Below are positions 1 to 64,000 of a DNA stretch of 64,000 bases, one piece after another. Origin of the DNA: Candidatus Thiodiazotropha endolucinida (GTDB lineage: Bacteria > Pseudomonadota > Gammaproteobacteria > Chromatiales > Chromatiaceae); contig NZ_MARB01000001.1 of assembly GCF_001715975.1 (NCBI RefSeq), positions 62,001-126,000 on the forward strand, written 5' to 3'. Positions within the stretch are counted from its first letter, which is position 1, and every line of letters begins with the position of its first letter. A program made the position numbers and the translations under genes. Under the pieces are notes generated by a model. The model searched no databases, was not told the DNA's origin, and saw only the letters and a program-made list of their open reading frames with translations.

Positions 1-494
1 TTGGCCTCAAGATAGTCGATGATGTGGCGCCATTGACTGTTGATAGCCGTAGCGCCGGTATAGGGGTAGTGCCGGCGAAAGCAGTAGCGGCAATGGACTG
101 CGCATGCCCCGGTGGTGATGATCAGGATACGGCCATGATACTTCTGTAACAGCCCGGGGCTTTGCCCGGCCATGTGATCCCCCACCGGGTCGGTGCTGAA
201 TCCGTCGGCCAGATCCATCTCGCCGGCACTTGGGAGAACTTGCAGCAGTAGTGGGTCATCAGGATCGCCCTTACGCATCAGTGTGGCGAAAACTTTGGGC
301 ACCCGCAGTGAGAATTGCCTACTGGCCCGGATGTGATCGGAGACTGCCGACGGTTCGATCTGTAGATATTCGAGCAGACTGGGTACGTCGGTGAAACCGT
401 CGGCGAGGGCCTTTCGCCACCCTGGTGCCTGCACACAGGACTCAGTCTCAGGTATGATGTGCGCCGCAATTGATATGTTTCGTGAGGATGTCAT
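1..494 (-). CDS. epmB: EF-P beta-lysylation protein EpmB (KamA-type radical SAM), 3' part beyond window
   Basis: Reading leftward gives a lysine 2,3-aminomutase-like protein that isomerises lysine to (R)-beta-lysine, the substrate EpmA attaches to EF-P. The translation holds the family block [20 protein letters not shown] followed by [11 protein letters not shown], whose CxxxCxxC cysteines (CAVHCRYC) bind the radical-SAM 4Fe-4S cluster. The upstream part ([20 protein letters not shown]) is also typical. The gene runs off the left edge, so roughly half is missing. The ATG at 494 overlaps the efp ATG on the other strand; a GTG at 434 is a shorter alternative, and the exact start is uncertain. 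It is divergent from efp and epmA, the usual functional partners. Confidence 0.93.
430..458 (+). promoter_or_regulatory. Candidate sigma70 promoter of efp
   Basis: TGCACA (430-435, 4 of 6 to the -35 consensus) and TATGAT (453-458, 5 of 6 to -10) are separated by 17 bases, 35 bases before the efp ATG. It lies inside the coding sequence of divergent epmB. Inference from consensus only. Confidence 0.4.
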
Positions 495-1065
495 GGCTAG
501 TTATAGCACCAATGAGTTTAAGGGTGGCCTGAAAATCATGCTGGATGGGGATCCCTGCTCCATTATTGAAAACGAATTCGTAAAGCCTGGCAAAGGTCAG
601 GCCTTCAATCGGGTCAAGATACGCAACCTGAAGACTGGCCGGGTGTTGGAAAAGACCTTCAAATCGGGTGAATCGGTTGAAGGGGCCGATGTGCATGAGA
701 CTGAAATGCAGTATCTCTACAATGATGGCGAATTCTGGCACTTCATGGATCCGGATAGTTACGAACAGGTGAGCGCCGATCAGGCTGCAGTTGCGGAGAG
801 TGCCAAATGGTTGAAGGAGCAGGATGTCTGTCTGGTGACCCTGTGGAATGGTGCCCCGATTATTGTCGAACCGCCTAAATTCGTGATCCTGAACATCACC
901 GACACCGACCCGGGACTTAAAGGGGACACCTCAGGGAGTGGCGGCAAGCCGGCCACCTTAGAGACCGGGGCCGTGGTGCGTGTGCCGCTGTTCGTCCAGA
1001 TCGGCGAGGCAATCAAGGTGGATACCCGCAGCGGTGAGTATGTCTCACGTGCCAAGGAAGACTGA
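493..1065 (+). CDS. efp: Translation elongation factor P
   Basis: EF-P rescues ribosomes stalled on polyproline stretches. The 190-residue protein starts [19 protein letters not shown], matching the family length. Lys34 lies in the exposed loop [10 protein letters not shown] and is the residue that receives beta-lysine. The KOW-like, OB and C-terminal OB regions run without interruption to [11 protein letters not shown]. The open frame extends upstream, but 493 is chosen because the family N-terminus begins there and GAGGAT precedes it. The modification enzymes are on both sides: epmB divergent and epmA 8 bases downstream. Confidence 0.97.
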
Positions 1066-1073
1066 CCGGTTTA

Positions 1074-2057
1074 ATGGCCCAAACGGACGATTGGCGACCT
1101 TCCGCCTCCGTTGAGATGATTCGGGCCAGGGCGGAGATGCTGAGCCATATCCGTCGATTCTTTGATCAGATCGGTGTGATCGAGGTGGAGACACCGGTCT
1201 GTTCGCGCTTCGCCGCAACGGACCCTGCAATAGAGAGTTTCAATACCCGTTATACCGGCCCCGAGGCGGTTCAGGGTCTCGATCTTTATCTGCATACCTC
1301 CCCAGAATTCCCCATGAAGCGGTTGTTGGCGGCAGGCAGCGGTCCGATCTATCAGATCTGTAAGGTGTTCCGTAACGGTGAGCTTGGCCGGCGCCACAAT
1401 CCGGAATTTTCACTTCTGGAATGGTATCGACCGGGTCTCGATTATCATCAGCTGATGGATGAGGTGGCCAATCTGATCAACAGATTGACAGCGCGGCCGC
1501 TGCAGACCGAAAAACTGACCTATGCCCAGGCATTCGAGCGTTGGCTCGGAATGAATCCCCATGCGGCCGATCTCGATCATTTGCGGCAATGTGCCGTAGA
1601 TCAGGGTATTTCTGGTGCGGAGCAGCTTGCTATCGAGGGTCGTGACGGCTGGCTCGACCTGCTGCTGAGTCATTTGATCGAACCCCAGCTGGGTCAGCAC
1701 GGAATGACTTTCCTGTATGACTATCCCGCGAGTCAGGCAGCCTTGGCACAGGTGCGGGAGGATAGATATCCGGTAGCGGAACGCTTCGAACTCTATATAG
1801 GCGGAATGGAGATTGCCAACGGGTTTCAGGAACTGACCAATGCCGGTCTGCAGCGAAAGCGATTCAACGAGGACAATCGCCGACGTGGATCTTCCCGGCA
1901 AGCGGAAGTGCCAATGGATGAAGCCCTGCTTGATGCGCTGGTGGCAGGGATGCCGGAGTGTTCGGGCGTTGCCTTGGGTCTGGATCGCCTGTTAATGGTT
2001 TTGACCGGCACACACGACATACGCCAGGTGGTTACATTCGATATCGGCCGGGCTTGA
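1074..2057 (+). CDS. epmA: EF-P--(R)-beta-lysine ligase EpmA (PoxA/GenX/YjeA)
   Basis: This is a truncated class II lysyl-tRNA synthetase paralogue that ligates (R)-beta-lysine to Lys34 of EF-P. It has 327 residues, the family length, and no anticodon-binding domain. Class II motif 2 is FRNGELGRRHNPEFSLLEWY and motif 3 is GVALGLDRLLMVLTG near the C-terminus. FELYIGGMEIANGFQELT is the typical substrate-pocket region. It starts 8 bases after efp, probably co-transcribed. With epmB it completes the beta-lysylation pathway except for the hydroxylase EpmC, which is not in this window. Confidence 0.96.
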   Translation: MAQTDDWRPSASVEMIRARAEMLSHIRRFFDQIGVIEVETPVCSRFAATDPAIESFNTRYTGPEAVQGLDLYLHTSPEFPMKRLLAAGSGPIYQICKVFRNGELGRRHNPEFSLLEWYRPGLDYHQLMDEVANLINRLTARPLQTEKLTYAQAFERWLGMNPHAADLDHLRQCAVDQGISGAEQLAIEGRDGWLDLLLSHLIEPQLGQHGMTFLYDYPASQAALAQVREDRYPVAERFELYIGGMEIANGFQELTNAGLQRKRFNEDNRRRGSSRQAEVPMDEALLDALVAGMPECSGVALGLDRLLMVLTGTHDIRQVVTFDIGRA

Positions 2058-2373
2058 AATTATCACGATAATCGACCCGCTCACTGGGTGGACGGGTGCT
2101 TGGCATCGATCGCTATTCAATGCGTGGGAAGTTGTTTCCCATATTGCTCTCTTTACTGCAGATTTAACTATTTTTTACTCATTATCTGATTTCTCCTGAT
2201 TAGACTCTAACCATGAATAGTAGGGGGTAAACCTGTCTTATCTCCGATACCGGACCTAAGCTTAAGCTATAGAGGCAGTCGATGGTTTGAGTCTTCGGCT
2301 GCAGATACTTCAGGGCATGGCGTGATCTTTATCATATCGACCCCGCTACTGCCCATACCAACAATGGCTTCGA
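2058..2373. other. Intergenic region before the L,D-transpeptidase gene
   Basis: 316 bases without a gene. A short hairpin (GGGAA-GTTG-TTTCCC, about 2127-2141) follows epmA and an AT-rich stretch lies at about 2160-2200. No clear terminator, promoter or small gene could be named. Confidence 0.4.
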
Positions 2374-4050
2374 ATGTTTAGGAGTATGTTGAAAGGTAAA
2401 AGCAGATACTGGATTAACATTCTTCTCTGCCTGTTTATCGGCCGAGGCGAAGCGGCCGGCGTTGTCGCTATCAGACCAGCGGCTGAGTTGCTTGTGGTAC
2501 CGATTGAAACGGCGCTGGAGGGTGGGCTGGCAATCGATTGGCCACAGATAGAGCGTCTTTATGACAAGCAGCGACATCGATTCATTTGGCATCATGAAGG
2601 CGAACTGACTGAGCAGGGTAGACAACTCTTTCGTTGGCTGGCAAACGCGGAGCTGGATGGATTGAATGCCGATGATTACCATCTGGATCATCTGCGTGGG
2701 TTGGTCTTCGACCCGTCACCGGAAGTCATGGTCAATCGAGAGCTGCTGCTCAGCGACGGCTATCTCAGGCTGGCCAGAGACCTGCGATTGGGACGATATG
2801 ATGCACAGTCGCTCGATCCTTTCTGGATGTTTCCAAACGAGAGTTTCGATCCGGTCGATGCCTTGTCGTCTGCACTCTCCGCCGGTGCACTGGAACAGTT
2901 ACTCAACGCCCTTCGACCAAACAACAGCGCCTATCTGCAGCTGAAGGATGCGCTTGCAAAGTATCGCGACATCCAAGCCAAAGGGGGCTGGTTGACCCTC
3001 CACCTCGATGACAGTTTAAGGCTGGGTGATTCGGATCCTGCAGTTGCACTCCTCAGGCAGCGGTTACAAGGGGAATCGAGCCGGACAGGAGAAATGATAC
3101 CCGATCCAAACTATTTCGATACCACTCTGGCGAAGGCGGTTAAACGATTTCAGCGGCGTCTTGGGTTGGTGCCGGATGGCATCGTGGGGTCTGCCACCCT
3201 ACGAGCCCTAAATGATCCGGTGGAGACACGCATCGCACAAATACGGGCGAATCTTGAACGCTGGCGCTGGCTGCCTCATGAACTGGAGCCGCAGCACCTG
3301 ATGGTCAATACAGCGGGATTTGAGATTTCTCTCATGAATCGGGACCAGGTCTTGTTTCACAAGCGCACAGTGAACGGCAGGCAGGAGCGACAAACGCCCT
3401 CGTTCAGCAGCAAAGTGACACATCTGGTTATGAATCCATTGTGGACTGTGCCCCGTAGCATCGCGGTGCAGGATATACTGCCGCAGCTGCAGCAGGACAA
3501 TGAGTATCTGGCGCGTAAACAGATTCGCGTCTATGAGCGTTCAGAGGGAGAATGGGGCGAGATCGATCCGGTCGGAATCGATTGGGCAAACTATCATGAA
3601 AACAATTTTCCCTTTGTCTTGAGACAGGATGCAGGCAACAGCAACAGTCTTGGGCGGATTAAATTTCATATGCCCAATGCGCACCAGATCTATCTCCATG
3701 ACACCCCTGCCCGCGGCCTGTTCGAGCGGCCGAATCGGGCCTACAGCTCTGGGTGTGTCAGGGTTGAGGCAGCTGATCAGTTGGCTCAACTGCTGGTAGA
3801 GTACGCAGAGCAGCCACAGAATGTTTGGTTGCAGCAAGCCCTGCGCAGCGGTGAAACCCAGATGGCTCCGCTCGCCAAACCGATGCCGGTCTACCTTACC
3901 TACTTCACCAGTTGGGTGGACGCTGCGGGAGATATCCATTTTCGGCCCGACATCTATCAAAGAGATACCGCTTTAATGCTGGTGATGGGTGAAGGGATTG
4001 AGCATGTAACCGCTCATTATGAGAGCAGGGCGGAGAATCCCTCGCTCTAG
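2374..4050 (+). CDS. YcbB/LdtD-type L,D-transpeptidase
   Basis: A 558-residue periplasmic peptidoglycan enzyme that forms 3-3 (mDAP-mDAP) cross-links. Residues 10-28 form a signal sequence. An N-terminal scaffold follows, then a PG-binding domain at about 215-280 (DPAVALLRQRL, FQRRLGLVPDGIVGSATLRAL). The YkuD catalytic domain spans about 305-490, with MNPLWTVPRSIA, the His442 region IYLHDTP and the active-site motif YSSGCVRVE (Cys461). Length and order match E. coli LdtD (YcbB). The next gene is a YcbK/MepK-like peptidase, the same pairing as ycbB-ycbK. AGGAG lies just inside the ATG, so the exact start is not certain. Confidence 0.93.
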   Translation: MFRSMLKGKSRYWINILLCLFIGRGEAAGVVAIRPAAELLVVPIETALEGGLAIDWPQIERLYDKQRHRFIWHHEGELTEQGRQLFRWLANAELDGLNADDYHLDHLRGLVFDPSPEVMVNRELLLSDGYLRLARDLRLGRYDAQSLDPFWMFPNESFDPVDALSSALSAGALEQLLNALRPNNSAYLQLKDALAKYRDIQAKGGWLTLHLDDSLRLGDSDPAVALLRQRLQGESSRTGEMIPDPNYFDTTLAKAVKRFQRRLGLVPDGIVGSATLRALNDPVETRIAQIRANLERWRWLPHELEPQHLMVNTAGFEISLMNRDQVLFHKRTVNGRQERQTPSFSSKVTHLVMNPLWTVPRSIAVQDILPQLQQDNEYLARKQIRVYERSEGEWGEIDPVGIDWANYHENNFPFVLRQDAGNSNSLGRIKFHMPNAHQIYLHDTPARGLFERPNRAYSSGCVRVEAADQLAQLLVEYAEQPQNVWLQQALRSGETQMAPLAKPMPVYLTYFTSWVDAAGDIHFRPDIYQRDTALMLVMGEGIEHVTAHYESRAENPSL

Positions 4051-4120
4051 GGCCTGCAAACACTGATCCGATCAGCCCTGGCCCTATACCCGACAGTTAA
4101 GGCATTCTGCCTTGCATTCA

Positions 4121-4136
4121 TGTGATTCGAGTCACA
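4121..4136. promoter_or_regulatory. Candidate CRP/Vfr-type binding site
   Basis: TGTGATTCGAGTCACA is a perfect TGTGA-N6-TCACA inverted repeat, the core of the CRP consensus. It lies 71 bases after the L,D-transpeptidase stop and 103 bases before the MepK-like start, which places it to act on the latter. No strong -35/-10 pair could be fixed downstream. Confidence 0.5.
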
Positions 4137-4238
4137 GGGTTGGCTTTACCCCGCCTGAATTTGTTAACCTGCGCGTGGATTTTGTTCGGTCTCTGCCGAC
4201 AATAGTGTTACTTTTCCCATCCAAGGATAGCCGCATCC

Positions 4239-4808
4239 ATGCCGCCAACACTGATGACTCCCAACGACAATCCCAGTTTCAGCAGACGTCGCTTTCTGCG
4301 TAACTGCGCATCAATGACAGGCCTGTTGATGTCGTCGCCCTTGTTGGTGCTCGCCGCGGGTGAGAACCGCACGCTGGCGTTTCGTCATACCCATACGGGG
4401 GAGAGGGAAACGGTGACCTATTGGCGAGATGGAGAATACCAGGTCGATCGTCTGCAGATTCTCGACCGTCTGCTCAGGGATCATCGCACTGGGGAGTCAA
4501 CCCGTATGGATAGGGTGCTTCTGGACATGCTCTACCAGCTGCAGCAGGCTGTCGGCACTCAGGGTGAATTCGAAATCATCTCCGCCTACCGCTCGCCTAA
4601 AACAAACAAGATGCTGCGCAACAAGAGCGGAGGAGTGGCGAAGCGGAGTCTGCATATGCAGGGTAAGGCAATCGATATCCGGCTCTGTGGCTGCGATCTT
4701 AAGACACTGCGGGATCGTGCCGTCGCCATGAAGGCGGGTGGTGTCGGTTACTATCCAAAATCCAATTTCATCCATCTCGACACCGGGCCTTTCCGTTCAT
4801 GGTCATGA
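4239..4808 (+). CDS. Tat-exported DUF882 / M15 peptidase, YcbK/MepK-like
   Basis: A 189-residue protein with the twin-arginine signal SRRRFLRNCASMTGLLMSS followed by a peptidase M15A (DUF882) domain. FEIISAYRSPKTN, SLHMQGKAIDIRL and FIHLDTGPFRSW carry the zinc and catalytic His/Asp residues of this family. E. coli MepK cleaves 3-3 cross-links made by L,D-transpeptidases, and here too the gene follows the L,D-transpeptidase gene. The pair would therefore make and cut the same bond, an inference from family and position. AAGGAT lies about 8 bases before the chosen ATG; ATG 4254 is an alternative. A CRP-like site lies upstream. Confidence 0.9.
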   Translation: MPPTLMTPNDNPSFSRRRFLRNCASMTGLLMSSPLLVLAAGENRTLAFRHTHTGERETVTYWRDGEYQVDRLQILDRLLRDHRTGESTRMDRVLLDMLYQLQQAVGTQGEFEIISAYRSPKTNKMLRNKSGGVAKRSLHMQGKAIDIRLCGCDLKTLRDRAVAMKAGGVGYYPKSNFIHLDTGPFRSWS

Positions 4809-4931
4809 GTCTGCCGGTATTCATTCGAATCAATTCAGAAGCCTGTAACTAGATCGCCGTTTGCCGTTTTGCGCTGAGACGGATAATGGTTTGTTCCAAG
4901 CCGTGATTTGAAATTTAGCGGATATTGTTTT

Positions 4932-4945
4932 ATATTTCGAAATAT
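4932..4945. promoter_or_regulatory. Palindromic candidate ArsR operator
   Basis: ATATTTCGAAATAT is a perfect 14-base palindrome ending inside the proposed arsR start codon (4944). A related TCGAATATTA half follows. ArsR/SmtB dimers bind such AT-rich inverted repeats, so negative autoregulation is likely. Confidence 0.45.
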
Positions 4946-5318
4946 GTCGAATATTAGATCTAATGACAAGCAGCTTGCGGAGATGTTTAAAGCATTGGGT
5001 AACCCCCACCGTTTGCTTCTTTTTCAGCGATTGAGTCGCTGCTGTCAGCCTGGCACCCGCTGCGATCTGGAGCAGGCGATCAGCTTCAGCGTCGGGCAGC
5101 TGGGCGAGGGTATGCAGATTGCGCCTTCTACCCTGTCGCATCATTTGAAAGCACTCCACTATGCGGGTTTGATTGAGATGGAGCGGCAGGGTAAGCGTGT
5201 CAATTGCTGGATCGATCCAGGGGTATTGGACAAACTGTCGGAATTTTTCATTCCGCAAACAGAATCAGAGAATAGTGGAGAGCGTGATGCCAGATTTAAC
5301 AAACAACAGTGCACCTGA
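4944..5318 (+). CDS. arsR: ArsR/SmtB-family transcriptional repressor
   Basis: A 124-residue winged-helix protein: LAEMFKALGNPHRLLLFQRL, then the recognition-helix segment IAPSTLSHHLKALHYAGLIE and the wing MERQGKRVNCWID. The classic ELCVCDL metal site is absent. A cluster RCCQPGTRCDLE in an equivalent N-terminal region supplies three cysteines that could bind As(III). ATG 4944 fits the family N-terminus; an in-frame TTG at 4908 would add 12 residues. Neither start has a clear Shine-Dalgarno, so the message may be leaderless. Its 3' end overlaps arsM by 32 bases in another frame, indicating co-expression. Confidence 0.85.
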   Translation: MSNIRSNDKQLAEMFKALGNPHRLLLFQRLSRCCQPGTRCDLEQAISFSVGQLGEGMQIAPSTLSHHLKALHYAGLIEMERQGKRVNCWIDPGVLDKLSEFFIPQTESENSGERDARFNKQQCT

Positions 5319-6129
5319 AGTATCATTGACCGATCTCCAGGACAGCCATCGTCAGGAAGTGCGCAAGGCCTACGCGGAAGTGGCGTTGGCCAGCAATTCG
5401 AATGGCTGCTGCGGTGTCGAATCGAGTTGTTGCGGCGTCTCGGACGATACGGCGATCAACACCCTGATCTCAACCCGTCTGGGCTACAGCCGGGACGATC
5501 TTGCCAAAGTGCCGAGTGGTGCCGATATGGGCTTGGGATGTGGCAATCCGAAGGCGATCGCCGCTTTGCAAACGGGCGAAGTGGTGGTCGATCTGGGTTC
5601 CGGCGGCGGATTTGACTGCTTCCTGGCGGCCTCCGAAGTGGGTGATGCGGGTCATGTGATCGGTGTGGATATGACGCCCGATATGTTGTCCAAGGCACGT
5701 AATAACGCCTTACGCGGCAAATATAAGAATGTCGAGTTCAGGTTGGGTGAAATCGAGGCCCTGCCGATTGCAGATAGCAGTGCGGATGTGATCATCTCCA
5801 ATTGCGTCATTAATCTTTCACCGGATAAGGGCAGGGTATTCCGGGAGGCCTTCAGGATACTCAAACCAGGGGGGCGCCTGGCCATCTCCGACGTGGTTGC
5901 CACCGTCGAAATACCGCAAGAGATGAGAAACGATCCTCAACTGGTCTCCGGATGCATGGGTAATGCGTCGTTGATCGAGGAGTTGGAGGATTTTATGGAC
6001 GCGGCAGGGTTTACAGATATCAAGATCGAACCCAAGGACGAATCCCGAGAATTTATCCGTGATTGGGCACCGGGACGCGGGATCGAGGAGTATGTGGTTT
6101 CGGCAACGATCGAGGCGACCAGGCCGTGA
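5287..6129 (+). CDS. arsM: Arsenite S-adenosylmethionine methyltransferase
   Basis: A 280-residue class I methyltransferase that methylates As(III) in the cytoplasm. VVDLGSGGGFDCFLAA is the SAM-binding motif I. The three cysteines conserved in ArsM appear as Cys85 (MGLGCGNP), Cys173 (SNCVINLSPDKGRVFREAFR) and Cys223 (SGCMGNAS). An N-terminal paired-Cys segment (GCCGVESSCCG) is common in bacterial ArsM. ATG 5287, preceded by GGAG, is chosen; the frame stays open upstream inside arsR. With arsR this is a minimal detoxification operon. No arsenite pump or reductase is nearby. Confidence 0.93.
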   Translation: MPDLTNNSAPEVSLTDLQDSHRQEVRKAYAEVALASNSNGCCGVESSCCGVSDDTAINTLISTRLGYSRDDLAKVPSGADMGLGCGNPKAIAALQTGEVVVDLGSGGGFDCFLAASEVGDAGHVIGVDMTPDMLSKARNNALRGKYKNVEFRLGEIEALPIADSSADVIISNCVINLSPDKGRVFREAFRILKPGGRLAISDVVATVEIPQEMRNDPQLVSGCMGNASLIEELEDFMDAAGFTDIKIEPKDESREFIRDWAPGRGIEEYVVSATIEATRP

Positions 6130-6152
6130 AACCGTAACAGGTGATAATGGGG

Positions 6153-7064
6153 CTATGACTCCCCACCGGTAGCAGTGGCGATCGCCTCGCCCATTCTAAC
6201 GGGGCTGTCCGCAATGAAATCGTCATGCCACTCGATGGCATCCTTGGCGAACAGCAGTATCACCGTGGAGCCCATGTTGAAGCGCCCCATCTCATCGCCT
6301 TTCTCCAGTTCGACACTGACAGGTGTGGCGGAGGGTTCGTAGTCCCAACTGTTTACCCGTTGTTGGAGGGGGGTGATGGTGCCGGCCCAGACAGTCTCGA
6401 TGCTGGAGACAAAAATAGCACCGACAAGGATTATCGCCATGGGGCCGAAATCGGTCTCGAAAAGAGAGATCACCCGTTCATTCCTGGCAAACAGTCTGGG
6501 TACCTTCTCGCAGGTGGTCGCATTGACGCTGAACAGACGTCCGGGGACGTGGAGCATACGCTTCAATTTTCCGCTGGCAGGCATGTGCAGACGGTGATAG
6601 TCGCGCGGAGAAAGGTAGATTGTGGCGAAGTTGCCGTCTTCGAACAGGCGGTTCATCTCCGCATCGCCGCCCAGCAGCTCGAGTAGCGAGTAGTCGTGTT
6701 CCTTTGCCTGAAATAGGAATCCCGCCTCGATATCGCCCGACTGACTGAGTGTACCGTCAGCAGGCGAGGCGACCTGATTGTCCGATTGGGTGACCGGCCG
6801 TGCATCGGGATGCAATGCGCGGGTGAAGAAATCGTTGAAACTCCTGTATTGGGCAGGATCACTCTCCAACGCCTCCTGCATATCAACCTTGTACCATTTG
6901 ATCACCTGACGGATGAGAAGATCTTTCACCGGTTTCAGCTCGATACGGGCAATGCTGTGCATCAAGGAGGAGAGCAGATGGTGTGGTAACAGATATTGCA
7001 GAGCCACGAACAAGGATTGCGCAATCTTTTTGCCGGTGTCCTTAGCTGTATCGGATTGATTCAT
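6153..7064 (-). CDS. psd: Phosphatidylserine decarboxylase proenzyme
   Basis: A membrane-associated pyruvoyl enzyme that converts phosphatidylserine to phosphatidylethanolamine. The start MNQSDTAKDTGKKIAQSLF gives about 303 residues. Family landmarks are SFNDFFTRALHPDARP, the substrate region YLSPRDYHRLHMPASGKL, and the C-terminal self-cleavage site FNMGSTVILLF, where Ser becomes the pyruvoyl group (MGST instead of the more common LGST). An alternative ATG at 7082 would overlap the upstream gene by 14 bases. It is last in a three-gene minus-strand group and converges on arsM with a 23-base gap. Confidence 0.95.
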   Translation of the reverse strand: MNQSDTAKDTGKKIAQSLFVALQYLLPHHLLSSLMHSIARIELKPVKDLLIRQVIKWYKVDMQEALESDPAQYRSFNDFFTRALHPDARPVTQSDNQVASPADGTLSQSGDIEAGFLFQAKEHDYSLLELLGGDAEMNRLFEDGNFATIYLSPRDYHRLHMPASGKLKRMLHVPGRLFSVNATTCEKVPRLFARNERVISLFETDFGPMAIILVGAIFVSSIETVWAGTITPLQQRVNSWDYEPSATPVSVELEKGDEMGRFNMGSTVILLFAKDAIEWHDDFIADSPVRMGEAIATATGGES

Positions 7065-7068
7065 AGCG

Positions 7069-7662
7069 TTACTGCGCTGCATCGATCAGGTTATTGAGAT
7101 CCTCAGCGATAGTAGCGGTATTGTTGTTCCGGGTAAACAGGGCATGCAGTTTCGCGTCCGGCCCAATCAGGTAGAGTGTATATTCCGTTTCGTTGTCGGC
7201 GTCGCCGAAGGCGGTAAAGACGATGTCCACCTCTTGCTTGTCTCCATGCAAGGCCTGGAAGTTGTCTGACAGCGATGCGAATGATATCGCCTTTTCTTCG
7301 ATCTTGTTTCCGGGCAGGTAGAAATAGTGAATCTGCTGTTGCAGATCAGGATCCGCCGCCAGGCGATTATGTACCTGAATCAGTCTGGTGAGTGCGATCG
7401 AGGAGATTTTTCCTGGACCGGGATCAAGCATCAACAGGCTCCAATGACCTTGCAGATCGCTGAGGGAAAAGGGTTCACCCTGCTGATTGTTGAGATCGAC
7501 TGGCGGTACCGGGAGTGGGGGATTGATCAAAACACCGTCGATTTGGGGTAATGTCCTGGTGTGTTGCTTTTGTGTATGGCCAGCATAATAGGCGACTGAA
7601 AATGTGATCAGCGCCAGAATCAATATGACTGCCCGGCGCTGTTTACTGGATGGCCGTCTCAT
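7069..7662 (-). CDS. Sco/thioredoxin-fold membrane-anchored protein lacking the redox cysteines
   Basis: A 197-residue protein with one N-terminal membrane segment (RRAVILILALITFSVAYYAG) and a periplasmic thioredoxin-like domain. PVDLNNQQGEPFSLSDLQGHWSLLML and TEYTLYLIGPDAKLHALF recall SCO1/SenC proteins. The CxxxC pair is absent (position reads DPGPGKIS), so copper delivery or disulfide chemistry of the usual type is not expected. It overlaps the rhodanese gene by 4 bases and precedes psd. The function is unknown. Confidence 0.75.
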   Translation of the reverse strand: MRRPSSKQRRAVILILALITFSVAYYAGHTQKQHTRTLPQIDGVLINPPLPVPPVDLNNQQGEPFSLSDLQGHWSLLMLDPGPGKISSIALTRLIQVHNRLAADPDLQQQIHYFYLPGNKIEEKAISFASLSDNFQALHGDKQEVDIVFTAFGDADNETEYTLYLIGPDAKLHALFTRNNNTATIAEDLNNLIDAAQ

Positions 7663-8480
7663 GGCATGGCTTTAGGTGTATCGTCACTGTTACCCCATTC
7701 TGACCATGAACCCGGGTAGCCCCTGCAGTGCTGGTAACCCAGATGGCGCAGAACGAACCAGGCGAGAGATGAGCGATGGTGAGTCTGGCAGTAAACGACG
7801 ATCTCTTTATCTTGCTCCAGTCCCAATTGGTTGAGCCGTGTCCGCAGCGCTTCGTCCGCCTTTAAGCGCAGGTTTCGATCGCGATCCATGACCTCCAACC
7901 AGTCGAGGTTGACCGCTCCCGGAATATGCCCCGGATGCCTGGAGAAGCGTGAGATACCGGAATACTCGTTCCAGCTGCGCGCGTCCCAGAGGGCGAAGTC
8001 AGGCTCACCGAGACGTTTGATTATATAGTCGACGGTGGCGACTGTATCCGTACCGGGTACTGCGGTGAAATCGGCAGTTGCGGGCGGTGATAATTCGCGA
8101 CTGCAGGCATGACCCTCATTGGCCCAGGCGTGCAGTCCTCCGTTCAACAGCGAATAGTGCCCGTGTCCCATCGCCTCCAGCGTCCACAACAAGCGCGAGG
8201 CATTGCCGCCACCTTCATCATCATAAGCTACGACATGACTGTCATTACCGATGCCGAGGTCAGAGAGTGTCCGTGCCAGTGTATCGGCATCAGGCAGCAA
8301 GCCATGCGCGGGATGATCGCTGGCCACTATCCGGCTGTAGGCCAGATGTATCGCCCCTGGAATATGGAGTTGGGCATAGGTGGTCTCTTTGCATAAATCG
8401 ATGACCACCAAGCCCTCCATTCCGAGCAGGTTTTGCAGCTGCTCGGGCTCGAGCAGCAGTGGGATTTCTTCGACTATCAC
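7659..8480 (-). CDS. Two-domain rhodanese (thiosulfate/3-mercaptopyruvate sulfurtransferase)
   Basis: A 273-residue protein with two rhodanese domains: an inactive N-terminal one (about 10-125, VVIDLCKETTYAQLHIPGAI) and a C-terminal one (about 145-270). The C-terminal domain has active-site Cys231 in YCQTHHRSSLAW. It transfers sulfane sulfur from thiosulfate or mercaptopyruvate to acceptors such as cyanide. The CQTHHRS loop is closer to thiosulfate-type than SseA-type enzymes, but the substrate cannot be fixed by eye. There is no signal peptide. A rhodanese beside psd is also seen in pseudomonads. Confidence 0.9.
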   Translation of the reverse strand: MIVEEIPLLLEPEQLQNLLGMEGLVVIDLCKETTYAQLHIPGAIHLAYSRIVASDHPAHGLLPDADTLARTLSDLGIGNDSHVVAYDDEGGGNASRLLWTLEAMGHGHYSLLNGGLHAWANEGHACSRELSPPATADFTAVPGTDTVATVDYIIKRLGEPDFALWDARSWNEYSGISRFSRHPGHIPGAVNLDWLEVMDRDRNLRLKADEALRTRLNQLGLEQDKEIVVYCQTHHRSSLAWFVLRHLGYQHCRGYPGSWSEWGNSDDTPKAMP

Positions 8481-8503
8481 TTAGCTTTAACAGGCACTAA
8501 GTA

Positions 8504-9679
8504 CTAGAGCGCTTGCTGGACGCGGCCCAGGGCAGCACCTGTATTTATCGGTGCGTTCATATCGCTCAGTACGGCCTCCAAAGCACCCACGCACAACAGA
8601 ATATTTTCCGCTCGGGCACTATGCCCCATCAAACCGATACGCCAAACCTTGCCAGCCAAGGCACCCAGGCCGGCGCCGATCTCCAGGTTGTACTCACTGA
8701 GTAACCGGCTTCTCACAATTGCATCGTCGACGCCTTCGGGAATGGAAACCGCATTCAGCTGGGGCAGACGATGCGCCTCGTCCACGATAAAAGTAAGACC
8801 CATGGCTTCGAGGCCAGCCTTCAAAGCATTGTGCATCTTGTTATGTCGCATCCAGGCGTTTTCCAATCCCTCATCCTGGAGTATGCAGAGTGCTTCATGT
8901 AAGCCATACAGTGCATTTACCGGTGCGGTATGGTGATAGGCTCGCTTTTGACCACTACCCCAGTATCCCATCACCAGATTCAGGTCGAGAAACCAGCTCT
9001 GTACCTTGCTGCTGCGGTTGCGTACCTTTTCCAAAGCACGTTTGTTGAAGCTGACGGGTGCAATGCCCGGTGTACAGGAGAGGCATTTCTGAGTTCCCGA
9101 ATAGATTGAATCGATTCCCCATTCATCGACTTTTAGTTCACAACCACCGAGGGAAGTGACACTGTCCACGATCGTAAGGCAGTCATGGCGATGAGCAAGT
9201 TCCACCAGTTCCTTAGTATCTGAACGGGCGCCGGTTGAGGTCTCGGCGTGGACAAAGGCAAGAATCGCAGCATCGCTGTTTTGTTCGAGAGCCGCTTCGA
9301 CCTTTGCCAGATCGACAGCTTTGCCCCACTCATCCTCGACCATGATCGGAGTCCCGCCGCAACGTTCCACATTCTCTTTCATGCGGCCGCCGAAGACACC
9401 ATTTTGGCACACGATGACCTTGTCGCCAGGTTCGACCAGGTTGACAAAACAGGTCTCCATGCCTGCCGATCCTGGTGCCGAAACCGGCATTGTCAGCTGG
9501 TTTTCGGTCTGGAACGCATACTGAAGCAATCCCTTGGTCTGCTCCATCATCTCGACAAATACCGGATCCAGATGGCCGATGGTCGGGCGTGACAGTGCCT
9601 CGAGTATGCGGGGGTGTACATCGGAAGGGCCGGGGCCCATGAGCGTACGGACGGGTGGGTTGAAACTTGGAGTCGTCAT
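8504..9679 (-). CDS. Class V PLP aminotransferase (alanine/serine--glyoxylate type)
   Basis: A 391-residue cytoplasmic enzyme of the AGXT/SPT group. Landmarks are MGPGPSDVHPRILEALSRPTIG, SAGMETCFVNLVEPGDKV, VDSVTSLGGCEL with the cofactor-binding Asp, and the Schiff-base lysine Lys198 in SGTQKCLSCTPG. It likely uses glyoxylate as amino acceptor and alanine or serine as donor; sequence reading cannot separate these. It is separated from the rhodanese gene by 23 bases and probably heads this minus-strand group. Confidence 0.9.
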   Translation of the reverse strand: MTTPSFNPPVRTLMGPGPSDVHPRILEALSRPTIGHLDPVFVEMMEQTKGLLQYAFQTENQLTMPVSAPGSAGMETCFVNLVEPGDKVIVCQNGVFGGRMKENVERCGGTPIMVEDEWGKAVDLAKVEAALEQNSDAAILAFVHAETSTGARSDTKELVELAHRHDCLTIVDSVTSLGGCELKVDEWGIDSIYSGTQKCLSCTPGIAPVSFNKRALEKVRNRSSKVQSWFLDLNLVMGYWGSGQKRAYHHTAPVNALYGLHEALCILQDEGLENAWMRHNKMHNALKAGLEAMGLTFIVDEAHRLPQLNAVSIPEGVDDAIVRSRLLSEYNLEIGAGLGALAGKVWRIGLMGHSARAENILLCVGALEAVLSDMNAPINTGAALGRVQQAL

Positions 9680-10118
9680 ACTGCGTTGCCTATTGTTATC
9701 GAATTAAAAAACGCTGCTGAGTATAAGTGTCGAATCCATTCGGCATCAAGTGATACCCCCCTGGCGAGGTTGCGGTAATTGATCCCTGCACAGGTTGCGG
9801 CGGCTAAATTCGGATTGTTGATCGCTGTTTTGGCAGGATGCTGACTTGTCAAATGAGCCCAGTTTTTTTATTGGGACTATCCTGATTATTTTGCTTGGTA
9901 ATATCAAACTCGGAAAGAGAATCATTCAGCTATTTTTCGAGCAATCCAGCCACCCGGATTTGGGATTAAACTAAATATATTTTTTTAATTAAATCAATTG
10001 GTTGTAATTAGCTGTCCGGTATTGTGAATAAGGTCATGTTGATCTGTGATCCAGTTCCTCAGGTCATCCATGGGTCTGCCGTAATCTATTCCAGGAATTA
10101 CAATACTGAGGCATCGAA
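9680..10118. other. Divergent intergenic region
   Basis: 439 bases between two divergent genes, so it should hold both promoters. It contains AT-rich tracts (about 9965-10010). A long imperfect inverted repeat (CAGGAT at about 9834 with ATCCTG at about 9890, inner CCCA/TGGG) is present. No gene or clear terminator was found. Confidence 0.4.
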
Positions 10119-11249
10119 ATGAGATTACACCAGGCGGCTTTTTCAGCAATAACATTGAGTATCATTCTCAGTGCATGTGGTGGTGGAAGTGCTGTGACTG
10201 AGTCTGATCAGGTAGCCAACATACCTGATCAGGAAACAGCTGTCTCCAATGGTAGCGAAACAATCGTCATACCGCCTCCGAAAAACGGCGCTACATCGAT
10301 TGAAGAGCCGACCACTACCACAAAGCCACCTGCAACGTCGACACCTGTTACATCAACTCCAGTAAGGCCTGCACCGACGACCAATACCCCTGAGCCTGCC
10401 GAGGTGTTCGGTGCCGCGTCTTTAACAACCGCTGCGGTGTCCGGTGACGATGTCATCCTTAGTTGGAGTCAGGCCAATGACGTTCCGCAAGGCGGATACA
10501 ATATATTCATCAATGGTGTAAATTCAAAAGACCTGAGCAGTACAACAGGCACTACGGCAACCGTTCAGGGCCTGGACCTCAGCGTTCAGCACTGCTTCAC
10601 GGTTCAAGCACGATATACTCAGGCCAGCCCGGTACAATTTTTTACGTCCAACAGCCGTTGTACAGATGCGCAGCAGTCAGACAGCGACAACCAGGCACCT
10701 GTAATCACCGGCAATCCGACAAACAGTGTGAATGCAGGTGAGTCCTACTCCTTTACGCCAAGCGCAACGGACAGCGACAATGACAACCTGACTTTCTCCG
10801 TCACTAATCTGCCTGCCTGGGCCCAATTCAACAACCAGACAGGTACCTTAAGCGGTTCACCAACAGCTGATGATGTAGGTGACTACAACAATATTGTCAT
10901 TACTGTTTCAGATGGCACCGATGAGGACAGCTTGAATGCATTTGCAGTTACCGTGAACCCGGATGCCACAGCGCCGGTGACCGGTTCAATTTCGCTGAGG
11001 TGGGTCGCACCGACAACCCGTACTGATGGTTCGGCCCTCAACCTGTCAGAGATTCAAGGATTTTGTGTCTATGTTGGTACCACGAGAAATAATCTACAGA
11101 TGGTTGCCGACATCAATGAAGGTGATAGGACTACCTACGTGTTGGATAACCTGGATCTTGGAGATTACTATGTGGCGGTATCCGTATACGATCAGCAGAA
11201 TAACATGAGTAGTTATTCCAATATCGTAATGAAGACTGCTGTGAATTGA
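10119..11249 (+). CDS. Lipoprotein with fibronectin III-like and putative Ig (cadherin-like) domains
   Basis: A 376-residue secreted protein. The signal peptide ends in the lipobox LSAC (Cys20), followed by GGGS. A Thr/Pro-rich linker (about 55-90) leads to a fibronectin III-like domain (about 95-185). A putative Ig/cadherin-like domain follows at about 192-283 (APVITGNPTNSVNAGESYSF, GTLSGSPTADDVGDY, ending FAVTV). A second Fn3-like segment closes the protein. It is likely an outer-membrane or surface adhesive or structural protein; the partner is unknown. It stands alone, with TGAGG before the ATG and a strong terminator 51 bases after the stop. Confidence 0.8.
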   Translation: MRLHQAAFSAITLSIILSACGGGSAVTESDQVANIPDQETAVSNGSETIVIPPPKNGATSIEEPTTTTKPPATSTPVTSTPVRPAPTTNTPEPAEVFGAASLTTAAVSGDDVILSWSQANDVPQGGYNIFINGVNSKDLSSTTGTTATVQGLDLSVQHCFTVQARYTQASPVQFFTSNSRCTDAQQSDSDNQAPVITGNPTNSVNAGESYSFTPSATDSDNDNLTFSVTNLPAWAQFNNQTGTLSGSPTADDVGDYNNIVITVSDGTDEDSLNAFAVTVNPDATAPVTGSISLRWVAPTTRTDGSALNLSEIQGFCVYVGTTRNNLQMVADINEGDRTTYVLDNLDLGDYYVAVSVYDQQNNMSSYSNIVMKTAVN

Positions 11250-11300
11250 TCAAGAAATAGATCGTCGCAATTTGCTGCGACACAAATTACTTTCCAGTAA

Positions 11301-11340
11301 AACCTGCTGCATGATTGACCTGCAGCAGGTTTTTTTTATT
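11301..11340 (+). terminator. Intrinsic terminator of the Ig-like lipoprotein gene
   Basis: Perfect 11-bp stem (AACCTGCTGCA, 11301-11311, with TGCAGCAGGTT, 11321-11331), a 9-base loop and an immediate run of eight T. Confidence 0.93.
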
Positions 11341-11712
11341 TAACTGTTGGTGTTATATTCTGCTTGTCTGGGAATAGTTGCCGGCTGCATTGATGTTGAG
11401 CAAGAGACCGTATCGAGTGACCTGCAAAATGCTCCCAGTAACTTGGTGGTTTATGAGTGTAAAATGGATTTTTTTCTGACATTATGTTGCCTGAGTCATG
11501 AACTCGTCAGGCGACTCAGCGCTATCCATTCGGTCTGACATCATCGAACCCTAATAAAAAACGCTGTTATTTACTTATTGATTACAGTCGTGACTACTAG
11601 CCCTTGTCCGTCAACATTGATTTTCCGGCCAGTATCCGACGTTATCGCTTCTCTTGCTGAGATTGAAACACTTGGTTGTGACAGCGGGCAATCATGAAGT
11701 TGAGTGACAAAG
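11341..11712. other. Intergenic region before the ExeA-like ATPase gene
   Basis: About 370 bases. A GTG-started frame at 11347-11538 (63 codons) could be drawn but has no Shine-Dalgarno or recognisable sequence and is not called. No promoter is assigned. Confidence 0.35.
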
Positions 11713-13203
11713 ATGTACGAATCATTATATGGATTTAATGAGACACCCTTCCGTTTATGTGCTGACGAACAATTCTGCTATGCCCACAGCAATTATGAGC
11801 GAACCGCTGATTGCATAACATATGCACTGAAGCAGGGTGAAGGTATTCTCTTGTTAACCGGGCCTCCCGGAACCGGTAAAACAATCTTATGCAGAGATAT
11901 CATCTCAAAGCTTGATCCAAATAAGTTTAGTGCCATTAATCTAATGATGGGGCAGTTGTCAGCGGAAGAGTTACTTAGGAAGATAGCGCTTGAATCGGGT
12001 ATGCCGGCAGAGGAATACAATAGAGCGACATTGCTGTCTTCCATTCATCAGCGTCTGAAAGACCTGCACTATACAGACAAGCGATTGATATTGTTTCTTG
12101 ATGAGGCCCACATTCTTACACAGAATACACCGGCAGAGTTGGAGCTATTGTCCGATCTGCAACAGGAGTGGCACTCGGTTCTTCAGCTGGTCCTGATAGG
12201 CAATCCCGAGTTATGGGAGTCGATTGAAGGAGCAGGTATCGAACACATACAGCAAAGGGTCTCTGCAGTGTGCGAAATGAAAAACATGACTGCTGAGCAG
12301 ACTGAAGGTTATATAAAACACAGGCTTCACCGGGTGGGATGGAGGCGTGATCCCGTCATTGAGAGATTAGTTTATTCAATCATCTATGATGTCACTCAGG
12401 GACTACCACGGCTCATCAATCATTTAATGAGTCGGTTGTTGTTGGTCACCGCATTAGAAAACAGGCATCAGATAAGTATTGGTGATGTTTTGTCGGTTGC
12501 AGAGTTGTTGATCGATGAGGGTCGATTGAAACTACATTCAAATGAAACAATAGATTCTTTAAAAGAAAAGTATATACCCATAAAACCGTTACAAGATGTC
12601 TCAATACTCCCTTGCGAACACGGTAATACACCGGCAGTTGAGCTATGCTCCGGTGAAATGGTCGGGTCATCCATTAAACAATCAGCCATTGACGATTCTA
12701 CGGCAATACATGATGCTGCAATTTTTGTTCACGAAGCGGAGCAAGAGTTCGATGAATTCGACCTCTCACTGGAAGATTTGGATATGCCGGATACGGAATG
12801 GATGGAGTGGGGCAGTCCTGGCCCATCATCCGTGTCCAATGGAGCAATGAATCAAGCCACTCATTCATCAGGTGAAATATTAACAGCTGAGTTCGAACAA
12901 AATTCAAGGCAGAAGAGGCGAGAATCGCGCGATTCCAATAGTGAACATCAGTGGGGTGGTGTCTGGTGGATGTCAGTTAATGATAAACGTAAGATTCGAA
13001 TCTCTTCAGATGCTGCCGATGAACTGCCTTCTATAACGATTGAGGATTGCCCGGATATGTTCAATGAACCTGTGCCTCAATGGATAAATGATCGAAGAGG
13101 CGGCGAAGACATGAAAAGTACGAAACGAATGGTATTCCATGCATTTATTGTAGTAAGTTTTGTGTCGCTAATACTCTTCATTTTTTGGCTTGCAACAGGA
13201 TGA
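11713..13203 (+). CDS. ExeA/MshM-like AAA ATPase with C-terminal membrane anchor
   Basis: About 496 residues. The N-terminus MYESLYGFNETPFRLCADEQF is that of GspA/ExeA, MshM and exosortase-system-associated ATPases. Walker A is GPPGTGKT; Walker B is LILFLDEAH; the sensor region is VLIGNPELWE. The AAA module covers about 1-275. A long acidic, low-complexity linker follows, ending in one membrane segment (FHAFIVVSFVSLILFIFWLATG), so the ATPase is cytoplasmic and tethered by its C-terminus, an uncommon layout. ATG 11713 matches the family start; GTG 11704 is possible. The next gene carries a VPLPA sorting signal, suggesting a surface-export context. Confidence 0.82.
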   Translation: MYESLYGFNETPFRLCADEQFCYAHSNYERTADCITYALKQGEGILLLTGPPGTGKTILCRDIISKLDPNKFSAINLMMGQLSAEELLRKIALESGMPAEEYNRATLLSSIHQRLKDLHYTDKRLILFLDEAHILTQNTPAELELLSDLQQEWHSVLQLVLIGNPELWESIEGAGIEHIQQRVSAVCEMKNMTAEQTEGYIKHRLHRVGWRRDPVIERLVYSIIYDVTQGLPRLINHLMSRLLLVTALENRHQISIGDVLSVAELLIDEGRLKLHSNETIDSLKEKYIPIKPLQDVSILPCEHGNTPAVELCSGEMVGSSIKQSAIDDSTAIHDAAIFVHEAEQEFDEFDLSLEDLDMPDTEWMEWGSPGPSSVSNGAMNQATHSSGEILTAEFEQNSRQKRRESRDSNSEHQWGGVWWMSVNDKRKIRISSDAADELPSITIEDCPDMFNEPVPQWINDRRGGEDMKSTKRMVFHAFIVVSFVSLILFIFWLATG

Positions 13204-13570
13204 AATTCTCTCGATAGTATTTGATTTTAAACTATTGGTTTAACTTCACTTAAAATGTTATTTATTGATCAATGTTTATTTCTTCATCCCTAACTATGAC
13301 ATTTTAAATGTGAATGGTGGCGCAGGCCGGTCGGATGTAGATCTGCGGCATAACCTGCCATATCCGGTTCCATTGTCAGTTTAATTCTCGAACAATTAAT
13401 TAAACACTAGAAGATTAATGTGTGATCTAAATTGCAGTTGTAAAATAATTGTTAAATGTGGCCTTTTTGTGCAGTTGTTAGGATTTTTATGTTGTTTCAG
13501 TCGCAAACCTGCTATTACAATCTATGATGAGATTTGGGAGTTTATTTCACGGGCTTAAAGGACGAGGATC
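13204..13570. other. Intergenic region before the VPLPA-anchored protein gene
   Basis: 367 bases, mostly AT-rich, presumably the promoter region of the following gene. A TGGCC...TGCA pair near 13461 resembles a sigma54 site but its GG-GC spacing is one base short. Confidence 0.35.
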
Positions 13571-14038
13571 ATGAAAAGGTTATTCTGCACATTGGCATTG
13601 ATGGCCGGCATTGTTTCAACGAGTGTGTTTGGCGGAACAGTCATGGATGCCGGTACTTTTACAGAGAATGGAGACACTTACAATCCGTCGCCATATTCTG
13701 GAATTTTTACGGATGTTATTCACTTTGATATTGCTACTTCCGGGCTATCACTTATCTTTTCTGGATCTCATACCGGGATGGCGGCAGATGAAATGTTGCT
13801 GACAAACACGAATGATGGTGCGAATTTTCATCTTGGACCGGTGTTTTCGGAAAGTTTGAGCTTGGCTAAGGGCAGTTACGTATTTACACTCTCAGGTTTC
13901 GCCTTGAATGCGCTCGATAGCAAAATTTACTCCGACTACGATCTTACAATATCGGCCGTACCGCTTCCTGCTGCGGCTTGGTTGTTCGGTTCTGCTTTGC
14001 TTGGGTTCATCGCTTTCAGTGCAAGGCGGAAAATCTAA
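13571..14038 (+). CDS. Small secreted protein with VPLPA (PEP-CTERM-type) sorting signal
   Basis: A 155-residue protein: signal peptide (MKRLFCTLALMAGIVSTSVFG), a mature part without recognised domain (about 22-128), then the tripartite sorting signal VPLPAAAWLFGSALLGFIAF and the basic end SARRKI. In PEP-CTERM/exosortase systems this signal is cut by an exosortase and the protein is delivered to the surface or extracellular matrix. No exosortase gene lies in the window. GAGGA lies 6 bases before the ATG. It is a standalone gene followed by a hairpin. Confidence 0.88.
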   Translation: MKRLFCTLALMAGIVSTSVFGGTVMDAGTFTENGDTYNPSPYSGIFTDVIHFDIATSGLSLIFSGSHTGMAADEMLLTNTNDGANFHLGPVFSESLSLAKGSYVFTLSGFALNALDSKIYSDYDLTISAVPLPAAAWLFGSALLGFIAFSARRKI

Positions 14039-14067
14039 CGCTCCATAATGCACTAAAAACTATTCAA

Positions 14068-14099
14068 CAGGCCCGTGGTGAGAGATCTTCACGGGCCTG
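14068..14099. terminator. Hairpin between convergent genes, possible bidirectional terminator
   Basis: Perfect 10-bp stem CAGGCCCGTG / CACGGGCCTG with a 12-base loop, located between convergent transcripts. There is no good T-run on the plus side; on the minus side a short T-rich stretch follows after a gap. Confidence 0.5.
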
Positions 14100-14171
14100 A
14101 GTTCGTCCTTCCCTATTGCGTTGCTTTACGTGGTAGTGGGTATAGGATCACTACAAGTTTGAGGTGGACCT

Positions 14172-15383
14172 CTAAATCTCTCTCAACCCTTCCGATGGTT
14201 CCACGCTTGCTGCACGGTAACCTGCAAGTGATGCGGCAATAATCGATGACCCCAGCGTCAGAAGTAGGGCGACAAGAAAGTGGTCAGGTAGCAATCTGCA
14301 GATTGTCTCACCATCCTCGGTCTGTGACATGAATAATCCGTTGATAGTGAAACTGACAGCCAGATAGATCAGTGATGCTGTCAGCCACCCGAAGAAAGCG
14401 GTGAATGCCGATTGTAAAACCGGAAACCAGATTATCTCCCCAGTACGAAAACCGACCAGCCGAAGGACGCTCAACTCTTTTCGCTTTCGGTCGACATTTG
14501 CCCACAGACTGGCGCCCAAAGAGAAGGAGAAACCAATAAGTCCGATGAGTGCGATCAACCAAAAAACCAGGCTCAGATTCTGATCCATACTACGCACGAT
14601 ATCGATGTCAGCAGCCCGGGTATTCACTTCAATCCCCAATTTTTGCAGTGCATCACTGATTGGTGCGACGTCATAGATGGAGCGTGTATAGAGGCGGAAG
14701 CTGGGATAGGTACGCTCCTTGTTTGCAGTATTTGTGCCGCTCCAACCGAAAACCGGGACCGCGCGACCATCGCGGAAGTCCTCTGCAGCCTCCAGCAGAC
14801 TCAGGTTGGTGAAGGCGCCGTCACGGGTAAAGCTGGCGTGTCGCGCTACATCGACTACCTGGAGTGTGACGTGCACCCTTTCACTACGCCCCTTGTATCG
14901 GCGTGACAGGCTGCCATTGATCTCATCGCCCGTCTTTACCTTAAGTCTTTGTGCGGCTTTTTCCGAGAGCACAATCTGTCGCAGGTTCTCTGGAATGGTT
15001 CGTGCTTTCAGAAGTGGATCGCCTGGACCTGTCGGGATCATTTCAACTGAGACGATGCGCTTGGCTGCTTGGCTCTTCAGGTCGATGGTGGCGGCGATGG
15101 CGCGGGTGCGCGGCACAATAAAGTCGATCTCCTCCCTTGCTTGCAGTTGTTCGATCCAGGCGCTGTCATAGCGGCCACTGCCGATAGGTCGTACCTCCCT
15201 GTTGCGTGGGTCCTCTATAAGGTTGTTGAGCATGCTGCCAACGATGCCGAATTTTAGACCATAGAGGATCATCATCGGCCCAAGCACTGCCGCCAGGGCG
15301 ATGATGAAGAAGCTCGACATTTGCCATTCGTTGCGGTAATCACGACCGGCCAGCCAGATGATATCCTTAAATCGATGACGCAT
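14172..15383 (-). CDS. ABC transporter permease, FtsX/MacB fold
   Basis: A 403-residue inner-membrane protein with the FtsX topology: one N-terminal segment (SSFFIIALAAVLGPMMILYG), a large periplasmic domain (about 45-265) and three C-terminal segments (LVFWLIALIGLIGFSFSLGA, ITAFFGW region, FLVALLLTLGSSIIAASLAG). KRKELSVLRLVGF is the coupling-helix region typical of LolC/MacB-type permeases. Such permeases act mechanically rather than as uptake channels. Its start overlaps the ATPase stop by one base, and a von Willebrand A gene precedes them, resembling the TagT/TagS plus PpkA-type context of type VI secretion regulation. Confidence 0.88.
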   Translation of the reverse strand: MRHRFKDIIWLAGRDYRNEWQMSSFFIIALAAVLGPMMILYGLKFGIVGSMLNNLIEDPRNREVRPIGSGRYDSAWIEQLQAREEIDFIVPRTRAIAATIDLKSQAAKRIVSVEMIPTGPGDPLLKARTIPENLRQIVLSEKAAQRLKVKTGDEINGSLSRRYKGRSERVHVTLQVVDVARHASFTRDGAFTNLSLLEAAEDFRDGRAVPVFGWSGTNTANKERTYPSFRLYTRSIYDVAPISDALQKLGIEVNTRAADIDIVRSMDQNLSLVFWLIALIGLIGFSFSLGASLWANVDRKRKELSVLRLVGFRTGEIIWFPVLQSAFTAFFGWLTASLIYLAVSFTINGLFMSQTEDGETICRLLPDHFLVALLLTLGSSIIAASLAGYRAASVEPSEGLREI

Positions 15384-16156
15384 CAGCCACTCACAACAGT
15401 TTCAGTCATCGATCCATCTGCCTCTCTATGAGTGTGGTGTTCCAGGTGACGGAGTCCCAACCGGTTGATGTGACGCCATGCATGACTGGCCAGAATGACT
15501 GTGATATGAAGTTCATCCACAAGTTCGATGAACAGTGACATTATGCGTTCGGCTGCAATGGGATCGAGCGATGCAGTGGGTTCGTCGGCAATTACGATGG
15601 CCGGCCGATGAGCCAGGGCGCGACCAATGGCAACCCGTTGACGTTCACCGACAGAGAGCATATGTGGCAGCTTGTTCAGATGTCTGTGTATACCCAGGTC
15701 ATTCGCCAGCTCGTCGACCAATCCATCATCCTGCATATCGAGCAGGCGACGGGAGAGATTGATATTTTCCCGAACCGTCAGATAGGGCAGCAGCCCGCCT
15801 GTCTGCATGACATAACCGATCCGCAAACGACGAAGATCACCCAGTTTGTTGAGTTGATTCTTCTGCCATAGCGCTGAAATATCGACCGGCTCTGCGCCCC
15901 GCTCCGGTCTGAAACGAAATGACCCGATATTGCTCGGTTTCAGTGTCATCGAGAGCATATCCAGCAGGGTGCTCTTGCCACAGCCACTTTCACCAATGAG
16001 CGCTATTTTCTCTCCCAGCGCGATCTGCAGGCTCGGTACGCGTAGACGGAATGCACTGCCTTCGGCTTCTCGAGTCTTTACTACATCACGCAAATGATAG
16101 ATGAGTACCTTTTCACCGGTCAGCGTTGCGCCCGGGTGGATAACAGTGGTCGTCAA
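15383..16156 (-). CDS. ABC transporter ATP-binding protein (LolD/MacB type)
   Basis: A 257-residue ATPase with Walker A GESGCGKST, Q-loop YVMQTGGLLPYLTV, signature LSVGERQRVAIGRAL, Walker B AIVIADEPTASLD and switch His in LASHAWRH. The DEPTASLD form and small size fit the o228/LolD subgroup that pairs with FtsX-fold permeases. It is coupled to the next gene (stop and start overlap). The substrate is unknown; the neighbours suggest envelope signalling rather than nutrient transport. Confidence 0.92.
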   Translation of the reverse strand: MTTTVIHPGATLTGEKVLIYHLRDVVKTREAEGSAFRLRVPSLQIALGEKIALIGESGCGKSTLLDMLSMTLKPSNIGSFRFRPERGAEPVDISALWQKNQLNKLGDLRRLRIGYVMQTGGLLPYLTVRENINLSRRLLDMQDDGLVDELANDLGIHRHLNKLPHMLSVGERQRVAIGRALAHRPAIVIADEPTASLDPIAAERIMSLFIELVDELHITVILASHAWRHINRLGLRHLEHHTHREADGSMTETVVSG

Positions 16157-16191
16157 ATCGGGTACTCCTCCAGTTCCACGATGAAGGAGAA

Positions 16192-18213
16192 CTAGGGCAA
16201 CATTTCCAAGGCGATTGGGAAGACGGAGTCACCGGAAATCGGTCCTCCGTCCAGTGAAACCCAAAGGTCTGTATGATCATGCAATACCTGGTAGTAGTTT
16301 ATCTTCTCTTCCAAGCGATTGATGAATCTGATCTGATCCCGGGCCGGCCAGTCCTGCCAATTCTCCAAGGATAGATTCATCACTTCACCGGTGTACGGTA
16401 GGTCCTCTATATATTCCCGCATAAAACCCATGTCCGCCAGATTGCCTTCGCGCGCGCCGGTCACTCGCGTTGTCGTTCCAAGTTGTTCCGGGTCCCGGGC
16501 GATCGTGGCGGCAAGACTCTTCAGATCGTTGAGGAAGGTGCGTGGAGATAGCAGGCCCTCTTCGGCTGTAATGAGAACCTGGTGCATGATGCTGTGCAGA
16601 TCACTGAGCTGGTCGCGAGTCAGGAGTACGCGTACATCGAGGGTTTGTCTCTGTGGCTCGTTGATATCCCGATCGACCAACCAGGCATTGAACACGTTGG
16701 GGATCTGCCGCTTGTCTTTTTGTTGAAGATAACGCATACGCAGGGCATAGCCCAGTTTGGCAACCTTTGCCTGGAATTGGGCCAACTGATCGGTTTCTTC
16801 ATCTTGTGTTGTCTGGTTTTCCCTGGCCTGGCGTTCCATAGCCATACTCTTCCCGGCCGCCGCCAGGGCGGCCAGTTTGACCTGCTCGGTGATCTGCTTG
16901 GCCAGGGCATCCAGAACTCTGCCGAATCGTTCAACATCACCTGTTTCGACACCGAAGTAGAAACTGCCGATGCCAGGATAATATGAGAGATCACGATAGG
17001 TCTCTTCTGCCTTTGTGTGATCCGCCATGATGCTTGGCGTTAAAAGGTGCAAGACCGAGAGTGCTATACCTTTGTCCTGGGCCAGCTGGCGAAGCGATGC
17101 GCTCGACATGCCGGTGCCGGAGAGTGGATCACCCGCCTCTCGGGGGCCTGCATCTGTGATCAGAACAACATAGCGGGCATCCTGTTCCTGCCAATCGATA
17201 CCTGCGATAGCCTCGTTGACACCGGCATAGCTGTCTTCATTGAAATCGCGGCTGGATACGGTAGCGGCTTTGAGTGATGAGACCTGGTTGAAAAATCCGT
17301 CTGCATCCTGTCCCTGCCGGAGATCGACATAGGTCTGTGTCAAATATCCCAACCCCGGAACGGCCTGCGGATTGTCGCGAAACGCGATTAAGCCGAAGCT
17401 CACATCTCCAGTCAGATCCTCTTTGGTTATCGTGTCATAGATTTTACGCACCGCTTCGCGCGTACGGTCGATATAGGGATCCATTGAGAGAGTGGAGTCA
17501 ATGACGAACACCACGGCGGAGCGGAAAGGTTTAATGATTTTGTCACTCTCTATCTCGTGTTTCTCTGCGCGGGGTGCCTTTTCTTGAACAGCGGGGGGCG
17601 GCAGGAGCGGTACGCTGGAAACTTGCAGCATACGTGCCTGTTCGTTTCCGATATAGATATCCTCATGGTCCCGGATGGGCACCAGGTAGAAATCCTTCAA
17701 AATATCGACATGGGTCCTTGGCTGGATTGCAATCACCGGTGAGTTTGTATCAAGTTCGCCCGACTCGGCAGCCTGATACAGTTGCTGATATTTTTCTTTA
17801 TCATCACTGCTTATCAGCGCCTTCAGTTTCGCTTTCTCATTGAAAAGAAGGACACGATCGTTCCCCAAAGGGTCGCGAAACGCGACAGTCAAACCTTGAT
17901 TCCAGGGAATGGTGTTGGTTTCCGGCATCCAACCGGCTATTTCACCGTGCCGATTATGGCCGAGTTGTAACCAGGTAGTAGAGCCATTCTCGATCTTTCG
18001 CTTATACACATAGAAGACGCTGAATGGTGTGGCAGGATCACCCTTAGTCTGTTGTATTTCCTTATAAAAATGAGCGCCTGGCTTACTCAGGACTCGCTGG
18101 TAGAGGGCCTGCTTCCCCTCCATGAGCAGGGGGTGTTGTTGCGCAGCTCCCTGGAGTAAGGAAGGGAAGAGAATACAGATCAATAGAGTGAGGATCGATT
18201 TCAGGGTGGCCAT
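16192..18213 (-). CDS. Secreted von Willebrand factor A domain protein (PpkA C-terminal-like, no kinase)
   Basis: A 673-residue protein. The signal peptide is followed by an SH3-like region with a WLQLGHNRHGEIAGWM motif (about 80-95) and then NQGLTVAFRDPLGNDRVLLF (106-125). The von Willebrand A domain (about 232-440) has MIDAS DSTLS (239-243) and LITDAGPREAGDP. A long alpha-helical C-terminal part (about 450-673) follows. The order SH3-like, VWA, helical tail recalls the periplasmic half of kinase PpkA of type VI secretion threonine-phosphorylation pathways, but no kinase domain is present. It lies 36 bases upstream of the ABC pair and is likely their partner. The match to PpkA is from memory of the family and needs a profile search. 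Confidence 0.8.
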   Translation of the reverse strand: MATLKSILTLLICILFPSLLQGAAQQHPLLMEGKQALYQRVLSKPGAHFYKEIQQTKGDPATPFSVFYVYKRKIENGSTTWLQLGHNRHGEIAGWMPETNTIPWNQGLTVAFRDPLGNDRVLLFNEKAKLKALISSDDKEKYQQLYQAAESGELDTNSPVIAIQPRTHVDILKDFYLVPIRDHEDIYIGNEQARMLQVSSVPLLPPPAVQEKAPRAEKHEIESDKIIKPFRSAVVFVIDSTLSMDPYIDRTREAVRKIYDTITKEDLTGDVSFGLIAFRDNPQAVPGLGYLTQTYVDLRQGQDADGFFNQVSSLKAATVSSRDFNEDSYAGVNEAIAGIDWQEQDARYVVLITDAGPREAGDPLSGTGMSSASLRQLAQDKGIALSVLHLLTPSIMADHTKAEETYRDLSYYPGIGSFYFGVETGDVERFGRVLDALAKQITEQVKLAALAAAGKSMAMERQARENQTTQDEETDQLAQFQAKVAKLGYALRMRYLQQKDKRQIPNVFNAWLVDRDINEPQRQTLDVRVLLTRDQLSDLHSIMHQVLITAEEGLLSPRTFLNDLKSLAATIARDPEQLGTTTRVTGAREGNLADMGFMREYIEDLPYTGEVMNLSLENWQDWPARDQIRFINRLEEKINYYQVLHDHTDLWVSLDGGPISGDSVFPIALEMLP

Positions 18214-18234
18214 CGTTTTATCCTTGAATGCGAG

Positions 18235-18963
18235 CTACTGCCAGTTCAATAAAAGTCGCTTTGCTGCAAGATCCCCTTTTTTAGCTTGCTCTTCGGTGGT
18301 CTTTCTCAACCTGTTGAGCCGTTCATTCGCCTTGACCAAGCCCTTGTCAGCTGCTGCCGAATACCATTTATGTGCCTGATATGCATCAGGAATTTCTAGT
18401 AAAGAGTTGCCTTCGGCAAAATGGTTCGGGTCGTGCATGCTAGCCAGTGTAAAGGCTGCTGTAGCATCTCCTTCGCGTGCAGCATAAAAAAGCAATAGAT
18501 ATGCGTCTGTCAACTTCCCTTCATTCTGGTATGCAGTCGCCTGGCTAAGGATTTGTTTTGGATTTAAGGCGGTTTCACCAGAGCGTAAGCTAGATATTAA
18601 TGCGCGGGCCGATCCCCCTTCGGCGAACTCAATGGCAGCGGATTCTGCTTCAATTGCAGTGTTTTCCGAGGGTGAAGGGTGATCCGCGATTTCAGTTTCT
18701 TCAGCGGTATCGGCCTCATCTTCAACCGGGGCAGTCTGCTCCTTGGCTGAGTCGATCTGAGCCCTAATAATGGGGTCGATCTGACTCTCCTCCAGAGGAG
18801 GCGCCAGATCGATCTCTTCTTCCGGTGCAAAGAAGTAGTAGATAGCAGCGAGTATCAGCGCGGCAATGGCTATCTCTAATGCCACACGCAGTTTGTCGGA
18901 GCGCGTCAGTCTCTCCGCGTCCTGTGTATACTCATCGGGTAATTTGGAATCCGGACTTGTCAT
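18235..18963 (-). CDS. Single-pass membrane protein with C-terminal SEL1-like repeats
   Basis: 242 residues: a cytoplasmic start, one membrane segment (LRVALEIAIAALILAAIYYF, about 25-44), an acidic Glu/Ala-rich spacer (about 48-120) and a helical-repeat domain. The repeats include AYLLLFYAAREGDATAAFTL and AHKWYSAAADKGLVKANERL, typical SEL1/TPR units. SEL1 proteins are scaffolds in envelope signalling. It is the first gene of the four-gene minus-strand set with VWA, ATPase and permease, 21 bases before the VWA gene. Confidence 0.8.
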   Translation of the reverse strand: MTSPDSKLPDEYTQDAERLTRSDKLRVALEIAIAALILAAIYYFFAPEEEIDLAPPLEESQIDPIIRAQIDSAKEQTAPVEDEADTAEETEIADHPSPSENTAIEAESAAIEFAEGGSARALISSLRSGETALNPKQILSQATAYQNEGKLTDAYLLLFYAAREGDATAAFTLASMHDPNHFAEGNSLLEIPDAYQAHKWYSAAADKGLVKANERLNRLRKTTEEQAKKGDLAAKRLLLNWQ

Positions 18964-19358
18964 ACTCTCTTATTATCTGAATTTTAGGCTGGCCTGGATG
19001 CCGTCGCCATCCATTCAACCACTCATGAACTACAGCCTTAACATTTGAACAGAACAGACACCTAAAATCTATATATATGCGATAGGTGGAAAAGCCGATA
19101 AATGGGCTTGCCCTACAAAGTTGCTTCGAGTGCCAATGCCAGACATGAATCCGGTGTCATCGAGATCTGATCTCATAATGGTTTGACGACATCCGCTCAC
19201 AATTGCCTGCATAAATAAAAATGATTATCATTAATGATTGTTGGAGCGGATATGGTCTACGAAAGGGGGCAAAGCGCCTCTGCCAGGGCCTGTTCTGTCG
19301 ATTCCATGGTTTTGGAACCACCAAGCGGCAGTGACGTTATTCGGTATGCTGTCTTTAT
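18964..19358. other. Intergenic region containing an orphan Fur box
   Basis: About 395 bases upstream of the SEL1 gene (minus). It holds the Fur-type site at 19217-19235. A plus-strand frame beginning ATG 19252 with GGAG in front runs to 19617 but overlaps a more convincing minus-strand gene and resembles nothing known. Confidence 0.4.
19217..19235. promoter_or_regulatory. Fur box over a candidate plus-strand promoter
   Basis: AAAAATGATTATCATTAAT matches 15 of 19 positions of the Fur consensus (read on the minus strand). It covers the -10 (TATCAT) of a possible plus-strand promoter whose -35 is TTGCCT with 17-base spacing. The regulated product is unclear; the minus-strand SEL1 gene starts 254 bases away. 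Confidence 0.6.
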
Positions 19359-19676
19359 CTATCTAAGGGTTTTGCGGAACTGCAAGGGTTGCGTTTGTTT
19401 ACGATCAGTCGTTCTCTTTTTTTTGCTGTTATCTCGAATCTTAATATTGTTCGTCAATCGGAGTATGCCGTCACTGCCGAGAACTCCCAACTTGTTGGTG
19501 TGTTTGTTCAATAGAATTGTAGTGGTATCAAATACGGATGGACGTCTGATACAGACGATTCGCCAGCCGAATTTCCTTAGGACAGCGAGTCCATTGACCT
19601 GCTCTTTTTTGAGATAGTACTTGGGTTCGGAGGGAATCGGTCCCATGCCTATTCTTTTATCTATATTAGATTTCAT
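19359..19676 (-). CDS. Small conserved-looking hypothetical protein
   Basis: About 105 residues, no signal peptide. The core QVNGLAVLRKFGWRIVCIRR-P followed by ILLNKHTNKLGVLGSDGILR has the alternating pattern of a small beta-rich cytoplasmic domain and recalls short hypothetical proteins of Chromatiales and pseudomonads (from memory). The tail is Lys/Arg/Thr-rich. The start could also be ATG 19646; no clear Shine-Dalgarno is visible for either. It lies downstream of tRNA-Leu on the same strand. The function is unknown. Confidence 0.5.
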   Translation of the reverse strand: MKSNIDKRIGMGPIPSEPKYYLKKEQVNGLAVLRKFGWRIVCIRRPSVFDTTTILLNKHTNKLGVLGSDGILRLTNNIKIRDNSKKKRTTDRKQTQPLQFRKTLR

Positions 19677-19961
19677 GCTGTGATGATGGTTTTCAAGATA
19701 TTGCGGCAGAGGCTTTACCCCGGTCCCTGGAATACACATCCCCGCACAGTAATAAGATCCTGTCTTCTCTCAAAAGGAAATTATTTCCTAAATCGATGTT
19801 CAGATAAATACACAATACCTCTACAATTTATAGGCATTGAACTATCTGAGAGCAAATGGTGTGTACAGTTATTTACAATCTGCAAGAGCAGTTATCGGGA
19901 CTGCGCCATTTCACCACTAGGGGTCAAGAATTTACATGGAAAGTTAAAGTTCTTTCTTAGA

Positions 19962-20048
<87 letters not shown>

Positions 20049-20084
20049 TTCGTGAAGCGGCAAAGTATACCTAATTTTTTGAGG

Positions 20085-22334
20085 CTATGCAGAATAATTG
20101 ATGGAATCTTTGGAGGAGCCGGTCTTCTCTATCGCCCGTGCGGGCCGACCGAAATAGTAGCCCTGACCATAGCGGAACCCCAGCTTGGCGAGCTGTTCCG
20201 CGATCTGGGCTGATTCAATACCCTCCGCCACCAGTAAGTGCCCGGATTCGGATATCATCTTCGCCAGGTGGTTTAGGATAAGGTTGTCCGCCCTATCGTC
20301 GACCAGCCGCGTGAGGGTGATATCAAACTTGACCACATCGACCGGCATGGCACCCAGATAACGCAGCGATGAGTATCCGCTGCCGAAGTCATCCAGGGCG
20401 ATACTAAAGCCCATGTTACGCAGGATTTCCAAGTTCTTTCTGGCTGTTTGGAGCTGGGTGATGAGAGCGGTTTCAGTGATCTCTATCAGCAATTTATAAT
20501 CGGCCATGAATGGCTTGAATGCCGCTAACTGTTGCAGCAGCTCATGCTCTACGATGGCGGGAGCGGAGATATTGATTGAAACCCCCGTATTGACTGGGAT
20601 TCTCCCCTCCCGGAGGTCGCTGATCGCCTTTTCAATAACATGGAAATCAAGGTCCAGATCGAGACTTCGTGCTTCGACTAGCGGGAATATGTGAGAGGGC
20701 ATGATCAGTTGCCCGTCATGAACTATTCGCACCAGGGCTTCGTAATACTGGGGCTTGCCGTTTTCCAGATCTACAATCGGTTGGTAGTGCATGACAAGTC
20801 CGGTACCACGGGTGACAGCCTCGTAGACCGCAGTGTGGGTACGATTGGAAAAGAGGCCGCGAGCGTTTTCCGCTAACTCCGGTTTGAAACGGATAATACT
20901 CGAATAGCCAGGGCGTTTGGCAAAATGTATCGCAATATCCGCCTGCCAATGCAGGGCATTGATGTTTTCACCTTTCTCCGCTTTTATGTCCGCCACGCCA
21001 ATACTTATCCGCACAGGCTCATTGATGCCGAGCTTGTCAAAGGGATAGTTGATGACGGCTAGATGACACTGTTTGGCAATCTGCATGGCCTTGCGGGACG
21101 GGATACCCATGAGAATGGTCGCAAACTCATCGCCACTGAGTCTGAACAGCTGATCCCGACTGTGCAATATATGCTTCAGTGTTTGTGCGACGGCGATTAA
21201 TACTTCATCACCAGTATGATGACCATAAGTGTCGTTAAGTGCCTTGAAGTGGTTGATATCGAACAGTATCAGACAGATCTCGTCAGCACTGTGCTTGAAC
21301 ACATCGGTCACTTCCCTCCAGTAACTATCGAAGGCGCGACGGTTCATCACGCCAGTCAATGGATCATGCTGCACGATATCATCCAACTCTTGAGTCTTCT
21401 GATCCAGGTACGAATTCGCCTGATTCAATCTGTTGTGGTAGGCGTACAGTGATGTCTGTATCTTATCCAGCTCCTTAATGAACAGTGGTTTTACTGTTTG
21501 TTGCTTAACGGCTGTTCGAGGTGAGCTTTGCAACTGATCGATCTGTTGCGATATTTGTAGTATCGGACGATTCACAAGCCAGGCAGCCAATGGAAAGATC
21601 AACAGTGTCAGTATCAGCGCGGTACCGGCCAGCTGCAGCAAGGATTGCTTGACGACCGGCTTGATGGCTTGTGCATAGGGGTCGCTGGTAAGCCTGTAAT
21701 CGATGTACTCCAACAGAGATTGGCTCGATATCATATCGATCTCATCGATGGTAACCCTGATACTGTTTCGGTTGATATGGTTGAAGTGGCTGAAGCCTTT
21801 AAGAACTGGGAATAGGTTGCTTAAAGTGGCCAGATATCCCAGTTTTTTTCCGCTGTTCGATTCCTTCATCGGAATGATAACCACGATTAGCGGTTCAAAA
21901 TTATTAACCTGAATGTAGTGACCGATACCATCGGTATCTATCTTCCGGGGCAGTATTGAGGTGTCCATGGGGGCGAGCATATTGCCATGGAGGTCATAGA
22001 TCGCAACATCGAGCGTGTAGACCGATACATATTCGATGTTTTTTGCCCTGTATTGGTACCAATAACTGTAAAAGGTTGGGTTGTTGAGCTGTTGCCCAAC
22101 TTCCTCCCAAGCCGCCAGCTGGCGGGTTTTTTCTCTGGTCTGGCTGATGGCTTCGGATAATGCCGATTCGATTTCAGCCGCTGCGCTATGCTCATTGGCG
22201 ATACGAAATTTATTATCCAATTGCTCAAACTCTCTATAAGTGAGGTTACCGAGAGTAAATAGCAGGATTAGAAAAAGCATCACGAAGAGTATCGTGAAGA
22301 GACTGAGGGATAGCGGTTTTGGTCTGAACGTCAT
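20085..22334 (-). CDS. Membrane GGDEF-EAL protein with periplasmic CHASE4-like sensor
   Basis: A 749-residue cyclic-di-GMP enzyme. A membrane segment (about 9-32), a periplasmic sensor of about 195 residues and a second membrane segment (about 235-255) precede a HAMP-like/coiled linker. The GGDEF domain (about 320-480) has the active motif RLSGDEF (SGDEF, 400-404). The EAL domain (about 500-740) has YEALVRI (532-534), EITET, LDDFGSGYSS and VAEGIES. Both active sites look intact, so it could make or break c-di-GMP; EAL activity under sensor control is plausible. It starts 37 bases downstream of tRNA-Leu on the same strand, with no operon partners. Confidence 0.93.
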   Translation of the reverse strand: MTFRPKPLSLSLFTILFVMLFLILLFTLGNLTYREFEQLDNKFRIANEHSAAAEIESALSEAISQTREKTRQLAAWEEVGQQLNNPTFYSYWYQYRAKNIEYVSVYTLDVAIYDLHGNMLAPMDTSILPRKIDTDGIGHYIQVNNFEPLIVVIIPMKESNSGKKLGYLATLSNLFPVLKGFSHFNHINRNSIRVTIDEIDMISSQSLLEYIDYRLTSDPYAQAIKPVVKQSLLQLAGTALILTLLIFPLAAWLVNRPILQISQQIDQLQSSPRTAVKQQTVKPLFIKELDKIQTSLYAYHNRLNQANSYLDQKTQELDDIVQHDPLTGVMNRRAFDSYWREVTDVFKHSADEICLILFDINHFKALNDTYGHHTGDEVLIAVAQTLKHILHSRDQLFRLSGDEFATILMGIPSRKAMQIAKQCHLAVINYPFDKLGINEPVRISIGVADIKAEKGENINALHWQADIAIHFAKRPGYSSIIRFKPELAENARGLFSNRTHTAVYEAVTRGTGLVMHYQPIVDLENGKPQYYEALVRIVHDGQLIMPSHIFPLVEARSLDLDLDFHVIEKAISDLREGRIPVNTGVSINISAPAIVEHELLQQLAAFKPFMADYKLLIEITETALITQLQTARKNLEILRNMGFSIALDDFGSGYSSLRYLGAMPVDVVKFDITLTRLVDDRADNLILNHLAKMISESGHLLVAEGIESAQIAEQLAKLGFRYGQGYYFGRPARAIEKTGSSKDSINYSA

Positions 22335-22359
22335 GGACAGTTGCTCTGTTTATAATCCC

Positions 22360-23226
22360 TCATAATGATTTTTCAATGCCATCAAGCAGATCAAATTCAT
22401 ATGCATGATCAAAAAAATGGTTAGCCCCATCAATTTCTACAATGTCAGCCTGATGTGTCTGCAACTGCGGTTTCCAGTCCGGACCCAGACGGTCGTCACC
22501 GCCACCGAATATTATAGTGGGTTTTATCTTCATACCGGAAATCGCCTTGAGTGTTCGATGCGGGTCCCAGGCAAGATAGGAAAGATAATTTTTTGCTGTT
22601 GTGGCGTAGTAATCACAATATGCCAACCGATATCTTTCTATTCTGACTCCATTCCGATTCAGATCGGCCTCGGCACGCAATCGCTCTGCCGCATTCTCCT
22701 TTGCAACAGGACCTTGAAGGAATGCGATCAGGCTAATCAGCAGGCTCTTCTCAATGGGAGAGTCGGGATAGGCATCGAGATAGGAAACCAGGTTCAAACT
22801 GCCGGCGCTATGACCGATGAGGGTAACAGGACGATCTGTCTGATCGTAGAGCCAATCCACCCAAAGGGCGATCTCATTCGTGTCCTGCTGCATGGAGTGG
22901 TTATGAACGGCTTCACAAGCAAGGCTTTGTCGTCGATTATTGATGCCCAAGGATAGATTCGGCAGCAGTACCTTGTAACCGGCTTCATGCAGGGCATTGC
23001 CGATTCGGCGTACCGTAAAGAAATCCCTTGTCTGGAGAAAACCATGCAGTATGAGTATAGGGGAGGCACTGCTTGTCGTATCAAGGTATTCCGCATTGAT
23101 CGTCAGTCCGCTGTCCGTTTGCAGGTGGATAATTTCGCTATGGGCTATACCGGATAGAAGAGGAAAGACCAGGACAGCCAACCATTGAAATGTACGGCAT
23201 GGAGCCTGAAACCTGCATATGATCAT
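22360..23226 (-). CDS. Secreted alpha/beta hydrolase
   Basis: A 288-residue protein with an N-terminal signal (FQWLAVLVFPLLSGIAHS). The alpha/beta hydrolase fold shows oxyanion region LILHGFLQTRDFF, nucleophile elbow GHSAGS (Ser), a late Asp in GGGDDRLGPDW and catalytic His in GANHFFDHAY. The substrate is unknown; a periplasmic esterase is the most that can be said. It ends 25 bases before the GGDEF-EAL gene and may be co-transcribed with it. Confidence 0.85.
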   Translation of the reverse strand: MIICRFQAPCRTFQWLAVLVFPLLSGIAHSEIIHLQTDSGLTINAEYLDTTSSASPILILHGFLQTRDFFTVRRIGNALHEAGYKVLLPNLSLGINNRRQSLACEAVHNHSMQQDTNEIALWVDWLYDQTDRPVTLIGHSAGSLNLVSYLDAYPDSPIEKSLLISLIAFLQGPVAKENAAERLRAEADLNRNGVRIERYRLAYCDYYATTAKNYLSYLAWDPHRTLKAISGMKIKPTIIFGGGDDRLGPDWKPQLQTHQADIVEIDGANHFFDHAYEFDLLDGIEKSL

Positions 23227-23247
23227 CCTAATCCCCCTATACTATGT

Positions 23248-23298
23248 ACCTCGGCAATTTCGATGGTGTTTTCAATTGCCAAAGTTTGTGACCGAGGT
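23248..23298. repeat. Nested inverted repeat (long hairpin) upstream of queA
   Basis: ACCTCGG (23248-23254) pairs with CCGAGGT (23292-23298). Inside it GGCAATT (23253-23259) pairs with AATTGCC (23274-23280). No T-run follows on either strand, so this is not a standard terminator. It lies between divergent genes. Confidence 0.4.
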
Positions 23299-23413
23299 TC
23301 TGAATGTCTCCCTAATCCTTACTCAGAATAAGGCCAACGGTTGATAATAATGCCAGATTGCGGAAAAGTGAATGATTCACCGCATTCACGTGACGTGCTA
23401 CTATCCGCGCGCT

Positions 23414-24454
23414 ATGCAGCTATCCGACTTTGATTACCACTTACCCGAGGGGCTTATCGCTCAGTTTCCGCATGCGCAACGTAGCGGAAGTCGCATGCTT
23501 GGATTGTTACAGGGGGAGACGGGGCCGAAGGATCTGATGTTCACTGATCTTCCTTCGCTACTACAACCAGGGGATCTGTTGGTGCTGAATGATACGCGGG
23601 TGATGCGCGCACGGCTCTATGGACATAAGTTGAGCGGTGGCAAGGTCGAAATATTGATTGAACGTATCCTGGAGCCGGGGTTGGCGATGGCGCATATTCG
23701 CGCCAGCAAATCACCCAGGACCGGTTCTCAAATAAAACTGGTCGACACTGATCACACAGTAGAGGTCACGGCACGAGAAGGCGGTCTGTATTTGCTTCGA
23801 ACCATGACCGACGACTTCTACCATGTGATGGATAAGCATGGTCATATGCCATTACCTCCTTACATTGATCGTAGCGACAGACCTGTCGATGTAGAGCGTT
23901 ACCAAACTGTTTTCGCACAGAAGCCCGGTGCGGTGGCCGCACCCACCGCGGGCTTGCATTTCGACCATGAAATGTTGGATAGGCTCAAGGATATGGGGGT
24001 CGATCTTGCGACTGTGACCCTGCATGTGGGCGCCGGAACCTTTCAACCGGTGAGGGTGAGCAACCTGGATGAGCATGTCATGCACAGGGAGTATATCGAG
24101 GTTGACGAAGCAGTCTGCAATAAGGTTGTTGACACACGCGAAAGGGGTGGACGTGTGGTTGCTGTCGGCACGACATGCGTGCGGAGTCTGGAGGCGGCCT
24201 CGGGTAACGGAACGATTGAGCCCTATCAGGATGATACCCGACTCTTCATCAAACCGGGTTACCGGTTTCGCAGTGTCGATGCAATGATCACAAACTTTCA
24301 TCTGCCCCAATCAACACTGTTGATGCTAGTGGCGGCTTTTGCCGGATATGATCGCATCATGAAGGCCTATCAGCATGCGATTGAAAAGCGCTACCGTTTT
24401 TTCAGCTATGGCGATGCGATGTTCCTGACGCCTGACGGGGAATTGAAAAGATAA
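23414..24454 (+). CDS. queA: S-adenosylmethionine:tRNA ribosyltransferase-isomerase
   Basis: A 346-residue enzyme that transfers the ribose of SAM to preQ1 in tRNA, giving epoxyqueuosine. The start MQLSDFDYHLPEGLIAQFP, LVLNDTRVMRARLYG, AAPTAGLHFDHEML and the C-terminal FLTPDGELKR region are family hallmarks. The ATG at 23414 is the family start; an in-frame ATG 42 bases upstream is not needed. tgt, the preceding step in queuosine synthesis, lies 222 bases downstream. A palindrome GTGAATGATTCAC (23368-23380) lies in the leader. Confidence 0.96.
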   Translation: MQLSDFDYHLPEGLIAQFPHAQRSGSRMLGLLQGETGPKDLMFTDLPSLLQPGDLLVLNDTRVMRARLYGHKLSGGKVEILIERILEPGLAMAHIRASKSPRTGSQIKLVDTDHTVEVTAREGGLYLLRTMTDDFYHVMDKHGHMPLPPYIDRSDRPVDVERYQTVFAQKPGAVAAPTAGLHFDHEMLDRLKDMGVDLATVTLHVGAGTFQPVRVSNLDEHVMHREYIEVDEAVCNKVVDTRERGGRVVAVGTTCVRSLEAASGNGTIEPYQDDTRLFIKPGYRFRSVDAMITNFHLPQSTLLMLVAAFAGYDRIMKAYQHAIEKRYRFFSYGDAMFLTPDGELKR

Positions 24455-24538
24455 AAAAAAGCGCGGCAGGGGTGCCGCGCTGAATATATCCACCAAAGGA
24501 GGATGGAGGAGTGAAAAGTGCTGATAAATGATCAGCAC
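24452..24538 (-). ncRNA. Candidate small RNA, antisense in the queA-tgt gap, with anti-Shine-Dalgarno loop
   Basis: Read on the minus strand: the predicted +1 falls about 7 bases after a -10, at a perfect 8-bp hairpin (GTGCTGAT-CATTT-ATCAGCAC, 24538-24518). About 36 unpaired bases follow, with CTCCTCC and TCCTCC motifs complementary to ribosome-binding sites. A perfect 9-bp terminator stem (AGCGCGGCA, loop of four C, TGCCGCGCT) ends in eight T (24459-24452). Length is about 87 bases. The terminator cannot serve queA because the T-run is only on the minus strand. No protein is encoded. This resembles trans-acting regulatory RNAs; no family was recognised. Confidence 0.62.
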
Positions 24539-24544
24539 ATAAAC

Positions 24545-24573
24545 ATTTTCTAATATAATTATGGTTCTGTCAA
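24545..24573 (-). promoter_or_regulatory. Sigma70 promoter of the candidate small RNA
   Basis: On the minus strand, a perfect -35 TTGACA (24573-24568), a 17-base spacer and -10 GAAAAT (24550-24545, 4 of 6). The predicted start coincides with the foot of the 5' hairpin. Confidence 0.6.
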
Positions 24574-24583
24574 GATTAATTAG

Positions 24584-25792
<1,209 letters not shown>

Positions 25793-25977
25793 ACCATGCA
25801 TCATCTACGCATTGCTTAATAGACAAATGATTTTCGGGAGCAAATGTCTATTTTGCGACCTGAACGGACCAAACCGAGTTGTTACTCTGACGCTAAAAGT
25901 CCTGGGCAGTGACTCCGCCCCTGTTGCGGCAGGGCATCGTTTCTAGAAGCTGTCTTCCCGTTGCTGGTTAGGGTAAC

Positions 25978-27066
25978 TCAGCGGTCAGGGGCGTCTTCCA
26001 GTTCACGCACGAAAATCGCCTGATGGATATCACTGAGGCTAATGATCCCGGCCAGCCGGCGATCCTGGTCTACCACGGGGATGCGACGAAAACCGTGCAG
26101 GTCCATCTGTGCCGCCGCCTTCATGACGGGGGCGTCAATCTCGATGGAGATGACTGAGGGAGACATCAACTCACCAACACTCTTCTGCAGCACGCCACCA
26201 TATGAGGATTCCATCGCCTGGAAGTCCAGGGCCTGGGCAGGATCATCTAGAAACTGGGTATAGCCGGGCAGGAGGGCCTTGAGGATATCCTTCTCCGAGA
26301 TGACGCCCACAAGCCGGTTATTATCATCAACCACCGGCAGTCCACTGATCTTCTCGCTTGCGATGGTTTCCGCTACCGATCGAATGGTGTCATTCTCTGT
26401 AGTGGTATAGACACCGCGGTGCATGACATCATGCACCTGCATGGCGCCCTCCGCCGCCGAGGTCTGAGTTGATTGGGGAGTCCTATCGGGGATTTCCGGA
26501 AAGAAGTCCTTGCCCTCCCCGGGGACGATGATACGCTCCTCTTCGCTCACGGGCTCCGGTTTTGGCCATTGACCTGGTACCGGGTTCGGCTCAGTCAGAA
26601 AGCCAGAGGTCGCAGCCAGGTCCTTCATGACCGGGTTCCAGAAGAGATCATGACCTGGGACTTCACAGCTGAATTCGATGGGAATGCCGTTAGGGTCGTA
26701 GGAGTAGATCGACAAGAAACAGCCGTGATCGATAATATCCGAGCAGTGGAATCCTGCCGCATCCAGGCGGGACATTATCTCCCCGAGGGCATTCTTGTCG
26801 GCCACGCCGATGGCAATGTGGTCGAAGATGAACGATCCTTTCACCGGATCACCGTGTCGACGTGGTCGAACGGGTTCCACATCATGCCACTCAAAAAACG
26901 AGATGCGGTTATTGCCGGAGACGAGGAAGAAGTACTGACGGTAGCCGGGTGAGCCGTAGGCATAGACAAGGCGCATCCCCAGCAGATCTCGCCAGAACTT
27001 GACCGTCAGTTCGATGTCGTGGGTGGCAAAGGCGGTATGGTGAATGCCGGTGAACTCAGTTTTCAT
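25978..27066 (-). CDS. VOC (glyoxalase-fold) domain fused to a CBS-domain pair
   Basis: A 362-residue cytoplasmic protein. The N-terminal VOC domain (about 1-140) starts GIHHTAFATHDIELTVKFWR. Potential metal ligands are in HHTAF, RISFFEWHD, FDHIAIGV and GIPIEF (His, Glu, His, Glu), so it may be an active metal-dependent dioxygenase, lyase or isomerase. After a Pro/Glu-rich linker (about 155-205) comes a tandem CBS pair (about 212-355): DVMHRGVYTTTENDTIRSVA, GLPVVDDNNRLVGVISEKDI, RRIPVVDQDRRLAGIISLSD. CBS pairs usually sense adenosyl ligands, which suggests nucleotide control of the catalytic domain. The substrate is unknown. It directly follows a gene remnant. Confidence 0.85.
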   Translation of the reverse strand: MKTEFTGIHHTAFATHDIELTVKFWRDLLGMRLVYAYGSPGYRQYFFLVSGNNRISFFEWHDVEPVRPRRHGDPVKGSFIFDHIAIGVADKNALGEIMSRLDAAGFHCSDIIDHGCFLSIYSYDPNGIPIEFSCEVPGHDLFWNPVMKDLAATSGFLTEPNPVPGQWPKPEPVSEEERIIVPGEGKDFFPEIPDRTPQSTQTSAAEGAMQVHDVMHRGVYTTTENDTIRSVAETIASEKISGLPVVDDNNRLVGVISEKDILKALLPGYTQFLDDPAQALDFQAMESSYGGVLQKSVGELMSPSVISIEIDAPVMKAAAQMDLHGFRRIPVVDQDRRLAGIISLSDIHQAIFVRELEDAPDR

Positions 27067-27214
27067 ACGCTTGCTTGATGCTTGTAATCACTCTGGCTAA
27101 GACCCTATCCATCGCCTCTTCCCCCGTCAAGTCAACCGTGGAGGCGCTGCCGATTGGTCCATAGATACGAACAACAAGTTTGGGATCAGAGTAAAAACTA
27201 TCTGGCAGCCTATA
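27056..27214 (-). pseudogene. C-terminal remnant of an unidentified gene
   Basis: A 52-codon frame without a start codon reads like a genuine protein end: LPDSFYSDPKLVVRIYGPIG, then EEAMDRVLARVITSIKQAYE and a stop whose TGA overlaps the next gene's ATG. Upstream of the in-frame TGA at 27217-27215 no frame continues it. It appears to be the tail of a decayed gene once coupled to the VOC-CBS gene. The family is not recognised. Confidence 0.45.
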
Positions 27215-27376
27215 TCAGCAATTGCTAAAGGTCTAGTTTTAGCCGATTCCAGAATTTCACTTACCGTTAATTGAGATTTTATTCAGGCAATACGTCGTGA
27301 TAAGTAATCTGTAACTATGCTTTTATCCATGATGTTTATGATTCACGAAATTCATTCAATAAATCTGGTGCAAGGT

Positions 27377-28387
27377 TTATTGTGAGCCCGCATCTGTAAA
27401 GCCATCCGAAGTAATCATTTCCCCATCTTCGTCGATGATCACGGCATCGATATCCTCCAGACGATTGACCAGCGCCATACCTTTTTCCGCGCCAAGCACG
27501 AAGACGCTGGTGGATAGGGCATCGGTGCGGGTTGCGTTGGGGCCGATGATGGTGACGCTCTGCAGGGTGCCGGCGGAGCGCCCGGTTTTGGGGCTGATGA
27601 TGTGGTGGTAGCGTACGCCGTCACGTTCGAAGAAGCGTTCGTAATCACCTGAGGTGGAGATGGCGTTGTCGACAAGGGGTAGCATGGCGGCCATGCGTTC
27701 CTTGTCCCTCGGTGCCTGGATGCCGATGTGCCAGGGCCGGCCGCGATGGTCGCCCAGCAGGCGGCTGTCTCCACCGGCGCTGATCAGCGCATGCCCGATG
27801 CCTCTCTGTTGCAGCAGTTCGATGCCCCGGTCGACGGCGTAGCCTTTGGCGATGCCGCCGAGGTCGATGCGCACGCCTGGCTTTTCGAACGAGACCGTGC
27901 GGTTAGCCGCGGCCAGTCGAATATTGCGATAGTCGATCAGGGGCAGGGCAGTGTCGATCGTCGAATCGCTTGGCTTTACTCCCTTGCGATAGTCGTAACG
28001 GTGCCCAATGGAGGCGAAGGTGATATCGAAGGCGCCTTTGGTCAGCTCGGAGTATACGTGGGAGGTTTCGAGCAGGCGGTAAAACTCCTCCGAGATAACC
28101 ACAGGTTCGCTTGCGGCCATGCGGTTGACGAGGGCGAGCTCACTGTGCTCGATATAAGGGCTCAGTTTTTTGTCCAGGCGCCTAAACTCCTCCATGACGG
28201 CTTGAACCGCCGCCTCGCCTTGGCTTTTGTCCTGGTGCCATAACTGGACACTGACTTTGGTGCCCATGATCGCCTCTTCTCCACTGATCCATGCAGCGTG
28301 CAGCGGCTGAAACAGAGCGCAGCAGGTAACCGCTATCAACAGCAGGAGGTGATTATGAATACTCCACATCATTCTTCCGAATTTCAT
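27377..28387 (-). CDS. apbE: FAD:protein FMN transferase (ApbE), exported
   Basis: About 336 residues from ATG 28387. ApbE attaches FMN through a phosphoester to Thr/Ser of exported redox proteins. Sequence signs are the N-terminal hydrophobic segment (NHLLLLIAVTCCALFQPLHA), IMGTKVSVQLW, the FAD-binding VRIDLGGIAKGYAVDRGIE, ISAGGDSRLLG, and the C-terminal STSGDYERFFERDGVRYHHI with RTDALSTSVFVLG. Longer in-frame starts (28408, 28447) run into a dispersed repeat and are disfavoured; ATG 28369 behind GGAAG is also possible. It is last in the motor-like operon, 96 bases beyond the annotated end of the TonB-like gene region. No neighbour shows an obvious SGAT-type FMN site. Confidence 0.92.
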   Translation of the reverse strand: MKFGRMMWSIHNHLLLLIAVTCCALFQPLHAAWISGEEAIMGTKVSVQLWHQDKSQGEAAVQAVMEEFRRLDKKLSPYIEHSELALVNRMAASEPVVISEEFYRLLETSHVYSELTKGAFDITFASIGHRYDYRKGVKPSDSTIDTALPLIDYRNIRLAAANRTVSFEKPGVRIDLGGIAKGYAVDRGIELLQQRGIGHALISAGGDSRLLGDHRGRPWHIGIQAPRDKERMAAMLPLVDNAISTSGDYERFFERDGVRYHHIISPKTGRSAGTLQSVTIIGPNATRTDALSTSVFVLGAEKGMALVNRLEDIDAVIIDEDGEMITSDGFTDAGSQ

Positions 28388-28411
28388 CGCCGAAATATAT
28401 GTGCTCATTGA

Positions 28412-28436
28412 CGGTGATTGGCGTCCATTTGCGGCT
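28412..28436 (+). repeat. Dispersed intergenic repeat, copy 1
   Basis: GGTGATTGGCGTCCATTTGC and the following GGC match the copy at 56535-56559 at about 22 of 25 bases. It overlaps the open but probably untranslated 5' extension of apbE. Confidence 0.5.
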
Positions 28437-28542
28437 TGCTCTTTCACAGCGCATCAGCCATTCGACTAGGGGCTGTTGAGTAAACCGGAGATCATCAACC
28501 GCCTGCAAAGCGAAACGCTGTCACAGGTGGACAATCGATGCA

Positions 28543-29514
28543 TCAAGAGGGCAGAAAATCGATGGGATAGGAGACCACCGCGGTATCAACATCCTTGGCG
28601 GGAAACTTAAACAACTTGATACGTGACACCAATTTGCGTTCCAGTTTCTTATCGTTCAGCTCGGATGAAAGTATGACGCACCTGGTCACCTTTCCGGCAG
28701 GTGTTATCGTCAACTCCAACACTACCTTGCCACGCAGTGTGGGATCTTTCCGCAAGGCGCGATTGTAGAGTGCGTAGACAGCCCCTTTGTTCTGATCGAA
28801 GACCACCTGTATCTCTTCACGGGTACGGTTCCCTTTGAAATTCTTGCCTTTGCCCTTTCCGCGGGCCGCCGCTTTCGTCTCCTCGCTGATGGCGCTACTC
28901 TGCACCTCGGTCGTTCGGCGTCCTGAGAGTCCGGCGCCTCCCGTCTCACTGCTCAGGGCGGCGGTATTGATCCCGCCACTGCCACTGGCGACACCGGACG
29001 AGATGATCGAACGTTGGCTGCGGTATGTCTTCTTACCGGTAGTCGATAGTTTCTGTACACCCTTGACACTCGATTCGATCTGTTCTTCGCGCAGATCGGC
29101 CAATTGATCGGCGAAGGCCAGCAGGCCCGCGCTTGCCGCTTTCTTGCGCGCGTCCTCTTTAGTCGGCTTTTTCTTCGCCACCTGTTTTTCCGGCGGCTTT
29201 TGCGGTTCGGGTTTCTTCTTCTCTTCCGGCTTCTTCTTCTCCGGTTTTTTCTTCTCGGGTTCCGGCAGCTTCTTCTTGACGATCTTTTTCGGTTTCGGCG
29301 GCTCTTTCTTCTGCTCAAGGATCAGTCTCGCCAGCCGGGGCGGCAGGGTCTGTTTCTTGAAACGCTCTTTTTCCGGCAGCTCGATCATCGGCACGAGGGT
29401 GCCTGACAGCAGCGCGATGATCAGTACCACCAGGGCAATGATCTGAAATCGCCGCTCGTCGGCGGATGCCGTGTACCAGGGTAGATAGGTGGAGTGTCGA
29501 TAGGAGGCGCTCAC
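28543..29514 (-). CDS. TonB-like energy transducer with AgmX/PglI C-terminal domain
   Basis: A 323-residue inner-membrane protein. A single membrane anchor (FQIIALVVLIIALLSGTLVP, about 23-42) is followed by a Lys/Pro/Glu-rich periplasm-spanning rod (about 70-125). The linker contains TEVQSSAISEETKAAARGKG. The TonB-like C-terminal domain (about 228-323) holds EIQVVFDQNKGAVYALYNRA, GKVVLELTITPAGKVTRC and FPAKDVDTAVVSYPIDF, the AgmX/PglI type. It couples an ExbB/ExbD proton channel to the outer envelope. Its start overlaps the ExbD stop by 4 bases (ATGA), so translation is coupled. Confidence 0.88.
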   Translation of the reverse strand: MSASYRHSTYLPWYTASADERRFQIIALVVLIIALLSGTLVPMIELPEKERFKKQTLPPRLARLILEQKKEPPKPKKIVKKKLPEPEKKKPEKKKPEEKKKPEPQKPPEKQVAKKKPTKEDARKKAASAGLLAFADQLADLREEQIESSVKGVQKLSTTGKKTYRSQRSIISSGVASGSGGINTAALSSETGGAGLSGRRTTEVQSSAISEETKAAARGKGKGKNFKGNRTREEIQVVFDQNKGAVYALYNRALRKDPTLRGKVVLELTITPAGKVTRCVILSSELNDKKLERKLVSRIKLFKFPAKDVDTAVVSYPIDFLPS

Positions 29515-30023
29515 AACGGCTGTCCTCCATTGGGCTTTTCACTCTTTCTCAATACCGCCAGGGAGACATTGGGGTATTCAGATTCGGCACAGGTTGCCAT
29601 GACGCGCTTCAGCAGGGTGTAGGGGATCGTCTTCTCACCCATGATGGTGATCTTGCCCCTGAAGGGTTCCAGGCTGCTCGTTTTGGATCTCTCCGCGTGA
29701 CGCTGCAGTTCACTCTTCAAGGCGGGCAGCGTGGTCCCGCTGGGCAAGGGTTGCGCAAGGTCCATGACCCGGTGTCCCTGTACCAGGATCTCATTGTGAT
29801 TGACCATCACCACCAGGGTCTCGCGTGGTTTCAAGCTTGCCACCGACTCGGGCAGGCTCAATGCCTTTGCGTTGGGCAGCACTTGAACCTCACCGGAATT
29901 GACCAACAGGAAGAAGACCAGGATGGTAAAGATATCCATCAGGGAGACCAGGTTGAGTATGGCATGGCCTTTGTTTCGCCGATGATGACGATCCATGCGT
30001 TTTGCCCGGCGTGACATCTTCAT
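29511..30023 (-). CDS. ExbD/TolR-family protein (second of two)
   Basis: A 170-residue protein with a cytoplasmic basic start (MKMSRRAKRMDRHHRRNKGH) and one membrane helix in AILNLVSLMDIFTILVFFLL, where the Asp is the proton-carrying residue. A periplasmic TolR/ExbD domain follows. It forms a proton channel with the upstream ExbB-like protein. It is embedded between 4-base overlaps on both sides. Two different ExbD genes with one ExbB recall AglR/AglQ/AglS. Confidence 0.9.
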   Translation of the reverse strand: MKMSRRAKRMDRHHRRNKGHAILNLVSLMDIFTILVFFLLVNSGEVQVLPNAKALSLPESVASLKPRETLVVMVNHNEILVQGHRVMDLAQPLPSGTTLPALKSELQRHAERSKTSSLEPFRGKITIMGEKTIPYTLLKRVMATCAESEYPNVSLAVLRKSEKPNGGQPL

Positions 30024-30538
30024 GATGCGTTACCTTCATCCTGTTTCTGTGCGGCTACCGGTGGGGCATCGCCCAACGCAATATCGGGGAACAATTCATA
30101 CTGAACGAGGGTGCCGGCTTCCATGTTCTCTGTCATGCGCACGGCATCCATCACCTGCACCATGGTTTCGTATCTGGTATTCGGTTCCGACAGGATGAAG
30201 ATATTGCGTTTATCCTGAAAGCGGACCTTGATCTGCACCAGCAGCTCGTTCAAACCTTTCACGTCGTAACCATCCGGGGTGTTCTTCAGGCGTCTGATCA
30301 GGCCGCCTTCCCGATCCGCAACTTCGAGGCTGTCGGGGCGGATGATCACTTCCAACTGAAGCTCTTTGATCGCCTTCAGGGTGCCTTCACTGGCAGGGGG
30401 CAGATAGAGCTCGATAATGGAGAACCTGGAAAACGCGGCGGTGATCAACAAAAAGGGAATCAGGATCACCATCAGGTTGAGGAAGGCTGTAATGTTCAGC
30501 TCTTCCCCCTGTCGATGGCGCCTCAGCCGTTCTCTCAT
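30020..30538 (-). CDS. ExbD/TolR-family protein (first of two)
   Basis: A 172-residue protein with a basic cytoplasmic start (MRERLRRHRQGEELNITAFL), membrane helix NLMVILIPFLLITAAFSRFS and a periplasmic domain. At the usual Asp position the helix reads NITAFLNLMVILIPFL with Asn, so this copy may lack the proton-carrying carboxylate. That would make it a structural partner of the second ExbD, which has the Asp. It overlaps both neighbours by 4 bases. Confidence 0.88.
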   Translation of the reverse strand: MRERLRRHRQGEELNITAFLNLMVILIPFLLITAAFSRFSIIELYLPPASEGTLKAIKELQLEVIIRPDSLEVADREGGLIRRLKNTPDGYDVKGLNELLVQIKVRFQDKRNIFILSEPNTRYETMVQVMDAVRMTENMEAGTLVQYELFPDIALGDAPPVAAQKQDEGNAS

Positions 30539-31188
30539 GCCTTGCTCCGTGTGCTGAATGCCTGTTCGCTGAAGATGTTGAGAAATTTCACCGAGGCCAT
30601 CTCCAGGCTGTCGACGATGGCGGTGGTCTTACTCTGCAGCACGGCATACACCAGCAACAGGGGGATGGCCGCCATCAGCCCGAAGGCGGTGGTGTTCATG
30701 GCTACCGAGATACTGGCTGACAGCAGGTCCGCCTTCTCCGCGGGATCGGCGTTGGAGACGGCGGTAAAGGCCTGAATCAGACCTATGATGGTGCCCAACA
30801 GGCCGAGCAGGGTAGCGATGTTGGCTAGCGTGCTGAGATAGTGGGTGCGTTTTTCCATCCGTGGGATCGCCTCCATCAATCCCTCCTCCATGGCCACCTC
30901 GACATCGTCCCGGCGCCTGGCGGTACGTGCCCGTGCCAGGCCGTAAGTCAACATGGTGCCGATGGCGGTCTTGGATTTGTTGGCGGTCTCCATGGCGGAC
31001 TTGAAGTCGCCGTCATTGAGATGGGGCAGGACCTTTCTCCAGGTGCGCTTGTTGCTGCCGGTCTGTATGGTCAGAAAGACCCAGCGTTCGATGGCTATCG
31101 CCACGCCCCCTGCAAAGATCAGCAGGATAGGGTACATAAAGAGTCCGCCTTCCTGAAAAAATCGGATGATGGGGTCGATGAGCTCCAT
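30535..31188 (-). CDS. MotA/TolQ/ExbB proton-channel protein
   Basis: 217 residues with three membrane segments: GGLFMYPILLIFAGGVAIAI (about 15-34), LSTLANIATLLGLLGTIIGL (about 118-137) and ISVAMNTTAFGLMAAIPLLL (about 165-184). The large cytoplasmic loop and the TLLGLLGTIIGL / AFGLMAAIP motifs are diagnostic for the family. With the two ExbD proteins it should convert the proton gradient into movement of the TonB-like protein. It starts a tight four-gene block after a 130-base gap. Confidence 0.93.
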   Translation of the reverse strand: MELIDPIIRFFQEGGLFMYPILLIFAGGVAIAIERWVFLTIQTGSNKRTWRKVLPHLNDGDFKSAMETANKSKTAIGTMLTYGLARARTARRRDDVEVAMEEGLMEAIPRMEKRTHYLSTLANIATLLGLLGTIIGLIQAFTAVSNADPAEKADLLSASISVAMNTTAFGLMAAIPLLLVYAVLQSKTTAIVDSLEMASVKFLNIFSEQAFSTRSKA

Positions 31189-31318
31189 AGGATTCTCCGT
31201 TGTTTAACGCCTGAATATCGGTTTGCTGTAAATATATGCATCCAGTGGTGGATAAAAACACACATCTGATGCAAGAAATCGGGTTGTTTCAGTCATGCGG
31301 CACCGAGCAATAGATTCT

Positions 31319-31606
31319 TTACGGTTTTTCACTGAATGTCTGGTACCAATCGATCTGTCTGCGAAATACATCACGGTCCAGCGGAGCAAACAGCTCATCT
31401 CTGCGACCTGTTTCAGGGGGCATCATATTGGTGAGGCGCTTGGCCGAACGCCAGGGCACTACATAGAGTATATTGGGCGACTCTTTGTTGCCGAAGATGG
31501 CCGTGCCTTCCAGGTCGAGACGCTGTTCCGCATGCAGATTATGTGACGACAGCAACAACACAGTCATCGCTATCATCAACACGCTTTTAAGTTGCTTATT
31601 CATCAT
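31319..31606 (-). CDS. Small exported hypothetical protein of the motor-like operon
   Basis: 95 residues: signal peptide (LKSVLMIAMTVLLLSSHNLHA) and a short mature part ILYVVPWRSAKRL ... ELFAPLDRDVFRRQIDWYQT. No named domain is recognised. It sits 12 bases after the small TPR lipoprotein gene and before exbB, on the same strand, so it likely belongs to the same envelope complex. Confidence 0.78.
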   Translation of the reverse strand: MMNKQLKSVLMIAMTVLLLSSHNLHAEQRLDLEGTAIFGNKESPNILYVVPWRSAKRLTNMMPPETGRRDELFAPLDRDVFRRQIDWYQTFSEKP

Positions 31607-31618
31607 ATCCGCTTTCCG

Positions 31619-32266
31619 CTATTTTGATGACTTGATGCGTCGTTCGAGATCCAGAATCCAGCCGCCAATCTCCTTATCGTTCGTGTCGCCCAATGCCTGG
31701 CACCGCTTATAGTGCTGCAGCGCCAGTTCGGGTCTGCTCAGATAAAGATCGTAAAGGATTCCCAGATTACGGTGAGCGAGCAGGTAATCGGGTTCGATTT
31801 TCAGGGCCGTGCGATAGGTCTGCTCCGCCTGCTGAAACTTTCCCTGCATCCTGAGTGCGACACCCAGTTGGTTATGGGCGGGCAGGCTGTCCGGCTTCAA
31901 CTCAAGGGCTGTGGTAAATGACTCTGCGGCCTTGGCCGGTTCGCCTTCATTCAGCTGTATGATTCCCAGGTTGATGTGGGGACCGGGCAATCGGGGATTT
32001 TGATCGATCAATGCCTGCAGGTTCAGTTTCGCCTTGTCGATTTTATCCTGACGCATCAACGCAACAGCCGCATCGAATCTTTTTTGCAGTTGCGGGTCGG
32101 CGCTGCTCGACTGGTCAGCCCCAACCTCACTGATTGCAGGCCTGGCCTCATCTTTAGTTGCAGTGGTCGTGGTGCTGCAACCCGAAAGAAGCAGGAAAAT
32201 TGAGATCATACCTGAGACAAGACTGACGCCTGTCCAGTTGCGTGGATGGATACTAATTGATTGCAT
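31619..32266 (-). CDS. TPR lipoprotein (small)
   Basis: A 215-residue lipoprotein: signal ends in LLSGC, then a Ser/Thr linker and four TPR-like units, e.g. PHINLGIIQLNEGEPAKAAE, AHNQLGVALRMQGKFQQAEQ and AHRNLGILYDLYLSRPELAL. It is a periplasmic, outer- or inner-membrane-anchored scaffold. ATG 32266 is chosen because the signal peptide starts there; it overlaps the end of the 944-residue TPR gene by 14 bases. Confidence 0.85.
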   Translation of the reverse strand: MQSISIHPRNWTGVSLVSGMISIFLLLSGCSTTTTATKDEARPAISEVGADQSSSADPQLQKRFDAAVALMRQDKIDKAKLNLQALIDQNPRLPGPHINLGIIQLNEGEPAKAAESFTTALELKPDSLPAHNQLGVALRMQGKFQQAEQTYRTALKIEPDYLLAHRNLGILYDLYLSRPELALQHYKRCQALGDTNDKEIGGWILDLERRIKSSK

Positions 32267-35087
32267 CGATCCACGCCTCCCGCTTCTCCTGTTTTGCATA
32301 GCGCCCGGGTAACAGTTTTGCCAGTGCATTGAAGCTCTTTCTTACCCACTCGTCATAGATTCCGCTGGATACTCTTTCGATATTTGATTCGTAGAGCGAG
32401 ATCGCCTTCTCTTCAAACGGAAAGGCTTGCTCTTCCAGCAGGATCTCGTATTGCTCCAATTCATCCGTATTCAATCCCTTCGGTCTCTCGGACTCCATCA
32501 AGGCTGTCCCGAACTGCCGGTACATTTCACCGATTTGGTAGGTGGCACTGGTCGTGACCTCGGCCACACCATACTTGATAGCCTTTTTATAGGCGCTGAT
32601 GGCAGTCTGCATCTGTTGTTTTTTACGCTTCAGATTTTTCTCCAGTGGCGCCTTCAGCTTAATACCCTGGAAACGCTTCATGTTTGCCTCAGCAAGTTGC
32701 AAAGACGCTTGAGCCGCCAGGTAGCGTGTGCGGTCACTACGTTGCTTTCCAGCACCTGCATCGATCTTGATCAATTCTTTCAGCCACCAGTCCCGCTTAC
32801 CCTTTTCACCTCTCTTATGGTAAAGCTCAACCAGTTTTTGTCCGCCCTCCATCGCTTGTTCAACCGGAGCCGGAAAGGCCTTGATATAGCTTTTGTAAGC
32901 GGCAATCGCCTGTTTCTCTTTGCCCGCTTTTTCATACAGCTCCGCAGAGCGCCAGCCGGCCTCGCGGCGTATTTCGGGGGAGGATGCCTGGGTGGACAGA
33001 GTCGCCAGTTCCGCTGCCGCCTTGAGTGGTTGCTTGGTCTCCATGTAGGCGACAGCCAGTTTACTGTTGACCTCCGGTATTAACTCGCTTTTCGGGTATT
33101 TGGCCTTATAGGATTCCAGGATTTTAACCGAGCCAGCCCAGTCTCCTGCAGCGATCAGGCTGGCGGCGGCATCATATTCTGCAGTGGACAATATCTCTGC
33201 TTTCGGTGCCTGTTTCCCAATACGCATAAAGGCTTGAGCCGCCCCTTTGTGCTTGCCCTGGGAGCGTAATGCCGAACCCTGTTGGTAGATGCTCGCAGCC
33301 AGCCTCTCCTCAAGGAGTTTTTTCTCCTTGGCTTTGCCGGGTAGCAGCTTCAGAGCCTGTTGATAGGCGGTTTCGGCAGCCGGGTAGTCCTTTTGCTCGA
33401 ACGCGGCATGTGCGGCTATTGTCCAGGCAGTGCGTCGCAGTTTTTTCTCGGCAGGTGGGGTTTGATTGGCAACCTGCAACGCGGCACCCCGGGCTCGTCC
33501 AGCATCCTTGAGCTGCAGCAGCTGATCAGCCGCCTCAGTCAAAACCGCGGCTCTGCGCGGATCCTTGGGGAAGATATCGCAATATTTCAGGGCACTCTCG
33601 ACACCCTGCCGGCGCCAAGCCTCCCGTTTGTCTTCCGCCAGCTGTTTACTCTGAGCGGCGTAGGCGAGGAGGGCGGCATAGCCCGCTTCAGCCTGTTTGT
33701 CATGGGTCGGCAGACGGTATGCGCTGTCTTCATAGGCAATGACGGCTTCAGGATATTTTTTTAATTCGAACAGCAATTCACCGAGCAGGAAACTGATGCT
33801 GCCCGCAGTCGGATCATCGGAAAATGTATCCAGGTACAACCGATACCAGCGGGCAGCTTCGGCGCCTTGTTTCGTCTGTTGCGCAGCGATCTTCCTATCC
33901 TTGCTTTTTTTGTATTCCTGGGCCAATGCATGGTGGTATTCAGCAAGCTCCTTCAGGTAGTTCCTCAATTGCTGATTCAACCAGGCCTGATTCTTTCCAT
34001 CCTGTTTGTTCCAGGCATCGCTCCCTACGGCGTAGTGTTGGACAAATGATTTTTTACTTTCGATGGCGCGTCTCGGGAAGCCATTCTCGGTATAGATGTC
34101 GACGACTTTTACTGACAGGCGCGGTGACTGGGGATGGTCCGGGGAGAGGTCCACAAAGGCCAGATAGGCGTCTGCCGCATCCTGGATGCGTTCCTGCTTA
34201 AGGTAGAGGTCACCCAGTCCCTGATAGATCATGTACTCATAATTGCGGTGACCCTTACTGTCGAAATATCGGCTGATACGCTTTGCGCCACCGAGTTCAG
34301 AGAAGGTCAGGCTGATGACTCTGATGGTCTCTTTCAGCAGCTTCTGATCTGCAGGAGAGAGTTTGCCGACATCAATCTGCTGCTTCTCTTTCAGGTTTCG
34401 ATCAAGTAACTGTGTGAATGAATCGAGTCCCTGTTCGATATTTCGCTGTTTAAACAGTGACCAGCCATGTTTGAAAAGCGCCCGATCGTAGTAGGGTGTC
34501 TCTTTGCTTTGCTGAAGAATGGCTTTGTATGCCGATTCGGCGCGGTTGAACTGCTGTACGACAAAAAAATGTTCACCACGTCGGAACTGTGCTTCCTGCC
34601 AATAGGGGCTGTCGGGGTGTTGTGTGACCAGGGCACGCAGGGTCAGCATCATGGTGTTTATGTCACCTTTCAGCTCATATGCCCTGGCCAGTTGATACAG
34701 TACCAGGTCCCGTGACGCATAGTTCGGATCCTTACGCAACAAGGATTCATACAATTTGATCGACTTGGATAACTCGGCATCGCTGGGGACAGGCTCGTCC
34801 GATGATTGCAACAGTTTGGTTTCACTGCGCTCCAGTTCGAGGTCCGCCAGACGACGGGTCGCTTCGCTGTTGAGTCGTTGATCGGGATTCAACTCCAGGA
34901 TGGCGCGATAATTTTCTATAACTTCGTTACGGTCTGTGGGGGTGAGCACCTGTTTTTCAACTTTTATCGGTTGCTTTTGAATATCCGCAAGGGTGGGTTC
35001 ATCGGATTTCGATTTGCCTGCCATCGGCAGGTTTGCACACCCATAGAGAGCGATGCCGAGTAGAGAAATCGAGAGTGACAGCCTCAT
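32253..35087 (-). CDS. Large TPR lipoprotein
   Basis: 944 residues with lipobox LYGC near residue 17 and almost continuous TPR-like helical hairpins, e.g. LVLYQLARAYELKGDINTMM, GDLYLKQERIQDAADAYLAF, GELLFELKKYPEAVIAYEDS and ELYEKAGKEKQAIAAYKSYI. It recalls the large TPR proteins of Agl/Glt-like machines and of Tol accessory complexes. It probably forms a long periplasmic scaffold. It overlaps the preceding gene by 4 bases and the following by 14. Confidence 0.85.
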   Translation of the reverse strand: MRLSLSISLLGIALYGCANLPMAGKSKSDEPTLADIQKQPIKVEKQVLTPTDRNEVIENYRAILELNPDQRLNSEATRRLADLELERSETKLLQSSDEPVPSDAELSKSIKLYESLLRKDPNYASRDLVLYQLARAYELKGDINTMMLTLRALVTQHPDSPYWQEAQFRRGEHFFVVQQFNRAESAYKAILQQSKETPYYDRALFKHGWSLFKQRNIEQGLDSFTQLLDRNLKEKQQIDVGKLSPADQKLLKETIRVISLTFSELGGAKRISRYFDSKGHRNYEYMIYQGLGDLYLKQERIQDAADAYLAFVDLSPDHPQSPRLSVKVVDIYTENGFPRRAIESKKSFVQHYAVGSDAWNKQDGKNQAWLNQQLRNYLKELAEYHHALAQEYKKSKDRKIAAQQTKQGAEAARWYRLYLDTFSDDPTAGSISFLLGELLFELKKYPEAVIAYEDSAYRLPTHDKQAEAGYAALLAYAAQSKQLAEDKREAWRRQGVESALKYCDIFPKDPRRAAVLTEAADQLLQLKDAGRARGAALQVANQTPPAEKKLRRTAWTIAAHAAFEQKDYPAAETAYQQALKLLPGKAKEKKLLEERLAASIYQQGSALRSQGKHKGAAQAFMRIGKQAPKAEILSTAEYDAAASLIAAGDWAGSVKILESYKAKYPKSELIPEVNSKLAVAYMETKQPLKAAAELATLSTQASSPEIRREAGWRSAELYEKAGKEKQAIAAYKSYIKAFPAPVEQAMEGGQKLVELYHKRGEKGKRDWWLKELIKIDAGAGKQRSDRTRYLAAQASLQLAEANMKRFQGIKLKAPLEKNLKRKKQQMQTAISAYKKAIKYGVAEVTTSATYQIGEMYRQFGTALMESERPKGLNTDELEQYEILLEEQAFPFEEKAISLYESNIERVSSGIYDEWVRKSFNALAKLLPGRYAKQEKREAWIDAIN

Positions 35088-36940
35088 TTCTCCTCCCCTG
35101 CTCTTGCACTGCTGATATCCAGCAGGTTGGCGACGCCGAATCTGGCCTGGACAAGATAGTTGTTGATCAGGCTGCGCCGTTGTTCGAGTCTTTCAAGTGC
35201 CATCTCCCGCAACAGCTCGGTTTCGTCTTGCCGTAATGCCTTGACCTGCCGATGAAGCCCCGGCAGAGCCTTCTCGAGTTGTTCGATACGGCTGGAGAAC
35301 GCATCGAATCGCCCCTCGGCCTCGGCGCGGGCCTTGGCTAATTCGCTCTCCTTTTGATGTGCCGTCTCAATGTTTTGTTCCAACTCAATCATCTGTTTCT
35401 TCAATGACCAGACTCTGGCGGGATGTTCAGTGGCTATCCGCCAGGTGAGAATACCTTCCATCAAACGCGCCATCTCTCTTTGAGGAGCCAGTCGTCCGCC
35501 AGTGTCGTGTTGTTTAATGATCCGTTTGATTTTATTGATTCGCTCAATCCAGGCTTTCTCCTGCTGGTTGGCAAGGGCGAATGGCGGTTCTTCTGTTGTT
35601 GCAACCTGTTCGTAGAGTCTCTTTAACTGCTCTTTTCTGTCAACGACCTGATTCAGATTCTCTCCTTTCAGGTGTTCGTCAACACGAGGCAGTTTCTGGT
35701 TATATGCCACCAACTGGTTACTGAGCATTGTGCGATATGAACTGATTTTTTCCCGCCACTGCTGAAGATTTTTCTCCATGTGGCCCAAGTCGCGGTAGTC
35801 CTGCAGTCGTTCCTGAAAGGCATTGCCGGAGAGAAGATAGGACAACAGCGAGCGCTTTGGTGAATCGATTCCCGTGTCGTTATCGACTAGCAGATTGTCA
35901 GGGAACGTATCATCTCTTACTTGGCTGAGCAGCTGATCCAGTTGAGTGAGCGAGGCGTCATAGGTTGCGATGGCATCGCGATAACCCTGCAACGACTGCT
36001 GTTCGGCCGCCAGCTGAGAGAGTACATAGGGAATAGCGAGCTTTGCCTCCAGCACAGCCGGATCACTGGCATTGCGTTCAGCGAGGAGTTGCCACGGGGG
36101 CAGCGCCTGCTCCTGCTGATCCAATTGGAGTGAAGCCCAACCCAAACCCAACAGCGCCTGGCTGCTGGCCGGGCTTTTGAGACGGACACGTTGTAGCGCC
36201 TGTTGTGCATTTGCCGGTTGCTGCAGCTCCAAGAAAAGGTAACCCAAGGCAAGATTTGCTCTGTCCCTGATGGACTTTGCTTCATTGTCATCATTTTCAT
36301 CAATCCCGCTACCGATCTCCTGCAGCAAGGCCAATACCTTCTCTGGTTGATCGTTGCGCAGGTAAGCGATGGCCTGATTGTAACGGCCATACAATGTCCA
36401 TTCGCTTTGCTGTGAAATCTTGTTGAGGTCAGCGAGCGCATCAGATTCGTTTTTCTGCAGTAGGCCGATAAGTCCGCTTAAATGGTGCTTTTCGTCATTG
36501 GCTTCAGGCTTCAGATTTTCATCGATCTGGTTTAAAGCGCTTTTTGCAGCCTTCATGTTACCCCGGCGATGGCGGGATTTGCCCAGCTGTAACCAGGCGC
36601 GGTTCAACACTTCCGGAGATTTGCTGTTTTGCAGAATTCTGTTGAACAGTCCTTCTGCCGTATTCGGCATGCCATAGGCCAGATAGAGTCCGCCGAGTAG
36701 CAACTCCGGTTCATCCGCATAGGCCTGCATCAATCCCTGTTTTCTGGCGGCAAGAAGGCGAACGATAGCGGGAAAATAGTTCTGCTGATAGAGCTGAAAC
36801 AGGGCGTCGCCATAGTGCAGATCACGCAGTTCCTCAGGCTCGCCGGTAGTTATATCCGCAGTTGTGCAGAGAGGTGTGGCGAGTGAGAGCGTGAGAAGAA
36901 TGCGGGAGGTCAGGCCGGATAGCACCCGTATTACTCCCAC
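35084..36940 (-). CDS. Exported TPR and coiled-coil protein
   Basis: 618 residues: signal peptide (LTSRILLTLSLATPLCTTAD), an N-terminal TPR-like half (about 35-290, DALFQLYQQNYFPAIVRLLA, LGYLFLELQQPANAQQALQR) and a C-terminal long helical/coiled-coil half (about 370-600, rich in Glu/Arg/Lys/Leu). It is probably periplasmic and shaped to bridge complexes. No named family is recognised beyond TPR. It lies between the 175-residue exported protein gene (10-base overlap) and the large TPR lipoprotein gene (4-base overlap). Confidence 0.82.
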   Translation of the reverse strand: MGVIRVLSGLTSRILLTLSLATPLCTTADITTGEPEELRDLHYGDALFQLYQQNYFPAIVRLLAARKQGLMQAYADEPELLLGGLYLAYGMPNTAEGLFNRILQNSKSPEVLNRAWLQLGKSRHRRGNMKAAKSALNQIDENLKPEANDEKHHLSGLIGLLQKNESDALADLNKISQQSEWTLYGRYNQAIAYLRNDQPEKVLALLQEIGSGIDENDDNEAKSIRDRANLALGYLFLELQQPANAQQALQRVRLKSPASSQALLGLGWASLQLDQQEQALPPWQLLAERNASDPAVLEAKLAIPYVLSQLAAEQQSLQGYRDAIATYDASLTQLDQLLSQVRDDTFPDNLLVDNDTGIDSPKRSLLSYLLSGNAFQERLQDYRDLGHMEKNLQQWREKISSYRTMLSNQLVAYNQKLPRVDEHLKGENLNQVVDRKEQLKRLYEQVATTEEPPFALANQQEKAWIERINKIKRIIKQHDTGGRLAPQREMARLMEGILTWRIATEHPARVWSLKKQMIELEQNIETAHQKESELAKARAEAEGRFDAFSSRIEQLEKALPGLHRQVKALRQDETELLREMALERLEQRRSLINNYLVQARFGVANLLDISSARAGEEK

Positions 36941-37458
36941 TCCCGGATTTCAAAGTCCGGCTGTTGCAGGGCGACACTGTCGACGATTTTCAGTTCCAGG
37001 TATTTCGGGCCGATCCCTTTGCTAAAGCTGACAGTCGCACCCCGTTTGTAATCTCTTCCCTTCGGACCTACCCCTGTGAAGAAGGCAACCAGTTCATGTT
37101 CACCCGACTTGATGTTCCCCAGGTAGAGGCGTTGTACACCACCCCGTTGCAGTGCCTTCACCTCCCGCTCGGTATAGAGGTGGTTGGTGAGTTCCTTGTT
37201 GTCTATATGCAATTGCACAGAGTCAAGTTTAAAATAGTTGCCGATATCCAGGGAGAGAAAGATCGATACCTGGGTATTGCCTGGGAACAGCAGCTCCTCC
37301 TCCAGGATGAAGAGTTCTCGATTGAGCTCGATCACAGCCTTTTTCAGATCCTCGACCTGTGTGTCAAGGCCCTTACCCTTATCACTCAAGGGCTCGGCAG
37401 AGAGAGAAAAACCGAGGCAGCATAGCAGCAGAAGTGCATTTCGGATTAATGTCTTCAA
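36931..37458 (-). CDS. Exported hypothetical protein, first gene of the motor-like operon
   Basis: 175 residues: signal peptide MKTLIRNALLLLCCLGFSLS, a short coiled segment (VEDLKKAVIELNRELFILEE), then a beta-rich domain (TQVSIFLSLDIGNYFKLDSV, RLYLGNIKSGEHELVAFFTG) that may be an Ig-like periplasmic fold. The function is unknown. It heads a minus-strand series whose genes overlap or lie close together down to apbE. The 260-base gap upstream, shared with a divergent gene, should hold the operon promoter. Confidence 0.8.
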   Translation of the reverse strand: MKTLIRNALLLLCCLGFSLSAEPLSDKGKGLDTQVEDLKKAVIELNRELFILEEELLFPGNTQVSIFLSLDIGNYFKLDSVQLHIDNKELTNHLYTEREVKALQRGGVQRLYLGNIKSGEHELVAFFTGVGPKGRDYKRGATVSFSKGIGPKYLELKIVDSVALQQPDFEIREWE

Positions 37459-37717
37459 GATATTGATTCCCAGATCATTTTAAGCAGCGTCATGAAACAA
37501 TAAATCTATATGAATTAATGCGTTGCGTTTGCGATCATAGTCACAGGTTGAAATGTAAAGTTGGTATTTTATGCCCAAACATCATGATAGGTTATGTGAA
37601 TTGTATTCGCCACACAGCAGGCACTGTAATGATAGTGCCCGGATCAGCTAAAGACTAGCGATCAATTTCGGTGGTTATGTAGCTGAATTACAAATAGTTT
37701 TTTATTTATTGAATTAA

Positions 37718-38803
37718 ATGTGCAGGCTGTCTTGGTGTTGGATGCCTGTCGTTAGATGTCGAGGATCGATCTTGATAGCCATTTTGCGGAATATATGTAA
37801 CCTCGCCCTGTTTGGGTTGCTCGCTCTCCCGTCACATGCGGACAGCGGAAATATCGATCCATTCCATGTGCGCAATATGAACCCCTTCACCCTAATCTAC
37901 GGTTTACCGGCTATGGCCTCATCCCATCTGTTGGCGCACAACGAATCTTATCTGCAGTTGACTGCGGATATCGCCAACAACTCCATACAGAGTGACTCGG
38001 ATGGTGAACGAATCAGGCTGGATGGGGAAACATACAGATTGGCGCTGATATGGAAGCGGGGGATTGCAGAGAATTGGCAGATCGGTATCGAACTGCCTTT
38101 CCTGACTCATCGTGAAGGTTTGATGGATGGCCTGATCGAAAATTGGCACGACATATTTGGGTTGTCCAATTCCGATCGCAATGACTGGTCCAGAAATCGT
38201 TTGGTTTTTCGCTATGAAAATGACGAGGGCGAGCGGATACTGGTCGACCGGAATAAGAGTGGAGTAGGGGATCTAGTGCTCACGCTCTCCCATGCGTTGG
38301 ATGTAGCTGCTGAGAGTGACAGGCGATTGGCGCTCCACGCAAGCCTCAAACTGCCCAGCGGAGACGCTGATGCGTTGTTGGGTAGTGGAGCAGCTGACCT
38401 GGCTTTGTGGGCAAGCGGTTCGGAGCGACGAATGTTGTGGCAATGGCCTCTGCATATCTATGGCCAAGCGGGTCTCCTGCTGAAAGGTAAGGCTGACCTG
38501 TTGCAGGATCTGCAGCGGGATGTTGTGTTTTTTGGCGCCCTGGGAGTGGGTTGGCGGCCAATGAACTGGTTGGATCTCAAAGCGCAGGTCGATACCCACT
38601 CTTCACATTACGACAGCAAGCTGGATCAGCTCGGGGGTACTGCATTGATGTTGACGGTTGGGGGGTCGATTCACCTGGATGCGGATTCCCATCGTATCGA
38701 TATCTCAATCGGCGAGAACCTCACCACCGATTCAGTGCCTGATTTCATGATCAATCTGGCCTATGTGCGACGCTTTGATGCCTTGGGGGTCTCAGGGCAA
38801 TAA
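37718..38803 (+). CDS. DUF3187-family outer-membrane protein
   Basis: 361 residues. An N-terminal hydrophobic export segment (ICNLALFGLLALPSHA, about 28-45) precedes NPFTLIYGLPAMASSHLLAH and YRLALIWKRGIAENWQIGIE, the DUF3187 signature, ending in an amphipathic beta-strand. Family members are predicted porin-like beta-barrels of unknown function. The start is uncertain; an in-frame TTG near 37772 would remove a poorly export-like first 18 residues. It converges on lgt with a 53-base 3' overlap. Confidence 0.82.
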   Translation: MCRLSWCWMPVVRCRGSILIAILRNICNLALFGLLALPSHADSGNIDPFHVRNMNPFTLIYGLPAMASSHLLAHNESYLQLTADIANNSIQSDSDGERIRLDGETYRLALIWKRGIAENWQIGIELPFLTHREGLMDGLIENWHDIFGLSNSDRNDWSRNRLVFRYENDEGERILVDRNKSGVGDLVLTLSHALDVAAESDRRLALHASLKLPSGDADALLGSGAADLALWASGSERRMLWQWPLHIYGQAGLLLKGKADLLQDLQRDVVFFGALGVGWRPMNWLDLKAQVDTHSSHYDSKLDQLGGTALMLTVGGSIHLDADSHRIDISIGENLTTDSVPDFMINLAYVRRFDALGVSGQ

Positions 38804-39581
38804 TCAGCAACACGCATCCCGCCAGGATAAAGGGAAGGCTCAACAATTGGCCTGTATTTATCCAATGGTCGATGGCATAGGATGCCTGTTTCTCTTTCAC
38901 AAACTCGATAGCGAACCGTGCACTGAATACCGTAAGCAGAAAAGCGGCAAATAGGAATCCCGGTTTTGCGGTGCTATCGCTGCGTCGATAAAGGGTCAAT
39001 AAGAGAAGGAAAACGAGTGCGTAGGCGATGGCCTCATAGAGCTGGGCCGGGTGTCTCGGTAGCTTATCGATACGCTCGAATACAATCGCCCAGGGCAGCG
39101 AGGTTTCCGTGCCATAGATCTCTGAGTTGAACAGATTGCCCAGGCGAATGAAGGCCCCGGCCAGGGCGGTGGGGATAGCGAACCTGTCCAGTAACCAGAG
39201 GTAGGATTCCGCTGTCTGACGCTTATGCAGATAGAGGGCCAACATGATGCCCAGTCCGCCGCCATGGCTCGCCAAGCCTCCCTCCCAGATGGCGAGTATC
39301 TTCAATGGGTGAGTTAGATAGTAAGTGGGATCATAGAGCAGACAGTGTCCCAACCGAGCGCCGACGATGGTACCGATCACCAAATAGAGTGAAAGTCGCT
39401 CAAGGGATTGGCTGTCGCGTCCCTCACGCTGGTAGATCCAATGGATGAGCTGGTATCCCAAGAGATAGGCGGTGGCGAACAGTACGCCATACCATCGGAT
39501 ATCGAGCCCGGCAAATGAGAGAAGTGTCGGGTCAGCATTCCAGACGATGTAATCATGAGCCAGTCGCTCCATCCTGCTCAA
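38751..39581 (-). CDS. lgt: Prolipoprotein diacylglyceryl transferase
   Basis: A multi-span inner-membrane enzyme that adds diacylglycerol to the lipobox cysteine of prelipoproteins. Signatures are IVGARLGHCLLYDPTYYLTH, WEGGLASHGGGLGIMLALYL, AGAFIRLGNLFNSEIYG and LPRHPAQLYEAIAYA. 276 residues from a TTG with GAGG five bases upstream; ATG 39572 is the alternative. It lies among several lipoprotein genes, although it serves the whole cell. Its 3' end overlaps the DUF3187 gene by 53 bases in antisense. Confidence 0.95.
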   Translation of the reverse strand: MSRMERLAHDYIVWNADPTLLSFAGLDIRWYGVLFATAYLLGYQLIHWIYQREGRDSQSLERLSLYLVIGTIVGARLGHCLLYDPTYYLTHPLKILAIWEGGLASHGGGLGIMLALYLHKRQTAESYLWLLDRFAIPTALAGAFIRLGNLFNSEIYGTETSLPWAIVFERIDKLPRHPAQLYEAIAYALVFLLLLTLYRRSDSTAKPGFLFAAFLLTVFSARFAIEFVKEKQASYAIDHWINTGQLLSLPFILAGCVLLIIALRPPRHQSVAHRPD

Positions 39582-39700
39582 TACGCCTCGTGGGTGGTGG
39601 TGAAGTTACAGATCGGCGATTCTAATCAATTCGGCCGATGAATGGCAGCCATGCAGGAAGCCGGCATAACCCTGCGGCCTTTTAGCAGACCCGTGTTCAG

Positions 39701-41272
39701 TTATGCGATTGGATTGAACGCGGTCAAGCTGTCCAGCATGGCGGTATTGCCGAGACTGGTACCGAACAGAGTGTTGAACTGCCCCTGTTCGCCGTGCAGC
39801 GCCAGATAGTTCAGCGCCACAGTCAGCACCAATTGATTGACATTGTTGGCGGCCGGGCTGGAACCGTTGTCCACCGCCCCATCGGCGGAGAAGTGGCCGA
39901 TTTGCTGATGACGCAACTGATCGTCGGCTGAAGCTCCTGCAAGCAAGGGTTGCCCCCCCGGGTTGTAGACCAGGAAGAAAGAAGCGGCGGTGGATTGGTT
40001 GTCACCGGTCCAGACTCCCTTGCCACGCCCATCCGCGGAGTTATCGAGGGTGCCGTTACTCGAGACTGAGCCGTCACTGAAGACATACAGCATCAAGGGC
40101 ATGCCGAGGCGCGCGGCATACTCCAGGCAGGCCCCCATACAGCGTCCGGCGCGCAGATCGCGGACCTCGCCTACGGCACGGTCGCCGGTGTGGTAGTCGT
40201 AGCCGCCCATGGTAATTGTGCCGGCACCGGCATAGCCGTTGATGACCAGTTTCATGACCGATGCGGTCTTGCGGAATTCACCGTCATTATCGAACTCCGC
40301 CTGAGTGAAAATCGGACCGATGATATCGGGGTCGGCAGTGACATCGAGGGCGGCCGGATCGCCATAACGGTCGACCAGGTCGGCACTCTTGACGTATCCG
40401 CAGCGTATCAGTTCCTTGACCACGTCGTCGGTGCTGATACCGGTGCTTACACTATTCAGTTTCATGTCGGAGATACGTTGTATCGCCTCCATCACGGCAA
40501 CGGCATCGGACTGATCGAGCAGGCCTACCAGCTTGCCGGTATCAACCAGGCCGGTCGTGTCGCTGGGCCGATCGACCTTGGTGGGACGGACGGTCGGGTC
40601 GATTTGATCCGCGGGCGCCACTGAATTGCCGCCGGAATCCGAGCTGCGTGATCCAATCAGGGTCAACAATTCACCGTCGGCGCCACAGCGGTTGATGGCG
40701 TACATGGGATTGTGCGGATTGATGCCGGTATCGTTTTCCGATCGGGCCGGGATCATGGCGCCATTGATATTGACTCGATTGCCTGCCGAGACCTTTTCCA
40801 GGATGCCGCGCAGGAAGGCACTGTCCGAATGGAAGGCAAGACCCAGTTCAGTATTGATGAAGTCGCTCAGGCCGGTATCCGGATTGGTAATGGGCGGCAC
40901 CATGTCTCCGGGCAGGCCGAGACGGTTGTAACCGGCCGTGGTGAGAAAATCGAACTGACCTCCCTCGCCGCCCACCAGCACATTGGAGCCGGCGATATTG
41001 GCCCCGCCCGCGAGATCGAAACAGATAAAGGGGATCTTGCCACCGCCAAGGGTATCTATGCCGCAGATATTCTTCAGGGCCTCGAGATCGGATGAGAGGG
41101 CGGCCCTGGCCTCGCCGGGATTGGCGAACAGGCCGAACAGTGAAGGGGTGGTGACGGCGCCCAATCCCGCCATCAGACCCTGGCGGATAAAATCCCGACG
41201 TGTCACCGGGCGCGGATGATCCGGATATAGCAATGGAGCATCAGGAGAGAGGTTCTTCACTTTTCTGCGCAT
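39701..41272 (-). CDS. Tat-exported DUF1501-like protein
   Basis: 523 residues from ATG 41272. The twin-arginine signal VTRRDFIRQGLMAGLGAVTT is followed by a large domain with FICFDLAGGANIAGSNVLVG, YDYHTGDRAVGEVRDL and LMLYVFSDGSVSSNGTLDN, the pattern of DUF1501 (alkaline-phosphatase-like, related to sulfatases). Such proteins often occur beside cytochrome c-like proteins with unknown joint function, as here. It is 67 bases downstream of the LamG/CxxCH gene and probably co-transcribed. Confidence 0.78.
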   Translation of the reverse strand: MRRKVKNLSPDAPLLYPDHPRPVTRRDFIRQGLMAGLGAVTTPSLFGLFANPGEARAALSSDLEALKNICGIDTLGGGKIPFICFDLAGGANIAGSNVLVGGEGGQFDFLTTAGYNRLGLPGDMVPPITNPDTGLSDFINTELGLAFHSDSAFLRGILEKVSAGNRVNINGAMIPARSENDTGINPHNPMYAINRCGADGELLTLIGSRSSDSGGNSVAPADQIDPTVRPTKVDRPSDTTGLVDTGKLVGLLDQSDAVAVMEAIQRISDMKLNSVSTGISTDDVVKELIRCGYVKSADLVDRYGDPAALDVTADPDIIGPIFTQAEFDNDGEFRKTASVMKLVINGYAGAGTITMGGYDYHTGDRAVGEVRDLRAGRCMGACLEYAARLGMPLMLYVFSDGSVSSNGTLDNSADGRGKGVWTGDNQSTAASFFLVYNPGGQPLLAGASADDQLRHQQIGHFSADGAVDNGSSPAANNVNQLVLTVALNYLALHGEQGQFNTLFGTSLGNTAMLDSLTAFNPIA

Positions 41273-41339
41273 GATTTCTTTACCGTTAGTCACACAGGCT
41301 GTTTGTTTGGGGCGTATTCCTGATCCATTAATCTTTATC

Positions 41340-43790
41340 CTACTGGAGCAACACGACAGCGCTGCCGAGCAGTGAGGCACAGGCTGCCTTGGTCGCTTTT
41401 TCGGTACGGTCCGCATCACAGCCGCCACTGCACCGGGCCAGACCCACACTGCCTGTCAATAGATTCATCAGTTCACCCTCGACAAGCGATGGTGAGGGTT
41501 GGGTTGTCAGCTGCTCACCCATGAAGCGGCTCATCAATGGAGCAACTACCTGGTTCTGCCAGGTGGAGCTCTGGATGTCGTTGGCGTTCGCGTTGAAATC
41601 GAAACCGGGAAACAGCCCGGCCCGTAGAGCTGCATCGTCGACCAGGGCACTGCAATACTCAATCGCCAGTTGCGATACCGCCACCTGATGGGATGAGAGA
41701 AAACCACTGATTTCTTCCGACGAGGGAAGCTGTTGCCTGATCGTGGTATAGGTGGTCTGCACCGCCTCCAGGGTGGGGTCGACACCGGTCAGGGAAGACA
41801 TGGTGGCATTGATCTCATCAAAGGTACGTAAACCGATCAGCGGCAGGGGTTCGCCATCCGCCGGCTCGGCCGGTGGCAGCACCGCCGGTTCGGAATAGAC
41901 ATTGGTATGTGTCCCCAATCGTTCGAATGTCAGGAAAAACTGATCGTTTTCGGCGCCCTTTTCTGAGGGTATGGTGGTCGCCATATTCGACAGCCGTTGA
42001 CCATTGGCGGTGTATTCGCTGTCATTAATGGTGATTGCCAAGCGTGAATAGGCTTGACCGACGGCCGCCTCCTTGCCATTGATGCCGATACGCATGCCCT
42101 CGAGGGGAACGGAGCCTGGCAGTACGCCTTCATCGAGGCTGATGAATTTAGGCTGACGGAACAGATAACTGTAATTGTCGTACTGACTGACCTCGAACAT
42201 CACATAACTCTGCGGCAGATTGACCAGATCGGTGACATTGAACAGCAGGAAGTATTTCTCACCCACGCCAGCGTCAAAATTCTGTTTGATCTGCTGCGCC
42301 GTCAGCGCTCGGTTGTGGATCGCCAATAGCCGTATCTTGCCTGCCCAGGGACGGTCACTGGAGGCCTCATTTCCCAGTACCAGGGCGTAGCTGTTATCCC
42401 AGTCATTCAGATTGCCGGGTTCGGTTTCGTCCAGATCATCGGTAAACACCCCATCCACATAGAGGCGTCGCCCATTTTCGGGATCGAATGTGGCCACCAC
42501 GTGTTGTTCCGTTGCCTGTAGATCTTCATCATCGTCAGCACTGGAGTGGGCCGGTTCGCCATTGCCGTCGGTAGTGCTGGAGCGGTGCAGATAGTTGTAG
42601 TTGTAGAGGGTCTGGCCGAGGGTGAAGTTGCGCACGTCGGTACCGGCGGAGTAGCTGATGATCCGAGCGGGCCCCTCCTGAGTTACATTCGCGGGGACTA
42701 CCCATGCCTCGATGGTGTACTCTCCTGTGGCCTGAACCAACTGGGCTATTTTACTGCTGTCGCCGGTACTGCCTTGGGCCTTACCGTCGCTGAAGTCCAA
42801 GCCCCAACCCTCAACCCAGGTGACATTGCCGCTGATGCTCAGGTTGATCGCGGGATCGACGCCACTGGTATCGTAGGCGATGTTGCCGTTACCTGTCTTG
42901 AACTCATACAGGGCGACGACATCGTTCTCCTGCCGGCTGCCTCCGCTGGCGACCGTTCCTTCAGGCAGGCTCAGGGCCCGGCTAATGACCAGGTCCGGAT
43001 CGATGGGGGTTGGCGATATGTTGCCGGCCATTTGATCGATGGCGCTCTCCATCTCCTGAGCATTGTCACTGCAATCATCCCAGCAGTTGTGGAGTTCGAT
43101 GAGACGCTGCACCAGGCGTGAATTGACAGGCGTATCCAGGTCGATCGAGGTCTTTACTGCGGCATAGGCAATTCCGCTGTCGGCGGTGGCAAAGTAGGGG
43201 GACTGGGGGGCGGCCGCATCCTCCACATGACACTCGGCGCAGTAATCCGTCAGCAACGGGTGCACGTAGGTTGCAAAAAGGCTCGAATCATCGGGAAAGG
43301 ATTTGCTTTCGCCGACCACCTTGTCCGGCGGCGCCTCGAGTTCGATTTGTCGTCCACCACCGGATCCATCGCCAACCCAGGATTCGATATAGCTGGTGAT
43401 GATAGTGGCGCAAGCGGTGTCACTGGCCTCCCAACAGTTATGTCCATTCGCAACCTTGGTGACCAGCGATGATTGATCCGGCTCCTCTCTGTTGACATGG
43501 GGATTGGCTGCTTCATAGGCTTGATTGACATCGTCCTCGCGCACGAACTGAGGTGCCTGACCTCCCGTGTTGTGACAGGAGCCGCATCGGTTTTCCCCAC
43601 GCAGGGGTTCCCACACACTGATCCGAAAACCCTGGATGTCGGAGGTGCGTGCGGCCGGCCCTGTATAGGTGCTGGTGGTGACCGTGGTGGGTTGCAGAGT
43701 CTCGGTGCTGACTCCATCCTGACAGCCTTGCAGTCCGATGACGGTAAATATGGAGAGAGTGAGATGTAGTGCGTTTTTCTGCTTGCTCAC
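41340..43790 (-). CDS. Lipoprotein with two CxxCH heme motifs and a LamG-like domain
   Basis: 816 residues. Lipobox LQGC (Cys23). Heme c motifs are CGSCH (69-73) and CAECH (184-188), then a LamG/concanavalin-like domain (about 290-510, with EYTIEAWVVPANVTQEGPAR and NGRRLYVDGVFTDDL). The C-terminal region has no named domain and two cysteine-rich spots. It is probably a surface-anchored electron carrier or binding protein. It lies 4 bases downstream of the single-heme protein gene and upstream of the DUF1501-like gene. Confidence 0.8.
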   Translation of the reverse strand: MSKQKNALHLTLSIFTVIGLQGCQDGVSTETLQPTTVTTSTYTGPAARTSDIQGFRISVWEPLRGENRCGSCHNTGGQAPQFVREDDVNQAYEAANPHVNREEPDQSSLVTKVANGHNCWEASDTACATIITSYIESWVGDGSGGGRQIELEAPPDKVVGESKSFPDDSSLFATYVHPLLTDYCAECHVEDAAAPQSPYFATADSGIAYAAVKTSIDLDTPVNSRLVQRLIELHNCWDDCSDNAQEMESAIDQMAGNISPTPIDPDLVISRALSLPEGTVASGGSRQENDVVALYEFKTGNGNIAYDTSGVDPAINLSISGNVTWVEGWGLDFSDGKAQGSTGDSSKIAQLVQATGEYTIEAWVVPANVTQEGPARIISYSAGTDVRNFTLGQTLYNYNYLHRSSTTDGNGEPAHSSADDDEDLQATEQHVVATFDPENGRRLYVDGVFTDDLDETEPGNLNDWDNSYALVLGNEASSDRPWAGKIRLLAIHNRALTAQQIKQNFDAGVGEKYFLLFNVTDLVNLPQSYVMFEVSQYDNYSYLFRQPKFISLDEGVLPGSVPLEGMRIGINGKEAAVGQAYSRLAITINDSEYTANGQRLSNMATTIPSEKGAENDQFFLTFERLGTHTNVYSEPAVLPPAEPADGEPLPLIGLRTFDEINATMSSLTGVDPTLEAVQTTYTTIRQQLPSSEEISGFLSSHQVAVSQLAIEYCSALVDDAALRAGLFPGFDFNANANDIQSSTWQNQVVAPLMSRFMGEQLTTQPSPSLVEGELMNLLTGSVGLARCSGGCDADRTEKATKAACASLLGSAVVLLQ

Positions 43791-43794
43791 TGAA

Positions 43795-44988
43795 TCAATC
43801 CCCTGCGCAATAGACCGCGGCTTCAGCGAATACGCGTTTCATGTTGTAATCGGTTTTGAAACTGCTGGTGATCTCCGCGATGCGGGTTCGGTCAGCGCTG
43901 TCCACAGGGGGACGCAGACAGACTGCCTGGAAGGCCTTGCTGACCTGGCATTCCGCAAAGGCATGGGAGTTGGCAAGTTCCTCGCCCATCGATTTGGCGC
44001 CTGCACCGGAGCCTGGCAGATTCGGGTCCCAGCCCAGCACCGAATTGGGGCCTTCCCGCCAGTAGTTATCCCAATCGTCATTCGTCGTGACATAGCCGTC
44101 CTTGAAGACGCTGCTGTTGATCAGGTACTTGGGTTGCACGCTATCGCGTGTGTAGGAGAGGAGGCCGGTTTCCGGATCATCGGTATATTCGTAGTTGTAA
44201 TAGGCATAGGCCTGTGCCAGGGGGGCCATGCCGGCATGACATCCCAGACAGTTGTTGAACCATACACGGCTGTCCCCTCCGGGGCTGCGAGTGGCGTCCT
44301 GGCGGATCCGGTCGGAGGCCCGTGTCGGGTCCTTGATCAATTCAAGATCCTTGCATAGATGATTGAGCATGGTGAAACGGAACATGGCTCGATTCGTACC
44401 ATCGATAAAGAACGCCCTTGCGGCCGCGCGGGTGGTGATGACACCTGCGGTTCCCTCCGGCGGAAGTCCGGTCACACTCGACTGGGTGGTTTGCTGCAGC
44501 TCATTCTTGAGGTTCAGGCCCAGGGTCTCCATCGCCTCATAGTGGTCGTTATTACTGTTGGAGTAGGCCGGTGCGTTACTGCCGATATAGAGGATGTCTG
44601 CAGAGAGCAACTGGTTGAAAGGAACATCATCCCTTACCATTCCGATCACAGTGGCGCTGTAGTCATTCAGCGGAGCAAAGGGTGTCATCTCCTCGTTGGT
44701 CCAGGGAGTGGCCCAGTTCTTCAGTGTGACATTGTAGAAATCGGGATGCTCTGTGGCGATCATGGCAGCTGCCAATGGATCACCGTTGGTTTCGATTTCA
44801 GTGACCATTTGTGCCAGGATTTGAGTACCTGGTGGTACCCCGGCTATCCGGTCGTGCATGCGTTTGGCCTGTTCACGCGGTCCGGCCGATGCGGTGACAG
44901 TGAAGAGAGATAGCAGAATCAGAATAAGAAACGGCCGTGGCTTTTTAGGAATCGAAATACTATCTCTGCATTGGCCCTGAAATGACAT
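43795..44988 (-). CDS. Exported protein with one CxxCH heme motif
   Basis: 397 residues: signal peptide (FLILILLSLFTVTASA, about 20-35). The rest is mostly unrecognised, with heme c motif NNCLGCHAG (Cys247 to His251) and a C-terminal helical region AFAECQVSKAFQAVCLRPPV. That last segment recalls the ends of planctomycete-type cytochrome c/DUF1588-1592 proteins, a weak similarity. It is first in a three-gene minus-strand set and divergent from the HzsA-related gene. Confidence 0.78.
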   Translation of the reverse strand: MSFQGQCRDSISIPKKPRPFLILILLSLFTVTASAGPREQAKRMHDRIAGVPPGTQILAQMVTEIETNGDPLAAAMIATEHPDFYNVTLKNWATPWTNEEMTPFAPLNDYSATVIGMVRDDVPFNQLLSADILYIGSNAPAYSNSNNDHYEAMETLGLNLKNELQQTTQSSVTGLPPEGTAGVITTRAAARAFFIDGTNRAMFRFTMLNHLCKDLELIKDPTRASDRIRQDATRSPGGDSRVWFNNCLGCHAGMAPLAQAYAYYNYEYTDDPETGLLSYTRDSVQPKYLINSSVFKDGYVTTNDDWDNYWREGPNSVLGWDPNLPGSGAGAKSMGEELANSHAFAECQVSKAFQAVCLRPPVDSADRTRIAEITSSFKTDYNMKRVFAEAAVYCAGD

Positions 44989-45308
44989 GATGAACGTGCC
45001 CCTAAATCCACCTTTAGACTAATCCCGAAGTGTCCTTCGAGTCTTTGTTTGCCGTCTCTTTCCTTCTATATCTTTCCCTGTTTTTGTCAATCCAAAGTGG
45101 CGAATACGTGACTTCTGTTTTTACAGTGTGTGAACTTGCGCACTGATTGGTGACTTCGATGAGGTAGACTCTCAAGTCCATGATTTTATTAGTCGATAGC
45201 ACGAGTCAATGCTTGTTTTGAATGGTGTTCGATGACATATCGATGGTTAACCACAGATGGGTTATCAGGCACGGTTCGATCAGATTTCCCGGAGGAAGCT
45301 AGCTACAG
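44989..45308. other. Divergent promoter region between the two heme-protein sets
   Basis: 320 bases between divergent genes, AT-rich around 45040-45110. GGAGGAA (45292) serves the plus-strand gene. No specific operator was recognised. Confidence 0.4.
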
Positions 45309-47948
45309 ATGAAACGGGTTGCCGCCATGAAGACGTTGCCAGGCCTATGCGCTGCCTTGTTCATCCTCGGTTTGCAGGGATGCGGCAGTGGCAGCAGCCA
45401 GGAGCAGGATCCGGTTGTCGTTGATTACCCTGTCGCCTATGTGAAGCGGCCGATTACTGAGACAACCAATACGGACATCCGTGTCAGTCAGGTCAGCGAG
45501 GCGGGCGGAGACCTCTATCTGAAGGATTACGCCGCAGGGGGAGCCGAGGAGGTCAACCTGACAGGATCGGTAACCGAGGGTGAAGGTGATGTGCGTGATG
45601 TCAGCGCCTCATTCGATGGTAGCAAGCTGCTGTTCTCTCTCAGGCTGCCCCTTATCGAGGATGCTGAGCCTGAGGATCAGCCGACATGGAATATCTGGGA
45701 GTACGACATTCCAAGTCAATCATTGAGACGTGTCATTGTCTCGGATATCACTGCCGAAGATGGTCACGACCGCTTCCCGCAATATCTGCCTGATGGACGT
45801 ATCGTTTTCTCTTCCACCAGGCAACGGCTTGCCAAGGCGCGGCTGCTGGACGAGGGCAAACCCCAGTATCTTGCCATGGAGGGATCGGTTGATGAGCCGG
45901 CCATGGTTCTCCACGTCATGAACAGTGATGGTACCGATATTACCCAGATCTCGTTCAATCGTAGCCATGACTTCTCTCCCAGCGTCCTTGCCGATGGTCA
46001 GATTGTGTTCAGCCGTTGGAACAATGCGGACGGCAACGATGCCATCCATCTCTATCGCATGAATCCGGATGGCACCGAGTTGGAGCTGTTGTATGGATTG
46101 AACAGCCATGATTCGGGAACCGGGGGCGGCACGGTGCAGTTCTTGCGCCCGATCGAGATGCCGGATGGTCGTATTCTGGCGTTGCTGTTACCCTTCGACG
46201 GTACCGATGAGGGTGGCGACCTAGTCTACATAGACAGCGTCAACTATGTGGACAATGATCAGCCCACATGGGAAAACACGGGCCTGACAGGCCCGGCACA
46301 GACCCAGGCGACCATACTTCAGGTCACCACCGATGGCAGTCTGTCGAGCGGTGGACAGTTGCGCAGCGCCTACCCGCTGTTTGACGGAACGGATCGGATG
46401 GTGATCAGCTGGAGCCAGTGCCGTGCGCTGGAGGATGATATTATCGTACCCTGCACCGAGGAGCGTCTTGCCAATCCCGATACCGAAGCAGCGCCGCCGC
46501 TCTACAGCCTTTATATCTATGATGGCGATACGCAGACCCAACAACCGATCGTCAAACCGCAAGAGGGTGTCATCTACACCGATGCGGTGATCGCTGTGGC
46601 GCGTGCCGTTCCGACGATCCGACATGACAAAACAGCGGGTATCGATCTTGACCCAACCCTGGTGTCGGACAAGGCCGGCCTGCTGCATATACGCAGTGTC
46701 TACGATCTGGACGGCGTGGATGCGGCCGATCCCGATATACCAACCCTGGCCGATCCCGCCCAGACCCGGTCGGATCAACGTCCGGCAAGGTTTCTGCGCC
46801 TCATCAAGCAGGTGACAATCCCCGATGATGATGTGCTCGAGTTTTCAAACAGCGCGTTTGGCGCGACCGCGCAGTTCGGTATGCGTGAGGTGATCGGCTA
46901 TGCACCGATCGAACCCGATGGTTCCGTGCAGGTGAAGGTGCCGGCGAATGTTCCCGTCAGTTTCGCCATACTCGATGCGAATGGACGACGCATCGATCAA
47001 CCTCATGGCTTCTGGCTCCAGTTCAGACCGGGAGAGGTCGTGAGTTGCGGTGGCTGCCATGCTGCTGACAACCCGCTTCCCCATGGCAGACTGAGTGCCG
47101 CGCCACCCAGTGTCTATAACGGCAGTACAGGTAGCGGTCTGCCATTCCCGAATGCCAATCCGGAGCTGTGGAGCGATTTCGGAGAGACCATGGCGCAGAC
47201 ACGCAACCGTCTGCAATGCAGAGCCGGCGCTTGTGATCCAACCTTGGACCTGCTGTTCACCGATGTCTGGACGGATCCGGCCATGAGAGAGCCTGATACG
47301 GAATTCAGCTATCGGTATGCGGACCTGGAGACGGAGTCGCCCCTGAGTGACGCTGCCTGTAGCGGCAGCTGGAATGTGTTCTGTCGTTCCATCATACATT
47401 ACGAACAGCATATCCATCCGTTATGGTCGCTGCCACGACCGGTATTCGATGCCTCCAATACCCAGGTCGACGATCATACCTGTACGCTCTGCCATGACAC
47501 GGATGACAATGGGGTGACCGTGTTACCGGATGCCCAGCTGGATCTGAGTGATGGTCCATCCGAAGATGAGCCGGACCACTTCGCAGCCTATCGGGAGTTG
47601 CTTGTACCGGATAATCTGCAGCAGGTCGTGGACGGTATTCTGGTTGATATTCTGGTGCCGCAAACGGATGAAAACGGCCAACCGCTGTATGAAACCGATG
47701 ACAACGGTGAGCTGGTCCTGGATGGATCGGGCAATCCTGTTCCACTGCCTGATGCACCGGTGCCGGTGCCGGGAGGAGCCTCGATGGAGGCGGGCTCGGC
47801 GAATAATGGCCGCTTCCTTGGGCTGTTTGATCCCGGTGGCGTGCATGCGGGTTATCTGAGTGACGCGGAGAAAAGACTGATAGCTGAATGGCTCGATATA
47901 GGCGCACAATATTACAATGACCCTTTCATGGCACCACTGGATGAGTGA
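45309..47948 (+). CDS. HzsA-related di-heme lipoprotein with PD40 beta-propeller
   Basis: 879 residues. Lipobox LQGC (Cys25). An N-terminal TolB/PD40-type beta-propeller (about 60-420; FPQYLPDGRIVFSSTRQR, HDFSPSVLADGQIVFSRWNN) is followed by the middle domain and two heme c motifs, CGGCH (580-584) and CTLCH (725-729). The order propeller, middle domain, two hemes is that of the hydrazine synthase alpha subunit and its many non-anammox relatives. Hydrazine synthesis is not implied because no HzsB or HzsC lies nearby. The stop overlaps the next gene's GTG start by 4 bases. Confidence 0.83.
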   Translation: MKRVAAMKTLPGLCAALFILGLQGCGSGSSQEQDPVVVDYPVAYVKRPITETTNTDIRVSQVSEAGGDLYLKDYAAGGAEEVNLTGSVTEGEGDVRDVSASFDGSKLLFSLRLPLIEDAEPEDQPTWNIWEYDIPSQSLRRVIVSDITAEDGHDRFPQYLPDGRIVFSSTRQRLAKARLLDEGKPQYLAMEGSVDEPAMVLHVMNSDGTDITQISFNRSHDFSPSVLADGQIVFSRWNNADGNDAIHLYRMNPDGTELELLYGLNSHDSGTGGGTVQFLRPIEMPDGRILALLLPFDGTDEGGDLVYIDSVNYVDNDQPTWENTGLTGPAQTQATILQVTTDGSLSSGGQLRSAYPLFDGTDRMVISWSQCRALEDDIIVPCTEERLANPDTEAAPPLYSLYIYDGDTQTQQPIVKPQEGVIYTDAVIAVARAVPTIRHDKTAGIDLDPTLVSDKAGLLHIRSVYDLDGVDAADPDIPTLADPAQTRSDQRPARFLRLIKQVTIPDDDVLEFSNSAFGATAQFGMREVIGYAPIEPDGSVQVKVPANVPVSFAILDANGRRIDQPHGFWLQFRPGEVVSCGGCHAADNPLPHGRLSAAPPSVYNGSTGSGLPFPNANPELWSDFGETMAQTRNRLQCRAGACDPTLDLLFTDVWTDPAMREPDTEFSYRYADLETESPLSDAACSGSWNVFCRSIIHYEQHIHPLWSLPRPVFDASNTQVDDHTCTLCHDTDDNGVTVLPDAQLDLSDGPSEDEPDHFAAYRELLVPDNLQQVVDGILVDILVPQTDENGQPLYETDDNGELVLDGSGNPVPLPDAPVPVPGGASMEAGSANNGRFLGLFDPGGVHAGYLSDAEKRLIAEWLDIGAQYYNDPFMAPLDE

Positions 47949-48706
47949 GTTTGAGACTTCTTAGGTTAAAGCGGTATCTGTGGACGAGCTGGCTGTTGAT
48001 CTGGCTGATACCTGCAACCAGTGCGGGAGAAGAGGAGTATCAACGGGTTCAGGTGACAGCCCCCTATATTGAAATGCACACCGGGCCGGGGCGTTCCTAT
48101 CCCATCGTATATGTCGTGGAAAGGATGGAGTGGGTCGAGGTTCGAAAGCGTCGTACGGATTGGTTTCAGGTTTACACGCGTCGCGGTCGTTCTGGATGGG
48201 TCAGCCTGGAGCAGATGCGCCAGACTCAAACCGCGGATGGTGAGCGGCTTAAGCTGGTCGGCTATACACAGGATGATTTCAGGAACCGGGAATGGGAATT
48301 CGGTTTTTATGGCGGCGACATGGAGGGCGCCACACTGCTTGGTTTATATGGTGGTTACTCGTTCAATGAAAATCTCTCCGCTGAGCTCAGTCTGTCTCAA
48401 GCCTTGGGTGATTTCTCAAGCGAATACCTGTTTGATGTCAACCTGCTGTCTCAGCCCTTTCCCGAATGGACCTATAGTCCGTTTTTCACATTGGGAGGGG
48501 GTGTGATTCGCACCGAGCCCAAGTCGACATTGGTTCAGGCTGAGGATCGTACCGACACTACGGCCCATGTCGGCGCCGGTCTGCGTGTCTATCTGACGCG
48601 GCGTTTTTTTCTGCGCGGAGAGTTTCGCCACTACACCGCATTCACCAGTCGTGAAGACAATGAGGAATTTGACCAGTGGAAAATCGGACTCGGTTTCTTT
48701 TTCTGA
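47945..48706 (+). CDS. SH3-domain protein with outer-membrane beta-barrel
   Basis: 253 residues from GTG. A signal peptide precedes a bacterial SH3 domain (about 33-95: APYIEMHTGPGRSYPIVYVV, WFQVYTRRGRSGWVS), then an 8-stranded-type beta-barrel (about 115-253) ending in the outer-membrane sorting strand WKIGLGFFF. It is probably an outer-membrane protein that binds peptidoglycan or a partner through SH3. It is coupled to the HzsA-related gene (4-base overlap) and overlaps the next barrel gene by 31 bases. Confidence 0.82.
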   Translation: MSLRLLRLKRYLWTSWLLIWLIPATSAGEEEYQRVQVTAPYIEMHTGPGRSYPIVYVVERMEWVEVRKRRTDWFQVYTRRGRSGWVSLEQMRQTQTADGERLKLVGYTQDDFRNREWEFGFYGGDMEGATLLGLYGGYSFNENLSAELSLSQALGDFSSEYLFDVNLLSQPFPEWTYSPFFTLGGGVIRTEPKSTLVQAEDRTDTTAHVGAGLRVYLTRRFFLRGEFRHYTAFTSREDNEEFDQWKIGLGFFF

Positions 48707-49338
48707 GCATCGCGTCACTTCTGACGGCCCTGATAATGCCGCCGTGTATAGCCGCTGAGCCTATCGGAGAGGGGCTGCGTGAGGATCTGCTAATTGAGCC
48801 TGAGATTGCACGCAGGGAGATTGTGGAACCCGAGATCGATACAGAGGATTTCGAGATTGGGATCTATGCCGGTTTGATGAACATAGAGGATTTCGGGACC
48901 AGCGGCGTCTTCGGCGCCCGTTTCGCCTATCACCTTACGGAATCGATTTTCGTTGAGGCGGCGATCGGCACGACCGAGGCCAAGGAGACGAGTTTCGAAC
49001 AGCTGGGCGGCGATGTTCAGCTGCTCGCCGACGATGACCGTGACTTCACCTATTACAACCTCTCCGCCGGATACAATCTGCTTCCCGGAGAGGTGTTTCT
49101 GGGCGGTAAGTATGCCTATAACAGCCAGTTCTATCTGATCGCCGGAATCGGCAGCACCCGCTTTGCCGGAGACGACGAGTTTACGGTCAATGTCGGTGCG
49201 GGGTATCGACTTTTGATCAATGACTGGCTGACCCTGCATCTTGATGTCAGGGATCACATGTTCGAGTCAGACCTGCTGGGGGAGACGAAGACAATTCACA
49301 ACTTCGAGCTACACGGTGGCCTGACATACTTCTTTTGA
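48676..49338 (+). CDS. Outer-membrane beta-barrel protein
   Basis: 220 residues from GTG: signal peptide (RFLFLSIASLLTALIMPPCIA), acidic linker, then a beta-barrel (about 58-220) with alternating strands (FEIGIYAGLMNIEDFGTSGV, YYNLSAGYNLLPGEVFLGGK) and terminal strand FELHGGLTYFF. It resembles the beta-barrel family common in myxobacteria and some gammaproteobacteria (from memory). The 31-base overlap with the preceding barrel gene indicates co-translation. Confidence 0.82.
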   Translation: MENRTRFLFLSIASLLTALIMPPCIAAEPIGEGLREDLLIEPEIARREIVEPEIDTEDFEIGIYAGLMNIEDFGTSGVFGARFAYHLTESIFVEAAIGTTEAKETSFEQLGGDVQLLADDDRDFTYYNLSAGYNLLPGEVFLGGKYAYNSQFYLIAGIGSTRFAGDDEFTVNVGAGYRLLINDWLTLHLDVRDHMFESDLLGETKTIHNFELHGGLTYFF

Positions 49339-49348
49339 GGGAATAGCG

Positions 49349-49864
49349 ATGTTGAGTGAACGCCTAATTCAATTCCGATTGCATCAGTTTATCGTAGCCG
49401 GTGTATTGCTATTGGCTTGCGGATATACCGTTGCAGCCAATCAACCATCCATGGCGCCTGATTTCACGCTCAAGAGTCGAGAGGGTGTGAATATAAAGCT
49501 GAGTGAACTGCGAGGACAGGTAGTGATGGTCAATTTCTGGGCCTCCTGGTGCGGTCCCTGTCGCCAGGAGATGCCACTGTTGCAGCAGTTGTTCGATCGC
49601 TACCAATCCCTGGGTTTTTCACTGCTGGGCGTGAATGTGGATGAAGACAGGGCCGCAGCTGATAAGATGCTGAGTGACCTCCCGGTGAGTTTTCCCATTC
49701 TCTATGACGACCGTAGCAAAGTGAGTAAACAGTATCAGGTCAAAGCGATGCCAAGCACCTTCATGGTCGACAGGGATGGACGGATACGTTATCTCCATAA
49801 GGGATATAAACCCGGATATGAGGAAGAGTACCAGCAACAGATTCGTCAGCTGTTGCGTGAGTAA
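49349..49864 (+). CDS. TlpA/ResA-type thioredoxin-fold protein
   Basis: 171 residues, membrane-anchored or secreted (signal about 12-30). PDFTLKSREGVNIKLSELRG and VNFWASWCGPCRQEMP, with redox pair Cys68/Cys71, then KAMPSTFMVDRDGRI with the cis-Pro. Periplasmic disulfide reductases of this kind keep heme-binding CxxCH or other cysteines reduced, which fits the nearby c-type heme genes and the Cys-rich DUF4266 protein. It is 10 bases after the barrel gene. Confidence 0.9.
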   Translation: MLSERLIQFRLHQFIVAGVLLLACGYTVAANQPSMAPDFTLKSREGVNIKLSELRGQVVMVNFWASWCGPCRQEMPLLQQLFDRYQSLGFSLLGVNVDEDRAAADKMLSDLPVSFPILYDDRSKVSKQYQVKAMPSTFMVDRDGRIRYLHKGYKPGYEEEYQQQIRQLLRE

Positions 49865-49885
49865 CCATTGATTGAAGTGAAAACG

Positions 49886-50113
49886 ATGCTATACAGAATC
49901 TGCCGGTTTTTGCTCTCTCTATCCATTCTCGCCAGTGCAGGGTGCAGTATCGAGCCCTGGGTACAACCCTATGAGCGTGCCCATCTGGCCGACCCGATCA
50001 TGAGCTTTGAGCGCGACCCTGTTGCGAGCGCCTACCGAGACCATGTCTATCAGACCCGAGAGGCGGCACGTGGCGCCGAGGGCGGTGGCGGAGGGGGATG
50101 TGGCTGTAACTAA
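49886..50113 (+). CDS. DUF4266 lipoprotein
   Basis: 75 residues from ATG. Lipobox LASAGC is followed by the signature VQPYERAHLADPIMSFERDP, then AYRDHVYQTREAARGAEGGG and the Gly/Cys tail GGCGCN. DUF4266 proteins are small lipoproteins of unknown role, often next to DUF3570 and TlpA-like genes. An in-frame TTG at 49868 would add six residues. The last bases overlap the proposed DUF3570 start. Confidence 0.88.
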   Translation: MLYRICRFLLSLSILASAGCSIEPWVQPYERAHLADPIMSFERDPVASAYRDHVYQTREAARGAEGGGGGGCGCN

Positions 50114-51296
50114 TCCCACGACCATGCGAGGCGCTATTTCGATTGTTTCATGGCCGATATCCAAGCAAGGCCTTTTCTGTCTGCAAATAGTGCTGCTGTT
50201 AACGTGCAGTACGGGATTGCAGGCTACTGTTCTTCCGGAAGACAGGGCGGATATCATGTATCACCGTTACGATGGCGGTGGTGTCGAAGTGGATGGGCCA
50301 TCGATCCTGGTGCGCAAATCCTTTTCCGGCAATGTGTCGCTGAATGCCAACTACTATATCGATTCCATCTCAAGCGCCTCGGTGGATGTGGTCAGCATGG
50401 CGTCGCCCTATACCGAGGAACGTACGGAAACCAGCCTGGCGCTGGATTATCTGCACAACAAGACCTTGATGAGCCTGGCGCTGACCAGCAGTGATGAGAG
50501 CGACTATCAAGCCGAGACCGGCAGCTTCTCCATCAGTCACGACATGTTCGGCGACCTCACAACCGTCTCACTCGGGTATGCGGTGGGCAATGACGATATC
50601 AGCCGCAATGGAGACAGGGATTTCGGAGAGTCCCTGAAGCGGCAGAATTACCGTATCGGTGTCAGCCAGATTTTGACCAAAGAGAGCATTCTCGACATCG
50701 ATTGGGAGACGATCACCGACGAGGGCTACCTGAACAACCCCTATCGCTCCTATCGATTTCTCGATCCACTCAGTGAGAACGGATATGGCTTTCAACCCGA
50801 GAGGTATCCGAATACACGCACCAGTAACGCCCTGGCCTTGCGTCTGAAATATTATCTTCCCTACCGTGCCGCCTTGAGCGGTGAATACCGCTACTTCAAC
50901 GACACCTGGGGTATCAGTGCCAACAACGTGGAATTCGCCTATACCCACCCCCTGGAGAAAGACTGGGTGGTCGATGTCCGTTATCGCTACTACACTCAGA
51001 ACGCGGCCGATTTCTACAGCGATCTCTTCTCACGTGTGAACGAGCAGAATTTTCTGGCACGGGACAAGGAGTTGAGCACGTTTCAGAGCCACACGATCGG
51101 CTTTACCGTGAGTTATGATTTTCATCCTGAGAGGTGGCAGTTTATAGACAATGGCAGCCTCAATTTCTCCCTCGACCTGATTCGGTTCGAGTATGACGAT
51201 TTTCGCGATATCACCCGCGGCGGTGTCGCCGGTGAGGAGCCCCTCTACTCATTTACAGCCAATGTGATCAAGGCCTATCTCTCGGTCTGGTATTGA
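50100..51296 (+). CDS. DUF3570 outer-membrane protein
   Basis: About 398 residues. A signal segment (LFCLQIVLLLTCSTGLQA) precedes the DUF3570 opening LPEDRADIMYHRYDGGGVEV and DGPSILVRKSFSGNVSLNAN. Many amphipathic strands follow, ending in AYLSVWY; a large beta-barrel is likely. The GTG at 50100 has GAGG five bases upstream and overlaps the DUF4266 stop; ATG 50124 is the alternative. It is last in the plus-strand run that begins with the HzsA-related gene. Confidence 0.88.
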   Translation: MAVTNPTTMRGAISIVSWPISKQGLFCLQIVLLLTCSTGLQATVLPEDRADIMYHRYDGGGVEVDGPSILVRKSFSGNVSLNANYYIDSISSASVDVVSMASPYTEERTETSLALDYLHNKTLMSLALTSSDESDYQAETGSFSISHDMFGDLTTVSLGYAVGNDDISRNGDRDFGESLKRQNYRIGVSQILTKESILDIDWETITDEGYLNNPYRSYRFLDPLSENGYGFQPERYPNTRTSNALALRLKYYLPYRAALSGEYRYFNDTWGISANNVEFAYTHPLEKDWVVDVRYRYYTQNAADFYSDLFSRVNEQNFLARDKELSTFQSHTIGFTVSYDFHPERWQFIDNGSLNFSLDLIRFEYDDFRDITRGGVAGEEPLYSFTANVIKAYLSVWY

Positions 51297-51660
51297 CCGT
51301 TTATTTGCCGTTGAATCCCGTGCTCCTGTGTGAGTATTCATTCATTGCCGTGGATTTCGCCTGGGTTCCACACAGGAACGTGAGGAGAAGACAAGTTTGA
51401 ATACCGGCCATGCAATCCAGCCGTGACAGTTGGAACCCTACCCCACCATAAAGCGCTGATTTTGTTTGCTAACCAGGTGACTTGCAATGCCTGGCAGCAG
51501 CTTTGCTGCACCAGTACGCAGTTGATAAGATGGAATTATTCCAATACATCACTTAAGCCTGCTTATTTTCGCCTTCTGTGTCATAATCGGCCGCTGATTT
51601 TATCAGCGGGCATGATCTGCCTGACGGATACTGTTTGGCCCGAATGAGAGGTTAGTTGAA
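51297..51660. other. Leader region of yajC-secD-secF
   Basis: 364 bases without a gene. It holds an extended -10 promoter (51579-51587). A perfect 8-bp hairpin CCGCTGAT-TTT-ATCAGCGG (51591-51609) would form at the very 5' end of the message. GAGAGG precedes yajC. No remnant of mobile DNA was seen. Confidence 0.45.
51579..51587 (+). promoter_or_regulatory. Extended -10 promoter of the sec genes
   Basis: TGTCATAAT combines the TG-N extension with -10 CATAAT, 74 bases before yajC. The -35 is weak, as is normal for extended -10 promoters. It fits the need for an own promoter now that tgt is far away. Confidence 0.45.
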
Positions 51661-51993
51661 ATGAATTTTTTTATATCTGATGCCTTGGCGGAGGCGCCGG
51701 CCGCTACCGAACAGGCAAGTGCAATTACCGGGCTGCTGCCCCTGGTTATTTTTGGCGCGGTACTCTACTTTCTGATGATTCGTCCCCAAGTGAAGCGCCA
51801 GAAGGAGCATAAGAAAATGGTTGAGGCCCTGGCCAAGGGGGATGAAATCGTCACTACCGGTGGCATGGCGGGGAAGATTACCGATCTTGGCGAGAACTTT
51901 CTCTTGCTGGAGGTATCTGATGGAACCGCGGTGAAAATCCGCCGACAGGCCGTTGACTCGGTGTTACCGAAAGGTTCCCTGAAAGAACTCTAG
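51661..51993 (+). CDS. yajC: Preprotein translocase accessory subunit YajC
   Basis: 110 residues with one membrane helix (ITGLLPLVIFGAVLYFLMIR) and the conserved RPQVKRQKEHKKMVEALAKG, DEIVTTGGMAGKITDLGENF. It forms the SecDF-YajC complex that assists SecYEG. First of three; secD follows after 52 bases. Confidence 0.96.
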   Translation: MNFFISDALAEAPAATEQASAITGLLPLVIFGAVLYFLMIRPQVKRQKEHKKMVEALAKGDEIVTTGGMAGKITDLGENFLLLEVSDGTAVKIRRQAVDSVLPKGSLKEL

Positions 51994-52045
51994 TCGATAC
52001 TGAGTCAAACCGCTTCTCACTTAGTTTTAACATTTTGAAAGTACG

Positions 52046-53899
52046 ATGAACCAATACCCACTTTGGAAAAACCTAATGGTTTTGCTCGTGGTCCTGCTGG
52101 GCGGATTGTTCGCCTTGCCGAACCTGTTCGACCAGGACCCTTCAATGGAAATCTCCGCACAGCGTGATGCCGTTATTGATCAGACGACCGAATCACGGGT
52201 GCAGCAGGCGCTGGACAAAGTGGGTATCACGGCCAAGGGCATGGCGCAGAAAAACGGCAAGCTGCTGGTACGATTCTTGAGCTCTGAAGATCAACTCAAG
52301 GCGATGGACCAGATAGCCGCTGAACTTGGCGAGAACTATACCCCGGCTTTAACACTCTCTCCTGATCTGCCCGACTGGTTGGTCGGCTTGGGGGCTGAGC
52401 CGATGTATCTCGGACTCGACCTCAGAGGCGGCATCCATGTCCTTATCGATGTGGATATGGAGGCAGCGATCGAGCAGGCGGCGGAACGCTACAGCAGCGA
52501 TATAAGAACCTTGCTGCGGGAGAACAAGCTGCGATATATCCGTATCAGCCGTGAGAATGAACAGGTTGTCGTTAAATTCAATAATCCGGAGAAACGCGAT
52601 CAGGCATCGGACCTGATCGGTAATGAGTTTCGATCCCTGAATCTCGAAAGTGTTGATGAGGGGGATGCATTTCTGGTTCTTGTCTCACTCTCTCCGGTGG
52701 AGAGGCAGGAGGTGCAGAAGTTCGCCCTGCAGCAAAACATCACCACATTGCGTAATCGAGTCAATGCGCTGGGTATCGCTGAACCTTTGATACAGCAACA
52801 GGGAATCCGGCGGATTGTGGTCCAACTGCCCGGTGCGCAGGATCCGGCAAAGCTGAAAGAGATCCTGGGAGCTACCGCGACCCTTGAATATCGATTGGCT
52901 GACACCGAGCATAGTGTGGAGGATGCGGTGAATGGACGTATCCCACCGGGTTCCAACCTTTATCACGAGCGGGATGGTCAACCGGTATTGTTGAAAAAAC
53001 GGGTGATCGTCACCGGTAACCAGATTGTCGATGCTTCATCGGGTCTGGATCAACAGACGGGCCAACCCGCGGTCTTCGTCAGCCTGGACGGTGTGGGCGC
53101 CAAGCGCATGCGGCGCATGACCAATGAGAACGTGGGCAAACCGATGGCAGTGGTTTTCATCGAGAACCGCACAACCACCCGGATAGTGGATGGTGAACCG
53201 GTGAAGGTGAAGAAACGGGTCGAGGAGGTGATCTCCATCGCCACCATCAGGGAACCCTTCGGCAGACGTTTTCAGACCACTGGGCTCGATACCACGGAAG
53301 AGGCCAGAGACCTGGCATTGTTGCTTCGGGCAGGTGCCCTGGCGGCACCTATCGAGATCGTTGAAGAGCGGACAATCGGCCCCAGCCTGGGACAGGACAG
53401 CATCGACCAGGGTTTTAAATCGGTGATGATCGGGCTGGCTCTGGTTATGGTATTCATGGCAATCTACTATCGTATTTTCGGTCTGGTAGCCGATATGGCG
53501 CTGGTCATGAATCTTGTGCTGATTGTGGCGATTCTCTCCATGCTGCAGGCGACCCTGACCCTGCCTGGCATCGCCGGCATCGTGCTCACCGTGGGCATGG
53601 CGGTGGATGCGAATGTGTTGATCTTCCAAAGAATCCGTGAGGAGATTGCCAACGGCAACTCGCCCCAGACGAGTATCCAGGCCGGCTATGAGAAGGCATT
53701 CTCCACCATCATTGATGCCAATATCACCACCCTTATCGCGGCCGTGGTGCTGTTCAGTTTTGGCACCGGACCGATCAAGGGTTTCGCGGTCACGCTGGCA
53801 ATCGGCATCTGTACCTCTATGTTTACCGCTATCATCGGTACACGTGCGGTGATCAATCTGATCTATGGCCGTAAGCGTGTAAAAGCGCTGGCGATATAA
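52046..53899 (+). CDS. secD: Protein translocase subunit SecD
   Basis: 617 residues, six membrane segments with a large periplasmic P1 domain after the first. LGLDLRGGIHVLIDVDMEAA is the conserved D1 motif. The C-terminal RND-type membrane block contains AGIVLTVGMAVDANVLIFQR and IREEIANGNSPQTSIQAGYE. It uses the proton gradient to pull secreted proteins out of SecYEG. secF follows after 11 bases. Confidence 0.97.
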   Translation: MNQYPLWKNLMVLLVVLLGGLFALPNLFDQDPSMEISAQRDAVIDQTTESRVQQALDKVGITAKGMAQKNGKLLVRFLSSEDQLKAMDQIAAELGENYTPALTLSPDLPDWLVGLGAEPMYLGLDLRGGIHVLIDVDMEAAIEQAAERYSSDIRTLLRENKLRYIRISRENEQVVVKFNNPEKRDQASDLIGNEFRSLNLESVDEGDAFLVLVSLSPVERQEVQKFALQQNITTLRNRVNALGIAEPLIQQQGIRRIVVQLPGAQDPAKLKEILGATATLEYRLADTEHSVEDAVNGRIPPGSNLYHERDGQPVLLKKRVIVTGNQIVDASSGLDQQTGQPAVFVSLDGVGAKRMRRMTNENVGKPMAVVFIENRTTTRIVDGEPVKVKKRVEEVISIATIREPFGRRFQTTGLDTTEEARDLALLLRAGALAAPIEIVEERTIGPSLGQDSIDQGFKSVMIGLALVMVFMAIYYRIFGLVADMALVMNLVLIVAILSMLQATLTLPGIAGIVLTVGMAVDANVLIFQRIREEIANGNSPQTSIQAGYEKAFSTIIDANITTLIAAVVLFSFGTGPIKGFAVTLAIGICTSMFTAIIGTRAVINLIYGRKRVKALAI

Positions 53900-53910
53900 G
53901 GAATCTTGTT

Positions 53911-54849
53911 ATGCAGATCTTAAACAAAGAGGCCCGTTACGACTTGATGGGCAAGCGCAATCTTGCACTGGTACTGTCGGGTATACTGCTATTGATCTCA
54001 CTGGGCGCTATCATCGTCCGCGGACTCAACCTGGGGATTGATTTCACCGGCGGTACTCTTGTGGAAGTCGGATACCCACAGGCGGTAGAGCTACCGGTTG
54101 TGCGCGAGGCGCTGTCCAAGGATGGCTTTGGTGATGCGGTGATTCAACACTTCGGTACCTCCAAGGATGTGTTGGTCAGATTGGCGCCCCGGGAAGATAT
54201 TGAGAGTGCGGTACTCAGCGATCGCGCCTTTACTGCCATGCAGTCGATCGATCCGAATGTCGACCTGCGCAGGGTTGAATTCGTCGGCCCTCAGGTGGGT
54301 GATGAACTGACCGAGGATGGTGGCCTGGCGATGCTGTATGCCCTGATCGGCATCTTGATCTATGTGGGATTGCGATTCGAGTATCGTTTTGCCGTTGGAT
54401 CAGTGATCGCCCTGGTGCATGATGTACTGATCACAATCGGTTTCTTTGCCTTGTTCCAGGTGGAGTTCGATCTTCCGGTTCTGGCTGCCGTATTAGCGGT
54501 TATTGGTTATTCACTCAATGATACCATCGTCGTATTTGATCGCATTCGGGAGAACTTCAGAAAGATCCGCAAGGGCGAGGCAGTGAGTATCATCAATACA
54601 TCTGTCAACCAAACCCTTTCCCGAACCCTGATAACTTCAGGTACCACCCTGCTTGTTTTGGCCGCACTGTTCCTGTTTGGTGGTGAGATCATCCATGGAT
54701 TCGCCCTGGCGTTGATCGTGGGTGTGGTGATCGGCACGTACTCTTCAATCTATGTTGCAAGTAGTTCAGTGCTTTTCATGGGTGTAAGCCGTGCGGATCT
54801 GATGCCGGTGAAGAAAGAGGATGAGGGCGCTCAGGAAGAGGTGCCATGA
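53911..54849 (+). CDS. secF: Protein translocase subunit SecF
   Basis: 312 residues with six membrane segments. LNLGIDFTGGTLVEVGY is the D4-type motif, and the membrane block includes VIGYSLNDTIVVFDRIRENF and SVNQTLSRTLITSGTTLLVL. It is the partner of SecD. An intrinsic terminator follows its stop codon immediately. Confidence 0.97.
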   Translation: MQILNKEARYDLMGKRNLALVLSGILLLISLGAIIVRGLNLGIDFTGGTLVEVGYPQAVELPVVREALSKDGFGDAVIQHFGTSKDVLVRLAPREDIESAVLSDRAFTAMQSIDPNVDLRRVEFVGPQVGDELTEDGGLAMLYALIGILIYVGLRFEYRFAVGSVIALVHDVLITIGFFALFQVEFDLPVLAAVLAVIGYSLNDTIVVFDRIRENFRKIRKGEAVSIINTSVNQTLSRTLITSGTTLLVLAALFLFGGEIIHGFALALIVGVVIGTYSSIYVASSSVLFMGVSRADLMPVKKEDEGAQEEVP

Positions 54850-54851
54850 GT

Positions 54852-54884
54852 GATGGCCTCCGTTTCAGGAGGCTATCTCTTTTT
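54852..54884 (+). terminator. Intrinsic terminator of yajC-secD-secF
   Basis: GATGGCCTCC pairs with GGAGGCTATC (10 bp with one G-T), loop GTTTCA, then TCTTTTT. It overlaps the 3' end of the convergent small gene. Confidence 0.8.
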
Positions 54885-55067
54885 CGATCGTAGTACGCTC
54901 TCAATACTGTCCGAGGATAATCCATGGTCATCCATGGAGGCCATTGCAGGCGCCGTATCCGCTTGCATTTCAAGTGAAAACTCCCGCATACCGTGTAATA
55001 CGTCACGCATGATCATTTCCAGTGCATGGTCACTCAGTTTTTTTCTCTTTCTTAGGTCTTTTTCCAT
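54873..55067 (-). CDS. Small hypothetical protein convergent with secF
   Basis: 64 residues: MEKDLRKRKKLSDHALEMIM, RDVLHGMREFSLEMQADTAP and an acidic/basic C-terminus. It is cytoplasmic, helical, and has no signal or membrane segment. GGAACGG lies about 8-14 bases before the ATG. Codon use looks protein-like but no family is recognised. Its last codons are inside the secF terminator. Confidence 0.5.
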   Translation of the reverse strand: MEKDLRKRKKLSDHALEMIMRDVLHGMREFSLEMQADTAPAMASMDDHGLSSDSIESVLRSKKR

Positions 55068-55377
55068 GTTCGCCGTTCCATACGAATAGCGTTACTACGC
55101 AATTATCAGTTCTTGCAGAGGCACTGTTTTTCAGTGCATTCACACCAGCTAACGGTTACGTTTGGCTAATCTTGAGGGGCTTTCAGGTGGTTTGATTGAA
55201 TCTGTGAACCGGATTCTTGAGGATGGGAATTAACAGGCTGATGCAAATCTACACTTGCGGTTTAAAGGAACGATTAAACCGGTACCAACAGGCACTGGGG
55301 CGATGAAACCGGACTCAATTAACGGATTTACGCTGTGTGGATACCGCTGTTTTTTTTGCCCGATTTGCAATCGCCAT
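55068..55377. other. Intergenic region between the small gene and suhB
   Basis: 310 bases. It contains two hairpins without T-runs: GCACTG-TTTTT-CAGTGC (about 55124) and a perfect 8-bp repeat CGGTTTAA (55258-55265) with TTAAACCG (55274-55281). It should hold the promoter of the small minus-strand gene. Confidence 0.4.
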
Positions 55378-56175
55378 TCAAGCGGTCAGCTTGCTGTCGA
55401 GATGAGGCAGGATGCATTTCAGCATGGCATTGTGGACCTTGATGTTTCCGGCGATGACATTACCGGTTTCAAGATAGCGTTCGCCACCACCGATGTCAGT
55501 CACCAGTCCCCCCGCTTCTCTGACCAGGAGCGCCCCTGCGGCAAAGTCCCATTCACGCAGACCGAGTTCCCAGAAACCGTCCATCCGGCCGGCAGCCACA
55601 TAGGCGAAGTCGAGTGCGGCAGAGCCTGGACGACGCACACCCGCGCTATCCTTGATCAGAGCCTTCAGCATACCCATATAGTTGTCTGTGAATCTGAAGT
55701 CCCGATAGGGCAGACCGGTACCCAGCAGGGCGCCATTGAGCCCTTTTCGGCCGGAGACCCGGATCTTTTTGTCATTCAGCAACGCGCCCTCACCACGGCA
55801 AGCGGTATACATCTCTTCACTGACCGGGTCGTAGACGACACCGACCTCCAGGCGACCTTTGATCTTGAGGGCGATGGATACCGCGAATTGGGGGAAACCA
55901 TGCAAAAAGTTGGTCGTGCCATCCAGTGGATCGATGATCCAGATGTAGTCGTCAGCCCCCTGCTTGCCGCTCTCTTCCGCCAGAATGGCGTGATGTGGAT
56001 ATTTCTCACGCAGCAGATTGATAATCACAGCTTCTGCATTCCGGTCGACTTCGCTGACGAAGTCGTTACTACCTTTATCGCTGATCGTCAGGCGATCGAT
56101 CCGGTTGAAGTTACGGGTGATAATACGTCCGGCCTCGCGGGCGGCGCGTACGGCAATGGTGAGCATCGGATTCAT
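55378..56175 (-). CDS. suhB: Inositol monophosphatase family protein SuhB
   Basis: 265 residues of the lithium-sensitive phosphatase family. Metal-binding motifs are AILAEESG, IDPLDGTTNFLHGFP and, near the C-terminus, EWDFAAGALLVREAGG. In gammaproteobacteria SuhB also acts in rRNA transcription antitermination with the Nus factors. It is divergent from trmJ, as is common. Confidence 0.95.
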   Translation of the reverse strand: MNPMLTIAVRAAREAGRIITRNFNRIDRLTISDKGSNDFVSEVDRNAEAVIINLLREKYPHHAILAEESGKQGADDYIWIIDPLDGTTNFLHGFPQFAVSIALKIKGRLEVGVVYDPVSEEMYTACRGEGALLNDKKIRVSGRKGLNGALLGTGLPYRDFRFTDNYMGMLKALIKDSAGVRRPGSAALDFAYVAAGRMDGFWELGLREWDFAAGALLVREAGGLVTDIGGGERYLETGNVIAGNIKVHNAMLKCILPHLDSKLTA

Positions 56176-56351
56176 GGGCCGCGAGGATACAGCAAGTGGC
56201 GAGGAGGTTAAACTATTTCATACTTGATTTCGCCGGCATTTCTGAAGAATTCAGGAGAACCCTAAAAAACTATCGTCTAAGGACTTTGGCTCTTCACCAG
56301 TTCGAGTGGATTGATTGACTAACCAAGCAATTAACAAAGAACCATTGATTA

Positions 56352-56370
56352 GGCCGCAAATGAACGCCAA
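56352..56370 (-). repeat. Dispersed intergenic repeat, copy 2
   Basis: GGCCGCAAATGAACGCCAA is the inverted form of copy 3 (17 of 19 matches), 170 bases away, forming an inverted pair. Confidence 0.5.
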
Positions 56371-56534
56371 ACATCGCAAATACTTTGACAATGTACATGG
56401 ATAGCGCACTAGCCGTATCTTATTCATCTACCGATGTAGTCAATCTCTTCAGGTTTGTAAAAAACACACAGCGTAATGGTAGTAAGTCGTTGTTCGACTT
56501 TATCTTTAATAGTGTACAATTTTGCGTCTATTGG

Positions 56535-56559
56535 CAGTGATTGGCGTCTATTTGCGGCC
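56535..56559 (+). repeat. Dispersed intergenic repeat, copy 3
   Basis: GTGATTGGCGTCTATTTGCG followed by GCC. It matches the copy upstream of apbE and, inverted, copy 2. Confidence 0.5.
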
Positions 56560-56618
56560 GGTTTTATCGCAGTTTATTTCCCACTTGATTGGGGAAGTAC
56601 CAGGATTTTTATTCGTCT

Positions 56619-57344
56619 ATGTTGAAAAACATTCGCATCGTGTTGGTGGATACAAGCCATCCCGGCAATATCGGGGCGGCTGCCCGCGCCATGAAGAACA
56701 TGTCGCTGCGGCAACTCCACCTGGTAACACCCCAGCACTATCCTCATCAGGAAGCGACGTCCCGTGCCTCGGGGGCCGATGATCTGTTGAATAACGCCCG
56801 CGTAGCGGGATCCCTCGATGAAGCATTGACCGGATGCCGTCTTGTGGTGGGTACCAGCGCCCGTACCCGAAGCATCGACTGGCCTATCGTGACCCCCAGG
56901 GAGGCGGCCGCCAAGCTGGTACAGGAGGCCAGGTCGGGGGATGTCGCCCTGGTATTTGGGCGAGAGCGATCGGGTCTGACCAATAGTGAACTTGACCGTT
57001 GCACATTTCTTGTCCATATCCCGACCAATGAGGACTACAGCTCACTCAATCTGGGTGCGGCGGTTCAGATTCTGGCCTATGAGATCTACCTTGCCCAGCA
57101 ACAGGATCCGACCGTCAAGTCCGATTCTCAGAGGGATTTGGCGACCGCTGACATGCTGCAGGGCTTTCACGAGCATCTGGCCCAGGCGCTTGACGATATC
57201 GGTTTTACCGACCCGCGCCAGTCGCAGAAGCTGCTACGTCGGCTACGGAGCCTTTTTCAACGGGCCAGGCCGGATAAGGATGAAATCAATATCATGCGAG
57301 GGATCCTCAGTGCCATGCAGGGACGGAAGTCGATGCGGCGCTGA
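56619..57344 (+). CDS. trmJ: tRNA (cytidine/uridine-2'-O-)-methyltransferase TrmJ
   Basis: 241 residues of the SPOUT class, methylating position 32 of tRNAs. The start is MLKNIRIVLVDTSHPGNIGA. The SAM-binding knot includes VALVFGRERSGLTNSELDRC and IPTNEDYSSLNLGAAVQILA. A C-terminal helical extension (about 165-241) is as in E. coli. It sits upstream of cysE-iscR as in other gammaproteobacteria. Confidence 0.95.
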   Translation: MLKNIRIVLVDTSHPGNIGAAARAMKNMSLRQLHLVTPQHYPHQEATSRASGADDLLNNARVAGSLDEALTGCRLVVGTSARTRSIDWPIVTPREAAAKLVQEARSGDVALVFGRERSGLTNSELDRCTFLVHIPTNEDYSSLNLGAAVQILAYEIYLAQQQDPTVKSDSQRDLATADMLQGFHEHLAQALDDIGFTDPRQSQKLLRRLRSLFQRARPDKDEINIMRGILSAMQGRKSMRR

Positions 57345-57487
57345 CATATGTGACTGATTCCGGCACCCATCATGGGTCCATAAAAAAATACCCTAGTATT
57401 TTGTGCGGGATTGTGGATAATCTCCTACCCTCATGCCACCATTAAGGATGTGGCACCGGATTTTTTCACGCAAGCGTAGGTAGGCAG

Positions 57488-58312
57488 TTGGAAACAGGTG
57501 AACATAAAGTCTCTCGTTGGAAAGAGGATATCCAGAGCGTTTTCGATCGGGATCCTGCAGCACGTAATACCTTCGAGATTATCACTACCTACCCAGGTGT
57601 GCATGCGATCGTCTTTCACCGCCTCGCCCATGCCCTATGGGGTATTGGCTTGAAGTGGATTGCCCGGGTGATCTCCAATATCGCCAGGCTGTTCACCGGC
57701 ATAGAGATACATCCGGGAGCGGTTATCGGCAGGCGATTTTTTATCGATCACGGTATGGGAGTGGTCATCGGAGAGACCGCCATAATTGGTGATGATTGCA
57801 CCCTCTATCACGGCGTCACATTGGGCGGCACCAGTTGGGAAAAGGGAAAACGTCACCCTACCTTGGAAAACAACGTGGTTGTTGGTGCGGGGGCGAAGGT
57901 TCTCGGGCCGATCGTTGTTGGTGAAGGCGTTAGAATCGGCTCCAACTCGGTGGTTGTGAAGGATGTACCTGCCGGTTCAACTGTGGTGGGTGTTCCGGGA
58001 AAGCTGATCACCGCCAGAAAGCCGGAGCAGGAAGGCCATCGGGAGAAGATTGCCAAAAAGATAGGTTTCGACGCCTATGGGGCGACCAAGGATGCCGCGG
58101 ATCCCGTAGCGCACGCCATCAACTGCATGCTTGACCATATCCATGTCATGGACAAGAAAATGGAGTCGATGTGTGAAGCCATGAAACGGCTTGGCGTGGA
58201 TGAAGAGGAGACCAATCTGCCCGCATTGGATTCCTGCGAGATTGTCTCGACAGCTGAGGAGTTGCAAAAACTTGATGAAGAGGTTCCTGAGAAAGAGAAA
58301 ACCACCGAATAA
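57488..58312 (+). CDS. cysE: Serine O-acetyltransferase
   Basis: 274 residues. It makes O-acetylserine for cysteine synthesis, a logical partner for the adjacent Fe-S cluster genes. An N-terminal helical domain precedes the left-handed beta-helix of hexapeptide repeats ([28 protein letters not shown]-type [40 protein letters not shown]). The start appears to be TTG at 57488. The C-terminus is longer than in short epsilon-type CysE proteins (tail rich in Glu/Lys). Confidence 0.93.
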
Positions 58313-58328
58313 ACCGGGTGGGATAATC

Positions 58329-58356
58329 TTGACTAATTTGCTTGGGAATGTATATT
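58329..58356 (+). promoter_or_regulatory. isc operon promoter with probable IscR type 1 site
   Basis: TTGACT (58329-58334) and TATATT (58351-58356) with 16-base spacing. The spacer AATTTGCTTGGGAATG resembles the type 1 IscR box found over iscR promoters, where 2Fe-2S IscR represses its own operon. Confidence 0.65.
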
Positions 58357-58387
58357 AGCGATTGGAAATATTCACGGAGCTCATGAA

Positions 58388-58891
58388 GTGAAGCTTACCA
58401 CAAAAGGTCGATACGCAGTGACAGCCATGCTGGATCTATCCCTCCACTACGGGGAGGGCCCCATAACGCTTGCCGACATCGCTCAGCGCCAAGGCATATC
58501 CCTCTCATATCTGGAGCAGTTGTTTTCTCGTTTGCGCAAAAAATCGCTGGTTGCCAGTGTGCGTGGCCCCGGCGGCGGCTATAGCCTGGGCAGGGGCGCG
58601 GATGAGATTTTTGTGGGTGAGGTAATCTCTGCAGTGGATGAGAATATCGATACAACCCGCTGTAACGGAGCGCATAATTGCCAAAACAATGAGCGCTGCC
58701 TTACGCATGATCTGTGGTCGGATCTCAGTAATCAGATCTACGGTTATCTCAACAAAATCAGTCTGCAGGATCTGATGGACCGCCAGGCCGTGCGGGAAGT
58801 GGCGGACCGTCAGGATCACCCCAATCAGGAGCAACCGGGGTTGGATGTCTCATCATTAGTGGATGGATCAGGTGACTTGGCTGGCGCCTGA
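58388..58891 (+). CDS. iscR: Fe-S cluster regulator IscR
   Basis: 167 residues from GTG (GGAG 8 bases upstream). An Rrf2 winged-helix domain ([50 protein letters not shown]) is followed by the 2Fe-2S ligands Cys92, Cys98, Cys104 and His107. It represses the isc operon when holo. First gene of the operon. Confidence 0.96.
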
Positions 58892-58915
58892 TGACGAACG
58901 ATGTCGGAGTTTGAG

Positions 58916-60130
58916 ATGAAGTTACCCATCTACATGGACTATTCGGCCACAACACCGGTGGATCCCCGGGTTGCAGATATCATGTGCAGCTATCTTACCC
59001 CGGATGGCAATTTCGGTAATGCCGCATCCCGGTCCCATGCCTTTGGCTGGACTGCCGACGAAGCTATTACCTCGGCGCGGCGTCAGGTGGCGGACCTGGT
59101 GAATGCCGATCCCAAGGAGATTGTCTGGACATCTGGGGCAACCGAATCCGACAACCTGGCGATAAAGGGGGTGGCGGATTTCTACGCCAAAAAGGGACGC
59201 CATATCGTCACCTGCAAGACCGAGCACAAGGCAGTACTGGATACTTGTCGACAGCTCGAACGTCACGATTATGAGGTGACCTACCTCGATCCCGAACCCA
59301 ACGGTCTGATAGACCTGGCCAAACTGGAAGCCGCACTGCGTGATGACACCATTCTCGTCTCGATTATGCATGCCAACAATGAGATCGGCGTGATTCAGGA
59401 CATCGAGTCGATCGGTGAGATGACCCGTGATCGCAAGATGCTATTTCATGTGGATGCCGCGCAGAGTGCCGGTAAGGTGCCGATCGATCTGCAGCGACAG
59501 AAGGTGGACCTGATGTCATTCTCGGCACATAAGCTATATGGACCGAAAGGTATTGGTGCCCTCTATGTCAGACGCAAGCCGAGGGTGCGCCTGGAGGCCC
59601 AGATGCATGGCGGCGGCCATGAGCGCGGTATGCGTTCCGGCACCCTTGCGACTCACCAGATTGTCGGCATAGGCGAAGCCTTCAGGCTCGCAGGTGAAGA
59701 GATGGCGAATGAGAACGAAAGGATCCTGGGCCTGCGCAATCGACTCTGGGCCGGTATCAGCGATATTGAAGAGGTCTATCTGAATGGTGATGAAGACCAG
59801 CGGTTGGCCGGAAACCTGAATGTCAGCTTCGCATTCGTTGAGGGCGAGTCCCTGATCATGGCGCTCAAGGACCTTGCTGTTTCATCGGGTTCGGCCTGCA
59901 CCTCGGCAAGCCTGGAGCCGAGTTATGTGTTACGGGCTTTGGGCCGGGAGGATGAATTGGCGCACAGTTCCATTCGCTTTACCCTTGGTCGTTTTTCAAC
60001 CGTGGAAGAGGTGGATTACGCCATCAAGAAAATTCAAACAGAAGTGGAGCGGCTGCGTGAACTGTCGCCCCTATGGGAGATGTTCAAGGACGGCGTCGAT
60101 CTGAAATCAATTCAATGGGCAGCGCACTAG
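58916..60130 (+). CDS. iscS: Cysteine desulfurase IscS
   Basis: 404 residues from ATG 58916, identical in length to E. coli IscS. PLP lysine Lys206 ([12 protein letters not shown]) and the mobile-loop Cys328 ([10 protein letters not shown]) that carries the persulfide. It supplies sulfur to IscU and to tRNA thiolation. ATG 58901 is in frame but lacks family support. Confidence 0.97.
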
Positions 60131-60163
60131 TGCGCGCTCAACGTCATTCAGAGGTTGTAGATC

Positions 60164-60547
60164 ATGGCATACAGTGAAAAGGTTCTTGATCATTACGAAA
60201 ACCCGCGTAATGTGGGCAGCTTTGATAAAGATGACACCAGTGTGGGAACCGGAATGGTGGGGGCGCCAGCATGCGGTGACGTGATGCGGCTGCAGATAAA
60301 GGTCAACGATGACGGGGTCATCGAGGATGCCCGCTTTAAAACCTATGGTTGTGGTTCCGCGATCGCTTCCAGTAGCCTGCTGACTGAATGGGTTAAGGGA
60401 AAAACCCTGGAGCAGGCGCAGGAGATAAAGAATGCCGATATTGCAGAAGAGTTGGCGCTACCGCCAGTCAAGGTGCATTGTTCTGTATTGGCGGAGGATG
60501 CTATAAAAGCGGCGATCAAAGACTTTTCCGATAAAAAGGAGAAGTAA
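60164..60547 (+). CDS. iscU: Fe-S cluster scaffold IscU
   Basis: 127 residues. Cluster ligands are Cys37, Cys63 and Cys106, and the HscA-recognition motif LPPVK is at 99-103. It builds the 2Fe-2S cluster with IscS and hands it on through HscBA. Confidence 0.97.
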   Translation: MAYSEKVLDHYENPRNVGSFDKDDTSVGTGMVGAPACGDVMRLQIKVNDDGVIEDARFKTYGCGSAIASSSLLTEWVKGKTLEQAQEIKNADIAEELALPPVKVHCSVLAEDAIKAAIKDFSDKKEK

Positions 60548-60582
60548 ACGGTATGGTGCGGCAATCTCGATGAGTAGCAGAC

Positions 60583-60906
60583 ATGAGCATTACGATTACA
60601 GAAGCGGCAGCCGATAGAGTTCAGGCGTATCTCGCCAGTCGTGGTAGAGGATTGGGGATACGGTTGAGCGTGCGTACCTCAGGCTGTTCCGGCATGGCTT
60701 ATGAGATGGAGTTTGTAGATGAGCTTCAGGAGGATGACCAGGTATTTGAAGACCGGGGAGTCCAGGTGGTGATCGATCCCAAGAGTCTTGTCTATCTGGA
60801 TGGCACTGAAGTCGACTATGCCCGCGAAGGTCTCAATGAAGGCTTTAAATTCAATAATCCAAACGCGAAAAGCGAGTGTGGATGTGGCGAGAGTTTCAAC
60901 GTCTAA
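60583..60906 (+). CDS. iscA: A-type Fe-S carrier IscA
   Basis: 107 residues with the three conserved cysteines Cys35, Cys99 and Cys101 ([18 protein letters not shown]). It is a carrier for 4Fe-4S assembly. It is followed by an intrinsic terminator. Confidence 0.97.
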
Positions 60907-60929
60907 GAATGGGTTGAAAAAGGGTATGA

Positions 60930-60958
60930 AACGGCTGCCTTAAGGCAGCCGTTTTTTT
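60930..60958 (+). terminator. Intrinsic terminator/attenuator between iscA and hscB
   Basis: AACGGCTGCC (60930-60939), loop TTAA, GGCAGCCGTT (60944-60953) and a T-run to 60958. The hscB ATG begins 5 bases later, so downstream genes depend on readthrough or another promoter. Confidence 0.85.
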
Positions 60959-60962
60959 CGAT

Positions 60963-61511
60963 ATGCTGGATTTTTCGAAAAACTACTTTGATCTTTTTGG
61001 CTTGCCGATTAGCTATATTGTTGATGGCAACTCGCTATCCGAGCGCTATCGCGAGTTACAAAGGGTGATTCATCCTGATCGTTTTGCCAATGCAACCGAA
61101 CAGGAGCGGAGACTGTCGGTACAGAGTGCAGCACTCATCAATGAGGCATTTGAGACACTTAAAGACCCAATTGCACGCGGTAGTTATCTGTTGTTGTTGC
61201 ATGGTATTGAGATGGATACCCTGAATGAATCAACCCAGGATATGGCCTTTCTCATGCAGCAGATGGAATTGAGGGAAGAGCTGGAGGAGATTCGGGGACA
61301 AGCCGATCCCTACCAGGCAATCATGGACCTGCGTGGCCGGATCAATAAGCAGATCAATAGTTTGGTGGCTCAGTTGGCCGTCTATTTTGAAACGCCGACG
61401 GAAGAGCAGTTGCAAGCCGCCCGCGAGATTTTGCGAAAAATGCGCTTTTTGCAGAAGTTGCACACCGAAGCAGAGAGCGTTGAAGCTGATATGGAAGATG
61501 AGTTGAATTGA
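60963..61511 (+). CDS. hscB: J-type co-chaperone HscB
   Basis: 182 residues. The J-domain has its HPD motif in RVIHPDRFANA, then a C-terminal three-helix IscU-binding domain. It brings IscU to HscA. There is no purine-rich Shine-Dalgarno because the terminator's T-run occupies that position. Confidence 0.95.
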   Translation: MLDFSKNYFDLFGLPISYIVDGNSLSERYRELQRVIHPDRFANATEQERRLSVQSAALINEAFETLKDPIARGSYLLLLHGIEMDTLNESTQDMAFLMQQMELREELEEIRGQADPYQAIMDLRGRINKQINSLVAQLAVYFETPTEEQLQAAREILRKMRFLQKLHTEAESVEADMEDELN

Positions 61512-61534
61512 CTTATCGGATGGAAGAGAGATAG

Positions 61535-63406
61535 ATGGCACTGCTGCAGATTTCAGAACCGGGCCAGGCGCAGGCACCTCATCAACACCGTCTGGCTGTG
61601 GGTATCGACCTGGGTACCACCAATTCCCTGGTGGCGACTGTACGCAGCGGCACGGCCGATACCCTGCCCGACGAAGAGGGGCGTCATCTGTTGCCATCCG
61701 TAGTGAGGTATCAACAGGGCTCAGTACAGGTGGGCCATGAAGCGAAACAGACCGAAACGGATGACCCATTGAATACGATCTCATCGGCGAAGCGGCTAAT
61801 CGGGCGCGGGATCGATGATATCAAAACCCTGGGGAGCCGGCTTCCCTATCGCTTTGTACAGGAGCACACCAGCGTACCGCGTATCGAGACGATGGCGGGA
61901 GAGGTCAGCCCTGTTGAGGTCTCGGCAGAAATACTCAAAGTACTGGCAAAACGGGCTGTGTCGACACTGGGTGGTGAGTTGAGCGGCGTTGTGATCACTG
62001 TGCCTGCTTACTTCGATGAAGCCCAGCGACAGGCCACGAAGGATGCCGCAAAATTGGCGGGAGTACACGTATTGCGCCTGTTGAACGAACCGACAGCGGC
62101 CGCCGTGGCTTACGGTCTGGACAAAGGTGCCGAGGGCGTGCATGCCATCTATGATCTGGGTGGCGGCACATTTGATATCTCAATCCTGAGACTCAATAAG
62201 GGCGTCTTCGAAGTCATGGCCACGGGCGGGGATTCGGCGCTTGGCGGCGATGATTTCGATCGTGTGGTGGCTGAGTGGATCATGCAACAGGCCGGGATTG
62301 GACATGATGCCGATCATGCACAGATGAAACGCCTCATGCTGGCAGGTTGCACAGCCAAAGAGAGACTGACAGAAGCCGAAGAGACCCTCGTGAGTGTTGA
62401 GTTGGATGGGGGCGACAAGTGGCAGGGAAGACTGCAGCGGTCGAAGTTCAATGAACTGATCGATCCATTGGTCAAAAAGACCCTGATTGCCTGCCGCAGG
62501 GCGATGCGGGATGCCGGGATCAGCGCGGATGAGGTACAAGAGGTGGTCATGGTTGGTGGATCGACTCGAGTGCCGAGAGTACGCGAGAAGGTGGGCGAAC
62601 TGTTCGCGACACAACCGCTGGTGGAGATCGATCCCGATCGGGTGGTAGCTGTTGGTGCCGCTATCCAGGCCGATATTCTCGCCGGCAACAAGCCGGATAG
62701 TGAGATGTTGCTGTTGGATGTCATTCCACTCTCCCTCGGAATAGAAACCATGGGCGGTTTGAGTGAAAAGCTGATCAGCCGCAATACCACCATACCGGTG
62801 GCGAGAGCGCAGGAGTTCACCACCTTTAAAGACGGCCAGACCGCAATGGCGATCCATGTCGTGCAGGGGGAACGGGAGCTGGTCACTGATTGTCGCTCAC
62901 TGGCGCGCTTTGAACTGCGTGGAATACCATCCATGGTGGCTGGTGCTGCACGGATTCGGGTGACCTTTGCGGTTGATGCGGATGGCCTGTTGAATGTCAG
63001 CGCAGTGGAACAGAGCAGCGGGGTCCAGTCCAGCATCGAGGTCAAGCCTTCCTATGGATTGACCGACAATGAGATCGAATCGATGTTGCGGGACTCCATT
63101 GAACATGCCGGCGAGGATAAACAGCTGCGCAGCCTGCGCGAGCAGCAGGTGGAAGCGGATAGGGTGATTGAGGCGCTGGAGGCGGCTTTGACCGAGGATG
63201 GCGATCGTTTACTCGATTCTGATGAACGTCAGCAGGTGGAGCAAGCACTTGGTGCATTGAAATCGGTTGCCCGGGCCGATGATCAAAAGGTGATTAAAGG
63301 GGCCATTGAGCAGCTCGAAAGTGTCTGTGGATTCTATGTTGAACGACGGATGAATCAGAGTATTAAACAGGCCATGTCAGGGCACAAGGTGGATGAATTC
63401 GAATAG
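61535..63406 (+). CDS. hscA: Hsp70-type chaperone HscA
   Basis: 623 residues. The nucleotide-binding domain ([60 protein letters not shown]) is followed by a substrate-binding domain that grips the LPPVK motif of IscU. Length matches the family. 23 bases after hscB. Confidence 0.97.
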
Positions 63407-63414
63407 GCGGCGGT

Positions 63415-63753
63415 ATGACACGTATTATATTTTTACCACATGAAGAGATCTGCCCTGAAGGCATGGTTATCGAAGCGGAGCCCGGTACCACAATTTGTGA
63501 TGCAGCCCTACAGAACGGTATAGAGATCGAGCATGCCTGTGAGAAATCCTGTGCCTGCACCACTTGCCACGTCATCATTCGCGAGGGCTTCGAATCCCTT
63601 GAAGAAGCGGAAGAGACAGAGGAAGATATGCTCGATAAGGCATGGGGGTTGGAACCGGAATCACGTCTCAGTTGTCAGGCGGTGGTTGGTGATGAGGATC
63701 TGGTGATCGAAATCCCAAAATACACCATCAATATGGTAGCAGAGCATCATTGA
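63415..63753 (+). CDS. fdx: ISC system 2Fe-2S ferredoxin
   Basis: 112 residues, adrenodoxin type. Cluster ligands are Cys42, Cys48, Cys51 and Cys87, with an extra Cys46 as in E. coli Fdx. It donates electrons for cluster assembly. Confidence 0.97.
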   Translation: MTRIIFLPHEEICPEGMVIEAEPGTTICDAALQNGIEIEHACEKSCACTTCHVIIREGFESLEEAEETEEDMLDKAWGLEPESRLSCQAVVGDEDLVIEIPKYTINMVAEHH

Positions 63754-63768
63754 GGAGAGGAGGCGGCA

Positions 63769-63969
63769 ATGGGTTTGAAGTGGACCGAAAGTCTGGATAT
63801 CGCCATAGCGCTGGATGAGAAGCACCCCGATGTTGATCCGCGTTTTCTCAATTTCGTCGATTTACGAGACTGGGTCGTTGTCCTCGACGAATTTGATGAC
63901 GATCCCCACCATTCCGGAGAAAGGGTCCTGGAAGCGATACAGGCTGCCTGGATAGAGGAACGGGAGTGA
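63769..63969 (+). CDS. iscX: IscX (YfhJ) iron-binding regulator of IscS
   Basis: 66 acidic residues, MGLKWTESLDIAIALDEKHP to HSGERVLEAIQAAWIEERE, the family length. It binds IscS and iron and slows cluster formation. Last gene of the isc operon; the window ends 31 bases later. Confidence 0.96.
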   Translation: MGLKWTESLDIAIALDEKHPDVDPRFLNFVDLRDWVVVLDEFDDDPHHSGERVLEAIQAAWIEERE

Positions 63970-64000
63970 AGGTATCGAACCGCCTATCATTATCGATTCA

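What the first reader, a model, noticed from the sequence alone, without database searches (positions are those of the whole stretch)
25793..51660. About 25.9 kb of accessory genes splits the usual queA-tgt-yajC-secD-secF block
In most gammaproteobacteria these five genes are adjacent. Here tgt and yajC are separated by a motor-like operon, a heme-protein cluster, beta-barrel genes, lgt and a gene remnant, and yajC has its own extended -10 promoter. Several inserted genes share one theme: proton channel, periplasmic scaffold, outer-membrane barrels, thioredoxin, flavin transferase, surface heme lipoproteins. This suggests one trans-envelope system that couples the proton gradient or redox chemistry to the cell surface. 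No integrase, IS or flanking repeat was seen, so how it got there is unknown.
Basis: partly seen in the sequence, partly recalled or inferred. Interest (0 to 1): 0.75.

Follow-up and report, generated by a model that had tools for sequence, protein, structure and literature searches.

The report
Proton-motor and surface-heme gene module
In a clam-symbiont bacterium, a 25.9 kb stretch that splits a normally intact housekeeping gene block is mostly one conserved gene module that pairs a proton-driven motor of a known but unexplained kind with a set of predicted surface heme, redox and lectin-like proteins.

Summary
Observation confirmed: 25,868 bases lie between tgt (ends 25792) and yajC (starts 51661). 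The genus is Candidatus Thiodiazotropha. The tgt-secD gap is 24-30 kb in 12 of 12 genus genomes with both genes on one contig, and under 1 kb in 18 of 20 other family genomes. About 22 kb of the insert is one module: a motor operon resembling the gammaproteobacterial 'core complex' related to Myxococcus Agl-Glt, plus a nine-gene block (DUF3570, DUF4266, thioredoxin, two barrels, a hydrazine-synthase-alpha-like diheme lipoprotein, a heme protein, a LamG diheme lipoprotein, a Tat-exported phosphatase-fold protein), with ApbE. They co-occur: 47 of 49 block-positive gammaproteobacterial genomes carry the motor marker, against 40 of 320 block-negative ones. lgt, DUF3187 and the CBS-glyoxalase gene are later additions; the yajC promoter predates the insertion. 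In a sister genus the module sits inverted among the same neighbouring genes, so it probably moved locally. That the motor acts on the surface proteins is inferred. A new variant of a known kind; it gives a motor of unknown function candidate partners.

The parts
27377..28447 (-). apbE, FAD:protein FMN transferase, next to the motor operon
   Evidence: PF02424 E 2.1e-84; next to gltG in 10 of 10 genus regions and in G040 and G050, elsewhere in the module in G054 and G071
28543..29514 (-). GltG-type, TonB-like transducer with AgmX/PglI C-terminal domain
   Evidence: NF033768 E 4.7e-21 over its cut-off; NF033760 GltG E 5.2e-16 below its cut-off
29511..30023 (-). ExbD/TolR-type subunit 2, keeps the membrane Asp (D30)
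   Evidence: PF02472; Asp in 75 of 76 homologues, gap in one
30020..30538 (-). ExbD/TolR-type subunit 1, Asn (N21) at the place of the membrane Asp
   Evidence: PF02472; Asn or Ser in 76 of 78 homologues, Asp in 2
30535..31188 (-). ExbB/MotA/TolQ-type channel subunit (AglR-like)
   Evidence: PF01618 E 4.3e-28
31319..31606 (-). conserved small protein of 95 aa with signal-like N-terminus
   Evidence: tblastn E below 1e-7 in all 21 fetched regions in which exbB was found, and in G054; no Pfam match
31619..32329 (-). TPR protein with lipobox-like N-terminus (tprC)
   Evidence: TPR models; lipobox-like pattern in 64 of 79 homologues of over 85% coverage
32253..35087 (-). large TPR protein with lipobox-like N-terminus (tprB), used as motor marker
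   Evidence: TPR, YbgF and YfiO models; found in 50 of 50 block-bearing genomes searched
35084..36940 (-). TPR protein (tprA)
   Evidence: TPR models; colinear in relatives
36931..37458 (-). lp175, first gene of the motor operon, no known family
   Evidence: no Pfam match; same place in core loci
39701..41272 (-). p582: Tat-exported protein, alkaline-phosphatase-superfamily fold (start inferred from the alignment; the longest ORF begins at 41449)
41340..43790 (-). lipoprotein-like protein with two CxxCH motifs and a Laminin_G_3 lectin-like domain
   Evidence: PF13385 E 1.1e-21; two CxxCH in 83 of 84 homologues
43795..44988 (-). p397: protein with one CxxCH motif and no recognised fold
   Evidence: one CxxCH in 85 of 85 homologues; model pLDDT 85, no PDB match at E 0.001 or better
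45309..47948 (+). hydrazine-synthase-alpha-like lipoprotein-like protein with two CxxCH motifs and propeller repeats
   Evidence: PF18582 E 1.1e-16; PDB 5c2v E 1.6e-11; two CxxCH in 82 of 82 homologues
47945..48706 (+). SH3-domain plus outer-membrane barrel protein
   Evidence: PF13505; TIGR04565 below its cut-off
48676..49338 (+). outer-membrane barrel protein of TIGR04565 (OMP_myx_plus)
   Evidence: 169.5 bits against a cut-off of 60
49349..49864 (+). ResA/TlpA-like thioredoxin
   Evidence: PF00578; NF002854 E 5.3e-36, below its cut-off
49868..50113 (+). DUF4266 small protein with lipobox-like N-terminus, ending in CGCN
   Evidence: PF14086 E 1.3e-23; sequence
50007..51296 (+). DUF3570 protein, possible ApbE substrate (true start probably downstream of the ORF start)
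   Evidence: PF12094 E 3e-42; relaxed flavinylation motif in 78 of 80 homologues
25978..27066 (-). glyoxalase plus CBS protein; passenger, not part of the module
   Evidence: no match in the 10 fetched genus regions
37718..38803 (+). DUF3187; genus-level addition, not part of the conserved module
   Evidence: 10 of 10 genus regions, no module-bearing region of another genus
38751..39581 (-). lgt (prolipoprotein diacylglyceryl transferase), second copy; genus-level addition
   Evidence: another copy elsewhere in the genome; 8 of 10 genus regions
51577..51587 (+). extended -10 element of yajC, older than the insertion
   Evidence: read; conserved in intact tgt-yajC spacers

Best explanation
The insert is a conserved two-part module that came to lie between tgt and yajC in the ancestor of Ca. 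Thiodiazotropha by a local rearrangement. Part one is a proton-driven motor of the Agl-Glt core type: ExbB and two ExbD in the inner membrane, a TonB-like GltG-type transducer, and TPR proteins reaching towards the outer membrane. Part two is the outer-envelope apparatus it most likely acts on: outer-membrane barrels, two diheme lipoproteins (one hydrazine-synthase-alpha-like, one with a LamG lectin-like domain), a single-heme protein and a Tat-exported phosphatase-fold protein. ApbE, DUF3570, DUF4266 and the thioredoxin add a flavin and thiol redox relay. Proposed mechanism: proton flow through ExbB/ExbD drives GltG and the TPR proteins, which move or cycle an outer-membrane complex that binds a glycan-like ligand through LamG and carries out redox chemistry at the surface. 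Shown: the gene set, its order, its co-occurrence, five CxxCH heme motifs, the conserved membrane Asp in one ExbD and a relaxed flavinylation motif. Inferred: physical contact of motor and block, surface location, ligand, flavinylation, electron flow and the kind of movement.
For: All nine block genes in 66 of 80 named loci, the best 80 by p582 similarity. Motor beside the block in 59 of 80: 26 on the p582 side, 33 on the DUF3570 side. tprB in 50 of 50 block-bearing genomes searched. In 369 gammaproteobacterial genomes, 47 of 49 with p582 have tprB against 40 of 320 without; by family 28 of 30. In 25 of the 47 the two lie within 25 kb on one contig. Among 93 relatives, 25 of 28 genomes with the HZS-like gene have tprB against 10 of 65 without. 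Heme-motif numbers are nearly constant. ApbE lies next to the motor while DUF3570 lies in the block, also in loci where motor plus apbE sit apart from the block (L184, L187, L192, L202, L208, L211). GltG-type and OMP_myx_plus hits. In Myxococcus the AglRQS motor moves surface-directed complexes (PMC3858216, passages).
Against: No expression, interaction or localisation data. The motor marker occurs without p582 in 40 genomes; beside five such cores (L073-L077) the ORFs of 170 aa or more show CxxCH motifs in only one (L077), with no lipobox. G091, a complete genome, has p397, LamG, p582 and a shortened HZS-like frame but no tprB. Within the genus, G011 and G014 have the HZS-like gene but no tprB match (both assemblies have 400 or more contigs). 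In 19 of the 47 genomes motor and block are on different contigs and in 3 they are 55 kb or more apart. In G054 (the record of L097) and L092, exbB, exbD and gltG were not found at the site. The published motif [S/T]GA[S/T] is in 35 of 91 DUF3570 rows, the form with Asp in 29 of 80, and the window's protein lacks it. LamG as glycan binder rests on the domain name. Genomes are related, so the Fisher value is not a clean probability, and p582 and tprB stand in for whole gene sets there.
Confidence: 0.55

Rival explanations
1. Two separate machines, co-located because both are envelope systems expressed together: a stand-alone core motor with its own unknown task, and a DUF3570-cytochrome redox pathway that needs no motor.
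For: 40 of 87 genomes with tprB lack p582; ApbE, DUF3570, DUF4266 and thioredoxin clusters are described without mention of a motor in the passages seen (PMC8238504); G091 has part of the block without tprB.
Against: 47 of 49 p582-bearing genomes keep tprB, in 28 of 30 families, and the motor is found beside either flank of the block, which suggests repeated selection for linkage and not one frozen arrangement.
Confidence: 0.25
2. TonB-like import or export: the motor energises passage of a substrate through the barrels, for example iron or a glycan reduced at the surface by the flavin and heme proteins.
For: The GltG-type protein carries a TonB-like C-terminus (TIGR01352 over its cut-off; PF03544 below its cut-off); 25 DUF3570 clusters carry a VIT1 iron transporter (PMC8238504, passage).
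Against: No TonB-dependent receptor or uptake gene recognised by Pfam in the interval ORFs scanned.
Confidence: 0.15
3. A gliding or surface-motility machine, as in Myxococcus.
For: GltG-domain and OMP_myx_plus matches; same motor class.
Against: Luciano et al. hold it unlikely that the core drives motility on its own, and gliding is undocumented in most carriers (PMC3169522, section 12). Heme and flavin proteins are no known gliding parts (recalled).
Confidence: 0.08
4. A foreign genomic island inserted at tgt-yajC by a mobile element.
For: The junction beside tgt is variable among congeners.
Against: No integrase or transposase among the 20 ORFs scanned, no shared boundary repeat over 10 bases; in the sister genus the module lies among neighbours of the same region; tprB copies of Thiodiazotropha, G044, G040, G054/Sedimenticola and G050 form one supported group.
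Confidence: 0.05

Closest known systems
Gammaproteobacterial core complex related to Agl-Glt/Nfs (Group B genes gltC, D, E, G and aglR, Q, S; Luciano et al. 2011, PMC3169522)
   Same: One ExbB-type and two ExbD-type subunits, a GltG-type protein and TPR proteins in one gene cluster of gammaproteobacteria. The paper mentions one additional gene; lp175 or the 95-aa gene may be it (not tested).
   Different: Coupled to a nine-gene heme, redox and lectin-like block that the sections read do not describe. One ExbD lacks the membrane Asp in 76 of 78 homologues, whereas a review ascribes a conserved Asp to both AglQ and AglS of Myxococcus (PMC9389320, passage).
ApbE-DUF3570-DUF4266-thioredoxin systems (Meheust et al. 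2021, PMC8238504)
   Same: All four gene families present; DUF4266 ends in a CXC motif (CGCN).
   Different: No DsbD recognised in the interval, published flavinylation motif relaxed (SSAS in the window), and linked to a motor and CxxCH proteins.
Hydrazine synthase alpha subunit (PDB 5c2v)
   Same: Propeller-type repeats, middle domain with CxxCH, second C-terminal CxxCH.
   Different: Lipobox-like N-terminus, only 46 bits to the solved chain, found in gammaproteobacteria; a hydrazine synthase is not claimed.
Planctomycete-specific cytochrome (PSCyt) genes with LamG/PSD domains and unknown neighbours (PMC5615132)
   Same: CxxCH protein with Laminin_G_3 beside a protein of unknown function; weak PSD2 hit on p397.
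   Different: No PSCyt or PSD model reached its cut-off; profile comparison of p582 with DUF1501 is not significant (probability 2.9%). That DUF1501 is such a neighbour is recalled.

Membership tests
Gammaproteobacterial core complex (Group B) | ExbB/TolQ/MotA-type channel subunit plus two ExbD/TolR-type subunits in one operon | tested here: met
   PF01618 and twice PF02472, adjacent genes
Gammaproteobacterial core complex (Group B) | GltG-type transducer | tested here: met
   AgmX/PglI C-terminal domain NF033768 over its cut-off; full-length GltG model NF033760 at E 5.2e-16 below its cut-off
Gammaproteobacterial core complex (Group B) | GltD, GltE and GltC orthologues | tested here: inconclusive
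   Three TPR proteins stand in the operon; tprA and tprB hit no Glt model in NCBIfam, tprC was not scanned there, and no Myxococcus sequence was compared
Gammaproteobacterial core complex (Group B) | Phylogenetic grouping with the Myxococcus genes | not tested
   no Myxococcus sequences were fetched
Myxococcus-type AglRQS motor | Membrane Asp in both ExbD-type subunits, as a review states for AglQ and AglS | tested here: not met
   ExbD2 Asp in 75 of 76, ExbD1 Asp in only 2 of 78; statement of the review
Myxococcus gliding machinery (Group A genes) | GltA, B, F, H, I, J, K present | tested here: inconclusive
   OMP_myx_plus barrel at 48676-49338; GltJ model only below its cut-off, on the GltG-type protein; no other Glt model among 22 interval ORFs scanned in NCBIfam; whether models exist for all Group A genes was not checked
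ApbE-DUF3570-DUF4266-thioredoxin system | the four genes in one cluster | tested here: met
   in the window ApbE is about 21 kb from the other three but within the same module
ApbE-DUF3570-DUF4266-thioredoxin system | [S/T]GA[S/T] flavinylation motif in DUF3570 | tested here: not met
   window has SSAS; 35 of 91 rows have the published motif; relaxed form D..[ST][GS]A[ST] (relaxation recalled) in 78 of 80
Hydrazine synthase | alpha-subunit middle domain | tested here: met
   PF18582 E 1.1e-16; 5c2v E 1.6e-11
Hydrazine synthase | beta and gamma subunits alongside and the active-site heme ligands | tested here: inconclusive
   no such subunit recognised by Pfam in the interval; ligands not compared residue by residue
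Alkaline-phosphatase superfamily (p582) | shared fold | tested here: met
DUF1501 | profile similarity | tested here: inconclusive
   hhalign probability 2.9%, P 0.016, colinear GGYDYH/GGWDTH stretch
Genomic island or mobile element | integrase/transposase or boundary repeats | tested here: not met
   none among 20 ORFs; no boundary repeat over 10 bases; the only tRNA gene of the window (19962-20048) is not at the boundary

The most novel reading that the evidence does not exclude
A surface redox machine worked by a proton motor: an asymmetric motor, in which only one of the two ExbD-type subunits carries the proton-binding Asp (suggesting an obligate ExbD1-ExbD2 heterodimer), mechanically moves or cycles a five-heme, flavin-containing, lectin-bearing outer-membrane complex. 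This would be the function of about half of the gammaproteobacterial core complexes, left unexplained since 2011.
Probability: 0.22. Interest if true: 0.85.

Novelty: new variant of a known kind. Interest (0 to 1): 0.6.

Why it matters
The gammaproteobacterial core complex was described in 2011 as a probable functional complex of unknown function (PMC3169522, section 12). This work names nine candidate partner genes that go with it in about half of the carriers surveyed (p582 in 47 of 87 genomes with tprB), including cultured genera such as Alteromonas, Shewanella, Pseudoalteromonas and Microbulbifer. That makes the question testable with simple deletions. The Asp/Asn split between the two ExbD subunits bears on another open point, whether AglQ and AglS form homo- or heterodimers (PMC9389320, passage). 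The case also shows a conserved gene block broken by a module while the downstream promoter stayed intact.

Tried and rejected

Of the 80, 14 lack at least one block gene in the stretch held, and 21 were not shown to have an adjacent motor: 10 were not followed up (genus members or short contigs) and for 11 the motor was found only on another contig or not next to the block (for L102 the two contigs share a 127-base end match). One search covered 50 of the 80. Homologue counts use frames with over 85% coverage of the profile, those over 60%. The profiles were trained on the regions, genus regions included. One search used 47 of the 49 p582-positive genomes for distances; the own genome is one of the 369.


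Full report
What is there. The window holds queA, tgt, yajC, secD and secF with 25,868 bases between tgt and yajC. The interval reads, from tgt to yajC: a glyoxalase-CBS gene, apbE, the leftward motor operon (GltG-type, two ExbD, ExbB, a 95-aa gene, three TPR genes, lp175), DUF3187, lgt, the leftward set p582, LamG protein, p397, and the rightward set HZS-alpha-like protein, SH3-barrel, barrel, thioredoxin, DUF4266, DUF3570.

Which organism. Contigs of unnamed same-genus genomes have the lengths of named records of Candidatus Thiodiazotropha (for example 1,221,007 and 654,519 bases), known from lucinid clams (recalled; several titles name clam hosts). In the tprB tree G040 sits beside an endosymbiont of the tubeworm Lamellibrachia.

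How old the split is. tgt-secD gaps of 24.2-30.1 kb occur in 12 of 12 genus genomes with both genes on one contig. In 18 of 20 other family genomes the two are less than 0.9 kb apart; two exceptions have them 216 kb and 3.3 Mb apart. Nine of the ten remaining genus genomes show DUF3570 less than 1 kb upstream of secD; G011 is uninformative. In G044, whose tprB is the nearest outgroup of the genus, tgt is followed by a convergent cytochrome-like frame before the contig ends, so its state is open.

What belongs together. In G040, G050, G054 and G071, which keep tgt and secD adjacent, these genes stand in one block on another contig than tgt, without lgt, DUF3187 or the CBS gene; G054 lacks tprC, exbB, both exbD and gltG there. 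With profiles built from the regions, 66 of 80 named gammaproteobacterial loci hold all nine block genes, and 59 of 80 show the motor beside the block, on either flank. 50 of 50 searched block-bearing genomes have tprB. In an even draw of 369 gammaproteobacterial genomes, 49 have p582 and 87 have tprB; 47 have both (Fisher p about 1e-32, not corrected for relatedness; 28 of 30 families agree). The exceptions are G058, where p582 is a fragment at a contig end, and G091, a complete genome with a shortened HZS-like frame. Among 93 relatives the HZS-like gene is in 28, of which 25 have tprB; the three without are G091 and the fragmented genus genomes G011 and G014. The motor marker also exists without p582 in 40 genomes.

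How it got there. In G040 the module lies, inverted, between homologues of window genes 1074-2057 (class II tRNA-synthetase-like, EpmA-type by recall) and 6153-9679 (phosphatidylserine decarboxylase to aminotransferase), whereas in the window these genes stand about 15-24 kb upstream of tgt. G032, in which neither the HZS-like gene nor tprB was found, has the same genes within 13 kb of tgt on one contig. A pair of overlapping inversions, or an inverted transposition, from that site into the tgt-yajC spacer accounts for position and orientation; this is inference. The reverse order of events is not excluded but would need exact restoration of a normal spacer in G040. The yajC extended -10 is present in 7 of 9 spacers of intact genera, so yajC kept its own promoter.

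Mechanism. By analogy with Myxococcus, where the AglRQS motor works on surface-directed complexes (PMC3858216, passages; PMC3169522), I propose that the motor works the heme, redox and lectin-like outer-membrane set. The gene unit is well supported; the physical coupling is not shown. Parts of the set are known separately: the core complex (PMC3169522) and ApbE-DUF3570-DUF4266-Trx (PMC8238504). The searches named under Tried and rejected gave no paper that joins them.

Judgement. The novelty lies in the recurring pairing and in the asymmetric ExbD pair, not in the split of queA-tgt-yajC-secDF itself, which is a lineage-specific rearrangement.

Noticed in passing
window 30020-30538 and 29511-30023: The two ExbD-type subunits differ at the membrane Asp: Asn or Ser in 76 of 78 ExbD1, Asp in 75 of 76 ExbD2, in block-linked and other cores alike.
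   Followed up: partly
window 31319-31606 (minus strand): Conserved 95-aa gene without Pfam match in the motor operon.
   Followed up: partly
window 38751-39581: Second lgt, seen here only in this genus; the other copy is at G000:C8 (334-aa frame, 30-39% identity). It may serve the many lipoproteins nearby or be a passenger.
   Followed up: partly
spacer between tgt and apbE; L044 (G019), L053 (G013), window 25978-27066: Variable spot in the genus: different genes per species, including what look by recall like a TIR-type and a catalase-peroxidase gene in G019.
   Followed up: no
L049-L050, L051-L052, L055-L056, L057-L058 (G008, G002, G010, G016): About 5 kb of extra DNA between p582 and lgt in four genus genomes; its ORFs were listed for G008 and G002 only.
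   Followed up: no
L234 (G014), L069 (G091): HZS-like gene split over two frames in G014 (2.6 Mb genome, no tprB found) and matched only over residues 18-446 in a 630-aa frame in G091 (complete genome, no tprB): possible decay.
   Followed up: no
L186, L210: A second kind of locus with motor operon, three barrel-type frames and another HZS-like protein, in genomes that also carry the nine-gene block elsewhere.
   Followed up: no
L063-L064 (G054, same record as L097), L092: Sedimenticola-like modules without exbB, exbD and gltG at the site; G054 has another tprB on a different contig.
   Followed up: no
L161: A record titled Klebsiella pneumoniae MAG carries the block, otherwise seen here in environmental gammaproteobacteria; probably a mislabelled bin.
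   Followed up: no
L233 (G044): tgt is followed by a convergent frame with cytochrome-like CxxCH motifs instead of yajC, near a contig end.
   Followed up: partly
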